Source of the DNA: Sanderia malayensis
Lineage: Eukaryota; Cnidaria; Scyphozoa; Semaeostomeae; Pelagiidae
Assembly: GCA_013076295.1 (NCBI GenBank)
Contig: RQOL01000828.1
Span: forward strand, 248,001-312,000
Reading direction: 5' to 3'
DNA length: 64,000 nt
In this document: positions 1-64,000 of the stretch, piece by piece
How positions within the stretch are numbered: position 1 is the first letter of the stretch
Layout of the letters: each line of letters opens with the position of its first letter
Made by a program: the position numbers and the translations under genes
Notes under the pieces: generated by a model
Seen by the model: the letters and a program-made list of their open reading frames with translations, nothing else
Told to the model about the DNA's origin: nothing
Database searches by the model: none

Positions 1-1
1 G

Positions 2-1532
2 TTTACCTTAGTTACTGACCATAGCGCTTTACGCTGGTTACACTCAGTTGAACCAAAGGGCCGCATTGCCCGTTGGATTATGCAATTGCAAGAATACACT
101 TTCGATATTAAGCATAGAGCCGGTACAGCAAATGGCAACGCAGACGCCCTCTCTCGTTTACCACCTGCCCCTGTTACTAACTGCGCCACAACTGTCCTAC
201 CTTATAAAAGTCTTCATGAAGCTCAACTACATGATGCTAAGATCAGTAAAGTCATAGAAATGAAGTCCAATGCCCTACCCAAACCGCCGCTCTTTGTCTG
301 CGTCAATGATGCGCAACTTCGAACATTTTGGGAAGCTTGGGACAGTTTGTCCCTCCCAAATGGCCTTTTAGCGAAACGGTTAACAAGAATAACATCCCTA
401 GCTATTCATTTGTCATTCCTTCCCATCTAACTGACACAGTTTTACACGGAATTCATTCCAGCCCCTTTTCTGGTCACTTAGGTATCAAGCGTACAATTCA
501 GTGGGCTCGAGAACGATTTTATTTGCCCCGCATGACTGCTCAGATTTCTGATTTCGTTCGTAATTGTACTACTTGTTCACAGAATAAATAAATCTACATC
601 ATCAACGAGCTCCTTTAAAGGCCATTGACGTAAATGAGCCATTTTTATTTCGGGCCATGGATTATATGGGCCCCTTACCCGAGACGTCCCGCGGCAATCC
701 AACTAGTCATTAGTCATTATGGACCATTTTACCAAATGGTGCGAAGTCTTTCCGACAAAAGACCAAAAGGCTCGCACCGTTGCTAGTATTTTGGTCTCTA
801 AAGTCTTCAGTCGATTTGGCTCTTCTAACGTCTTGCACTCTGATCAAGGTCGCAACTCTGAGAGCAACCTCATCACGAAATATGTGACTTAATGGGTATC
901 CACAAGTCCCGTACCACTGCATACCACCCTCAGTGTGATGGCTTAGTCGAGAGACAAAACCGCACGTTACAGAATATACTCATCCCCTTCGTGTCCTCGC
1001 ATAAAGATGATTGGGATTTGTGGGTTGATCTAGTTGCCTTTGCCTATATTACTAGTTGTCACGAGTCCACCGGATTTAGCCCATACGAGTTAGTCTTTGG
1101 CCGTAAAGCCAACATGCCACTAGAATTAGAATTAGGCTTGCCATTAAAGAACCCACAGAAGCCCAGCATAATCTATCCCATCGCAGAAGCGATCAGGCAT
1201 ACAAGGACCCATCTCTTAGCACCCGGAAACCCCTACCTGTTGGTCAAACTGTTTGGCTACGTCGTCCCAAATCTTGGAAATTTGGCATGGAGTGGGTTGG
1301 CCAGTACCAAATTACCTCCGCCCAGGGTGTAAATTATAACATACGATCTAAAGATGGAAAGGAAATGGTGGTTCATCACAATAATGTCAAACCGTGCGTT
1401 GTTCAACTTTCACGGGGGGAACCATATTGTCCGGTTCGTGAAATTTTTCGTTTGAGAACCGAGGCGATCCGTGGAGGGAACAAAGGGAACAACATCTTGA
1501 CCGTCAACCAGCTCGACGCCCTGCTCATTTGA
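2..1532 (+). pseudogene. Gypsy element 1 pol remnant (RNase H end + integrase)
   Basis: Pol 3' half, which would cut and insert the cDNA copy of the element. Read from position 2, the RNase H end shows the TDHSAL motif and the tail HRAGTANGNADALSR. The integrase zinc-binding region (HHCC) lies around 440-585. The first catalytic Asp is in AMDYMGPLP (about 655-680), the second in HSDQG (about 838-850), and the Glu in VERQN (about 946-960). A C-terminal region follows (about 1280-1420). The frame breaks several times: near 370, a TAA at 589-591 with a shift, before VMDHFTKW near 705-720, near 890, and near 1230-1290. All three catalytic acidic residues are present but the gene cannot give one protein. 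Confidence 0.85.
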
Positions 1533-1615
1533 GGCAGAATATTCGACCCCCCTCGAGGTTTGGAGAGTACGTCACCCATTAGTCTCCTGCTGCGAGAATA
1601 TAAGGAGGGGGGTGA

Positions 1616-1850
1616 TGTTACAGCTGATGTAATCATTATACATATTTGCAATGATGTAATTTTATATGTTCGTAATATTACGAAATTACCTTGTGATCAA
1701 CTCACGCGCTTGTGACTCACAAGCGCGTGATACTTCTATGATTTTTATTTTAAATGATTCACTGTAACTAAATGATTCAGATTTTGGTTATTGGAGTTAG
1801 CATACACACGTGTCGTCTTTTCTGGCTTGTCGAACCTACTACGCTACACA
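1616..1850 (+). repeat. 3' LTR of Gypsy element 1
   Basis: About 235 bp starting TGTTACAG and ending CTACACA, so the ends have the TG...CA form expected of an LTR. It is preceded directly by a purine run ending at 1615. The partner 5' LTR is outside the window, so the left boundary rests on the purine tract and the right boundary on the junction with capsid-gene sequence. A short palindrome (cacgcgcttgtgactcacaa, about 1701-1725) lies inside. Confidence 0.75.
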
Positions 1851-2736
1851 TCCAAATAATAATCATCATCAAAGTTTAACCTGAGAGGAGGTGTAATCTC
1901 TTGATTATCAACAGTTACTTGTACAGCAGAAACATTATTATGATCGAAATTGAATGCATTTTGTTCAGGCATTCGATTATATGCAGAATTTTTAACGATT
2001 CCAAAGAACAACCTATTCGGAACTTTCCCATTGAAAACATTATGTAGGTTATGTAGGTTCACTGCAACACCATTTTTGCTCATTGAACAAAAAGCATTAC
2101 TGTTTGGACTCAATCTCCATTGAAGGCGAACTCCAGGTAGTAGGTATTTGAGTTGGTTACAGATATTCACGTGTGGCTTTGTCATTACTTTAACGGTTGC
2201 ACTGTTATCAAATGGCGCTGATCTCTCATTTAATCCTGGGTTTTTGATAGAAGCTGTGGTTGGGAATCCAGCACTTTTTTCCCTGGAGTATCACTCACCC
2301 AATTTGTCATCTTCAAGTAATTCTTAGCTCTCGTTTCATCATATGTGAGAAGTGTTTCCAGGTATGATTGATAAACATACATACCATTCGACTACGTCAC
2401 AGGAGTGTCATTCAACACCAACTCAATTTGTTTCCACAATGATTGACCAATATTATTGATTACTCAAACGAAATCCCCCGTTGTTTTTCCAATATCTGAT
2501 CCATCTGCTTTTTTAATTGATAGAGTTGAAATGAAGTTTGAATAATTCAAATCAATCATATGATCCGGCTGTGCTGCAATGTCGAAAACGACTGTCTGTT
2601 TAGAAGCATTTAGAGCAGCTGTCTGTGGGAAATATTCAACATCCTTAAAGTAGAGAATATCATTTTGAATGACCGGTCGACAGAATAAGTCCAAGTTTTC
2701 ACTTGGACATTCTACGTAGCTTGTCTTGATGCTCAT
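1851..2736 (-). pseudogene. F54H12.2-like capsid-type protein, truncated
   Basis: The N-terminal region (LDLFCRPVIQN..., then DYxDL-like MIDLNYSNF) and the middle region (KVMTKPHVNICNQLKYLLPG, PNRLFFGIVKNSAYN, then FNFDHNNVSAVQVTVDNQE) follow the pattern I know from invertebrate proteins annotated as uncharacterized protein F54H12.2, which occur in Maverick-like elements and are probably capsid proteins (inference). Start ATG at 2736-2734, 31 nt after the basic core-like gene. Breaks: TGA at 2464-2466, TAG at 2392-2394, and a frameshift in the T run at 2275-2280, after which the second frame stays open to the LTR junction at 1850. Gypsy element 1 removed the 3' end. Clearly dead. Confidence 0.8.
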
Positions 2737-2767
2737 TTTCTTGCGAGACTATTCTTCAACAGTTTCT

Positions 2768-3271
2768 TCAGCAAATCTTCTTCTTGTTATTCTTACTCTG
2801 CGAGCGTCGTCTCTTATGTGAGACCTTCTTCCTTTTTATAGCTTTATTTGGCATGAATATTCCTTTCATGGTATTAACTAGCTCCTCCGTAGCTTGTTTC
2901 TTCACATCATTCAAAACACCCTTGTTCATAACATTCTTAACCTCATCAGCCGCTTTCCGCTTGATACTACGAAGAGAGGATTTTGCTGTCTCCTTTGTTA
3001 CTTTCTTCACATTCTCTCCAGCAGCTATGCGTTTGAGAGCTTTCTCTCCATGTTCTTTGATGACTGGAAGTGCTACCCTCTTAGCAGCTTTTCCTATTTT
3101 TGGTGCAATAAGTTTCAGGATTCTTTTCATTACAGGTGCTGCTCTCTTTATGATTGTACCAACGCCACGACCACGCTGTCTGGGATAATAAGATGGAGGT
3201 GGGGTGATCTTATAAATTGGGAAATCATATAATGATCTGAGGTTTGACTTGTATACTGGTCGATCATACAT
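2768..3271 (-). CDS. Lys/Arg-rich core-like protein of the viral element
   Basis: 167 residues with no internal stop, so one of the few intact viral frames here. A Tyr/Pro-rich head with a PRQRGRGVGTI motif is followed by a helical, Ala/Lys-rich middle (VMKRILKLIAPKIGKAAKRVALPVI) and a strongly basic tail (KRKKVSHKRRRSQSKNNKKK). In F54H12-type elements a small basic gene sits between the capsid-like gene and the minor-capsid-like gene, as here. By analogy with adenovirus core or membrane-active minor proteins it may bind DNA or membranes; that is inference. Its ATG overlaps the end of the upstream gene by 8 nt (3264-3271). Confidence 0.7.
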   Translation of the reverse strand: MYDRPVYKSNLRSLYDFPIYKITPPPSYYPRQRGRGVGTIIKRAAPVMKRILKLIAPKIGKAAKRVALPVIKEHGEKALKRIAAGENVKKVTKETAKSSLRSIKRKAADEVKNVMNKGVLNDVKKQATEELVNTMKGIFMPNKAIKRKKVSHKRRRSQSKNNKKKIC

Positions 3272-4262
3272 GTTTCCTTCTGAAATTAAGTAAAAATGAT
3301 GGTTTCGTCTTATAGAACTTTATAGGTTGACCCAGTTCATTCAACACTTTTATAGCAAACTCGTTGACGTCGTTGTAAAGTAATGGATAGTAGAACAAGT
3401 TCTCAAATTCAACCAACTTCACACTATGCTTCTCGGTGGTTAGAGGTGCAAACCGTAGTAATGGTGTGCTAACGTTACCAACTACTCTATAATCTAACAG
3501 TGAGCAATATGTAAACCAGTTTTTCCCTTTTGCATTAACTTGAAAATCTTCATCACCTACTGCATCAGTCGTTCTTTCGATCCCCTTATAAGTGTAATTA
3601 GATAATGGTTCACCGTCATGTTCACCATCAAGTGGGCAAGGGATCCATCTTGTATCTCTCGCATATACATTATTCATACTATCACTATATTCTTCAACAT
3701 AGTTAACAAAACCGAGGATGTTGCATAGCTCTTTACCTAAGATCACTCTTTTCACATACTTTGGAAATTTAATCTTCACTTTAGAATCAACGATGGAAAC
3801 CTCTGGTAAGTATTCCGATGGTAATCCAAGCTCTGCAACATATCTCTTAAAAGCATCTTCCGAAGAAGCTATGTTTTGGTTTAATATAGACACTATTTCT
3901 CGTATCGTCATCTTTTGAACTTCTTCACTGTTAAAGACTCGATAGCCCAGGTTGTATAATATAAAATTATATTTTCTCTTATCTGCTGCTAGGTTTCATT
4001 TGGTAATATATTCATTGCTATATTTTTGTCTTAGCATTAAATCACTGAATCCAACGTTGTCCGTTCCAATCCTAAAGATAAATGCCATTTTCCAGAAGTT
4101 TCTGATGGAATTTTTGTCAATTTCAATCCTATCACTCAGCTCATATAACATTTCTACTAAAGCCACTTCCCATTTCCCATGAAGATGTAATGGTTCTTTA
4201 AGATTTATTGTTGGATCAAGGTCACTATCAAGTGAACATGTTAAGTAGAAATCGTTGATCAT
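3264..4262 (-). pseudogene. Minor-capsid-like protein, copy 1 (one in-frame TGA)
   Basis: The N-terminal module (HLHGKWEVALVEMLYE) and the C-terminal module (YCSLLDYRVVGNVSTPLLR, then a short spacer and an IKVLNELGQPIKF-type strand before a basic end) are the two conserved parts of the proteins that neighbour F54H12.2-like genes. I infer a single-jelly-roll or penton-like capsid role. The gene is a single frame of 333 codons interrupted only by TGA at 3996-3998; sequence on both sides stays in phase. ATG at 4262-4260. Directly upstream lies the TTAA copy flanking the inserted DNA transposon. The 3' end overlaps the next gene by 8 nt. Confidence 0.75.
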
Positions 4263-4267
4263 CTTAA

Positions 4268-5771
4268 AGGCCTACTGCAATCAAAAAAGTGATATGATTT
4301 TTTTACATTTCATGGTAAACCTATTCGAACTGATCATAAAACCGTTTCCAGAATGAAAATTGATCCAGTAGAGTTGTTTTTACAAGCCCGCAAAGTCGTC
4401 GATTTTGCCATTTCAACTGCGACAAACGTGACGTAATAACCAGGACCCATTTCAAGTTTTTGTATTGAAGTGTATTGTAGCTTTTTGCTTCACTCCGTCT
4501 AGCTCAATAAATAATTAATTAATTAAAAATCGCATCCCAAGGCATAAATATTAAAGTGTTTTCACAAATTTTAAAATTTTTTTCATAATTTTAGAAAGCG
4601 ATTTGGGGGGAGTAATTGGGGTCTGAATTGGGGCAGTTTTGGTCGTGACGTCAACTGCGGGAGGGCGATCAGCCGCGGCGGAGAGCGGAAGCAAACAACG
4701 GGGATTATCAGTGTCGAGATGAAATATACTTTTGCATTTGACTTGACTGAGTCCCATATGATGTATGTGTGAGAGAATGCAGAGATGTTTTCAGAATCTA
4801 CATGGACTATTTACGCTCAGAGTTGGCTTTTTAAGATACATCTGATGCTGCTAAGTTGTTGTCAGTCCAGTCTTATCAAAACGAATTACTTTTACATCAC
4901 GTCTGGCTGGAACGCCAAGTTGCTTCAATGTTTTCATCGGGGTAGAAATTGGAGAAATAAAATAGAACTAATCGCAATATTCTGCATAGCAAATTATTAT
5001 CATAGTCAGATGTGTTACAATTTTTCTGTTGAAACACGATGGTTCCAAAATTCCAAATGGACAACAAATGAAACTGGTGGTTCCGTGGCAGCTTTATGTT
5101 TTTAATTTCTGTCTGGCCTATGGGTATTGTGAGCAAAACGCACGCCTTCAGCTCTCCTTATCTATTTCATTTCAAATTTGTTTTGAAAACGGCTGCTTGA
5201 AAATACCATTTATTAATTAACTTAACTGCTGTAACAGCTTACTTTGCCTGGTCCTCTAACAACAACCTCGGCCATCGTGTTTGTTACTAGTTTTATTTAC
5301 ACAGCTCCGCCATCCATGATTTCTGACAAACTTCCTTTGTGAATGCTTCCAGCTGCTTGGAAATCAGACCGCGCGGAATAAAATGTCTGTTGACTAACCG
5401 CGCGGTTTGTAGTACCCTTTTTCAAAGCGCCGCTATAGCGTTACCGTAAGTTCAATTTTTTTGGTTAATAGCTGAAACGACGCGCGGAAAGTTATAGTTT
5501 TGATTCCTGGGAAGCGATTTTTTAATAAGGGCCGGGGTTACGCATAGTGCAGATTTGAAAACTTTTCCCTATACTCTCCCATTATAGAAGTCGATTTGTG
5601 TCCTGGTTATGACGTCATACCATGTCGCAGTCAGTGCCCCATTTCAAAGCCAAATTTAGTATACTTATCGTGATCGAATAAAAACAAAACAGGCACCAAA
5701 GTAATCAGTAAAGATTGAAATTTCATTTTATGAAAAAAAACGGGAAAGTGATTTTTGATTGCAGTAGGCCT
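4268..5771. mobile_element. TTAA-flanked non-autonomous DNA transposon (1,504 bp)
   Basis: Both ends carry the same inverted terminal sequence: AGGCCTACTGCAATCAAAAA reads in from 4268 and, on the other strand, from 5771, with further similarity to about 26 bp. The target TTAA is duplicated exactly (4264-4267 and 5772-5775), as in piggyBac-superfamily insertions. A subterminal inverted segment is also visible (gacgtaataaccagga near 4430; its complement near 5595). No transposase-like reading frame is present, so it is non-autonomous. The interior has a G-run cluster (4608-4640), CG-rich palindromes (about 5370-5404) and three TGACGT-type sites, with no coding signal I trust. It sits exactly at a viral gene-gene junction. 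Confidence 0.85.
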
Positions 5772-6098
5772 TTAACTGAATTGTAAGTCAGTCCGGCACT
5801 TTTCTTCAAACTGATTAGATATATCCTGTAGTGTTTCCCAATCGTAGATTCTAATGTTGATTGACTTTATGTTTGAAGTTATAACATCATATGATAGTGG
5901 GTTGTTAGCTACTTTGTGATTGGTGTCTTTTCTACCATCATCATAAACCACCAATCCCAATAGTGGAATGATGTATCTACTTATAATATAGTTACAACAA
6001 ACGGCAAAGACATTGTGAATTACGCTCACATCCTTTCGAAAGAATGTACATCCAATCATTTTGCATTTTGTAACACCCATTAGTGGTTGAGTTAACAT
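5772..6098 (-). pseudogene. Minor-capsid-like protein, copy 3 (C-terminal fragment)
   Basis: 108 codons. The stretch YIISRYIIPLLGLVVYDDG followed by IKSINIRIYDWETLQD can be aligned with the C-terminal module of the two other minor-capsid-like genes (the PLLR element and the IEI-type strand), so I read this as the C-terminal part of a third family member. The N-terminal module is absent. The start lies 32 nt after the end of the upstream family member. The stop TAA is inside the TTAA duplicated by the transposon; before that insertion only one base separated this stop from the ATG of copy 1. Homology is by eye and weak in the first 40 residues. Confidence 0.5.
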
Positions 6099-6323
6099 TA
6101 CACTTCAATTTGTTAGTATTATGTACATATTCAAATTAGAGGTCTGATCCTTACGGTAGTAGATGTCTCACCAGTATATTGTTTAGATGAGTAGAAGAAT
6201 GTTGGATTTATAGGATTATCATCATCATCATCATCCAACTTAATAGATATTAGTTGAAATTGTAGTTTCTCCAAGGGAGCAAACACTATGTTCTTTGGAG
6301 CAAAATATCGCACATAGGTATCA

Positions 6324-6465
6324 TGTAATAGATCAATGTCATTACCCCCTGGGGCCTGGACTTTGATCGTTGTTGTAATTATTGTTGTGAACTGAAGATG
6401 AAAAGCACTCTGCATAAGACCATGTTTACGATCTTATTTATATTCTGCCTCCGTTAAACATTACA
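6324..6465 (+). repeat. 5' LTR of Gypsy element 2
   Basis: 142 bp starting TGTAATAG and ending AAACATTACA, so the first and last six bases are an inverted repeat (TGTAAT/ATTACA). It matches the 3' LTR with a handful of substitutions. The motif tatttatattctgcctcc near the end may contain the promoter TATA. Confidence 0.92.
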
Positions 6466-6468
6466 AAT

Positions 6469-6487
6469 TGGTGACAGAGGTGGGATT
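6469..6487 (+). promoter_or_regulatory. Primer-binding site of Gypsy element 2
   Basis: TGGTGACAGAGGTGGGATT begins three bases after the 5' LTR. It starts with TGG, complementary to a tRNA CCA end, and resembles primer sites for animal tRNA-Leu with about two differences. The tRNA assignment is from memory of tRNA-Leu 3' ends and is tentative. Confidence 0.6.
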
Positions 6488-6489
6488 TT

Positions 6490-9400
6490 TTGACTAAAAG
6501 TAACCTCGGACTTTTCAGCGAGGGTGGTTTTTATTTTCTGACATGTTTGCATGGTCGTACTCCACTTAGTCCCAGGGTCTCTGTTTCGGAAAATATTTCT
6601 CAACCACATCCACCACGCGGTATTGAACGGTATTCATATTCCGTGATTCTTACTCAGTCTCCTTCGAGGGGACAAGTTCCTGTGGCCCTGTCTACTAATG
6701 TTCTTATTCCTGGCAGGGTAGAACTTAATCTTGATGGATCAGTTTCTAAAAGTGTTTGTGAAGTGGTAGGTATAATTACACCCCGACCAGAAGCTAACTT
6801 ACATTCTTCGTTACAGGTTGCGTACACGGTGTGTGATGCCGGTCAAAACGCTGGCAATATCCCGATTCGACTTATGCATACCTCAGCTAATCCTGTTGAA
6901 TTATTTGCCGGTCAGAAAATTGCTAATTTCTGCCCCCTTGCTGAATCTGTACAGCCTCCTGTTTCTGATCAGAGTTATGTATGCCACACTTCGGAATCGG
7001 TATCCGTCGAGGATGAGTTGAAAGCAGTTTTAAATTCCTCGCTATCGCATCATGGCAAAAGTCTCTTACTGGATACTTTGCTACAGTATAGCGATGTTTT
7101 TTAGCCGGATATAGGTCACACTCATGTAATTCAGCATAGAATTAATACTGGTGCCTCATTACCCATTCGTCAATATCCCAGGCGATTACCTTATGCCTAT
7201 CGCCAAGAGACACAAAAGCAAATCTCTGAGATGCTCGAGCAGGGGGCCATTACACCCAGTCACAGTCCCTGGGCGTCTCCAATCGTTCTGGTGAAGAAAA
7301 AGGATGGGTCCTATCGATTTTATGTGGACTACCGAAAGCTCAATGGCATAACTATTCGTGACGCTCACCCTTTGCCCCGAGTTGATGATTTATTAGACGC
7401 TCTCAACGGTTCCAAAATCTTCAGTACCCTCGATCTTCGCCAGGGCTACTGGCAAGTCAGTATGGACCCCCAGGACAGCGAGAAAACAGCTTTTGTAACT
7501 CCAGATTGACTGTATGAATTTCTTAGGCTTCCCTTTGGGCTGTCAGGTGCACCGGCGACATTCGATAGGGCTATAGAGATAGTTCTTTCAGGTTTACAGT
7601 ACGACACGTGCTTGTATTATTTTGATGACATTATTATACCATCGTCAGTATTCAAGAGCATTGCAGGGAAGTAAGGTTGGTTCTGGACCGTTTTCGCACT
7701 CACAATTTACGCGTCAAAGTATCTAAATGTTGTTTTGGTGCCGAAAAGGTTTTGTATCTAGGCCATGTAGTGTCAGCAAGTGGAGTTTACACAGACCCTG
7801 CGAAAATCGAATCAGTGGGTAAAATTGCAGCACCACAGAATGTAGGACAGGTAAGATCTTTCTTAGGTTTAGCCGGATATTATCGCAGGTTTATCCCGAA
7901 TTTCGCCACTTTGACCTACCCTCTTGTAGAGCTCACCAAAAAGGGGACAAAATTCCGTTGGACCAAAATTCACAATGACACGTTTTTGGACTTGAAGAAT
8001 AGCCTTTGTTGCAGCCCTATCCTTGCATTCCTGCACAACATCGTCCTGGTACACAAAATTGCAATGCCGATGCCTTCTCGCGTCTACCGTTCGAGGGCCA
8101 GAATAGTACAATTGTGTCTGATACATCAAACGCTAACTCTCAGGTACCAACATCCCCTGTATGCTTAACGATGCTAGCATCAGAGAATAACATTCAACAG
8201 GCACAACTTCGAGACCTTAGTATCAGCAAAGTCCTTGAGCTGAAGGAATTAGGGTTTGCGAATCCTCCTTATTTTGTTTGGGCTCGAGATAAGCAGTTAT
8301 CTGCTTACTGGAATTGCTGGGACGATTTGTTCATAATCGACGGAGTTTTGGTGAAATCGGCTTCAAAAACCACGAATCTCCCTGATTATGCAGTCGTTGT
8401 ACCAGAAGAGCTTGTACAACAGGTAACTACAGGTCTCCATTCACGCTCGTTCGGTGGACATCTCGTAATTAGTAAGACAATCTCAAGAGCTAAAGGTCGA
8501 TTCTTTTGGCCCCAGATGGATCGATGTATCCGTGAATTTGTTCAATTGTGTCAAGTATGTGGAGAAATTAAAGCATCCCCTGGTACCAATAAGGCAGCTT
8601 TGCGTCCCATCGATGTCAGTGAGCCTTTCGTGTTCTGGGCCATGGATTATATGGGACCCCTGCCTGAAACATCTAGGAGCAATAATCATGTGCTGGTTGT
8701 CATGGACCATTTCACAAAATGGTGTGAAGCCTTCCCCACCAAGGATAAAAAAGCCAGCACAGTTGCCAACATTTTAGTGTCGCGAATATTCTCGAGGTTT
8801 GGTCCACCTGTGGCCATTCATTCTGATCAAGGGGCTAATTTTGAAAGCAACCTAATTCACGAGGTCTGCAATATCATGGGCATTCATAAGTCGCGTACCA
8901 CAGCTTATCATCCACAAGGAGATGGGCTTGTAGAACGCCAAAATTGCACTTTACAAAACATCCTTTCTTCGTTTGCCTCCCAGCACAGGGATGATTGGGA
9001 CTTGTGGATTGATATCACAGTTTATGCTTACAATACCAGTCCACAGGAATCTACAGGATTCTCCCCATATGAGCTAATGTTCGGTCATCAAGCGCGTTTT
9101 CCCTTACAGCAAACACTGGAAATTCCCTTGAAGAATCCATCTTCACAATCTGAATATGCTAGTAGTCTCAGAAAGGCCTTCAAGAGTACCAGAATTGCGG
9201 TTCAAGAACATCTTGCCAAAGCTAGGTAGCAGCAGCAACAGAGGTATGATCAGCAATCGCGCAGAAAATGGGTCCCTTTTGAAGCCGGGCAGTGGGTGTG
9301 GTTACGGCGGACAAAACATTGGAAATTTGGGAAAAGGTGGCGGGGGCCATACAAAGTCCTGTCACAGCGCGGGGCTAATTATCAAGCTCAATCTAAAAAT

Positions 9401-9628
9401 GGGAAGACTCTGGCTGTTCACCATAGTCAACTGAAGCCTTGCACTATTCCGCAGGATGGGGAGAGACCGATCTGTCCTGCCCCTGAGACAGGAGAGATAA
9501 CTATTGTAGACCGACCCCTTGAGCATGAGAGGCAAGCGGCGCATGAGCCTGAGAGATTCGCGCGTCCCACCCGTTTAAGACAAAACGTTAGGCCACCTTT
9601 GCGCTATGGCGATATTGTTACCCACTGA
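6490..9628 (+). pseudogene. Gypsy element 2 pol (linker, RT, integrase), broken
   Basis: In order: a protease-RT linker (6490-7101); RT with SPWASPIVLVKKKDGSYRF, LRLPFGLSGAPATF and the YFDD active site (about 7615-7630); the connection domain with FLGLAGYYRRFIPNF (7860-7900); then a jump across most of RNase H to its tail (HRPGTQNCNADAFSR, about 8030-8075); then integrase with an HHCC zinc region (8430-8560), Asp in AMDYMG (about 8640), Asp in HSDQG (about 8820), Glu in VERQN (about 8932), and a GPY-type C-terminus (WRGPYKV, about 9340). Breaks: TAG 7102, TGA 7507, a frameshift near 7645, the RNase H deletion near 8015-8030, TAG 9227. Catalytic residues of RT and integrase survive. Confidence 0.9.
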
Positions 9629-9641
9629 AACACTATTTTCT

Positions 9642-9655
9642 GAGGAGGGGGATGG
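9642..9655 (+). promoter_or_regulatory. Polypurine tract of Gypsy element 2
   Basis: Purine run gaggagggggatgg ending two bases before the 3' LTR, the usual plus-strand priming site of LTR retrotransposons. Confidence 0.75.
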
Positions 9656-9657
9656 TT

Positions 9658-9799
9658 TGTAATAGGTCAATGTCATTACCCCCTGGGGCCTCGACTTTGA
9701 TCGTTGTTGTAATTATTGTTGTGAACTGAAGATGAAAGGCACTCTGCATAAGACCATGTTTACGATCCTATTTATATTCTGCCTCCCTTAAACATTACA
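9658..9799 (+). repeat. 3' LTR of Gypsy element 2
   Basis: 142 bp, same ends as the 5' copy (TGTAAT...ATTACA), followed by ATCA, the target duplication. On the minus strand it supplies the artificial stop of the split capsid-like gene at 9788. Confidence 0.92.
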
Positions 9800-10647
9800 A
9801 TCAAGATGTACATTATAAAACGACAGCTTTCTCAATACTCGTTTCTTTTCATTTCCACCAAGATAGTTGCTTTCTAGAAGATCACATTTCACATTTATAG
9901 CTGTATGTGGATTTACATGTACACCATCTTTGATTCTCGTTAAACATTTGATTTTCCCTCCTTTAACTGAACCCCCATCAGCTTTCTTTTTGTATATGAT
10001 CAAATCCATACATTGCAGAGGTCGCACAACATCTCCTATTTTATAATTAGATCGATACTTAATGTATGACCCATTATGCTCTTCCAACGTATTAGTCAAA
10101 TCCCCTTCTAATCCAAGGAAATATGCTAGGGGTCTTGAAAATCTAATGAACAACGAACTAGTTTGTGTTGTTTTCTCTGGTTCGTAGTATCCTAATGATC
10201 TTATATCATCCTTCATTTCAAACTCTATCTTTCCTTCAATCAAGGAAACTGATAACATATTCTTTAACTGATAACCAAAATCAGGTAAATCCAATAACAT
10301 GTCATTGAATAATCTCTAGAATTCATAGTACATGAGAGTGTTATCTCTCGTCTTGATGATGTCTTTATCGAGAAAGACTTTCTCATAAAAAAATCCATAT
10401 ACTCCCCAGTTTATCATGTTACCGTCTTTATCTGTGATCACGGCATACTCATTTGAAATTGAAAACCAATATTGATCATACAATCCTTGCTCTCCTCTAT
10501 CTTGTAGAGTCATTTGTAATAATCCCAGTTCCCACTTTCTCTTGCTATCCAAGTTGAATACATGAGATAAAGTTACCATATAATCAACTAACTTGTTTTT
10601 ATCAGTGGTGAATCCTGAAGGAAGGACCAAATCAAATTCCTCATCAA

Positions 10648-11175
10648 TCATATCGCCTCCAATTGTGGTTCATCAGCCCACTCATCAAACTGTGGTGGAT
10701 AGCCTCGCCATCTTATTAAATAAACGTTTTTCCCTTTTCGCTTTTTCTTTTGAAGAACCTCTTCAACAATAAACGTTTTTGGTAAATACAAGAGTTGTAG
10801 TTCTTCCTTGTAGAAACGATCGCTCACTTTCTCGCCTTTAATGTCTTCAACTTCATACATTGTTGGTAGCCTTTCTTTAAAAACTTTGCTAATCTTAAAA
10901 ATTTCTTCAGTATAATTTTGTAAATAACCTTTCTTGAACAACCTCTTTTTCAGACTCAAACTAACGTAATCACCAACTTTGAAATTGACTTGTCTCCTTC
11001 TCATCTGCTTTCCAAACAACTTCTCCCTAACAATATTAGCGTTGCTTTTATTGACAGCTGATGGTCGCATACCGATGGATCGATGGTAGGTGTTGTTATA
11101 GGAATGAACAAACTTTTGCAAATTATCGATGTATCTCAGAGTGTTTCTTGCGGTAAAGTATCGATACATGTTCAA
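10648..11175 (-). CDS. Integrase C-terminal half with chromodomain (F54H12.3-type)
   Basis: Matches the end of the retroviral-type integrases called transposon-derived protein F54H12.3, which Maverick-like elements use to insert. It begins just after where the catalytic Glu should be: residues 1-45 are the YRYFTARNTLRYIDNL and HSYNNTYHRSIGMRPSAVN region; 65-85 the FKVGDYVSLSLKKRLFKKGY DNA-binding SH3-like fold; 132-175 a chromodomain (VEEVLQKKKRKGKNVYLIRW, then RGYPPQFDEW) with the aromatic positions kept. The frame opens at a TTG (11175); the first ATG is at 11169. The catalytic core is absent and no upstream exon is visible; promoter-like repeats sit right before it. The stop overlaps the next gene's ATG (ATGA, 10648-10651). 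Either a truncation or a stand-alone chromatin-binding protein. Confidence 0.8.
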   Translation of the reverse strand: MNMYRYFTARNTLRYIDNLQKFVHSYNNTYHRSIGMRPSAVNKSNANIVREKLFGKQMRRRQVNFKVGDYVSLSLKKRLFKKGYLQNYTEEIFKISKVFKERLPTMYEVEDIKGEKVSDRFYKEELQLLYLPKTFIVEEVLQKKKRKGKNVYLIRWRGYPPQFDEWADEPQLEAI

Positions 11176-11179
11176 CTGA

Positions 11180-11225
11180 CATCATACTTATAACAAGTTC
11201 CAACTAATATCATACTTATAGCAAC
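11180..11225 (-). promoter_or_regulatory. Tandem TATAAG promoter-like repeat
   Basis: On the minus strand the block TATAAGTATGAT followed by AGTTG occurs twice, 28 bp apart, the nearer copy about 25 bp before the first ATG of the truncated integrase. Looks like a duplicated TATA region. Function not tested. Confidence 0.45.
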
Positions 11226-11279
11226 ATTGGAACTTTTACGATTAATTAAGCATTGGAATTTGTGATGCTCTTATAACGG

Positions 11280-12335
11280 TCAAGGGAATGGTGTTTCACA
11301 TACTCTCAAAACCATCTTACTCAGAGTTTGTAGTAAGTATCTTGATCTTTCTAGAGATTCTCCACTCAGCATTTCATTGTATAATCTTTCAAGCTGATCA
11401 TTGTGATTGGAATGTAGCTCATGTTTGTTCAATTCTTCAAGCACTGCTTTTTTGAATGATTCCTTCCCCTCAGCTAACATGTTTGTATTTGCATCATAAT
11501 CAATGTGAAATGTTATGAACTTGAATTCATTTGTTGTCATACAGTCTGCACTATGTTCAATATAAGGATCAATAATAGATTTGAAACACTTCTTACAATA
11601 CTCCTTTGCTTTTCTTGAAATGTAATTCAGGAGGATTGCTGAATATGCTTCTTGAATTTTATCATTTGACAGTTGTTCAATTGATAACTTCATGTTGAAA
11701 GGTCTTTTTCTTTTAGATGATTTCACTACTGATTTATCATCACCCTTCCTTTTGGTTGAATTAACTGCTAACTCGTCACTGGGTTGATCATCATAATCAT
11801 CCTTCCGTTTAGGTGTGTCTTCAACATCATAAAGTGACAAATTGAGCCATGCCTTTATCATTTCTTCATTGAGATTAACTCCAATCTTAGTTGGTTTCTC
11901 ACCTTTCCACCTTCTCACACTCAGACAAAATTGTTGTGGTTTATCTCCATTTTGTTGAATGTAGATTTCCATCTTAACCATGCCATCACCAACAACATCT
12001 GGACGACCTTCTAACACTTCTGTGTATAGTGATAGAAACTTTGTTGTTACTCTAGCATATTGCTTAGATATAACATTCACCTTCATTGATTCTATTAGAC
12101 TCTTTGAATCCTTTCCTTCAAATTCAACCTGTCCGTCTTCACTCACAGCAAGATGATCTTTGATTATAGATAACAAACGCTTCAGCGTGATTTCTAAAAA
12201 TCGCACGCTCTTTGTGAAAACCTTTTCTTTATTATTCACCTCCAGAGTTAGAGCATATTTATCATCAATGAGTTTCTTTATGTAAAAGGAGGTTGTGACT
12301 GGGCCATCTCCACCAGTTCTGTATATTAGTTCCAT
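11280..12335 (-). CDS. Unknown 351-residue viral-element protein with CCHC-like cluster
   Basis: An intact frame starting at ATG 12335, two bases after the repeated leader block. I do not recognise it. Residues 1-170 look like a mixed alpha/beta globular part (KLIDDKYALTLEVNNKEKVF, VKMEIYIQQNGDKPQQF). Residues about 175-215 are a charged linker with repeated KRK(G/D)D motifs, likely nuclear targeting. Then a helical domain has Cys-x2-Cys-x10-His-x3-Cys (YCKKCFKSIIDPYIEHSADC), which could bind zinc. An intact frame of this length among broken neighbours suggests it was conserved longest or lost least. It has TATA- and heat-shock-type sites upstream. Possible roles include DNA replication or regulation, but nothing in the sequence decides. 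Confidence 0.7.
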   Translation of the reverse strand: MELIYRTGGDGPVTTSFYIKKLIDDKYALTLEVNNKEKVFTKSVRFLEITLKRLLSIIKDHLAVSEDGQVEFEGKDSKSLIESMKVNVISKQYARVTTKFLSLYTEVLEGRPDVVGDGMVKMEIYIQQNGDKPQQFCLSVRRWKGEKPTKIGVNLNEEMIKAWLNLSLYDVEDTPKRKDDYDDQPSDELAVNSTKRKGDDKSVVKSSKRKRPFNMKLSIEQLSNDKIQEAYSAILLNYISRKAKEYCKKCFKSIIDPYIEHSADCMTTNEFKFITFHIDYDANTNMLAEGKESFKKAVLEELNKHELHSNHNDQLERLYNEMLSGESLERSRYLLQTLSKMVLRVCETPFP

Positions 12336-12336
12336 T

Positions 12337-12413
12337 GTGAATTATTCTTGAGCTCTTATCTCCGCGAACTTCTTGTTTGAATGAACTTTCGTTTGAGATT
12401 CCTCTCCTTTTAT
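12337..12413 (-). promoter_or_regulatory. Leader/promoter block R1 with TATA-like box
   Basis: On the minus strand: ATAAAAGG (12413-12406), then GGAATCTCA, then AAGAAGTTCGCGGAGATAAG and GCTCAAGAATAATTC, ending two bases before the ATG at 12335. The same block recurs at 13072-13150 before the Fic gene, so it is a shared promoter or 5' leader of the viral element. Confidence 0.5.
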
Positions 12414-12464
12414 TCTCTACCACCACTTTCATTAGCCAACCAACAATCGATTACATCATCGTTT

Positions 12465-12504
12465 GAATGTTCTACAACCTTCTTTCGAAATTTCTCGAAC
12501 CTTC
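12465..12504. promoter_or_regulatory. Heat-shock element cluster 1
   Basis: GAAatTTCtcGAAccTTC (12487-12504) is a perfect four-unit heat-shock element (alternating GAA and TTC, two-base gaps). Just left, 12465-12482 has the same layout with one unit changed (CAA for GAA). They lie 50-90 bp upstream of the TATA-like box of the 12335 gene, overlapping nothing else except sequence just past the Fic stop. Confidence 0.6.
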
Positions 12505-12555
12505 TCTCGAATAATTACATCATCATCATTGGAAGGTGGTTGTTTCTTATACTCT

Positions 12556-13025
12556 TTAAGTGCTTGAGGTAAATTCTTCTACAATTTCTGTTTGAATTTT
12601 AACCATATCACTTAAAAATTTTTCCTGATTCCACTCTATTAGCTAATTCTCCATTAAATAATAATACAGCAACTTCGCCAACCTTCCATTTCCATCGGGA
12701 AAAAGATGAATCCATAATTACAATGCCATATATTCTTTATTAATTGGTTCAATAAAATTTCTATCTGATCAGGTTTACAATATTCTATTATCTCTGTTTC
12801 ACTCATGCGTGCATATCTTACATTAGTTGCAAATTTACCATGATATTCAGGCAAAATAAATTCATGTGTTTCTTTTATCATGTCAGTATCGATTGTAAAT
12901 CGAGTAATATAATTTCTATCAAGCAGAACCTCTCTTATCGTTCTTAGATATACATATGCATCCTCTAAATTTGTCATGTTTATACATTCAACTTCACTTT
13001 CTGATTTTAAAATAGAATGAAACAT
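12556..13025 (-). pseudogene. Fic-domain protein, broken
   Basis: Fic enzymes transfer AMP or other phosphate-linked groups onto target proteins. The first frame (13025 to about 12715) has a Fic-like N-terminal part: the helix ITRFTIDTDMIKETHEFILP, a segment with YHGKFATNVR, then CKPDQIEILLNQLI. The catalytic motif HLFPDGNGRLAKLL (HxFxDGNGR, His included) is at 12667-12708, but in the next frame, so a single-base frameshift lies near 12710-12730. That frame has a TAG at 12643-12645 and is otherwise open to TAA at 12556-12558. No inhibitory (S/T)xxxE(G/N) motif is evident. A host- or bacterium-derived accessory gene inside the viral element is my inference from position, strand and shared leader block. 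Confidence 0.8.
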
Positions 13026-13071
13026 TTTTCTTTCTACTTCATCAACATCAATTCTGTATACTCAATTCATT

Positions 13072-13150
13072 ATGAATTATTCTCGAGCTCCTATCTCCAC
13101 GAACTTCTTATTGAAAATGAGCTTTTGTCTGAGATTCCTTCATCTATATC
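13072..13150 (-). promoter_or_regulatory. Leader/promoter block R2
   Basis: Diverged copy of block R1: on the minus strand TATAG near the far end, GGAATCTCAG, then AAGAAGTTCGTGGAGATAGG and GCTCGAGAATAATTC. It lies 46 bp before the Fic ATG at 13025. Confidence 0.45.
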
Positions 13151-13174
13151 TTTCAATTTTCTTCATTTAAAATG

Positions 13175-13638
13175 TTAGGCTCTTACTCTTGCTAGTTTTA
13201 TAGATCTAGTCCCACTTCGTCTACCCTTCATATGCTTCTTTCGAACCAGCTTCCTTCGCATTCTCCCATTTCGACCACCTTGCATTTTCCTCATAGCTGT
13301 GTCTAAACCATATAGAGCTGCAACGATTGCTCCACCTTTCGCAGCTTTCTTAGCACCTCTCAATGCTATCTTCTTAACAGCTTGTTTACTAAATCGTTTT
13401 GCTATCGCTCTTCCACCCTGTCTTACAGCTTGTTTAATAGCTTGTCTAGCTGCTACACGTGCTATTGCGGAACCTTTGTTTGTTGATTTCCTCTCTCCTC
13501 TCCATTCACGTTTTCGTATTCTATCCCTTTTATACTTTCCTTCACCCGTCATTAGTTTAGTCGCTTCAACTCCACCATCATCCTTAACATATCGTCTATC
13601 AACATTGATGCTACAATACTTGCTGCTATACTAGCCAT
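13175..13638 (-). pseudogene. Basic protein with hydrophobic centre, frameshifted near its start
   Basis: The main frame (13552-13175, 125 residues) is rich in Arg, Lys and Ala, with a hydrophobic glycine-containing centre (GGAIVAALYGL) and basic ends. The same frame is open upstream to about 13630 with coding-like sequence (VDRRYVKDDGGVEATKLM), but its only good start is the ATG at 13638 in another frame (MASIAASIVASML), so a small indel probably split the gene between 13560 and 13635. Composition suggests a DNA-condensing or membrane-active virion protein; that is inference from the element type. Confidence 0.55.
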
Positions 13639-13720
13639 GATTATATCATAGCTATTAGATTGTAGCGTTCCTCCTTCTTTTATAATCTATTTCTTAAATT
13701 CTTCATTTGCATATACCCAC

Positions 13721-14147
13721 TTATCGCGTTTTTTTCGGTACTCCGGCAGCTCTCCAAAATTCTCTAGGGATGAATTGTAGGGGTTTTGATTTTTTCCAAC
13801 CCTTTTTCCATATTGTTGGTTTCAACTTTCGCTGTAATCACGGTAGTGGTGTTACTGCAATAGCTGTTTTCACAACCCAATTTTGTATATTCTTAAAGAG
13901 CCCCTTACCTATAAGCGTCCTAGATTGCTTTCTGTTAGACTTCCCCTTCCGTGTATGTATTCGCTTCCTTCCCCTCCGACCTGGTGTTTCATCCTGATCA
14001 TTGATCCTGTCTTTCCATTCATCTTCATTCACCCGTGATTCTTCAATCAGCAACCCATCTCCAGCATCCTTTACTTGAGGTAGATTACCCAAATTAACGC
14101 TTATTCGAGCAAATCCGATAAACTGGCGTAAATTCTTGTATGCTCTT
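13721..14147 (-). pseudogene. Basic protein, one in-frame TGA, no clear ATG
   Basis: Frame open from just after a TAG near 14148 to TAA 13721-13723, broken once by TGA at 13838-13840. The first part includes GFARISVNLGNLPQVKDAG, then an acidic segment (EESRVNEDEWKDRINDQDE), a strongly basic segment (RRGRKRIHTRKGKSNRKQ) and a Trp/Lys-rich end (WKKGWKKSKPLQFIPREFWR). No ATG is in this frame before 14092, so the start is lost or elsewhere. I do not recognise the family. A TATA box lies upstream at 14181-14188. Confidence 0.45.
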
Positions 14148-14180
14148 GTATGCTACTGAGATAATAAGTGAAATTCATCG

Positions 14181-14188
14181 TTTTTATA
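14181..14188 (-). promoter_or_regulatory. TATA box
   Basis: TATAAAAA on the minus strand, upstream of the 13.7-14.1 kb basic gene, followed about 20 bp later by TCTCAGTAG, which resembles an initiator. Confidence 0.5.
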
Positions 14189-14215
14189 GATTACTCGAAT
14201 TCCCTTCGAAAGTTG

Positions 14216-14415
14216 ATGAAGACGCGATTTGATTGGTTAATAATTACATCATCATTTAAATGATCTTGAACCTTCTTTTGAATATTCTCGAATGTTCTTT
14301 CGAAATTTCTAGTCATTTTTGAAAGGTGGTGTTAGCATTCGAAATTCGAATGTTGACTAAGATGTGATTTGATTGGTTAATGATTACATCATCATTCGAA
14401 TGTTCTAGAACATTC
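14216..14415. promoter_or_regulatory. Heat-shock element cluster 2 in a direct repeat
   Basis: Two related blocks each contain GATTGGTTAAT (a CCAAT box on the minus strand, 14232-14236 and 14372-14376), then TTACATCATCAT, then GAA/TTC arrays. Perfect four-unit elements are at 14280-14297 (GAAtaTTCtcGAAtgTTC) and 14398-14415 (GAATGTTCTAGAACATTC). A further GAAatTTC is at 14302-14309. The arrangement lies 90-230 bp upstream of the TATA box at 14181. Confidence 0.6.
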
Positions 14416-14455
14416 CTCCTGTGTCTTCTTGCCTGCACATCTCACATCAAAAACG

Positions 14456-14660
14456 AGGTTAGGGTTAGGGTTAGATGATGTCACTTGTCACATGATCGTG
14501 CGCTCTAATAGTTAATTATAATGACGTCACATGTTGGTCACGTGATAGTGGACCAGAACCCCCTTATCTCTCTCTACTTCGGTTTTACAATAGCGTGATC
14601 GACATAGGTTGGGGTTAAAGCAACCCCTAAGGGCCCTTTGGGGCCCGGATTGAGCCCCCA
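14456..14660. other. Non-coding end region: short telomere-like run, CRE palindrome, GC palindrome
   Basis: Contains GGTTAGGGTTAGGGTTAG (14457-14474), TGACGTCA (14522-14529), the E-box CACGTG (14539-14544) and a G+C-rich palindromic stretch around 14625-14650 (aagggccctttggggcc). No gene. This may be the outer edge of the viral element, but I see no matching terminal inverted repeat in the window. Confidence 0.4.
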
Positions 14661-15180
14661 TAAATTATCATTAGACAAGCTTTTTAACCACTACTTTTTT
14701 TTGAAAACTATTCCATTACGCCACTATGGTTATATCTTTAACTAAATAGTAAAAACCATTAACATTTGTTACCCTCCCTTAATGATTTTAAACGTGCTAT
14801 GAATATGTCTATATGTAAAATTAACATTCTTCCAACATATTTTGAAGTGTTCTCAATGCAAAAAATGTTATAGGACAGGGCAGCCATTGAAAAATACTGA
14901 TGTTCAGCATAGCGGTTAATATTTTTATACTCATGTTATCTTCTTCTGAATGTTCAATAGAAAGTATCCAACATTTTTTTGTGGAAATTCTTTTGACCTT
15001 GGCAAAAGTAAAAAGAAATATCAACAATAGGTAGCGTTGTTTCACACCCAGCCGTATGAAGCTTCAAATTAATAAATTAAAACAAAATTCATAAATATAA
15101 AATTCAAAATAATGCACTCATAGCCGTATTACAGATATTTTATGTCAAACGTTGGGAGTTAGTAACAAATTTTCGCGATG
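14661..15180. other. A+T-rich sequence, nothing recognised
   Basis: Low-complexity A+T-rich DNA. Short frames on both strands show no motif I can support. Confidence 0.5.
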
Positions 15181-15188
15181 GCTTCTCG

Positions 15189-15437
15189 TCACAGTATTGT
15201 TATTTCTGTGCCAAATTGATAAATATCGTCACTTTCGTGCCATGTGTTCAATTAAGATTTCCTGCTGATAAAGAAGAGAAAAGAAAATGGCTTAAAAACA
15301 TGCGGTTGGAAAATTGGCAACCAAGTCACTATTCAAAAATATATATCCGTTTCAACCATTTCAAGGAATCAGACTTAAATCGCACAGGATGCGGTGTGAC
15401 ATTAAAACGTTCAGCTGTTCCAACAAGATTTGAATAA
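15189..15437 (+). pseudogene. THAP-domain remnant
   Basis: THAP domains are C2CH zinc-dependent DNA-binding modules found in transposase-derived proteins. Visible in one frame: the first Cys pair (YCYFCAK, about 15199-15219), LRFPADKEEKRKWLKNMR, W in LENWQP, then KIYIRFNHF and the closing AVPTRF. The third zinc ligand should be Cys in the C-x2-H position, but the sequence reads Arg-Phe-Asn-His, so that Cys is lost. No good ATG starts the frame; a TTG at 15216 opens it. Stop TAA follows AVPTRFE. Likely a dead transposase or host THAP exon. Confidence 0.65.
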
Positions 15438-16805
15438 TTTCCCAGCCATCTCAAGAAGGTATGGAGATAAACACATGTACTTGTTCATGTAGATATTAGA
15501 CTAATGCTTTAAATGTCAGTTCAAGATCTCAAACGCTTACTGCAAGATTAAACTACACAATCTTGGCAAAGAAGAAACGCAACGTTTGACTGGTGAAAAA
15601 GTGCGCAAACGATTAACAACATTAGTACATTTTAAGCATCAATAATTGCAGTTGTCTTTGAAAATAAAACTATTGTATCTCAACCAAAAGTAAGTTTAGG
15701 CCCATGGCGGAGACCAACTAAACCAAACATAAATTCACGGGAAGATGTTCAGGTGACATAAAAACTGAAAGAAATACAAAATGTCTTACCTCGATCCCAT
15801 CGGTAATGATCTGTGTGATTAAATTCAATACAAACCGGCCTGTTGCCTCTTCTTTTCATGAAATAAAAAAAAAACGATGCTGCTTCACAGCACCGCGGGA
15901 ATGGCGGTCATGCGTGAAAAGTGGTCCCTTGCGCGATTTTGTTTTGGCTTCGCTTTCGAAGTGCACAATGCGCAATCCAGATTTCTTATAGATCAGTCGT
16001 TCGCCATTTTTTTTTTATTTTTGCTGTCATTGTTCAACTTTTGCAATAAAGAAAAATCCTTGTAGTATATTTTTTCGTAGTGTTTGTTTAACACCGTTTT
16101 TCTCAAAACTTTTTTATTTGCAGTGTCTCATCCTTTAGGAACAGTTTATCAGGAAACTATGAATCCTTCAACCCTCAAATTTTAACATTATATTCAACTT
16201 ACTTATAATTACAATTTGTACAATAGAAATTTAGAAATATTTTGAAAATCCACAGTTACTGTGGACATAGTAGAATCTGTTGTCATAGTAATAAAACCAC
16301 ATTTTTCATTTTTGGTACCATTTTTGAAGAATATAAATACAGAAGTATCTTCCTGCAAATTTTTGACTCAATATCTTGATCAGGGCCATCACAATTCTAG
16401 ATTATCTGGAAAAGTTCCATTTGAGAATTTTGTATATACTGCGTCCAACAAACCAAGGCAGAGAGTTCGTCAACGAGGTATTTTCTTTGCTTTCCAAAAA
16501 ACTTTAGCTTGTGTGAAAGTTATAACACAAAGAAAGATGCTGAAAATGTAAAACAGAAATGTAATAAGCTGCAACAGCATTCATTACACAAACAAAGGTA
16601 TTCTTATAAGTGTCTCTTTTGTAGCTAAATACGGAATTTGGTGTTTGGTGTTTTGGTGTACAAAGAAAAAACAAAAATATAAAGAGGTTAAACTCAGCAT
16701 GACAATTATTCGAGTTTTAATTGCTCAGATTATACTTGCCGACTCTTCATTTTGCCACAGATTCGATAATTACTGACCATGCATGAACATGGGCATGACT
16801 TTTTT
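15438..16805. other. A+T-rich spacer, no gene recognised
   Basis: One frame at 16261-16551 is 96 codons long and ends in Lys/Arg-rich sequence but matches nothing I know. The rest is A+T-rich with homopolymer runs. Confidence 0.45.
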
Positions 16806-18603
16806 AGGCGTTTAGAAAAGCTACTAGCAGAAGTAAATACAGTTGGCCATTGGGATGAGTACATAGATCCGATTCTATTCTTCATTCGTACCACCTAAAG
16901 TGCCACTACAAAATTCACGCCCTTCCAGTTGCTGTATGGTCATGAAGCATCGGCCCGTCGAGATAAAAGATTACAAAGAAGATATTACAGATGTATCTTA
17001 ATGCGAATCTGCAAAATGACAAGCTTACAAATTAAATTTGACATTTTCCATTACTCGTAATAGAGACTAACTAGGTAAGACATGGACTGGACCCTACAAA
17101 ATAACAGACATAGCTGGAAGAAAGCACGTGTATCTTGATGACAAAAAGACGAAACGAAATATCTCCCACCTAAAGCCATGGATTTTCCCGGAGGAACAAT
17201 TCGAGCTTGGATCATGCAACACCGACAATGCAGCAGTAAGTAGCCGTGCAAAATCCAGTTCTGAGATGAACAAAGAAGAAACTAGCATGGCATCTGAGTT
17301 TGTTGAGGAGAAAAACGAAAGCATTAACTTGTTCGTGGAAAATCCATTTCATAAAGATGCGTTATCATCATCTAGCGGAGAGGACAGTCTCCCGGGCAAT
17401 TCAAGTTAGAGCAGACTGATAGAAAAAGCAAGAGACGATTGCCATGTTGAAGAAAATTCAAATGGAAGCGATGATGAAAAACAGCAGAGTAATGAAGCTG
17501 AAAGCAAGTGCTCGACAACCAGATCACAATTGGTGAAAATAACACCGCAACGTGTACCTGCAGTTCCTGAAGATATAAGGGTGATCAACGAAAAAGTTGT
17601 TTATCACACAGATACATCGTCATTCATTACACAATCTATTTGTATTGAATTTTCCAGCGAGGCTGAAGATGCTTTTTCTGAACCGAAGGAAAAATTGAGC
17701 AACACACCATATTCAGCAAAGCAAGGTAATTCACATTAATCAATATATGGCAAACGTATTTCTGTATTGCTTGTAGGTAATAGTTGCGTTGTATTGCTGC
17801 TTTTTTGTAGTTATTGAGGGTATTTGGTCGGATACATTGATGGCTATATTGAAAGCCGAATGGGTCACATCAGTTTATCTGTTAAGCGCATACTGGAACT
17901 GAAAGAAGATGCAGACCTGTCTCACAAGGTTTCGTAACAAAATTTTATTCTTATCTTATTTTAATAGATGTTGTTCAATTCGCTTGACCTGTATTCACAC
18001 TTTATTTCATTTCCCACAGCATTCATCTTGGATGCTTATCTGCTGTTGTTGCCGAGAAAGTACAATTCGATTACAGTGAGTATTGAAAAGGTGTTGAAGA
18101 ATTGGAGGTACATAAACTAATCAAACTGCTTTAAAGTTAAACCCACGGTACCACAATGTAGGGCTAAATCAGGAAAAAAAATTATGTTCTAACTTCAGGC
18201 TTTAACTGTTGTCTTTTATGTTACATTTACAGAAAATTCTGGGGAAACAGAGTCACAAGCCTGAATTGCCAGGAGATACAATGGACCTATTGCCCTATTA
18301 AGCACCCAAAACAGCGTGACAACAACAATTGTGGTATCACTCAAGGTAATCATAAAAAAATACTTTTGTCATTCAAAATCCAGCATAGAACGAAACTGGA
18401 ACCTTTTTACATCTGAACATTGTGTTGTAGTTTGCTGAGCAAATTAAGCAAATCATTGTCTCTGGGAATGCACAATTTCCAAACTCCTCAAAATATCTAA
18501 ATGACTATCGCCGTGTAAAAGCAGAAGAGTTAATTGCTGCATCAGATAACTTTATGTTAAACTATTCTGGATATGAAACTAACAAAACGTCAAATGACCA
18601 CAT
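16806..18603 (+). pseudogene. Intron-containing integrase + Ulp1/C48-protease-like gene (Ginger-type transposon?)
   Basis: Integrase end fragments: HWDEYIDPILFFIRTT, a TAA (16896-16898), then SATTKFTPFQLLYGHEA (to about 16960), a gap, then a GPY domain (KTWTGPYKITDIAG ... NISHLKPW, 17074-17190). An acidic Ser/Glu-rich stretch stays in one frame to 17725 apart from TAG 17407-17409. GT-AG introns follow: 17726-17810, 17929-18019, 18108-18232, 18346-18430. Exons 18020-18107 (FILDAYLLLLPRKYNSI) and 18233-18345 join in phase, the latter with HPKQRDNNNCGI, matching the Gln-x5-Cys-Gly catalytic region of Ulp1-type proteases. The last exon has FAEQIKQIIVSGNAQF. Introns plus integrase plus C48 protease are known from Ginger DNA transposons, so that is my best guess; other junctions no longer keep frame. 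Confidence 0.5.
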
Positions 18604-20040
18604 AATGTGCACCGTTGTCAATCAGTGGTGTTGGAAGCCAGGGGCGACGTGTCCTCCTCATTTCTCCTGAGCATAAAAAATGTCCTTTTGTGGATAATAA
18701 ACTGTACCTGTTGAGATTGCAAATCTACCACGTGCCACACCTTCCTATTGTGGTGGCCCCCTACTCTGTGGCTGCGCTCCTACACCACCGCTGTGGATCA
18801 TTTGAAACTTTTTTTAAATCATCAAGAAACAGGCTGATGTAGAATCTGTGGTACATATAGAGGAGATACTAAGACAGTAAGTCATTTACTGCACTACACT
18901 ACTGTTGAAAAGTAGTTACATCAGAACATTCTTCGCTCATTATGAAAACAATTACTTTTTAGATTTCTTCCACATCATGTAATCGATAGATTAATTGGAA
19001 ATGTAAAGGAGAGAATTCAGAGAATGGAGATGAACTTGAATGTGCCGTGTGTGTCAATGCACTAGCCTCGGAAGCAGACAAGCATACTGGTGCACTACCC
19101 GTTGCTCAATCTAGCCCTGTTTCCGCAAAAGAAAAAAATGAGTGCAGAGTGGAGCCTGCGAATGCGTACAAGATGAAGCTGATGATGACAACAAGTAAAA
19201 CAAAAGTAGCGTGTTGTGAATAATGTGTGGAGATTCTACCCGTCTCCCTTGCTGATTCCAGACTTTGAATATTACTAAGAATTCACGAAGATCAAGTACA
19301 ACAATTTGGTTTTCTAGCTCACTCTTTTCATCGATATCATACTCTAACAGCAAAAAATCGAACTCTAAAACACGCTGATATGATTCATGTTAAGGATTAC
19401 ATAAGAGGAAATAATGTTATAAAATCTACCAATCACACAAGAGTTACAAATTAGACCGTCCAATGCGAATAGACCAAGTTACAATATGCAATCAATTTAC
19501 GTCAATAAATTCCTAACTGGCTATTAATTAGTTTCCAAGCTCCTGGAGTAAAATCACAATGATTAATAGTTTGATACGCCAACTGTAAGAATAATAATCA
19601 TCAGAATATGCCGTATTAATGCGCGGGTCACGCAGGTTCCCCAACATGATGCAAAGCACTGCTCAAGGAAAAGGGCATAGTAAGGCAACGTTTTATTATT
19701 GGTAATTACGGGCCACGCCCTTATTTCAAGAAAGCTACGGGAGCCTGGCACAGAGGCATAGTAATTAAAAACCATTGTGCTCAAAAAACGTGTTTGACGA
19801 AGGTGAAGCAAGACATTAACGGCTCTGACCTTGACATCTCTTTTGTGAAGAACCAGCTTTTCAAAACTGACTTGAAAACATTAGAAAAAATTCATTACAG
19901 ATTAGCGTTTAAATTAGAGACTTAATTATTTGTTACCTTTTGTAATTGTAATATTGTTACTTTTCAATGTAGTGACATTGCTTGTTGAAACAGGGTTATA
20001 CAGAAAAACATTCAATGGGCTATTTTGCTGCATCGGCTTA
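18604..20040. other. Mostly non-coding; one Cys-x2-Cys stretch
   Basis: A plus-strand frame near 19026-19195 reads GDELECAVCVNALASEADKH, which might be the start of a PHD- or RING-like zinc finger belonging to the transposon gene upstream, but too few ligands are visible. The remainder shows nothing I can support. Confidence 0.3.
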
Positions 20041-20126
20041 AAACAATAAGGGGGACACAAACACATGGTCTAATTTTTTATGCGTTTGTGTACCCGGACA
20101 CTTTTGCATAAGACTTTGTGTTGTGC
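20041..20126 (+). repeat. Hairpin-containing repeat, copy 1
   Basis: About 86 bp nearly identical to 20563-20648, 522 bp away in the same orientation. Contains an inverted pair (ACACAAACRCA ... TGCGTTTGTGT) that can form a stem of about 11 bp. Confidence 0.7.
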
Positions 20127-20562
20127 ATTTGCATTTAGTAATTTAGTAGTGCTGGAGTAGCTACTATAATCACTAATCGAAATATGTTACAAGACACTTA
20201 CCCAGCTTTCGTAGTTGCTTTGAAGTTTGGCAGTCAGAAGGCTCGAAGAGAAACGATGTGAATTTGTTTCTTGTGTCAGTGTATCATACCAAAATGAATG
20301 CTTAATTAATTAACTACTGAGTAACTAAATGCTGCATTTGATTAAATATAACTTGCGAGGCTGGGTGTGTCGTAAATACTTAAGCAAATAAGTTTAAGAG
20401 TAGGTTATGGTTAGGCGTTCGACCATAAAAGGCTAATGAATATGTTTGCTTAGATAATAGTTGATAAATATGATTAAGTGTTAGAATGCGTGTTATGATT
20501 CGCTAGTTAGTTGAAGTGCTCGTTGGTAAGGCTGCTGAGCACACTACATGTGTACCTATCAT

Positions 20563-20648
20563 AAACAATATGGGGGACACAAACGCATGGTCTACTTTTT
20601 TGTGCGTTTGTGTACCCGGACACTTTTGCATAAGATTTTGTGTTATGT
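20563..20648 (+). repeat. Hairpin-containing repeat, copy 2
   Basis: Direct copy of 20041-20126 with a few substitutions. The two copies may be parts of LTRs or of a short transposon; the gag-like fragment starts about 120 bp later. Confidence 0.7.
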
Positions 20649-20767
20649 GTCTGTGTACTATAAGGAGGTAACCCCCCCCGGTATATCTGTATATAATCTC
20701 ATGCTTTGTAACTTATGGTACTAATAGAAAACGCAAATTCAGAATCATTCTTGTATCTCGTATCTAC

Positions 20768-20986
20768 ATTAATATAACCGAATACTCAAAAATAGAATCG
20801 AAAATAAAGAGATTTGATGACACAAGCAACGTGAAGGTGTTTCTAGAAAAATTTTCGATCCACTCCTCTCTCAAAGGTTATGAGAACGAAAAATGCGCTC
20901 AAAGCATAGCAAGTAGGCTGAAAGGCCGGGCGTTTAATGTTTACCTGGGGCTTGCAGATGCCGACAATAAATCAAAGGAACCTTGA
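20768..20986 (+). pseudogene. Gag-like fragment of a retroelement
   Basis: One frame reads KVFLEKFSIHSSLKGYENEK, then ASRLKGRAFNVYLGL, ending at TGA 20984-20986. This is the capsid-domain pattern of Gypsy-like Gag proteins (FLEKFE..., then LKGRA...Y..L). No zinc knuckle or pol follows, so it is an orphan fragment. Confidence 0.6.
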
Positions 20987-21689
20987 GGTGGACTAGCGAC
21001 AGATGGCTTTTATTTCACTATACTATCCTGAAAGTGAAGAAAAAAATATCAAACTAAAGTCAAACTTTGCGGTCCTAAAAGTTGAGCTTGAATCAAAAAG
21101 TGTAAAATCAGCTTCCACCTCTATTAACCGCCCAGGGCGATTAAAAGAATCCCTACTTTTTCACTGTTTGGCTCAAATAATAATAACATAAAAATTGTTT
21201 AAGGCTGGAAAAGCACAGTTCAAAAAACGATTGTTGTGAAACAAACATTTTGACTTCATTTTTGGATCTTCTTTCATCAAAGTTAAAAAACTTTCATTTT
21301 CAAAAACGAAAATGATATACTATAATTGTTGTACTAGTTGCATAAGCCTACAGCTGGAAAACTTTCTTCCTTTCACTTGATGCTTACAACAACGAATCAA
21401 AGATGTTCCCCCTGTCTCCGCGCGTGATAGTGCTCATGGTCCCGCCCTGCCATAGCGTGCCCAGGGTCTAGTATGGCGTTGTTTGTTGTTTCAACAAGTT
21501 TACATTTTATACAATGTACAATTTACAAAGTGATATAATACCTGGTAGCCTCATTTCAAATCAAAAGTGAACGTTTGAATCTGAGACACATACCTTATGT
21601 GGGCCAGTAAACAGAAACACTGACACAGAACACAACATTTTCCCCACACACACACATCTACTCCCTTGTGCATGCGCGTTGCAAGCCAA
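20987..21689. other. Non-coding flank of the tRNA-like array
   Basis: No gene seen. The last 150 bp grade into degenerate array sequence. Confidence 0.4.
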
Positions 21690-22864
21690 ACCCTCTGTCT
21701 CTCGCATGCTAAACAAGCAATATCCCACTGAGCTACACCCCAGATGAGATAGCGAACAATAGTATTCAAAGCTTATGTAAAATAAGGCGTTTTTTGTATC
21801 CATAATTGCAACTAAAAAATAAGACTCACCTTAAAATAGATGGAGAAACAGAGTTTCGACCCCAGGGAATCTCGCATGCAAAGCGTGACCTCTACCACTG
21901 AGTTACACTCCCAAAGAGATAGCAAAGTCTACCAGTCAAAGCGTATATAAGTTAACGCCGTTTCTTGTATGCATAATTGCAAGTAAACAATCAAAAACAT
22001 TTCAACATAGATGGAGGAGCAAGGTATCAAACCCTTGGCTTCTCGAATGCAAAGCGAGCGCTCTACCACTGTGCTACACGCCGGATGAGATAGCAAACTA
22101 TAGCAATCAACGTTTATGTAATTTAACTGCATTTTTTGTATGCATAGTTGCAATTAAACAATCAAAATAAGCTCCCAATGGATAAAAGAGCAGGGTTTCG
22201 AACCCTGGGCTACTCGTATGCTAAGCGAGCACTCTACCACTGAGCTACACCCCAAAAGGTAGTAAACTCTAGCAGTGAAGCTTTTGTAAGTTAACGCTAA
22301 TTCTTTTATGCATAATTAGAAATAAACAATCAAAATAATCTCAAAATAGATACAGGAGCAGGGTTTCGAACCCTGGGCTTCTGGCATGGTAAGAGAACAC
22401 TTTACCACTGAGCTGCACCCCGGACGAGCTATGAAACTCAAGCAGTCAAAGTCTCTGTAACTTAACGCCATTTGTTGTATGCATAGTTGCAAATAAACAA
22501 TGAAAATAATCTCAAAATTGATGGACGATTAGGTTTCGAACCCTGGGCTTCTCGCATGCTAAGCGAGCACGCTACAACTGAGCTACACCGCCGATGAGAT
22601 AGTAAACTCCAGAAGTCAATGCTTTTGTAAGTTAACGCCTTTTCGTATATGCATAAGTTCAAATAAGTTATGAAACTAATCTCAAAAACAGATTCACGAG
22701 CAGCGTTTCCAACCCTGGGCTTCTGGCATGGTAAAAGGAACACTCTACCACTGAGCTGCACCCCGGTCGAGCTATCAAACTCAAGCAGTCAAAATTTCTG
22801 TAACTTAACGCCATTTCTTATATGCACAATTGCAAATAAACAATCAAAATAATCTCAAAATAGA

Positions 22865-22936
22865 TGGAGGAGCAGGGTTTCGAACCCTGGTCCTCTCGCG
22901 TGCAAAGCGAGCGTTCTACAACTGAGCTAGACCCCC
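22865..22936 (-). tRNA. tRNA-Ala(UGC)-like copy
   Basis: 72 nt; anticodon stem CTCGC/GCGAG with loop TTTGCAC (anticodon UGC), B box GGTTCGAAACC, acceptor GGGGGTC/CTCCTCC with G3:U70. The D stem has TAGC/GCTC with a TTGT loop change. May be expressed; more likely one of many satellite copies. Confidence 0.45.
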
Positions 22937-24401
22937 AACAAGCTACGAAGCTCTAGATGTGAACGCTTTTGTAATTTAATGCCTTTTTTGTATGCATAAA
23001 TGCAAATGAACAATCAAAATATTCTCAAAATAGATGGAGGAGCAGGGTTTCGAACCCTGGGCTTCTGGCATGGTAAGAGAACACTCTACGACTGAGCTAC
23101 ACCCCCGATGAGATAGTAAACTCTAGCAGTGAAAGCTTTTGTAAGTTAACGCTTTTTCGTAGATGCATAAGTTCAAATAACTTATGAAACTAATATCAAA
23201 AACATATTCACGAGCAGGGTTTCCAACCCTGGGCTTCTAGCCTGCTAAGAGAACACTCTACCACTGAGCTGCACCCCCGATGAGATATCAAACTCAAGCA
23301 GTGAAAGTTTCTGTAACTTAACGAGATTTCTTGTATGCATAATTGCAAATAAAGAATCAAAATAATCTCAAAATAGATGGAGGAGCAGGGTTTCAAACCC
23401 TGGGTCTCTCGCATGCTAAGCGAGCACTCTACGACTGAGCTACACCCCCGATGAGATAGTAAACTCTAGCAGTGAAAGCTTTTTTAAGTTAACGCCTTTT
23501 CGTAGATGCATAAGTTCAAATAACTTTTGAAACTAATCTCAAAAACATATTGACGAGCAGGGTTTCCAACCCTGGGCTTCTGGCATGGAAAGAGAACACT
23601 CTACTACCGAGCTGCACCCCGGATGAGCTTTGAAATTGAAACAGTCAAAATTTCGTAACTTAACACCATTTCTTGTATGCATAATTGCAAATAAACAATC
23701 AAAACATTCTCAACATTGATGGAAGAGCAGGGTTTCAAACCCGGTGCCTCTCGCATCCTACGCGAGCACTCTACAACTGATCTACACCCCCAACTAGCTA
23801 TGAAGCTCTAGAAGTGAACGCTTTTGTAATTTAATGACTTTTTTGTTTGCATAAATGCAAATGAACAATCAATAAAATCTCAAAATAGATGGAAGAGCAG
23901 GGATTCAAACCCTGGGCTTCTAGCATGTTAGAAGAACACTCTACCACTGAAATGCACCCCCGATGAGCTATCAAACTCAAGCAGTCAAGGTTTTTGTAAA
24001 TTAACGCCATTTCTTGTATGCATAATTGCAAATAAAAAATCAAAATAATCTCAAAATAGATGGAGGAGTAGGTTTCGAACCTTGCGCCTCTTGCATGCTA
24101 AGCGAGCACTCTATTACTGAGCTACACCCCCGATGAGATAGTAAAGTTTGGCAGTGAAAGCTTTTGGAAGTTAACGCCGTTTCGTATATGCATAAGTTTA
24201 AAAAACTTATAAAACTAATCTCAAAATTTGTGCAGTGGCAGGGTTTCAAACCCTGGGCTTCTAGCACGCTAGAAGAACACTCTACCACTGAGCTACACCC
24301 CCTATGAGCTCTCAAACTCAAGCAGTCAAAGTTTCTGTAACTTAACGCCATTTCTTATATGCACAATTGGAAATAAACAATCAAAATAATCTCAAAATAG
24401 A

Positions 24402-24473
24402 TGGAGGAGCAGGGTTTCGAACCCTGGGCCTCTCGCATGCAAAGCGAGCGTTCTACAACTGAGCTACACCCCG
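24402..24473 (-). tRNA. tRNA-Ala(UGC)-like copy
   Basis: Anticodon loop TTTGCAT in a perfect CTCGC/GCGAG stem, intact T arm CAGGG-TTCGAAA-CCCTG. The first base is C instead of G, so the end pair 1-72 is lost. Confidence 0.4.
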
Positions 24474-25425
24474 AACGAGCTATGAAGCTCTAAAAGTAAA
24501 CTCTTTTGTAATTTAATGCCTTTTTTGTATGCAGAAATGCAAATGAACAACAATATAAACACAAAATATATTCACAACCAGGGTTTCCAACCCTGGGTTT
24601 CTAGCATGCTAGGAGAGCACTCTACCATTGAGCTGCACCCCGGAAGAGGTATCAAACTCAAGCAGTCAAAGTTTCTGTAACTTAACACACTTTCTTGTAT
24701 GCATAATTGCAAATAAACAATCAATATAATCTCAAAATAGATGGAGCAGTAGGGTCGCGAAACCTAGGCCTCTCGCATGCTAAGCGAGCACTCTACCACT
24801 GAGCTACACCCCCAACGAGATAGTAAACTCTAGCAGTGAAGGCCTTTGTAAGTTAACGTTTTTTCGTATATGCATAAGTTCAGATAACTTATGAAACTAA
24901 TCTCAAAACATATTCAGCAGCAGGGTTTCCAACCCTGGGCCTCTAGCATGCTAGGAGAGCACTCTGCCATTGAGCTGCATCCCGGATGAGCTATCAAACT
25001 CAAGCAGTCAAAGTTTCTGTAACATAACACCCTTTCCTGTATGCATAATTGCAAATATACAATCAAAATAATCTCAAAATAGATGGAGGAGCAGGGTTTC
25101 GAACGCTGGGCCTCTCGCATGCAATGCAAGCGCTCTACCACTGAGCTACACCCCGGATGAGATAGTAAAGTTTGGCCGTGAAAGCTTTTGGAAGTTAACG
25201 CTGTTTCGTATATGCATAAGTTCAAAAAACTTATGAAACTAATCTCAAACTTTGTGCAGTGGCAGGGTTTCCAACCCTAGGCTTCTAGCATGCTAGAAGA
25301 ACACTCTACCACTGAGCTACACCCCCGATGAGAGATCAAACTCAAGCAGTCAAAGGTTTCGTAACTTAACGCCATTTCTTGTATGTATAATTGCAAATAA
25401 ACAATCAAAATAATCTCAACATTGA

Positions 25426-25497
25426 TGGAAGAGCAGGGTTTCAAACCCGGTGCCTCTCGCATCCTACGCGAGCACTCTACAACTGAGCTACACCCCC
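25426..25497 (-). tRNA. tRNA-Ala backbone with AGG (Pro) anticodon, probable pseudogene
   Basis: Anticodon stem CTCGC/GCGAG is perfect with loop GTAGGAT (AGG). Acceptor GGGGGTG/CTCTTCC keeps G3:U70. The T-loop reads TTTGAAA, losing the invariant C56, and the T stem has a mismatch, so function is doubtful. Several close copies exist (for example 23720-23791). Confidence 0.35.
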
Positions 25498-27778
25498 AAC
25501 GAGCTATGAAGCTCTAGAAGTGAACGCTTTTGTAATTTAATGACTTTTTTGTATGCATAAATGCAAATGAACAATCAATATAATCTCAAAATAGATGGAA
25601 GAGCAGGGATTCAAACCCTGGGCTTCTGGCATGCAATGCCAGCGCCCTACCACTGAGCTACACCCCCAACGAGCTATGAAGCTCTAGAAGTGTACCCTTT
25701 TGTAATATAATGCCTTTTTTGTATGCATAAATGCAAATGAACAACAATATAATCTCAAAATAGATGGAGGAGCAGGGTTTCGAAGCCTGGGCCCCTCGCA
25801 TGCTAACCGAGAACTCTACCACTGAGCTACACCCCCGATGAGATAGTAAACTCTAGCAGTGAAAACTTTTGTAAGTTAACGCCTTTTCGTAGATGCATAA
25901 GTTCAAATAACTTATGAAACTATTATCAAAAACATATTCACGAGCAGGGTTTCCAACCCTGGGATTCTAGCCTGCTAAGAGAACACTCTACCACTGAGCT
26001 GCACCCCCGATGAGATATCAAACTCAAGCAGTGAAAGTTTCTGTAACTTAACGAGATTTCTTGTATGCATAATTGCAAATAAACAATCAAAATAACCTCA
26101 AAATCGATGGAGGAGCAGGTTTTCAAACCCTGGGCATCTCTCATGCTAAGCGAGCACTCTCCCACTGAGCAACACCCCCAAAGAGCTATGAAGCTCTAGA
26201 AGTGAACACTTTTGTAATTTAAAGACCTTTTTCTATGCATCAATGCAAATCAACAATCAATATAATCTCAAAATAGATGGAAAAGCAGGGATTCAAACCC
26301 TGGGCCTTTCCCATACTAAGCGAGCACTCTACCACTAGCTAAACGCCCAACGAGCTATGAAGCTCTAGAAGTAAACCCCTTTGTAATTTAATGCCTTTGT
26401 GGTATGCATAAATGCAAATGAACAATCAAAATAATTTCAAATTAGACGGAGGAGCAGGGTTTCGATCCCTGGGCCTCTTGCATGCTGAGCGATCACACTA
26501 TTACTGAGCTACACCCCCGATGAGATAATAAACTTTAGCAGTGAAAGCTTTTGGAAGTTAGCGCCTTTTCGTATATGCATAAGTTCAAAAAACTTATGAA
26601 ACTAATCTCAAAACATATGCAGTGGCAGGGTTTCCAACCCTGGGCTTCTAGCATACTAGAAGAACACTCTACCACTGAGCTGCACCCCCGATGAGCTATC
26701 AAACTCAAGCAGTCAAAGGTTTCGTAACTTAACGCCATTTCTTGTATGTATAATTGCAAATAAAGAATCAAAATAATCTCAAAATAGATGGAGGAGCAGG
26801 GTTTCAAACCCTGGGTCTCTCGCATGCTAAGCGAGCACTCTATTACTGAGCTACACCCCCGATGAGATAATAAACTTTAGCAGTGAAAGCTTCTGGAAGT
26901 TAGCGCCTTTTCGTAAATGCATAAGTTCAAAAAACTTATGAAACTAATCTCAAAACATATGCAGTGGCAGGGTTTCCAACCCTGGGCTTCTAGCATACTA
27001 GAAGAACATTCTACCACTGAGCTGCACCCCCGATGAGCTATCAAACTCAAGCAGTCAAAGGTTTCGTAACTTAACGCCATTTCTTGTATGTATAATTGCA
27101 AATAAAGAATCAAAATAATCTCAAAATAGATGGAGGAGCAGGGTTTCAAACCCTGAGTCTCTCGCATGCTAAGCGAGCACTCTACGACTGAGCTACACCC
27201 CCGATTAGATAGTAAACTCCAGCATTGAAAGCTTTTTTAAGTTAACGCCTTTTCGTAGATGCATAGGTTCAAATAACTTATGAAACAAATCTCAAAAACA
27301 TATTGACGAGCAGGGATTCCATCCCTGGGCTTCTGGCATGGAAAGAGAACACTCTACCACCGAGCTGCACCCCGGATGAGCTATGAAACTGAAGCAGTCA
27401 AAGTTTTTGTAACTTAACGCCAGTTCTTGTATGCAAAAATTGCAAATAAACAATCAAAATATTCTCAAAATTGATGGAGGAGCAGGGTTTCAAACCCGGT
27501 GCCTTTCGCATCCTACGCGAGCACTCTACAACTGCGCTACACCCCCAACGAGCTACGAAGCTCTAGATGTGAACGCTTTTGTAATTTAATGCCTTTTTTG
27601 TATGCATAAATGCAAATGAACAATCAAAATAATCTCAAAATAGATGGAGGAGCAGGGTTTTAAACCCTGGGCTTCTCGCATGCTAAGCGAGCCCTCTACC
27701 ACTGAGCTACACCCTCAACGAGTTCTGAAGCTCTAGAAGTCAACGCTTTTGTAATTTAATGCTTTTTTTTGTATGCAT

Positions 27779-28140
27779 GACCGTTCGTTCCAAACCTTGG
27801 ATATTTATAATCCTAAAATTTTTAACATTACTATCATTTTACATTATAAAATCTTTTATTGTAAAATACACTACTCTTTTTATATGATTTATTATTAGCT
27901 TGTTTTAATCATTTATTTTATAACTTATAAGGACTATTTTAAATAGATTTTAATTAAACATTTTAGATTTATTTAAAAAAATATAGGGACTATTTTAAGT
28001 AGAATCTTAATGCACATTATAGATTTTATTCAGTATTTTAAAAAGTTGGTTTTAATTAGCAAAATTAACTTGTTAATCACGCTATATATTTACCAGCCAA
28101 CTTTAAATAAATTAATGATTATTCTTATTATTATTATTAT
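27779..28140 (+). mobile_element. A+T-rich insert in the array, copy 1 (362 bp)
   Basis: Interrupts a spacer and is flanked by TATGCAT on both sides (27772-27778 and 28141-28147), consistent with a 7-bp target duplication, although TATGCAT also occurs naturally in spacers. It starts gaccgttcgttccaaacc and ends in a TTA-repeat tail. Inside is a partial duplication (ggactattttaaatagattt and ggactattttaagtagaatc). No coding. A short non-LTR or SINE-like insertion is possible. Confidence 0.6.
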
Positions 28141-28183
28141 TATGCATAAATGCAAACGAACAACAACATAATCTCAAAATAGA

Positions 28184-28255
28184 TGGAGGAGCAGGGTTTC
28201 GAACCCTGGGCCTCTCGCATGCTAAGCGAGCACTCTACCACTGAGCTACACCCCC
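28184..28255 (-). tRNA. tRNA-Ala(AGC), best-preserved copy
   Basis: Full cloverleaf, 72 nt: acceptor GGGGGTG/CTCCTCC (six of seven pairs, with the G3:U70 alanine identity wobble), D arm GCTC-AGTGGTA-GAGT, anticodon arm CTCGC-TTAGCAT-GCGAG (AGC), five-base variable loop AGGCC, T arm CAGGG-TTCGAAA-CCCTG, discriminator A. A box (TAGCTCAGTGG) and B box (GGTTCGAAACC) fit RNA polymerase III promoters, and TTTT follows five bases after the end. No intron, no encoded CCA. Confidence 0.6.
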
Positions 28256-28694
28256 GATGAGATAGTAAACTCTAGCAGTGAAAGCTTTTGTAAGTTAACG
28301 CCTTTTCGTAAATGCATAAGTTCAAAAAACTTATGAAACTATTCTCAAAACATATGCAGGAGCAGGGTTTCGAACCCTGGGTCTCTCGCATGCTAAGCGA
28401 GCACTCTACGAGTGAGCTACACCCCCGATGAGATAATAAACTCTAGCAGTGAAAGCTTTTTTAAGTTAACGCCTTTTCGTATATGCATAAGTTCAAATAA
28501 CTTATGAAACTAATCTCTAAACATATTCAGGAGCAGGGTTTCCAACCCTGGGCATCTAGCATGCGAAGAGAACACTACCACTGAGCTGCACCCCAGATGA
28601 GCTATCAAACTCAACCAGTCAACGTTTCTGTAACTTAACACCCTTTCTTGTATGCATAATTGCAAATAAACAACCAAAATAATCTCAAAATTGA

Positions 28695-28766
28695 TGGAGG
28701 GACAGGGTTTCGAAACCTGGGCTTCTGGCATGCAATGCCAGCGCCCTACCACTGAGCTATACCCCC
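28695..28766 (-). tRNA. tRNA-Ala(UGC)-like copy, alternative anticodon arm
   Basis: Anticodon arm CTGGC-ATTGCAT-GCCAG is perfectly paired but differs from the class A arm, showing compensatory change. Acceptor GGGGGTA/TCCCTCC keeps G3:U70; T stem has one mismatch. Close copies recur through the array (for example 61910-61981). Confidence 0.4.
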
Positions 28767-30530
28767 AACGAGCAATGAAGCTCTAGAAGTGTACTCTTTT
28801 GTAATATAATGCCTTTTTTGTATGCATAAATGCAAATGAACAATCAAAATATTCTCAAAATAGATGGAGGAGCAGGGTTTCGAACCCTGGGTTTCTGGCA
28901 TGGTAAGAGAACACTCTACGACTGAGCTACACCCCCGATGAGATAGTAAACTCTAGCAGTGAAAGCTTTTAAAAGTTAACGCCTTTTCGTATATGCATAA
29001 GTTCAAAGAACTTATGAAACTAATCTCAAAACTTTTGCAGGGGCAGGGTTTCCAACCCTGCGCTTCTAGCATGCTAGAGGAACACTCTACCACTGAGCTC
29101 AGCCGCGATGAGCTATGAAACTGAAGCAGTCAAAATTTCTGTAACTTAACGCCATATGTTGTATGCATAATTGCAAATAAAAAATCAAAATAATCTCAAA
29201 ATAGATGGAGGAGCAAGGTTTCGAACCCTGCGCCTCTCGCATGCTAAGCGAGCACTCTACCACTGAGCTACACCCCCAACGAGATAGTAAACTCTAGCAG
29301 TGAAGGCCTTTGTAAGTTAACGTTTTTTCGTATATGCATAAGTTCAAATAACTTATGAAACTAATCTCAAAACATATTCAGCAGCAGGGTTTCCAACCTT
29401 GGGCCTCTAGCATGCTAGGAGAGCACTCTGCCATTGAGCTGCATCCCGGATGAGCTATCAAACTCAAGCAGTCAAAGTTTCTGTAACGTAACACCCTTTC
29501 CTGTATGCATAATTGCAAATAAACAATCAAAATAATCTCAAAATAGATGGAGGAACAAGGCTTCAAACCCTGGGTCTTTCGCATGCTAAGCGAGCACTCT
29601 ACGACTGAGCTACACCCCCGATGAGATAATAAACTCTAGCAGTGAAAGCTTTTTTAGTTAACGCGTTTTCGTAGATGCATAAGTTCAAATAACTTATGAA
29701 ACTAATCTCAAAAACATATTGACGAGCAGGGATTCCATCCCTGGGCTTCTGGCATGGACAGAGAACACTCTACCACCGAGCTGCACCCCGGATGAGCTTT
29801 GAAACTGAAACAGTCAAAAATTTCGTAACTTAACGCCATTTCTTGTATGCAAAAAATGCAAATAAACAATCAAAATATTCTCAACATTGATGGAAGAGCA
29901 GGGTTTCAAACCCGTTGCCTCTCGCATCCTACGCGAGCACTCTACAACTGAGCTACACCCCCAACGAGCTACCGAAGCTCTAGATGTGAACGCTTTTGTA
30001 ATTTAATGCCTTTTTTGTATGCATAAATGCAAATGAACAATCAAAATATTCTCAAAATAGATGGAGGAGCAGGGTTTCGAACCCTGGGCTTCTGGCATGG
30101 TAAGAGAACACTCTACGACTGAGCTACACCCCCGATGAGAGAGTAAACTCTAGCAGTGAAAGCTTTTAAAAGTTAACGCCTTTTCGTATATGCATAAGTT
30201 CAAAGAACTTATGAACTAATCTCAAAACTTTGCAGGGGCAGGTTTCCAACCCTGCGCTTCTAGCATGCTAGAGGAACACTCTACCACTGAGCTCAGCCGC
30301 GATGAGCTAATGAAACTGAAGCAGTCAAAATTTCTGTAACTTAACGCCATATGTTGTATGCATAATTGCAAATAAACAATCAAATAATCTCAAATAGATG
30401 GAGGAGCAGGGTTTTAAACCCTGGGCTTCTCGCATGCTAAGCGAGCCTCTACACTGAGCTACACCCTCAACGAGTTCTGAAGCTCTAGAAGTCAACGCTT
30501 TTGTAATTTAATGCTTTTTTTTGTATGCAT

Positions 30531-30882
30531 GACGTTGTTCCAAACCTTGGATATTTATAATCCTAAAATTTTTAACATTACTATCATTTTACATTTTAAA
30601 ATCTTTTATTGTAATACCTACTCTTTTATATATTATTATTAGCTTGTTTTAATCATTTATTTTATAACTTATAAGGACTATTTTAAATAGATTTTAATGA
30701 AACATTTTAGATTTATTTAAAAAATATAGGGACTATTTTAAGTAGAATTTTAATGCACATTATGGATTTTATTCAGTATTTTAAAAAGTTGGTTTTAATT
30801 AGCAAAATTAACTTGTTAATCACGCTATATATTTACCAGCCAACTTTAAATAAATTAATGATTATTCTTATTATTTTATTAT
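30531..30882 (+). mobile_element. A+T-rich insert, copy 2
   Basis: Same element as 27779-28140 with about ten fewer bases, mostly single-base losses; flanked by TATGCAT (30524-30530, 30883-30889). Confidence 0.6.
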
Positions 30883-33800
30883 TATGCATAAATGCAAACG
30901 AACAACAACATAATCTCAAAATAGATGGAGGAGCAGGGTTTCGAACCCTGGGCCTCTCGCATGCTAAGCGAGCACTCTACCACTGAGCTACACCCCCGAT
31001 GAGGTAGTAAACTCTAGCAGTGAAAGCTTTTGTAAGTTAACGCCTTTTCGTAAATGCATAACTTCAAAAAACTTATGAAACTAATCTCAAAAACATAATG
31101 ACGAGAAGGGTTTCCATCCCTGGGCTTCTGGCATGGAAAGAGAACACTCTACCACCGAGCTGCACCCCGGATGAGCTTTGAAACTTAAACAGTCAAAATT
31201 TCGTAACTTAACGCCATTTCTTGTATGCAAAAAATGCAAATAAACAATCAAAATATTCTCAACATTGATGGAAGAGCAGGGTTTTAAACCCGGTGCCTCT
31301 CGCATCCTACGCGAGCACTCTACAACTGAGCTACACCCCCAACGAGCTATGAAGCTCTAGAAGTGAACGCTTTTGTAATTTAATGACTTTTTTGTATGCA
31401 TAAATGCAAATGAACAATCAATATAATCTCAAAATAGATGGATGAGCCGGGTTTCGAAGCCTGGGCCTCTCGCATGCTAACCGAGAACTCTACCACTTAG
31501 CTACACCCCCGATGAGATAGTAAACTCTAGCAGTGAAGGCTTTTGTAAGTTAACGCCTTTTCGTATATGCATAAGTTCAACTAACTTATGAAACTAATCT
31601 CTAAACATATGCAGTGGCAGGGTTTCCAATCCTGGGCTTCTAGCATACTAGAAGAACACTCTACCACTGAGCTGCACCCCCGATGAGCTATCAAACTCAA
31701 GCAGTCAAAGGCTTCGTAACTTAACGCCATTTTTTGTATGTATAATTGCAAATAAAGAATCAAAATAATCTCAAAATAGATGGAGGAGCAGGGTTTCAAA
31801 CCCTGGTCTCTCGCATGCTAAGCGAGCACTCTACCACTGAGCTACACCCCGATTAGATAGTAAACTCCAGCAGTGAAAGCTTTTGTAAGTTAACGCCTTT
31901 TCGTACATGCAAAAGTTCAAATAACTTATGAAACTAATCTCAAAAACATATTGACGAGCAGGGTTTCCAACCCTGGGCTTCTGGTATGGTAAAAGAACAC
32001 TCTACCACCGAGCTACACACCGGATGAGCTATGAAACTGAAGCAGTCAAAGTTTTTGTAACTTAACGCCAGTTCTTGTATGCAAAAATTGCAAATAAACA
32101 ATCAAAATATTCTCAAAATTGATGGAGGAGCAGGGTTTCAAACCCGGTGCCTTTCGCATCCTACGCGAGCACTCTACAACTGCGCTACACCCCCAACGAG
32201 CTATGAACCTCTACAAGTGAACGCTTTTGTAATCTAATGACTTTTTTCTATGCATAAATGCAAAATGAACAATCAATATATTCTCAAAATAGATGGAAAA
32301 GCAGGGATTCAAACCCTGGGCTTCTAGCATGTTAGAAGAACATTCTAACCACTGAAATGCACCCCCGATGAGCTATCAAACTCAAGCAGTCAAGGTTTTT
32401 TGTAAATTAACGCCATTTCTTGTATGCATAATTGCAAATAAAAATCAAAATAATCTCAAAATAGATGGAGGAGCAAGGTTTCGAACCCTGCGCCTCTCGC
32501 ATGCTAAGCGAGCACTCTACCACTGAGCTACACCCCCAACGAGATAGTAAACTCTAGCAGTGAAGGCCTTGTAAGTTAACGTTTTTTCGTATATGCATAA
32601 GTTCAAATAACTTATGAAACTAATCTCAAAACAAATTCAGCAGCAGGGTTTCCAACCCTGGGCCTCTAGCATGCTAGGAGAGCACTCTGCCATTGAGCTG
32701 CATCCCGGATGAGCTATCAAACTCAAGCAGTCAAAGTTTCTGTAACGTAACACCCTTTCTGTATGCATAATTGCAAATAAACAATCAAAATAATCTCAAA
32801 ATAGATGGAGGAACAGGGCTTCAAACCCTGGGTCTCTCGCATGCTAAGCGAGCACTCTACGACTGAGCTACACCCCCGATGAGATAATAAACTCTAGCAG
32901 TGAAAGCTTTTTTAAGTTAACGCCTTTTCGTAGATGCATAAGTTCAAATAACTTATGAAACTAATCTCAAAAACATATGACGAGCAGGGTTTCCATCCCT
33001 GGGCTTCTGGCATGGACAGAGAACACTCTACCACCGAGCTGCACCCAGATGAGCTTTGAAACTGAAACAGTCAAAATTTCGTAACTTAACGCATTTCTTG
33101 TATGCAAAAAATGCAAATAAACAATCAAAATATTCTCAACATTGATGGAAGAGCAGGGTTTCAAACCCGTTGCCTCTCGCATCCTACGCGAGCACTCTAC
33201 AACTGAGCTACACCCCAACGAGCTATGAAGCTCTAGAAGTGAACGCTTTTGTTACTTAATGATTTTTTGTATGCATAAATGCAAATGAACAATCAATATA
33301 ATCTCAAAAGAGATGGAAGAGCCGGGATTCGAAGCCTGGGCCTCTCGCATGCTAACCGAGAACTCTACCACTTAACTACACCCCGATGAGATAGTAAACT
33401 CTAGCAGTGAAAGCTTTTGTAAGTTAACGCCTTTTCGTACATGCAAAGTTCAAATAACTTATGAGACTAATCTCAAAAACATATTGACGAGCAGGGTTTC
33501 CAACCCTGGGCTTCTGGCATGGAAAGAGAACACTCTACTACCGAGCTGCACCCCGGATGAGCTTTGAAATTGAAACAGTCAAAATTTCGTAACTTAACGC
33601 CATTTCTTGTATGCATAATTGCAAATATACAATCAAAATATTCTCACATTGATGGAAGAGCAGGGTTTCAAACCCGGTGCCTCTCGCATCCTACGCGAGC
33701 ACTCTACAACTGATCTACACCCCAACTAGCTATGAAGCTCTAGAAGTGAACGCTTTTGTAATTTAATGACTTTTTTGTTTGCATAATGCAAATGAACATC

Positions 33801-36800
33801 AATATAATCTCAAAATAGATGGAGGAGCAGGGTTTCAAACCTGGGTCTCTAGCATGCTAAGCGAGCCTCTACAACTGAGCTACACCCCCGATGAGATAGT
33901 AACTCTAGCAGTGAAAGCTTTTGTAAGTTAACGCCTTTTCGTAGATGCATAAGTTCAAATAACTTATGAAATAATATCAAAACATATTCACGAGCAGGGT
34001 TTCCAACCCTGGGCTTCTGGTATGGTAAAAGAACACTCTCACCGAGCTACACACCGGATGAGCTATGAAAACTGAAGCAGTCAAAGTTTTTGTAACTTAA
34101 GCCAGTTCTTGTATGCAAAAATTGCAAATAAACAATCAAAATATTCTCAAAATTGATGGAGGAGCAGGGTTTCAAGCCCGGTGCCTTTCACATCCTACGC
34201 GAGCACTCTACAACTGCGCTACACCCCCAACGAGCTATGAAGCTCTAGAAGTGAACGCTTTTGTATCTAATGACTTTTTTCTATGCATAAATGCAAATGA
34301 GCAATCAATATAATCTCAAAATAGATGGAAAAGCAGGGATTCAAACCCTGGCTTCTAGCATGTTAGAAGAACACTCTACCACTGAAATGCACCCCCGATG
34401 AGCTATCAAACTCAAGCAGTCAAGGTTTTTGTAAATTACACCATTTCTTGAATGCATAATTGCAAATAAAAATCAAAATAATCTCAAATAGATGGAGGAG
34501 CAAGGTTTCGAACCCTGCGCCTCTCGCATGCTAAGCGAGCACTCTAACCACTGAGCTACACCCCCAACGAGATAGTAAACTCTAGCAGTGAGGCCTTTGT
34601 AAGTTAACGTTTTTTCGTATATGCATAAGTTCAAATAACTTATGAAACTAATCTCTAAACATATTCAGGAGCAGGGTTTCCAACCCTGGGCATCTAGCAT
34701 GCGAAGAGAACACTACCACTGACTGCACCCCAGATGAGCTATCAAACTCAAACCAGTCAAAGTTTCTGTAACTTAACACCCTTTCTTGTATGCATAATTG
34801 CAAATAACAACCAAAATAATCTCAAATTGATGGAGGGACAGGGTTTCGATCCCTGGGCCTCTTGCATGCTGAGCGATCACACTATACTGAGCTACACCCC
34901 CGATGAGATAATAACTTTAGCAGTGAAAGCTTTTGGAAGTTAGCGCCTTTCGTATATGCATAGTTAAAAAACTTATGAAACTAATCTCAAAACATATGCA
35001 GTGGCAGGGTTTCCAACTGGGCTTCTAGCATACTAGAAAACCTCTACCACTGAGCTGCACCCCGATGATATCAAACTCAGCAGTCAAAGGTTTCGTAACT
35101 TAACGCCATTTCTTGTATGATAATTGCAAATAAAGAATCAAAATAATCTCAAAATAGATGGAGGAGCAGGGTTTCAAAGCCTGGGTCTCTCGCATGCTAA
35201 GCGAGAACTCTATTACTGAGCTACACCCCCGATGAGATAATAAACTTAGCAGAAAACTTTTGAAGTTACGCCTTTTCGTAGATGCATAAGTTCAAATAAC
35301 TTATGAAACTATATCAAAAACATATTCACGAGCAGGGTTTCCAACCCTGGCTTCTGGTATGGTAAAGAACACTCTACCACTGAGCTACACCCGATGAGAT
35401 ATCAAACTCAAGCAGTCAAAGTTTTGTAACTTAACGAGATTTCTTGTATGCAAATTGCAAATAAACAATCAAAATATTCTCAAAATGATGGAGGAGCAGG
35501 TTTCAAACCCGGTGCTTCACATCCTAAGCGAGCACTCTACACTGCGCAACACCCCCAAGAGCTATGAAGCTCTAGAAGTGAACGCTTTTGTAATCTAAGA
35601 CTTTTTCTATGCATCAATGCAAATCAACAATCAATATAATCTCAAAATAGATGGAAAAGCAGGGATTCAAACCCTGGGCCTTTCTACTAGAAAACACTCT
35701 ACCACTGAAACCCCGATGAGCTCAAACTCAAGCAGTCAAGTTTTGTAAATTAACACCATTTGTGAATGCATAAATGCAAATAAAAAATCAAAATAATTTC
35801 AAATTAGATGGAGGAGCAGGTTTCGACCCTGCGCCTCTTGCATGCTGAGCGACACTCTACACTGAGCTACACCCCCGATGAGATATAAACTTTAGCAGTG
35901 AAGCTTTGAAGTTACGTTTTCGTATATGCATAAGTTCAAAAACTTATGAAACTAATCTCAAAACATATCAGGGCAGGGTTTCCAACCCTGGGCTTCTAGC
36001 ATGCGAAGAACACTACCACTGAGCTGCACCCCGATGAGCTATCAAACTCAAGCAGTCAAAGTTTCGTAACTTAACCCTTTCTGTATGTATAATGCAAATA
36101 AAGAATCAAAATAATTCAAATAGATGGAGGAGCAGGGTTTCGACCCTGGGCTCTTCGCATGCTAAGCGAGCACACTATTACTGAGCTACACCCCCGATGA
36201 GATAATAAACTTTAGCAGTGAAAGCTTTGGAAGTTAGCGCCTTTTCGTATATGCATAAGTTCAAAAAACTTATGAAACTAATCTCAAAACATATGCAGTG
36301 GCAGGGTTTCCAACCCTGGGCTTCTAGCATACTAGAAGAACATTCTATCACTGAGCTGCACCCCGATGAGCTATCAAACTCAAGCAGTCAAAGTTTCGTA
36401 ACTTAACGCCATTTCTTGTATGTATAATTGCAAATAAAGAATCAAAATAATCTCAAAATAGATGGAGGAGCAGGGTTTCAAACCCTGAGTCTCTCGCATG
36501 CTAAGCGAGCACTCTACACTGAGCTACACCCCCGATTAGATAGTAAACTCCAGCATTGAAAGCTTTTTTAAGTTAACGCCTTTTCGTACATGCAAGTTCA
36601 AATAACTTATGAAACAAATCTCAAAAACATATTGACGAGCAGGGTTTCCACCCTGGGCTTCTGGCATGGAAAAGAACACTCTACCACCGAGCTACACACC
36701 GGATGAGCTATGAAACTGAAGCAGTCAAAGTTTTTGTAACTTAACGCCAGTTCTTGTATGCAAAAATTGCAAATAAACAATCAAAATATTCTCAAAATTG

Positions 36801-37102
36801 ATGGAGGAGCAGGGTTTCAAACCCGGTGCCTTTCGCATCCTACGCGAGCACTCTACAACTGCGCTACCCCCAACGAGCTACGAAGCTCTAGATGTGAACG
36901 CTTTTGTAATTTAATGCCTTTTTGTATGCATAAATGCAAATGAACAATCAAAATAATCTCAAAATAGATGGAGGAGCAGGGTTTTAAACCCTGGGCTTCT
37001 CGCATGCTAAGCGAGCCCTCTACCACTGAGCTACACCCTCAACGAGTTCTGAAGCTCTAGAAGTCAACGCTTTTGTAATTTAATGCTTTTTTTTGTATGC
37101 AT
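30883..37102 (-). repeat. tRNA-Ala-derived satellite array, segment 3 (indel-rich)
   Basis: Some 36 units. Duplicates of the same units exist at 40.2-44 kb without the many one-base deletions seen here. Between about 34.9 and 36.1 kb units shrink to near 150 bp, with losses inside stems, so individual tRNA calls in this stretch should not be trusted. Confidence 0.85.
30926..30997 (-). tRNA. tRNA-Ala(AGC)
   Basis: Identical over its 72 nt to the copy at 28184-28255, directly after insert copy 2. All stems, both internal promoter boxes, G3:U70 and the TTTT downstream are present. Confidence 0.55.
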
Positions 37103-37462
37103 GACCGTTCGTTCCAAACCTTGGATATTTATAATCCTAAAATTTTTAACATTACTATCATTTTACATTATAAAATCTTTTATTGTAAAATACACTACTC
37201 TTTTATATGATTATTATTAGCTTGTTTTAATCATTTATTTTATAACTTATAAGGACTATTTTAAATAGATTTTAATTAAACATTTTAGATTTATTTAAAA
37301 AAATATAGGGACTATTTTAAGTAGAATCTTAATGCACATTATAGATTTTATTCAGTATTTTAAAAAGTTGGTTTTAATTAGCAAAATTAACTTGTTAATC
37401 ACGCTATATATTTACCAGCCAACTTTAAATAAATTAATGATTATTCTTATTATTATTATTAT
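37103..37462 (+). mobile_element. A+T-rich insert, copy 3
   Basis: Near-identical to copy 1 (9.32 kb upstream), same TATGCAT flanks (37096-37102, 37463-37469). Confidence 0.6.
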
Positions 37463-39852
37463 TATGCATAAATGCAAACGAACAACAACATAATCTCAAA
37501 ATAGATGGAGGAGCAGGGTTTCGAACCCTGGCCTCTCGCATGCTAAGCGAGCACTCTACCACTGAGCTACACCCCCGATGAGATAGTAAACTCTAGCAGT
37601 GAAAGCTTTTGTAAGTTAACGCCTTTTCGTAAATGCATAAGTTCAAAAAACTTATGAAACTATTCTCAAAACATATGCAGGAGCAGGGTTTCGAACCCTG
37701 GGTCTCTCGCATGCTAAGCGAGCACTCTACGAGTGAGCTACACCCCCGATGAGATAATAAACTCTAGCAGTGAAAGCTTTTTTAAGTTAACGCCTTTTCG
37801 TATATGCATAAGTTCAAATAACTTATGAAACTAATCTCTAAACATATTCAGGAGCAGGGTTTCCAACCCTGGGCATCTAGCATGCGAAGAGAACACTACC
37901 ACTGAGCTGCACCCCAGATGAGCTATCAAACTCAACCAGTCAACGTTTCTGTAACTTAACACCCTTTCTTGTATGCATAATTGCAAATAAACAACCAAAA
38001 TAATCTCAAAATTGATGGAGGGACAGGGTTTCGAAACCTGGGCTTCTGGCATGCAATGCCAGCGCCCTACCACTGAGCTATACCCCCAACGAGCAATGAA
38101 GCTCTAGAAGTGTACTCTTTTGTAATATAATGCCTTTTTTGTATGCATAAATGCAAATGAACAATCAAAATATTCTCAAAATAGATGGAGGAGCAGGGTT
38201 TCGAACCCTGGGTTTCTGGCATGGTAAGAGAACACTCTACGACTGAGCTACACCCCGATGAGATAGTAAACTCTAGCAGTGAAAGCTTTTAAAAGTTAAC
38301 GCCTTTTCGTATATGCATAAGTTCAAAGAACTTATGAAACTAATCTCAAAACTTTTGCAGGGCAGGGTTTCCAACCCTGCGCTTCTAGCATGCTAGAGGA
38401 ACACTCTACCACTGAGCTCAGCCGCGATGAGCTATGAAACTGAAGCAGTCAAAATTTCTGTAACTTAACGCCATATGTTGTATGCATAATTGCAAATAAA
38501 AAATCAAAATAATCTCAAAATAGATGGAGGAGCAAGGTTTCGAACCCTGCGCCTCTCGCATGCTAAGCGAGCACTCTACCACTGAGCTACACCCCAACGA
38601 GATAGTAAACTCTAGCAGTGAAGGCCTTTGTAAGTTAACGTTTTTTCGTATATGCATAAGTTCAAATAACTTATGAAACTAATCTCAAAACATATTCAGC
38701 AGCAGGGTTTCCAACCTTGGGCCTCTAGCATGCTAGGAGAGCACTCTGCCATTGAGCTGCATCCCGGATGAGCTATCAAACTCAAGCAGTCAAAGTTTCT
38801 GTAACGTAACACCCTTTCCTGTATGCATAATTGCAAATAAACAATCAAAATAATCTCAAAATAGATGGAGGAACAAGGCTTCAAACCCTGGGTCTTTCGC
38901 ATGCTAAGCGAGCACTCTACGACTGAGCTACACCCCCGATGAGATAATAAACTCTAGCAGTGAAAGCTTTTTTAAGTTAACGCGTTTTCGTAGATGCATA
39001 AGTTCAAATAACTTATGAAACTAATCTCAAAACATATGACGAGCAGGGATTCCATCCCTGGGCTTCTGGCATGGACAGAGAACACTCTACCACCGAGCTG
39101 CACCCCGGATGAGCTTTTGGAAACTGAAACAGTCAAAAATTTCGTACTTAACGCCATTCTTGTATGCAAAAAATGCAAATAAACAATCAAAATATTCTCA
39201 ACATTGATGGAAGAGCAGGGTTTCAAACCCGTTGCCTCTCGCATCCTACGCGAGCACTCTACAACTGAGCTACACCCCCAACGAGCTACGAAGCTCTAGA
39301 TGTGAACGCTTTTGTAATTTAATGCCTTTTTTGTATGCATAAATGCAAATGAACAATCAAAATATTCTCAAAATAGATGGAGGAGCAGGGTTTCGAACCC
39401 TGGGCTTCTGGCATGGTAAGAGAACACTCTACGACTGAGCTACACCCCCGATGAGAGAGTAAACTCTAGCAGTGAAAGCTTTTAAAAGTTAACGCCTTTT
39501 CGTATATGCATAAGTTCAAAGAACTTATGAAACTAATCTCAAAACTTTTGCAGGGGCAGGGTTTCCAACCCTGCGCTTCTAGCATGCTAGAGGAACACTC
39601 TACCACTGAGCTCAGCCGCGATGAGCTATGAAACTGAAGCAGTCAAAATTTCTGTAACTTAACGCCATATGTTGTATGCATAATTGCAAATAAACAATCA
39701 AAATAATCTCAAAATAGATGGAGGAGCAGGGTTTTAAACCCTGGGCTTCTCGCATGCTAAGCGAGCCCTCTACCACTGAGCTACACCCTCAACGAGTTCT
39801 GAAGCTCTAGAAGTCAACGCTTTTGTAATTTAATGCTTTTTTTTGTATGCAT
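37463..39852 (-). repeat. tRNA-Ala-derived satellite array, segment 4
   Basis: About 14 units, a duplicate of segment 2. The first copy, at 37506-37576, matches the best tRNA-Ala(AGC) except for one missing base in the variable loop. Confidence 0.9.
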
Positions 39853-40210
39853 GACCGTTCGTTCCAAACCTTGGATATTTATAATCCTAAAATTTTTAAC
39901 ATTACTATCATTTTACATTTTAAAATCTTTTATTGTAAAATACACTACTCTTTTTATATGAATTATTATTAGCTTGTTTTAATCATTTATTTTATAACTT
40001 ATAAGGACTATTTTAAATAGATTTTAATGAAACATTTTAGATTTATTTAAAAAAATATAGGGACTATTTTAAGTAGAATTTTAATGCACATTATGATTTA
40101 TTCAGTATTTTAAAAGTTGGTTTTAATTAGCAAAATTAACTTGTTAATCACGCTATATATTTACCAGCCAACTTAAATAAATTAATGATTATTCTTATTA
40201 TTATTATTAT
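39853..40210 (+). mobile_element. A+T-rich insert, copy 4
   Basis: Pairs with copy 2 (both have aaacattttagattt after gattttaatg, unlike copies 1 and 3), so two diverged versions existed before the 9.3-kb duplication. TATGCAT flanks at 39846-39852 and 40211-40217. Confidence 0.6.
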
Positions 40211-40253
40211 TATGCATAAATGCAAACGAACAACAACATAATCTCAAAATAGA

Positions 40254-40325
40254 TGGAGGAGCAGGGTTTCGAACCCTGGGCCTCTCGCATGCTAAGCGAG
40301 CACTCTACCACTGAGCTACACCCCC
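40254..40325 (-). tRNA. tRNA-Ala(AGC)
   Basis: Same sequence as 28184-28255, following insert copy 4. Complete cloverleaf with A and B boxes, G3:U70 and downstream TTTT. Confidence 0.55.
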
Positions 40326-43300
40326 GATGAGGTAGTAAACTCTAGCAGTGAAAGCTTTTGTAAGTTAACGCCTTTTCGTAAATGCATAACTTCAAAAAAC
40401 TTATGAAACTAATCTCAAAAACATAATGACGAGAAGGGTTTCCATCCCTGGGCTTCTGGCATGGAAAGAGAACACTCTACCACCGAGCTGCACCCCGGAT
40501 GAGCTTTGAAACTTAAACAGTCAAAATTTCGTAACTTAACGCCATTTCTTGTATGCAAAAAATGCAAATAAAACAAATCAAAATATTCTCAACATTGATG
40601 GAAGAGCAGGGTTTTAAACCCGGTGCCTCTCGCATCCTACGCGAGCACTCTACAACTGAGCTACACCCCCAACGAGCTATGAAGCTCTAGAAGTGAACGC
40701 TTTGTAATTTAATGACTTTTTTGTATGCATAAATGCAAATGAACAATCAATATAATCTCAAAATAGATGGATGAGCCGGGTTTCGAAGCCTGGGCCTCTC
40801 GCATGCTAACCGAGAACTCTACCACTTAGCTACACCCCCGATGAGATAGTAAACTCTAGCAGTGAAGGCTTTTGTAAGTTAACGCCTTTTCGTATATGCA
40901 TAAGTTCAACTAACTTATGAAACTAATCTCTAAACATATGCAGTGGCAGGGTTTCCAATCCTGGCTTCTAGCATACTAGAAGAACACTCTACCACTGAGC
41001 TGCACCCCCGATGAGCTATCAAACTCAAGCAGTCAAAGCTTCGTAACTTAACGCCATTTTTGTATGTATAATTGCAAATAAAGAATCAAAATAATCTCAA
41101 AATAGATGGAGGAGCAGGGTTTCAAACCCTGGGTCTCTCGCATGCTAAGCGAGCACTCTACCACTGAGCTACACCCCCGATTAGATAGTAAACTCCAGCA
41201 GTGAAAGCTTTTGTAAGTTAACGCCTTTTCGTACATGCAAAAGTTCAAATAACTTATGAAACTAATCTCAAAAACATATTGACGAGCAGGGTTTCCAACC
41301 CTGGGCTTCTGGTATGGTAAAAGAACACTCTACCACCGAGCTACACACCGGATGAGCTATGAAACTGAAGCAGTCAAAGTTTTTGTAACTTAACGCCAGT
41401 TCTTGTATGCAAAAATTGCAAATAAACAATCAAAATATTCTCAAAATTGATGGAGGAGCAGGGTTTCAAACCCGGTGCCTTTCGCATCCTACGCGAGCAC
41501 TCTACAACTGCGCTACACCCCCAACGAGCTATGAACCTCTACAAGTGAACGCTTTTGTAATCTAATGACTTTTTTCTATGCATAAATGCAAATGAACAAT
41601 CAATATATTCTCAAAATAGATGGAAAAGCAGGGATTCAAACCCTGGGCTTCTAGCATGTTAGAAGAACATTCTACCACTGAAATGCACCCCCGATGAGCT
41701 ATCAAACTCAAGCAGTCAAGGTTTTTGTAAATTAACGCCATTTCTTGTATGCATAATTGCAAATAAAAATCAAAATAATCTCAAAATAGATGGAGGAGCA
41801 AGGTTTCGAACCCTGCGCCTCTCGCATGCTAAGCGAGCACTCTACCACTGAGCTACACCCCCAACGAGATAGTAAACTCTAGCAGTGAAGGCCTTTGTAA
41901 GTTAACGTTTTTTCGTATATGCATAAGTTCAAATAACTTATGAAACTAATCTCAAAACAAATTCAGCAGCAGGGTTTCCAACCCTGGGCCTCTAGCATGC
42001 TAGGAGAGCACTCTGCCATTGAGCTGCATCCCGGATGAGCTATCAAACTCAAGCAGTCAAAGTTTCTGTAACGTAACACCCTTTCCTGTATGCATAATTG
42101 CAAATAAACAATCAAAATAATCTCAAAATAGATGGAGGAACAGGGCTTCAAACCCTGGGTCTCTCGCATGCTAAGCGAGCACTCTACGACTGAGCTACAC
42201 CCCCGATGAGATAATAAACTCTAGCAGTGAAAGCTTTTTTAAGTTAACGCCTTTTCGTAGATGCATAAGTTCAAATAACTTATGAAACTAATCTCAAAAA
42301 CATATTGACGAGCAGGGTTTCCATCCCTGGGCTTCTGGCATGGACAGAGAACACTCTACCACCGAGCTGCACCCCAGATGAGCTTTGAAACTGAAACAGT
42401 CAAAATTTCGTAACTTAACGCCATTTCTTGTATGCAAAAAATGCAAATAAACAATCAAAATATTCTCAACATTGATGGAAGAGCAGGGTTTCAAACCCGT
42501 TGCCTCTCGCATCCTACGCGAGCACTCTACAACTGAGCTACACCCCCAACGAGCTATGAAGCTCTAGAAGTGAACGCTTTTGTTACTTAATGACTTTTTG
42601 TATGCATAAATGCAAATGAACAATCAATATAATCTCAAAAGAGATGGAAGAGCCGGGATTCGAAGCCTGGGCCTCTCGCATGCTAACCGAGAACTCTACC
42701 ACTTAACTACACCCCCGATGAGATAGTAAACTCTAGCAGTGAAAGCTTTTGTAAGTTAACGCCTTTTCGTACATGCAAAAGTTCAAATAACTTATGAGAC
42801 TAATCTCAAAAACATATTGACGAGCAGGGTTTCCAACCCTGGGCTTCTGGCATGGAAGAGAACACTCTACTACCGAGCTGCACCCCGGATGAGCTTGAAA
42901 TTGAAACAGTCAAAATTTCGTAACTTAACGCCATTTCTTGTATGCATAATTGCAAATATACAATCAAAATATTCTCAACATTGATGGAAGAGCAGGGTTT
43001 CAAACCCGGTGCCTCTCGCATCCTACGCGAGCACTCTACAACTGATCTACACCCCCAACTAGCTATGAAGCTCTAGAAGTGAACGCTTTTGTAATTTAAT
43101 GACTTTTTTGTTTGCATAAATGCAAATGAACAATCAATATAATCTCAAAATAGATGGAGGAGCAGGGTTTCAAACCCTGGGTCTCTAGCATGCTAAGCGA
43201 GCACTCTACAACTGAGCTACACCCCCGATGAGATAGTAAACTCTAGCAGTGAAAGCTTTTGTAAGTTAACGCCTTTTCGTAGATGCATAAGTTCAAATAA

Positions 43301-46300
43301 CTTATGAAACTAATATCAAAAACATATTCACGAGCAGGGTTTCCAACCCTGGGCTTCTGGTATGGTAAAAGAACACTCTACCACCGAGCTACACACCGGA
43401 TGAGCTATGAAACTGAAGCAGTCAAAGTTTTTGTAACTTAACGCCAGTTCTTGTATGCAAAAATTGCAAATAAACAATCAAAATATTCTCAAAATTGATG
43501 GAGGAGCAGGGTTTCAAGCCCGGTGCCTTTCACATCCTACGCGAGCACTCTACAACTGCGCTACACCCCCAACGAGCTATGAAGCTCTAGAAGTGAACGC
43601 TTTTGTAATCTAATGACTTTTTTCTATGCATAAATGCAAATGAGCAATCAATATAATCTCAAAATAGATGGAAAAGCAGGGATTCAAACCCTGGGCTTCT
43701 AGCATGTTAGAAGAACACTCTACCACTGAAATGCACCCCCGATGAGCTATCAAACTCAAGCAGTCAAGGTTTTTGTAAATTAACACCATTTCTTGAATGC
43801 ATAATTGCAAATAAAAAATCAAAATAATCTCAAAATAGATGGAGGAGCAAGGTTTCGAACCCTGCGCCTCTCGCATGCTAAGCGAGCACTCTACCACTGA
43901 GCTACACCCCAACGAGATAGTAAACTCTAGCAGTGAAGGCCTTTGTAAGTTAACGTTTTTCGTATATGCATAAGTTCAAATAACTTATGAAACTAATCTC
44001 AAAACAAATTCAGCAGCAGGGTTTCCAACCCTGGGCCTCTAGCATGCTAGGAGAGCACTCTGCCATTGAGCTGCATCCCGGATGAGCTATCAAACTCAAG
44101 CAGTCAAAGTTTCTGTAACGTAACACCCTTTCCTGTATGCATAATTGCAAATAAACAATCAAAATAATCTCAAAATAGATGGAGGAACAGGGCTTCAAAC
44201 CCTGGGTCTCTCGCATGCTAAGCGAGCACTCTACGACTGAGCTACACCCCCGATGAGATAATAAACTCTAGCAGTGAAAGCTTTTTTAAGTTAACGCCTT
44301 TTCGTAGATGCATAAGTTCAAATAACTTATGAAACTAATCTCAAAAACATATTGACGAGCAGGGTTTCCATCCCTGGGCTTCTGGCATGGACAGAGAACA
44401 CTCTACCACCGAGCTGCACCCCAGATGAGCTTTGAAACTGAAACAGTCAAAATTTCGTAACTTAACGCCATTTCTTGTATGCAAAAAATGCAAATAAACA
44501 ATCAAAATATTCTCAACATTGATGGAAGAGCAGGGTTTCAAACCCGTTGCCTCTCGCATCCTACGCGAGCACTCTACAACTGAGCTACACCCCCAACGAG
44601 CTATGAAGCTCTAGAAGTGAACGCTTTTGTTACTTAATGACTTTTTTGTATGCATAAATGCAAATGAACAATCAATATAATCTCAAAAGAGATGGAAGAG
44701 CCGGGATTCGAAGCCTGGGCCTCTCGCATGCTAACCGAGAACTCTACCACTTAACTACACCCCCGATGAGATAGTAAACTCTAGCAGTGAAAGCTTTTGT
44801 AAGTTAACGCCTTTTCGTACATGCAAAAGTTCAAATAACTTATGAGACTAATCTCAAAAACATATTGACGAGCAGGGTTTCCAACCCTGGGCTTCTGGCA
44901 TGGAAAGAGAACACTCTACTACCGAGCTGCACCCCGGATGAGCTTTGAAATTGAAACAGTCAAAATTTCGTAACTTAACGCCATTTCTTGTATGCATAAT
45001 TGCAAATATACAATCAAAATATTCTCAACATTGATGGAAGAGCAGGGTTTCAAACCCGGTGCCTCTCGCATCCTACGCGAGCACTCTACAACTGATCTAC
45101 ACCCCCAACTAGCTATGAAGCTCTAGAAGTGAACGCTTTTGTAATTTAATGACTTTTTTGTTTGCATAAATGCAAATGAACAATCAATATAATCTCAAAA
45201 TAGATGGAGGAGCAGGGTTTCAAACCCTGGGTCTCTAGCATGCTAAGCGAGCACTCTACAACTGAGCTACACCCCCGATGAGATAGTAAACTCTAGCAGT
45301 GAAAGCTTTTGTAAGTTAACGCCTTTTCGTAGATGCATAAGTTCAAATAACTTATGAAACTAATATCAAAAACATATTCACGAGCAGGGTTTCCAACCCT
45401 GGGCTTCTGGTATGGTAAAAGAACACTCTACCACCGAGCTACACACCGGATGAGCTATGAAACTGAAGCAGTCAAAGTTTTTGTAACTTAACGCCAGTTC
45501 TTGTATGCAAAAATTGCAAATAAACAATCAAAATATTCTCAAAATTGATGGAGGAGCAGGGTTTCAAGCCCGGTGCCTTTCACATCCTACGCGAGCACTC
45601 TACAACTGCGCTACACCCCCAACGAGCTATGAAGCTCTAGAAGTGAACGCTTTTGTAATCTAATGACTTTTTTCTATGCATAAATGCAAATGAGCAATCA
45701 ATATAATCTCAAAATAGATGGAAAAGCAGGGATTCAAACCCTGGGCTTCTAGCATGTTAGAAGAACACTCTACCACTGAAATGCACCCCCGATGAGCTAT
45801 CAAACTCAAGCAGTCAAGGTTTTTGTAAATTAACACCATTTCTTGAATGCATAATTGCAAATAAAAAATCAAAATAATCTCAAAATAGATGGAGGAGCAA
45901 GGTTTCGAACCCTGCGCCTCTCGCATGCTAAGCGAGCACTCTACCACTGAGCTACACCCCCAACGAGATAGTAAACTCTAGCAGTGAAGGCCTTTGTAAG
46001 TTAACGTTTTTTCGTATATGCATAAGTTCAAATAACTTATGAAACTAATCTCTAAACATATTCAGGAGCAGGGTTTCCAACCCTGGGCATCTAGCATGCG
46101 AAGAGAACACTACCACTGACCTGCACCCCAGATGAGCTATCAAACTCAACCAGTCAAAGTTTCTGTAACTTAACACCCTTTCTTGTATGCATAATTGCAA
46201 ATAAACAACCAAAATAATCTCAAAATTGATGGAGGGACAGGGTTTCGAAACCTGGGCTTCTGGCATGCAATGCCAGCGCCCTACCACTGAGCTATACCCC

Positions 46301-46742
46301 CAACGAGCTATGAAGCTCTAGAAGTGTACTCTTTTGTAATATAATGCCTTTTTTGTATGCATAAATGCAAATGAAGAACAATATAATCTCAAAATAGATG
46401 GAGGAGCAGGGTTTAGAAGCCTGGGCCTCTCGCATGCTAACCGAGAACTCTACCACTGAGCTACACCCCCGATGAGATAGTAAACTCTAGCAGTGAAAAC
46501 TTTTGTAAGTTAACGCCTTTTCGTACATGCAAAAGTTCAAATAAGTTATGAAACTAATCTCAAAAACAGATTCACGAGCAGGGTTTCCAACCCTGGGCTT
46601 CTGGCATGGTAAAAGGAACACTCTACCACTGAGCTGCACCCCGGTCGAGCTATCAAACTCAAGCAGTCAAAGTTTCTGTAACTTAACGCCATTTCTTATA
46701 TGCACAATTGCAAATAAACAATCAAAATAATCTCAAAATAGA

Positions 46743-46814
46743 TGGAGGAGCAGGGTTTCGAACCCTGGTCCTCTCGCGTGCAAAGCGAGCGTTCTACAAC
46801 TGAGCTAGACCCCC
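46743..46814 (-). tRNA. tRNA-Ala(UGC)-like copy
   Basis: Near-identical to 22865-22936, with another copy at 47937-48008; anticodon loop TTTGCAC, B box intact. The 24-kb separation from the first copy shows long-range copying within the array. Confidence 0.4.
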
Positions 46815-49800
46815 AAGAAGCTACAAAGCTCTAGATGTGAACGCTTTTGTAATTTAATGCCTTTTTTGTATGCATAAATGCAAATGAACAATCAAAATAT
46901 TCTCAAAATAGATGGAGGAGCAGGGTTTCGATCCCTGGGCTTCTGGCATGGTAAGAGAACACTCTACCACTGAAATGCACCCCCGATGAGCTATCAAACT
47001 CAAGCAGTCAAGGTTTTTGTAAATTAACGCCATTTCTTGTATGCATAATTGCAAATAAAAAATCAAAATAATCTCAAAATAGATGGAGGAGCAAGGTTTC
47101 GAACCCTGCGCCTCTCGCATGCTAAGCGAGCACTCTACCACTGAGCTACACCCCCAACGAGATAGTAAACTCTAGCAGTGAAGGCCTTTGTAAGTTAACG
47201 TTTTTTCGTATATGCATAAGTTCAAATAACTTATGAAACTAATCTCTAAACATATTCAGGAGCAGGGTTTCCAACCCTGGGCATCTAGCATGCGAAGAGA
47301 ACACTACCACTGAGCTGCACCCCAGATGAGCTATCAAACTCAACCAGTCAAAGTTTCTGTAACTTAACACCCTTTCTTGTATGCATAATTGCAAATAAAC
47401 AACCAAAATAATCTCAAAATTGATGGAGGGACAGGGTTTCGAAACCTGGGCTTCTGGCATGCAATGCCAGCGCCCTACCACTGAGCTGTACCCCCAACGA
47501 GCTATGAAGTTCTAGAAGTGTACTCTTTTGTAATATAATGCCTTTTTTGTATGCATAAATGCAAATGAAGAACAATATAATCTCAAAATAGATGGAGGAG
47601 CAGGGTTTAGAAGCCTGGGCCTCTCGCATGCTAACCGAGAACTCTACCACTGAGCTACACCCCCGATGAGATAGTAAACTCTAGCAGTGAAAACTTTTGT
47701 AAGTTAACGCCTTTTCGTACATGCAAAAGTTCAAATAAGTTATGAAACTAATCTCAAAAACAGATTCACGAGCAGGGTTTCCAACCCTGGGCTTCTGGCA
47801 TGGTAAAAGGAACACTCTACCACTGAGCTGCACCCCGGTCGAGCTATCAAACTCAAGCAGTCAAAGTTTCTGTAACTTAACGCCATTTCTTATATGCACA
47901 ATTGCAAATAAACAATCAAAATAATCTCAAAATAGATGGAGGAGCAGGGTTTCGAACCCTGGTCCTCTCGCGTGCAAAGCGAGCGTTCTACAACTGTGCT
48001 AGACCCCCAACAAGTTACGAAGCTCTAGATGTGAACGCTTTTGTAATTTAATGCCTTTTTTGTATGCATAAATGCAAATGAAGAACAATATAATCTCAAA
48101 ATAGATGGAGGAGCAGGGTTTAGAAGCCTGGGCCTCTCGCATGCTAACCGAGAACTCTACCACTGAGCTACACCCCCGATGAGATAGTAAACTCTAGCAG
48201 TGAAAACTTTTGTAAGTTAACGCCTTTTCGTACATGCAAAAGTTCAAATAACTTATGAAACTAATCTCTAAACATATTCAGGAGCAGGGTTTCCAACCCT
48301 GGGCATCTAGCATGCGAAGAGAACACTACCACTGAGCTGCACCCCAGATGAGCTATCAAACTCAACCAGTCAAAGTTTCTGTAACTTAACACCCTTTCTT
48401 GTATGCATAATTGCAAATAAACAACCAAAATAATCTCAAAATTGATGGAGGGACAGGGTTTCGAGACCTGGGCTTCTGGCATGCAATGCCAGCGCCCTAC
48501 CACTGAGCTATACCCCCAACGAGCTATGAAGCTCTAGAAGTGTACTCTTTTGTAATATAATGCCTTTTTTGTATGCATAAATGCAAATGAACAATCAAAA
48601 TATTCTCAAAATAGATGGAGGAGCAGGGTTTCGATCCCTGGGCTTCTGGCATGGTAAGAGAACACTCTACGACTGAGCTACACCCCCGACGAGATAGTAA
48701 ACTTTAGCAGTGAAAGCTTTTGGAAGTTAACGCCTTTTCGTAAATGCATAAGTTCAAAAGACTTATGAAACTAATCTCAAAGCATATGCAGGGGCATGGT
48801 TTCCAACCCTGGGTTTCTAGTATGCTAGAAGAACACTCTACCACTGAGCTGCACCCCCGATGAGAGATCAAACTCAAGCAGAAAGGATTCGTAACTTAAC
48901 GCCATTTCTTGTATGTATAATTGCAAATAAAGAATCAAAATAATCTCAAAATAGATGGAGGAGCAGGGTTTCAAACCCTGGGTCTCTCGCATGCTAAGCG
49001 AGCACTCTACCACTGAGCTACTCCCCCGATTAGATAGTAAACTCCAGCAGTGAAAGCTTTTGTAAGTTAACGCCTTTTCGTACATGCAAAAGTTCAAATA
49101 ACTTATGAAACTAATCTCAAAAACATATTGACGAGCAGGGTTTCCAACCCTGGGCTTCTAGCCTGCTAAGAGAACACTCTACCACTGAGCTAAACCCCCG
49201 ATGAGAGATCAAACTCAAGCAGTCAAAGGTTTCGTCACTTAACGCCATTTCTTGTATGTATAATTGCAAATAAACAATCAAAATAATCTCAAAATCGATG
49301 GAGGAGCAGGTTTTCAAACCCTGGGCATCTCTCATGCTAAGCGAGCACTCTCCCACTGAGCAACACCCCCAAAGAGCTATGAAGCTCTAGAAGTGAACAC
49401 TTTTGTAATTTAAAGACCTTTTTCTATGCATCAATGCAAATGAACAATCAATATAATCTCAAAATAGATGGAAAAGCAGGGATTCAAACCCCGGGGCCTT
49501 TCCCATACTAAGCGAGCACTCTACCACTAGCTAAACGCCCAACGAGCTATGAAGCTCTAGAAGTAAACGCCTTTGTAATTTAATGCCTTTGTGGTATGCA
49601 TAAATGCAAATGAACAATCAAAATAATTTCAAATTAGACGGAGGAGCAGGGTTTCGATCCCTGGGCCTCTTGCATGCTGAGCGATCACCCTATTACTGAG
49701 CTACACCCCCGATGAGATAATAAGCTTTAGCAGTGAAAGCTTTTGGAAATTAGCGCCTTTTGTTATATGCATAAGTTCAAAAAACTTATGAAACTAATCT

Positions 49801-52800
49801 CAAAACATATGCAGTGGCAGGGTTTCCAACCCTGGGCTTCTAGCATACTAGAAGAACACTCTACCACTGAGCTGCACCCCCGATGAGCTATCAAACTCAA
49901 GCAGTCAAAGGTTTCGTAACTTAACGCCATTTCTTGTATGTATAATTGCAAATAAAGAATCAAAATAATCTCAAAATAGATGGAGGAGCAGGGTTTCAAA
50001 CCCTGGGTCTCTCGCATGCTAAGCGAGCACTCTATTACTGAGCTACACCCCCGATGAGATAATAAACTTTAGCAGTGAAAGCTTTTGGAAGTTAGCGCCT
50101 TTTCGTAAATGCATAAGTTCAAAAAACTTATGAAACTAATCTCAAAAACATATTGACGAGCAGGGTTTCCAACCCTGGGCTTCTGGTATGGTAAAAAAAC
50201 ACTCTACCACCGAGCTACACACCGGATGAGCTATGAAACTGAAGCAGTCAAAGTTTTTGTAACTTAACGCCGGATCTTGTATGCAAAAATTGCAAATAAA
50301 CAATCAAAATATTCTCAAAATTGATGGAGGAGCAGGGTTTCAAACCCGGTGCCTTTCGCATCCTACGCGAGCACTCTACAACTGCGCTACACCCCAAACG
50401 AGCTATGAAGCTCTAGAAGTGAACGCGTTTGTAATCTAATGACTTTTGTCCATGCATAAATGCAAATGAACAATCAATATAATCTCAAAATAGATGGAAA
50501 AGCAGGGATTCAAACCCTGGGCCTTTCGCATACTAAGCGAGCACTCTACCACTAGCTAAAAGCCCAACGAGCTATGAAGCTCTAGAAGTAAACGCCTTTG
50601 TAATTTAATGCCTTTGTGGTATGCATAAATGCAAATGAACAATCAAAATAATTTCAAATTAGACGGAGGAGCAGGGTTTCGATCCCTGGGCCTCTAGCAT
50701 GCTGAGCGATCACCCTATTACTGAGCTACACCCCCGATGAGATAATAAACTTTAGCAGTGAAAGCTTTTGGAAGTTAGCGCCTTTTCGTATATGCATAAG
50801 TTCAAAAAACTTATGAAACTAATCTCAAAACATATGCAGTGGCAGGGTTTCCAACCCTGGGCTTCTAGCATACTAGAAGAACACTCTACCACTGAGCTGC
50901 ACCCCCGATGAGCTATCAAACTCAAGCAGTCAAAGGTTTCGTAACTTAACGCCATTTCTTGTATGTATAATTGCAAATAAAGAATCAAAATAATCTCAAA
51001 ATAGATGGAGGAGCAGGGTTTCAAATCCTGGGTCTCTCGCATGCTAAGCGAGCACTCTACCACTGAGCTACACCCCCGATTAGGTAGTAAACTCCAGCAG
51101 TGAAAACTTTTGTAAGTTAACGCCTTTTCGTACATGCAAAAGTTCAAATAACTTATGAAACTAATCTCAAAAACATATTGACGAGCAGGGTTTCCAACCC
51201 TGGGCTTCTGGTATGGTAAAAGAACACTCTACCACCGAGCTACACACCGGATGAGCTATGAAACTGAAGCAGTCAAAGTTTTTGTAACTTAACGCCAGAT
51301 CTTGTATGCAAAAATTGCAAATAAACAATCAAAATATTCCTAAAATTGATGGAGGAGCAGGGTTTCAAACCCGGTGCCTCTCGCATCCTAAGCGAGCACT
51401 CTACAACTGCGCTACACCCCCAACGAGCTATGAAGCTCTAGAAGTGAACGCTTTTGTAATCTAATGACTTTTTTCCATGCATAAATGCAAATGAACAATC
51501 AATATAATCTCAAAATAGATGGAAAAGCAGGGATTCAAACCCTGGGCCTTTCGCATACTAAGCGAGCACTCTACCACTGAGCTAAACGCCCAACGAGCTA
51601 TGAAGCTCTAGAAGTGAAGGCTTTTGTAATTTAATGACTTTTTTCTGTGCATCAATGCAAATGAACAATCAATATAATCTCAAAATAGATGGAAAAGCAG
51701 GGATTCAAACCCTGGGCCTTTCGCATACTAAGCAAGCACTCTACCACTGAGCTAAACGCCCAACGAGCTATGAAGCTCTAGAAATCAAAGCCTTTGTAAT
51801 TTAATGCCTTTTTGGTATGCATAAATGCAAATGAACAACAATATAATCTCCAAATAGATTAAGGAGCAGGGTTTCAAACCCTGTGTCTCTCGCATGCTAA
51901 GCGAGCACTCTACCACTGAGCTACACCCCCGATGAGATAGTAAACTTTAGCAGTGAAAGCTTTTGGAAGTTAACGCCTTTTCGTAAATGCATAAGTTCAA
52001 AATACTTATGAAACTAATCTCAAAACATATGCAGGGGCATGGTTTCCAACCCTGGGTTTCTAGTATGCTAGAAGAACACTCTACCACTGAGCTGCACCCC
52101 CGATGAGAGATCAAATTCAAGCAGAAAGGATTCGTATCTTAACGCCATTTCTTGTATGTATAATTGGAAATAAACAATCAAAATAATCTCAAACTAGATG
52201 GAGGAACAGGGTTTCAAACCCTGGGTCTCTCGCATGCTAAGCGAGCACTCTACGAATGAGCTACACCCCCGATGAGATAGTAAACAATAGCAGTGAAAGC
52301 TTTTTTAAGTTAACGCCTTTCGTAGATGCATAAGTTCAAATAACTTATGAAACTAATCTCAAAAACATATTGACGAGCAGGGTTTCCAACCCTGGGCTTC
52401 TGGCATGGAAAGAGAACACTCTACTACCGAGCTGCACCCCGGATGAGCTTTGAAATTGAAACAGTCAAAATTTCGTAACATAACGCCTTTTCTTGTATGC
52501 ATAATTGCAAATAAACAATCAAAATATTCTCAACATTGATGGAAGAGCAGGGCTTCAAACCCGGTGCCTCTCGCATCCTATGCGAGCACTCTACAACTGA
52601 TCTACACCCGCAACTAGCTATGAAGCTCTAGAAGTGAACGCTTTTGTAATTTAATGACTTTTTTGCTTGCATAAATGCAAATGAACAATCAATATAATCT
52701 CAAAATAGATGGAAGAGCAGGGATTCAAACCCTGGGCTTCTAGCATGTTAGAAGAACACTCTACCACTGAAATGCACCCCCGATGAGCTATCAAACTCAA

Positions 52801-53223
52801 GCAGTCAAGGTTTTTTGTAAATTAACGCCATTTCTTGTATGCATAATTGCAAATAAAAAATCAAAATAATCTCAAAATAGATGGAGGAGCAAGGTTTCGA
52901 ACCTTGCGCCCCCCGCATGCTAAGCGAGCACTCTATTACTGAGCTACACCCCCGATGAGATAGTAAAGTTTGGCAGTGAAAGCTTTTGGAAGTTAACGCC
53001 GTTTCGTATATGCATAAGTTTAAAAAACTTATGAAACTAATCTCAAAATTTGTGCAGTGGCAGGGTTTCCAACCCTGGGCTTCTAGCACGCTAGAAGAAC
53101 TTTCTACCACTGAGCTACACCCCCGATGAGCTCTCAAACTCAAGCAGTCAAAGTTTCTGTAACTTAACGCCATTTCTTATATGCACAATTGCAAATAAAC
53201 AATCAAAATAATCTCAAAATAGA

Positions 53224-53295
53224 TGGAAGAGCAGGGTTTCGAACCCTGGGCCTCTCGCATGCAAAGCGAGCGTTCTACAACTGAGCTACACCCCG
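53224..53295 (-). tRNA. tRNA-Ala(UGC)-like copy
   Basis: Perfect anticodon and T arms, anticodon UGC; first base C breaks pair 1-72, as in the 24402 and 58502 copies, so these three form a subfamily. Confidence 0.4.
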
Positions 53296-56200
53296 AACGA
53301 GCTATGAAGCTCTAAAAGTAAACTCTTTTGTAATTTAATGCCTTTTTTTGTATGCATAAGAGCAAAAGAACAACAATATAATATCAAAATAGATGGAGGA
53401 GCAGGGTTTCGAACCCTGGGCCTCTCGCATGCTGAGCGAGCACTCTACCACTGAGCTATATGCCCAAGGGGCTATGAAGCTCTAGAAGTGAACGCTTTTG
53501 TAATTTAATGCTTTTTTTGTATGCATAAATGCAAATGAACAACAATATAAACTCAAAATATATTCACAACCAGGCTTTCCAACCCTGGGTTTCTAGCATG
53601 CTAGGAGAGCACTCTACCATTGAGCTGCACCCCGGAAGAGGTATCAAACTCAAGCAGTCAAAGTTTCTGTAACTTAACACACTTTCTTGTATGCATAATT
53701 GCAAATAAACAATCAATATAATCTCAAAATAGATGGAGCAGTAGGGTCGCGAAACCTAGGCCTCTCACATGCTAAGCGAGCACTCTACCACTGAGCTACA
53801 CCCCCAACGAGATAGTAAACTCTAGCAGTGAAGGCCTTTGTAAGTTAACGTTTTTTCGTATATGCATAAGTTCAAATAACTTATGAAACTAATCTCAAAA
53901 CATATTCAGCAGCAGGGTTTCCAACCCTGGGCCTCTAGCATGCTAGGAGAGCACTCTGCCATTGAGCTGCATCCCGGATGAGCTATCAAACTCAAGCAGT
54001 CAAAGTTTCTGTAACATAACACCCTTTCCTGTATGCATAATTGCAAATATACAATCAAAATAATCTCAAAATAGATGGAGGAGCAGGGTTTCGAACGCTG
54101 GGCCTCTCGCATGCAATGCAAGCGCTCTACCACTGAGCTACACCCCGGATGAGATAGTAAAGTTTGGCAGTGAAAGCTTTTGGAAGTTAACGCCGTTTCG
54201 TATATGCATAAATTCAAAGAACTTATGAAACTAATCTCAAAATTTGTGCAGTGGCAAGGTTTCCAACCCTAGGCTTCTAGCATGCTAGAAGAACACTCTA
54301 CCACTGAGCTACACCCCCGATGAGAGATCAAACTCAAACAGTCAAAGGTTTCGTAACTTAACGCCATTTCTTGTATGTATAATTGCAAATAAACTATCAA
54401 AATAATCTCAAAATAGATGGAGGAACAGGGTTTCAAACCCTGGGTCTCTCGCCTGCTAAGCGAGCACTCTACGACTGAGCTACACCCCCGATGAGATAGT
54501 AAACTCTAGCAGTGAAAGCTTTTTTAAGTTAACGCCTTTTCGTAGATGCATAAGTTCAAATAACTTATGAAACTAATCTCAAAAACATATTGACGAGCAG
54601 GGTTTCCATCCCTGGGCTTCTGGCATGGAAAGAGAACACTCTACCACCGAGCTGCACCCCGGATGAGCTTTGAAACTGAAACAGTCAAAATTTCGTAACT
54701 TAACGGCATTTCTTGTATGCAAAAAATGCAAATAAACAATCAAAATATTCTCAACATTGATGGAAGAGCAGGGTTTCAAACCCGGTGCCTCTCGCATCCT
54801 ATGCGAGCACTCTACAACTGAGCTACAACCCCCAACGAGCTATGAAGCTCTAGAAGTGAACGCTTTTGTAATTTAATGACTTTTTTGTATGCATAAATGC
54901 AAATGAACAATCAATATAATCTCAAAATAGATGGAAGAGCAGGGATTCAAACCCTGGGCTTCTAGCATGTTAGAAGAACACTCTACCACTGAAATGCACC
55001 CCCGATGAGCTATCAAACTCAAGCAGTCAAGGTTTTTGTAAATTAACGCCATTTCTTGTATGCATAATTGCAAATAAAAGATCAAAATAATCTCAAAATA
55101 GATGGAGGAGCAAGGTTTTGAACCCTGCGCCTCTCGCATGCTAAGCGAGCACTCTATTACTGAGCTACGCCCCCTTTGAGATAATAAACTCTAGCAGTGA
55201 AAGCTTTTTTAAGTTAACGCCTTTTCGTAGATGCATAAGCTCAAATAACTTATGAAACTAATCTCAAAAACATATTGACGAGCAGGGTTTCCATCCCTAG
55301 GCTTCTGGCATGGAAAGAGAACACTCTACCACCGAGCTGCACCCCGGATGAGCTTTGAAACTGAAACAGTCATAGCTTAACGCCATTTCTTGTATGCAAA
55401 AAATGCAAGTAAACAATCAAAATATTCTCAACATTGATGGAAGAGCAGGGTTTCAAACCCGGTGCCTCTCGCATCCTACGCGAGCGCTCTACAACTGAGC
55501 TACACCCCCAACGAGCTATGAAGCTCTAGAAGTGAACGCTTTTGTATTTTAATGACTTTTTTGTATGCATAAATGCAAATGAACAATCAATATAATCTCA
55601 AAATAGATGGAAGAGCCGGGTTTCGAAGCCTGGGCCTCTCGCATGCTAACCGAGAACTCTACCACTTAGCTACACCCCCGATGAGATAGTAAACTCTAGC
55701 AGTGAAGGCTTTTGTAAGTTAACGCCTTTTCGTATATGCATAAGTTCAAATAACTTATGAAACTAATCTCTAAACATATTCAGGAGCAGGGTTTCCAACC
55801 CTGGGCATCTAGCATGCGAAGAGAACACTACCACTGAGCTGCACCCCAGATGAGCTATCAAACTCAACCAGTCAAAGTTTCTGTAACTTAACACCCTTTC
55901 TTCTTTGCATAATTGCAAATAAACAAAAAAAATAATCTCAAAATTGATGGAGGGACAGGGTTTCGAAACCTGGGCATCTGGCATGCAATGCCAGCGCCCT
56001 ACCACTGAGCTATACCCCCAACGAGCTATGCTCTAGAAGTGTACTCTTTTGTAATTCAATGCCTTTTTTGTATGCATAAATGCAAATGAAGAACAATATA
56101 ATCTCAAAATAGATGGAGGAGCAGGGTTTAGAAGCCTGGGCCTCTCGCATGCTAACCCAGAACTCTACCACTGAGCTACACCCCCGATGAGATAGTAAAC

Positions 56201-58501
56201 TCTAGCAGTGAAAGCTTTTGTAAGTTAACGCCTTTTCGTAAATGCATAAGTTTAAAAAACTTATGAAACTAATATCAAAAACATATTCACGAGCAGGGTT
56301 TCCAACCCTGGGCTTCTAGCCTGCTAAGAGAACACTCTACCACTGAGCTGCACCCCCGATGAGATATCAAACTCAAGCAGTGAAAGTTTCTGTAACTTAA
56401 CGAGATTTCTTGTATGCATAATTGCAAATAAACAATCAAAATAATCTCAAAATCGATGGAGGAGCAGGGTTTCAAACCCTGGGCATCTCTCATGCTAAGC
56501 GAGCACTCTCCCACTGAGCAACACCCCCAAAGAGCTATGAAGCTCTAGAAGTGAACGCTTTTGTAATTTAATGACTTTTTTGTATGCATAAATGCAAATG
56601 AACAATCAATATAATCTCAAAATAGATGGAAGAGCAGGGATTCAAACCCTGGGCTTCTAGCATGTTAGAAGAACACTCTACCACTGAAATGCACCCCCGA
56701 TGAGCTATCAAACTCAAGCAGTCAAGGTTTTTGTAAATTAACGCCATTTCTTGTATGCATAATTGCAAGTAAAAAATCAAAATAATCTCAAAATAGATGG
56801 AGGAGCAAGGTTTTGAACCCTGCGCCTCTCGCATGCTAAGCGAGCACTCTCTTACTGAGCTACACCCCCGATGAGATAATAAACTTTAGCAGTGAAAGCT
56901 TTTGGAAGTTAGCGCCTTTTCGTAAATGCATAAGTTCAAAGAACTTAAGAAACTAATCTCAAAACATATGCAGGAGCAGGGTTTCCAACCCTGGGCTTCT
57001 AGCATGCGAAGACAACACTCTACCACTGAGCTGCACCCCGGATGAGCTATCAAACTCAACCAGTCAAAGTTTCTGTAACTTAACACCCTTTCTTGTATGC
57101 ATAATTGCAAATAAACAATCAAAATAATCTCAAAATTGATGGAGGGACAGGGTTTCGAAAACTGGGCTTCTGGCATGCAATGCCAGCGCCCTACCACTGA
57201 GCTACACCCCCAACGAGCTATGAAGCTCTAGAAGTGTACTCTTTTGTAATATAATGCCTTTTTTGTATGCATAAATGCAAATGAACAATAATATAATCTC
57301 AAAATAGATGGAGGAGCAGGGTTTCGAAGCCTGGGCCCTTCGCATGCTAACCCAGAACTCTACCACTGAGCTACACCCCCGATGAGATAGTAAACTCTAG
57401 CAGTGAAAACTTTTGTAAGTTAACGCCTTTTCGTAGATGCATAAGTTCAAATAACTTATGAAACTAATATCAAAAACATATTCACGAGCAGGGTTTCCAA
57501 CCCTGGGCTTCTAGCCTGCTAAGAGAACACTCTACCACTGAGCTGCACCCCCGATGAGATATCAAACTCAAGCAGTGAAAGTTTCTGTAACTTAACGAGA
57601 TTTCTTGTATGCATAATTGCAAATAAACAATCAAAATAATCTCAAAATCGATGGAGGAGCAGGGTTTCAAACCCTGGGCATCTCTCATGCTAAGCGAGCA
57701 CTCTCCCACTGAGCAACACCCCCAAAGAGCTATGAAGCTCCAGAAGTGAACACTTTTGTAATTTAAAGAACTTTTTCTATGCATCAATGCAAATGAACAA
57801 TCAATATAATCTCAAAATAGATGGAAAAGCAGGGATTCAAACCCTGGGCCTTTCGCATACTAAGCGAGCACTCTACAACTAGCTAAACGCCCAACGAGCT
57901 ATGAAGCTCTAGAAGTAAACGCCTTTGTAATTTAATGCCTTTGTGGTATGCATAAATGCAAATGAACAATCAAAATAATTTCAAATTAGACGGAGGAGCA
58001 GGGTTTCGATCCTTGGGCCTCTTGCATGCTGAGCGATCACCCTATTACTGAGCTACACCCCCGATGAGATAATAAACTTTAGCAGTGAAAGCTTTTGGAA
58101 GTTAGCGCCTTTTCGTATATGCATAAGTTCAAAAAACTTATGAAACTAATCTCAAAACATATGCAGTGGCAGGGTTTCCAACCCTGGGCTTCTAGAATAC
58201 TAGAAGAACACTCTACCACTGAGCTGCACCCCCGATGAGCTATCAAACTCAAGCAGTCAAAGGTTTCGTAACTTAACGCCATTTCTTGTATGTATAATTG
58301 CAAATAAAGAATCAAAATAATCTCAAAATAGATGGAGGAGCAGGGTTTCAAACCCTGGGTCTCTCGCATGCTAAGCGAGCACTCTACCACTGAGCTACAC
58401 CCCCGATGAGAGATCAAACTCAATCAGAAAGGATTCGTAACTTAACGCCATTTCTTATATGCACAATTGCAAATAAACAATCAAAATAATCTCAAAATAG
58501 A

Positions 58502-58573
58502 TGGAGGAGCAGGGTTTCGAACCCTGGGCCTCTCGCATGCAAAGCGAGCGTTCTACGACTGAGCTACACCCCG
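58502..58573 (-). tRNA. tRNA-Ala(UGC)-like copy
   Basis: As 24402-24473: UGC anticodon in a perfect stem, intact B box, lost 1-72 pair; D loop has TCGT instead of TTGT. Confidence 0.4.
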
Positions 58574-60034
58574 AACGAGCTATGAAGCTCTAAAAGTAAA
58601 CTCTTTTGTAATTTAATGCCTTTTTTGTATGCATAAGAGCAAAGGAACAACAATATAAACTCAAAATATATTCACAACCAGGGTTTCCAACCCTGGGTTT
58701 CTAGCATGCTAGGAGAGCACTCTACCATTGAGCTGCACCCCGAAAGAGGTATCAAACTCAAGCAGTCAAAGTTTCTGTAACTTAACAGACTTTCTTGTAT
58801 GCATAATTGCAAATAAACAATCAATATAATCTCAAATAGATGGAGCAGTAGGGTCGCGAAACATAGGCCTCTCGCATGCTAAGCGAGCACTCTACCACTG
58901 AGCTACACCCCCAACGAGATAGTAAACTCTAGCAGTGAAGGCCTTTGTAAGTTAACGTTTTTTCGTATATGCATAAGTTCAAATAACTTATGAAACTAAT
59001 CTCAAAACATATTCAGCAGCAGGGTTTCCAACCCTGGGCCTCTAGCATGCTAGGAGAGCACTCTGCCATTGAGCTGCATCCCGGATGAGCTATCAAACTC
59101 AAGCAGTCGAAGTTTCTGTAACGTAACACCCTTTCCTGTATGCATAATTGCAAATATACAATCAAAATAATCTCAAAATAGATGGAGGAGCAGGGTTTCG
59201 AACGCTGGGCCTCTCGCATGCAATGCAAGCGCTCTACCACTGAGCTACACCCCGGATGAGATAGTAAAGTTTGGCAGTGAAAGCTTTTGGAAGTTAACGC
59301 CGTTTCGTATATGCATAAGTTCAAAAAACTCATGAAACTAATCTCAAAATTTGTGCAGTGGCAGGGTTTCCAACCCTAGGCTTCTAGCATGCTAGAAGAA
59401 CACTCTACCACTGAGCTACACCCCCGATGAGAGATCAAACTCAAGCAGTCAAAGGTTTCGTTACTTAACGCCATTTCTTGTATGTATAATTGCAAATAAA
59501 CAATCAAAATAATCTCAAAATAGATGGAGGAACAGGGTTTCAAACCCTGGGTCTCTCGCATGCTAAGCGAGCACTCTACGACTGAGCTACACCCCCGATG
59601 AGATAGTAAACTCTAGCAGTGAAAGCATTTTTAAGTTAACGCCTTTTCGTAGATGCATAAGTTCAAATAACTTATGAAACTAATCTCAAAAACATATTGA
59701 CGAGCAGGGTTTCCATCCCTGGGCTTCTGGCATGCGAAGAGAACACTACCACTGAGCTGCACCCCAGATGAGCTATCAAACTCAACCAGTCAAAGTTTCT
59801 GTAACTTAACACCCTTTCTTGTATGCATAAATGCAAATAAACAACCAAAATAATCTCAAAATTGATGGAGGGACAGGGTTTCGAAACCTGGGCTTCTGGC
59901 ATGCAATGCCAGCGCCATACCACTGAGCTATACCCCCAACGAGCTATGAAGCTCTAGAAGTGTACTCTTTTGTAATATAATGCCTTTTTTGTATGCATAA
60001 ATGCAAATGAAGAACAATATAATCTCAAAATAGA

Positions 60035-60106
60035 TTGAAGAGCAGGGTTTCGAACCCTGGGCCTCTCGCATGCTAAGCGAGCACTCTACCACTGAGCTAC
60101 ACCCCC
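60035..60106 (-). tRNA. tRNA-Ala(AGC)
   Basis: All arms as in the best copy, but acceptor 3' strand CTCTTCA loses the end pair 1-72. G3:U70, A and B boxes present. Confidence 0.45.
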
Positions 60107-60376
60107 AACGAGCTATGAAGCTCTAGAAGTGAACGCTTTTGTAAGTTAACGCCTTCTCATTTATGCATAAGTTCAAATAACTTTTGAAACTAATCTTAAA
60201 ACATATTCACGAACAGAGTTTCCAACCCTGGGCTTCTAGCATGCTAGGAGAGCTCTCTACTATTGAGCTGCACCCCGGAAGAGCTATCAAACTCAAGCAG
60301 TCAAAGTTTCTGTAACTTAACGCACTTTCTTGTATGCATAATTTCAAATAAACAATCAATATAATCTCAAAATAGA

Positions 60377-60448
60377 TGGAGGAGTAGGGTTTCGAACCCT
60401 AGGCTTTTCGCATGCTAAGCGAGCCCTCTGCCACTGAGCTACATCCCC
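60377..60448 (-). tRNA. tRNA-Ala(AGC)-like copy
   Basis: Anticodon arm perfect (AGC); T stem compensated to TAGGG/CCCTA, a paired change that keeps base-pairing. Acceptor GGGGATG has two mismatches. Confidence 0.4.
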
Positions 60449-62760
60449 GATGAGATAGTAAACTCTAGCAGTGAAGGCTTTTGCAAGTTAACGCCTTTTC
60501 CTGTATGCATAAGTTCAAATAACTTATGAAACTAATCTCTAAACATATTCAGGAGCAGGGTTTCCAACCCTGGGCTTCTAGCATGCTAGGAAAGCACTCT
60601 AAAATTGAGCTGCACCCCGGATGAGCTATCAAACTCAACCAGTCAAAGTTTCTGTAACTTAACACCCTTTCTTGTATGCATAATTGCAAATAAACAATCA
60701 AAATAATCTCAAAATTGATGGAGGGACAGGGTTTCGAAAACTGGGCTTCTGGCATGCAATGCCAGGGCCCTACCACTGAGCTACACCCCCAACGAGCTAT
60801 GAAGCTCTAGAAGTGTACTCTTTTGTAATATAATGCCTTCTTTGTATGCATAAATGCAAATGAACAACAATATAATCTCAAAATAAATGGAGGAGCAGGG
60901 TTTCGAAGCCTGGGCCTCTCGCATGCTAACCGAGAACTCTACCACTTAGCTACACCCCCGATGAGATAGTACACTCTAGCAGTGAAAGCTTTTGTAAGTT
61001 AACGCCTTTTCGTAAATGCATAAGTTCAAATAACTTAGGAAACTAAACTCAAAACATATGCAGGAGCAGGGTTACCAACCCTGGGCTTCTAGCGTGCGAA
61101 GAGAACACTCTACCACTGAGCTGCACCCCCGATGAGCTGTTAGTCTCAAGCAGTCAAGGTTTCTGTAACTTAACGCCATTTCTTGTATGCATAATTGCTA
61201 ATAAACAATCAAAATAATCACAAAATAGATGGAAGAGCAGGGTTTCCAACCCTGGGCTTCTAGCATGCTAGGAGAGCACTCTAAAATTGAGCTGCACCCC
61301 GGATGAGCTATCAAACTCAACCAGTCAAAGTTTCTGTAACTTAACACCCTTTCTTGTATGCATAATTGCAAATAAACAATCAAAATAATCTCAAAATTGA
61401 TGGAGGGACAGGGTTTCGAAAACTGGGCTTCTGGCATGCAATGCCAGCGCCCTACCACTGAGCTACACCCCCAACGAGCTATGAAGCTCTAGAAGTGTAC
61501 TATTTTGTAATTTAATGCCTTTTTTGTATGCATAAATACAAATGAACAACAATATAATCTCAAAATAGATGGAGGAGCCGGGTTTCGAAGCCTGGGCCTC
61601 TCGCATGCTAACCGAGAACTCTACCACTTAGCTACACCCCCGATGAGATAGTAAACTCTAGCAGTGAAGGCTTTTGTAAGTTAACGCCTTTTCGTATATG
61701 CATAAGTTCAAATAACTTATGAAACTAATCTCTAAACATATTCAGGAGCAGGGTTTCCAACCCTGGGCATCTAGCATGCGAAGAGAACACTACCACTGAG
61801 CTGCACCCCAGATGAGCTATCAAACTCAACCAGTCAAAGTTTCTGTAACTTAACACCCTTTCTTGTATGCATAATTGCAAATAAACAATCAAAATAATCT
61901 CAAAATTGATGGAGGGACAGGTTTTCGAAACCTGGGCTTCTGGCATGCAATGCCAGGGCCCTACCACTGAGCTACACCCCCAACGAGCTATGAAGCTCTA
62001 GAAGTGTACTCTTTTGTAATATAATGCCTTTTTTGTATGCATAAATGCAAATGAACAACAATATAATCTCAAAATAGATGGAGGAGCAGGGTTTAGAAGC
62101 CTGGGCCTCTCGCATGCTAACCGAGAACTCTACCACTGAGCTACACCCCCGATGAGATAGTAAACTCTAGAAGTGAAAGCTTTTGTAAGTTAACGCCTTT
62201 TCGTAAATGCATAAGTTCAAATAACTTAAGAAACTAATCTCAAAACATATGCAGGAGCAGGGTTTCCAACCCTGGGCTTCTAGCATGCGAAGAGAACACT
62301 CTACCACTGAGCTGCACCCCGGATGAGCTATCAAACTCAACCAGTCAAAGTTTCTGTAACTTAACACCCTTTCTTGTATGCATAATTGCAAATAAACAAT
62401 CAAAAAAATCTCAAAATTGATGGAGGGACAGGGTTTCGAGAACTGGGCTTCTGGCATGCAATGCCAGCGCCCTACCACTGAGCTACACCCCCAACGAGCT
62501 ATGAAGCTCTAGAAGTGTACTCTTTTGTAATATAATGCCTTTTTTGTATGCATAAATGCAAATGAACAACAATATAATCTCAAAATAGATGGAGGAGCAG
62601 GGTTTCCAACCCTGGGCTTCTAGCATGCGAAGAGAACACGCTACCACTGAGCTGCACCTCCGATGAGCTGTTAATCTCAAGCAGTCAAAGTTTCTGTAAC
62701 TTGAAGCCATTTCTTGTATGCATAATTGCTAATAAACAATCAAAATAATCACAAAATAGA

Positions 62761-62832
62761 TGGAAGAGCAGGGTTTCGAACCCTGGGCCTCTCGCATGCT
62801 AAGCGAGCACTCTACCACTGAGCTACACCCCC
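62761..62832 (-). tRNA. tRNA-Ala(AGC)
   Basis: Complete cloverleaf; acceptor GGGGGTG/CTCTTCC keeps G3:U70 (and a second wobble at 4-69). A and B boxes intact, TTTT downstream. Confidence 0.5.
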
Positions 62833-64000
62833 AACGAGCTATGAAGCTCTAGAAGTGAACGCTTTTGCAAGTTAACGCCTTCTCATTTATGCATAAGTTC
62901 AAATAACTTTTGAAACTAATCTTAAAACATATTCACGAACAGAGTTTCCAACCCTGGGCTTCTAGCATGCTAGGAGAGCTCTCTAATATTGAGCTGCACC
63001 CCGGAAGAGCTATCAAACTCAAGCAGTCAAAGTTTCTGTAACTTAACGCACTTTCTTGTATGCATAATTTCAAATAAACAATCAATATAATCTCAAAATA
63101 AATGGAGGAGTAGGGTTTCCAACCCTGGGCTTCTAACATGCTAGGAGAGCACTCTACCACTGAGCTGCACCCCTGATGAGCTATTCAACTCAAGCAGTCA
63201 AAGTTTCTGTAACTTAACGCCATTTCGTGTATGCATAATTGCTAATAAACAATCAAAATAATCTCAAGATAGATGGCAGAGCAGGGTTTCAAACCCTGGG
63301 CTTCTAACATGCTAGGAGAGCACTCTACCACTGAGCTGCACCCCTGATGAGCTATTAAATCAAGGAGTCAACGTTTCTGTAACTTAACGCCATTTCGTGT
63401 ATGCATAATTGCTAATAAACAATCAAAATAATTTCAAAATAGATGGCAGAGCAGGGTTTCAAACCCTGGGGCTCTCGCATTCGAAGCCAGCGCTCTACCA
63501 CTGAGCTACACCCCCAATGAGCTATGAATCCTAGAAGTCAACGCTTTTGTAACTTAATGACTTTTTTGTATGCATAAATGCAAATGAACAATCAATATAG
63601 TCTCAAAATAAATTTAGGAGCAGGATATCGAACCCTGGGGCTCTCGCATGCGAAGCCATCGCTCTACCACTCAGGTACACCCGCAACGAAGTATGAAGCT
63701 CTAGAAGTGAACGCTTTTGTAATTTAATGCCTTTTTTTGTATGCATAAATGCGAATGAACAACAACATAATCTCAAAATAGATGGAGGAGCAGGGTTTCG
63801 AAGCCTGGGCCTCTCCCATGCTAACCGAGAACTCTACCACTTAGCTACACCCCCGATGAGATAGTAAACTCTAGCAGTGAAAGCTTTTGTAAGTTAACGC
63901 CTTTTCGTAAATGCATAAGTTCAAATAACTTAGGAAACTAATCTCAAAACATATGCAGGAGCAGGGTTTCCATCCCTGGGCTTCTGGCATGGAAAGAGAA

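Follow-up and report, generated by a model that had tools for sequence, protein, structure and literature searches.

The frog satellite PcP190 has a unit of ~190 bp, 120 bp of which resemble 5S rDNA, and in the available parts of its descriptions it resembles the Sanderia malayensis array analyzed here in that the satellite unit combines an RNA polymerase III (Pol III) gene body with a faster-changing spacer (PMC11675491, PMC4201667). The two differ in that PcP190 has 5S rRNA as its source and occurs across frog families, whereas the present array is built on tRNA-Ala and is known from two loci in one genome (PMC11675491, PMC4201667). Clustered, repeated tRNA genes are also found in Entamoeba, as tandem arrays, and in Nematostella and teleosts, as large tDNA clusters; Nematostella has more than 17,000 tDNAs, 89% of which are clustered (PMC2888827). 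As far as the available part of that report describes them, the Nematostella and zebrafish clusters are mostly heterogeneous pairs, whereas here one tRNA-Ala unit repeats and decays as a satellite (PMC2888827). The Arabidopsis SYY cluster (tRNA-Ser/Tyr/Tyr) likewise consists of tandemly repeated tDNAs and is partly heterochromatic, silent in most tissues, and expressed in the root cap. It comprises serine and tyrosine genes with no satellite decay described in the part of the report available, in contrast to the decaying tRNA-Ala units here (PMC12308677). At human 1q23.3, tRNA genes also lie inside a tandem repeat, but one with 7.3-kb units, 9-43 per allele, in which tRNA makes up <6% of the unit, compared to 171 bp and 42% tRNA here (PMC4041453). 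The SINE-derived satellites of squamates are again Pol III-type elements made tandem, although their source is a dispersed SINE rather than a tRNA gene locus (PMC10702118). Harttia catfish satellites, for which a tRNA origin is mentioned, contain tRNA-derived parts in units that mix SINE, LINE, and tRNA sequences, as opposed to one tRNA gene plus flank (PMC11955569). A tRNA origin was not found in the available part of PMC8210747, and literature searches, with most subscription papers outside their scope, returned no entry for “tRNA-derived satellite” and no description of the array. Compared to these systems, the unusual feature of the Sanderia locus seems to be a graded series from gene to satellite within one genome.

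The window is the whole 64,000-nucleotide stretch analyzed (C781:248001-312000, C781 being the contig that carries it) in a searched genome of 184 Mb and 918 contigs. Most of it is occupied by what TRF reports as a single array (21700-63991, period 171, 248.1 copies, 73% matches), in which an iterated profile HMM recognizes 240 units that end within the window, the first at 21687. The units are ~171 bp long, are arranged head-to-tail, and join a 72-bp tRNA body to ~100 bp of spacer (42% tRNA), with the tRNA-Ala body on the minus strand in all 240. Of the 87 tRNAs that ARAGORN detects in the window, most are tRNA-Ala, every one lies on the minus strand, and none precedes 22184; neither the left flank (1-21686) nor any of 20 shuffled versions of 21701-64000 with preserved dinucleotides yields a tRNA. 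Rfam gives 124 window matches at or above the gathering score, all to RF00005 and all on the minus strand, with a best score of 63.5 bits (E 1.9e-11) and eight matches of at least 60 bits. Two bodies (30926-30997 and 40254-40325) equal the third one listed in Table 1 at 63.2 bits. The preliminary description, which had reported about 240 same-strand tRNA-Ala units of ~170 bp over 42 kb, is thus confirmed. It had named scores at background for all units as a refuting outcome, and with 124 matches past the Rfam threshold this is not what is seen. Four small AT-rich inserts occur in the window array; their 56-bp repeats (at 30655-30769, 37233-37348, and 39985-40102 in addition to the one tabulated) are similar, and the inserts have been duplicated along with blocks of the array.

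Table 1. Coordinates of features in the window (positions within the 64,000-nucleotide stretch) and on contig C478
Feature	Position	Strand	Basis or remark
Window part of the tRNA-Ala-derived satellite, 240 units	21687..64000	-	TRF + profile HMM
tRNA-Ala body, AGC, 63.5 bits, joint best in window	48956..49027	-	ARAGORN + Rfam
tRNA-Ala body, AGC, 63.5 bits, joint best in window	37506..37576	-	ARAGORN + Rfam
tRNA-Ala body, AGC, 63.2 bits	28184..28255	-	ARAGORN + Rfam
Unique sequence abutting left boundary of array	21500..21686	.	profile HMM boundary
56-bp repeat within ~370-bp AT-rich insert breaking up array	27911..28026	.	
Block duplication, 26500-35800 vs 35800-45200	26500..45200	-	95.9% over 9,406 columns
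Higher-order repeat, 16 consecutive units recurring 12 units (2,048 bp) on	41234..45841 (first/last unit starts)	-	mean identity 99.5%
tRNA-Ala(CGC) triplet, 172-bp spacing	C478:2646569-2646984 (L025)	opposite to AGC/TGC array	

The array is larger than first noted. The range first given runs to the window edge (21690..64000), beyond which the array in fact continues to give 708 units on C781, all on the minus strand, over ~164 kb with a modal unit spacing of 170-171 bp. When the next 140 kb are added to the window, the main block reaches approximately window coordinate 108,800, and sub-arrays extend to 185,436 (C781:433436), with the distal array broken by spaces of ~3 to 13 kb. This 204-kb stretch contains no N. 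Over C781, Rfam gives 402 matches at or above threshold, 124 in the window and 278 further on (150 of the 278 listed).

Few of these units are intact by a strict test that demands (i) no gap relative to the profile, (ii) at least 20 of 21 stem pairs, (iii) an Ala anticodon, (iv) GTTCGA, and (v) G3:U70. The test counts units by their start (241 in the window, compared to 240 by end), and gapped units fail it by construction (48/241 in the window, 31/49 in the array on C478 described below). Strictly intact are 11/241 units in the window and 14/264 and 8/203 in the further C781 stretches, for a total of 33/708, as well as 18/49 units of the C478 array. Anticodons have drifted to AGG, ACC, TGT, AAT, and others beside AGC, TGC, and CGC, while the box B core GTTCGAA is found in 38%, 48%, 0%, 26%, and 0% of the gap-free units of five sequence clusters. 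A TTTT lies within 14 columns after the tRNA in 84% of the 708 units, so that any live promoter could yield a short transcript. The preliminary description of complete units with pol III boxes, G3:U70, and TTTT is borne out for G3:U70, box B, and a nearby TTTT, each present in many units, but few units combine all features. Because dispersed AGC genes elsewhere in the genome reach only ~55 bits, the Rfam score alone cannot separate live from dead units. Most C781 units appear to be out of use as genes; those with intact bodies, above all on C478, may still serve as Pol III templates. Arrays of this kind can inflate tRNA counts, with 302 tRNAs detected by ARAGORN in the 204-kb stretch compared to the 33 strictly intact units.

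A second locus with this unit lies on C478. Within 15 kb it combines a 48-copy AGC/TGC array (48.3 copies, 90% matches) with a CGC triplet, a further CGC gene, and two genes for tRNA-Ala(TGC); four units of the array score 72.1 bits compared to 71.7 for the canonical TGC gene. The triplet and the array have alignable spacers and differ at 6/72 tRNA and 28/91 spacer positions. Among the matches listed in the genome searches, those bearing the spacer lie on C781 and C478 only; as the searches scored the best candidates only, and one with the spacer alone listed 42 matches, every one of them on C781, and missed C478, copies elsewhere may have escaped. Identical TGC bodies occur on C907, C829, and C597 with flanks that differ from those of the array, the C907 and C597 flanks being mutually alike. 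In the T-stem, the array consensus reads CAGGG/CCCTG and the dispersed TGC genes CGGGG/CCCCG. One of the dispersed tRNA-Ala(TGC) genes is followed directly by a likely intron-bearing tRNA gene (L027 2724-2816).

Outside the arrays, five AGC genes dispersed over C569, C613, and C655, whose D-loop is of another kind, were recovered among 64 looser-pattern matches and are confirmed by ARAGORN and Rfam. They score 50.1-55.6 bits, and many of the C781 matches (with 150 of the 278 non-window ones listed) do equally well. The arrays are therefore not the sole source of tRNA-Ala(AGC), which overturns the idea, raised by a first set of 72/72 AGC-type matches in the two arrays, that they hold all AGC tRNA-Ala genes. 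The AGC bodies of the arrays carry a D-loop of the TGC/CGC type and so probably derive from that type by anticodon change. The C478 locus is the probable parent of the C781 array.

Class labels along the array run ABAABABACABA and similar. Comparison of units at set distances (lags of 8, 12, 22, 51, and 55 among them) yields 108 runs in which five or more successive units all reach at least 95% identity. The block duplication in Table 1 contains 42 consecutive units at lag 51 with at least 95% identity; further aligned blocks agree at 98.0% over 4,969 columns and 99.0% over 3,979, and a stretch of 1,340 bp recurs unchanged at a shift of 9,342. Neighboring units in the main block, on the other hand, have a mean identity of only 77.6%, and any two of 730 units differ by 20% on average. 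Near-identical distant blocks combined with diverged neighbors are what unequal exchange and the duplication of blocks would be expected to leave behind, and unequal exchange is indicated by the higher-order repeats and block duplications. A megablast self-comparison of the whole stretch reported no duplications >1.5 kb, whereas unit runs and alignments of chosen blocks did show them. Between 88000-98386 and 97300-108700, the three longest alignments are all out-of-register, yet 45 units match at lag 55 in profile columns. A tree of 112 units (20/46 C478 units, 2 triplet units, and five C781 clusters sampled at 18 units apiece) separates C478 and the triplet from C781 with support of 98/86, from a bootstrap that had not settled and with a midpoint root. 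The direction from C478 to C781, as well as the exchange mechanism, we infer.

Of 764 units, the 730 with <25 gaps were clustered, and the five clusters examined comprise 267, 210, 151, 58, and 18 units. Within these five, purifying selection on the tRNA body was not found, with rare-variant frequencies about equal in tRNA and spacer (0.044/0.038, 0.036/0.030, 0.030/0.034, 0.022/0.022, and 0.007/0.006). Total non-consensus frequency is higher in the tRNA than in the spacer in four clusters and reversed in the second (0.058 vs 0.081), to which 46 C478 units belong. When all classes are taken together, mean identity to the consensus is 0.887 for the tRNA compared to 0.852 for the spacer, and tRNA/spacer non-consensus frequencies in the three C781 stretches are 0.122/0.139, 0.113/0.150, and 0.105/0.130; this pooled uniformity and that of the second cluster leave room for some constraint on the tRNA part.

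Comparison with the C478 consensus is more telling about the founders. C781 classes of 267 and 164 units differ from it at 0/72 tRNA positions and at 17/94 and 13/94 spacer positions, while their rare alleles are distributed 165:191 and 124:156 between tRNA and spacer (Fisher p 5e-5 and 8e-4), and the next two classes differ at 8/72 and 5/72 tRNA and 15/94 and 16/94 spacer positions (p 0.66 and 0.23); all four p-values serve as a guide, since alleles in a copied array are non-independent. An unchanged consensus tRNA beside a diverged spacer and even rare variants argues that founders were kept as genes and that selection was then relaxed. We read the two main classes as having had founders maintained as genes and the other classes as having had founders that were already broken, with relaxed selection since. 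The preliminary hint of past selection is thereby upheld, with better evidence in the unchanged consensus tRNAs and diverged spacers of the two largest classes.

That hint had been drawn from class A copies keeping their stems by paired changes, for which support is weak. The observed fraction of paired positions, relative to the mean of 300 shuffles that leave relatedness in place, is 0.852/0.844 in the largest class (136 unique bodies) and 0.740/0.724 in a class with a broken consensus (61 unique bodies), both above all shuffles, and 0.861/0.862 in the second class (88 unique bodies), which is not. Double changes in the largest, second, and broken-consensus classes number 26/12.5, 5/3.7, and 8/3.4 (observed/shuffled), with 424, 257, and 333 broken cells. 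The largest class thus does beat its shuffles, but 16 of its 26 double changes fall at one pair, and the second class does not follow. Covariation was rejected as proof of selection because relatedness survives shuffling; a signal that appears even in the broken-consensus class cannot separate genes from inherited relatedness. CpG decay was considered as a possible trace of methylation but not adopted as one: at the few CpG positions of the spacer, transitions amount to 25-39%, compared to 11-12% at other C or G, and a clear CpG transition excess was not found at the few such positions of the tRNA part.

C781 starts in a 92-bp satellite (C781:1-2500, L029; 27.3 copies in 2,500 bases), which is suggestive, though no proof, of a heterochromatic neighborhood. 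This satellite is present on at least 19 other contigs, with some copies far from contig ends. TTAGGG runs are frequent in the genome (7,176 24-base matches), and no telomere is seen at either end of C781 (initial 900 bases, final 614). The left part of the window contains a Gypsy-type retroelement remnant (6324-9800) with reverse transcriptase (7105-7509) and integrase (8003-9229) domains, bounded by 143-bp direct repeats that are 97% alike (6324-6466, 9658-9800). On the minus strand (10648-12341), a chromodomain ORF (10648-11181) adjoins a second ORF (11280-12341) that matches nothing in Pfam. EukProt offers two relatives for this second ORF, both with uninformative names; they are 88% identical to it across 50% and 36% of the ORF. 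Both ORFs are probably parts of a mobile element. A luciferase query, prompted by a guessed sea pansy origin, gave no match. An 85-bp direct repeat (20041-20125/20563-20647, 93% alike) lies ~1.1 kb left of the array.

The array is very probably a satellite derived from a tRNA gene, in which a TGC/CGC-type tRNA-Ala locus on C478 gave rise by amplification on C781 to at least 708 units, most of them dead. Like other satellites, it forms long, one-strand, head-to-tail, non-coding arrays with concerted copying. The choice that the preliminary description had posed between a gene cluster and a copied satellite falls toward the latter on account of the classes, the higher-order repeats, and the small number of intact window units (11/241), with the gene cluster less supported. 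In the proposed course of events, a tRNA-Ala gene of the TGC/CGC type and ~100 bp of flank would have been duplicated in tandem at the locus now on C478, where tandem copies would have gained AGC versions. A founder unit or short run would have moved to C781 and been expanded there by unequal crossing-over and block duplication to at least 708 units and ~164 kb. There is a small chance that this is a tRNA gene locus caught becoming a satellite while still working as a block, in which either the retained intact units would furnish tRNA-Ala, or fragments of it, as a regulated pool, or hundreds of Pol III-factor sites at nucleosome-like spacing would organize chromatin.

A working battery of tRNA-Ala genes, furnishing bulk supply as 5S rDNA arrays do for 5S RNA and shedding dead copies as a by-product, would account for the eight window matches of at least 60 bits, the strictly intact units on both contigs, and the prevalence of a nearby TTTT. 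It is improbable as an account of the whole, given that rare variants within classes show much the same density in tRNA and spacer, that the anticodons of many units have drifted to other amino acids, and that dispersed AGC and TGC genes are present; for the C478 array alone it is quite possible. It is very unlikely that the array is a structural satellite whose Pol III-factor sites would be kept at nucleosome-like spacing as a boundary, pericentromere, or similar domain. The 171-bp unit, the higher-order repeats, and the 92-bp satellite at the contig start are consistent with such a role, but a conserved factor site is not evident when GTTCGAA occurs in 0-48% of the gap-free units per cluster, and the 92-bp satellite, which also lies inside contigs, is no mark of a chromosome end.

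SINE-derived satellites are known in reptiles, according to the part of the source available (PMC10702118), and would offer a precedent for a tandem array of a tRNA-derived SINE. The unit here holds a full-length tRNA, its presumed parents are complete tRNA-Ala genes, and the spacer-bearing matches listed (best candidates scored) lie on C781 or C478 only, all of which make a SINE source highly implausible. Least credible is the idea that faulty assembly turned a short tRNA cluster into many copies. The near-identical blocks, such as the 99.0% alignment and the exact run of 1,340 bp, might be so explained, but the divergence among units and between neighbors, the lack of N in 204 kb, and a second array on C478 speak against it, leaving at most the copy number doubtful.

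The parents of satellites are often unknown. With apparent parent genes, an intermediate array rich in intact units, and a large decayed array carrying higher-order repeats in one genome, both the passage from gene to satellite and the accompanying loss of selection become measurable.
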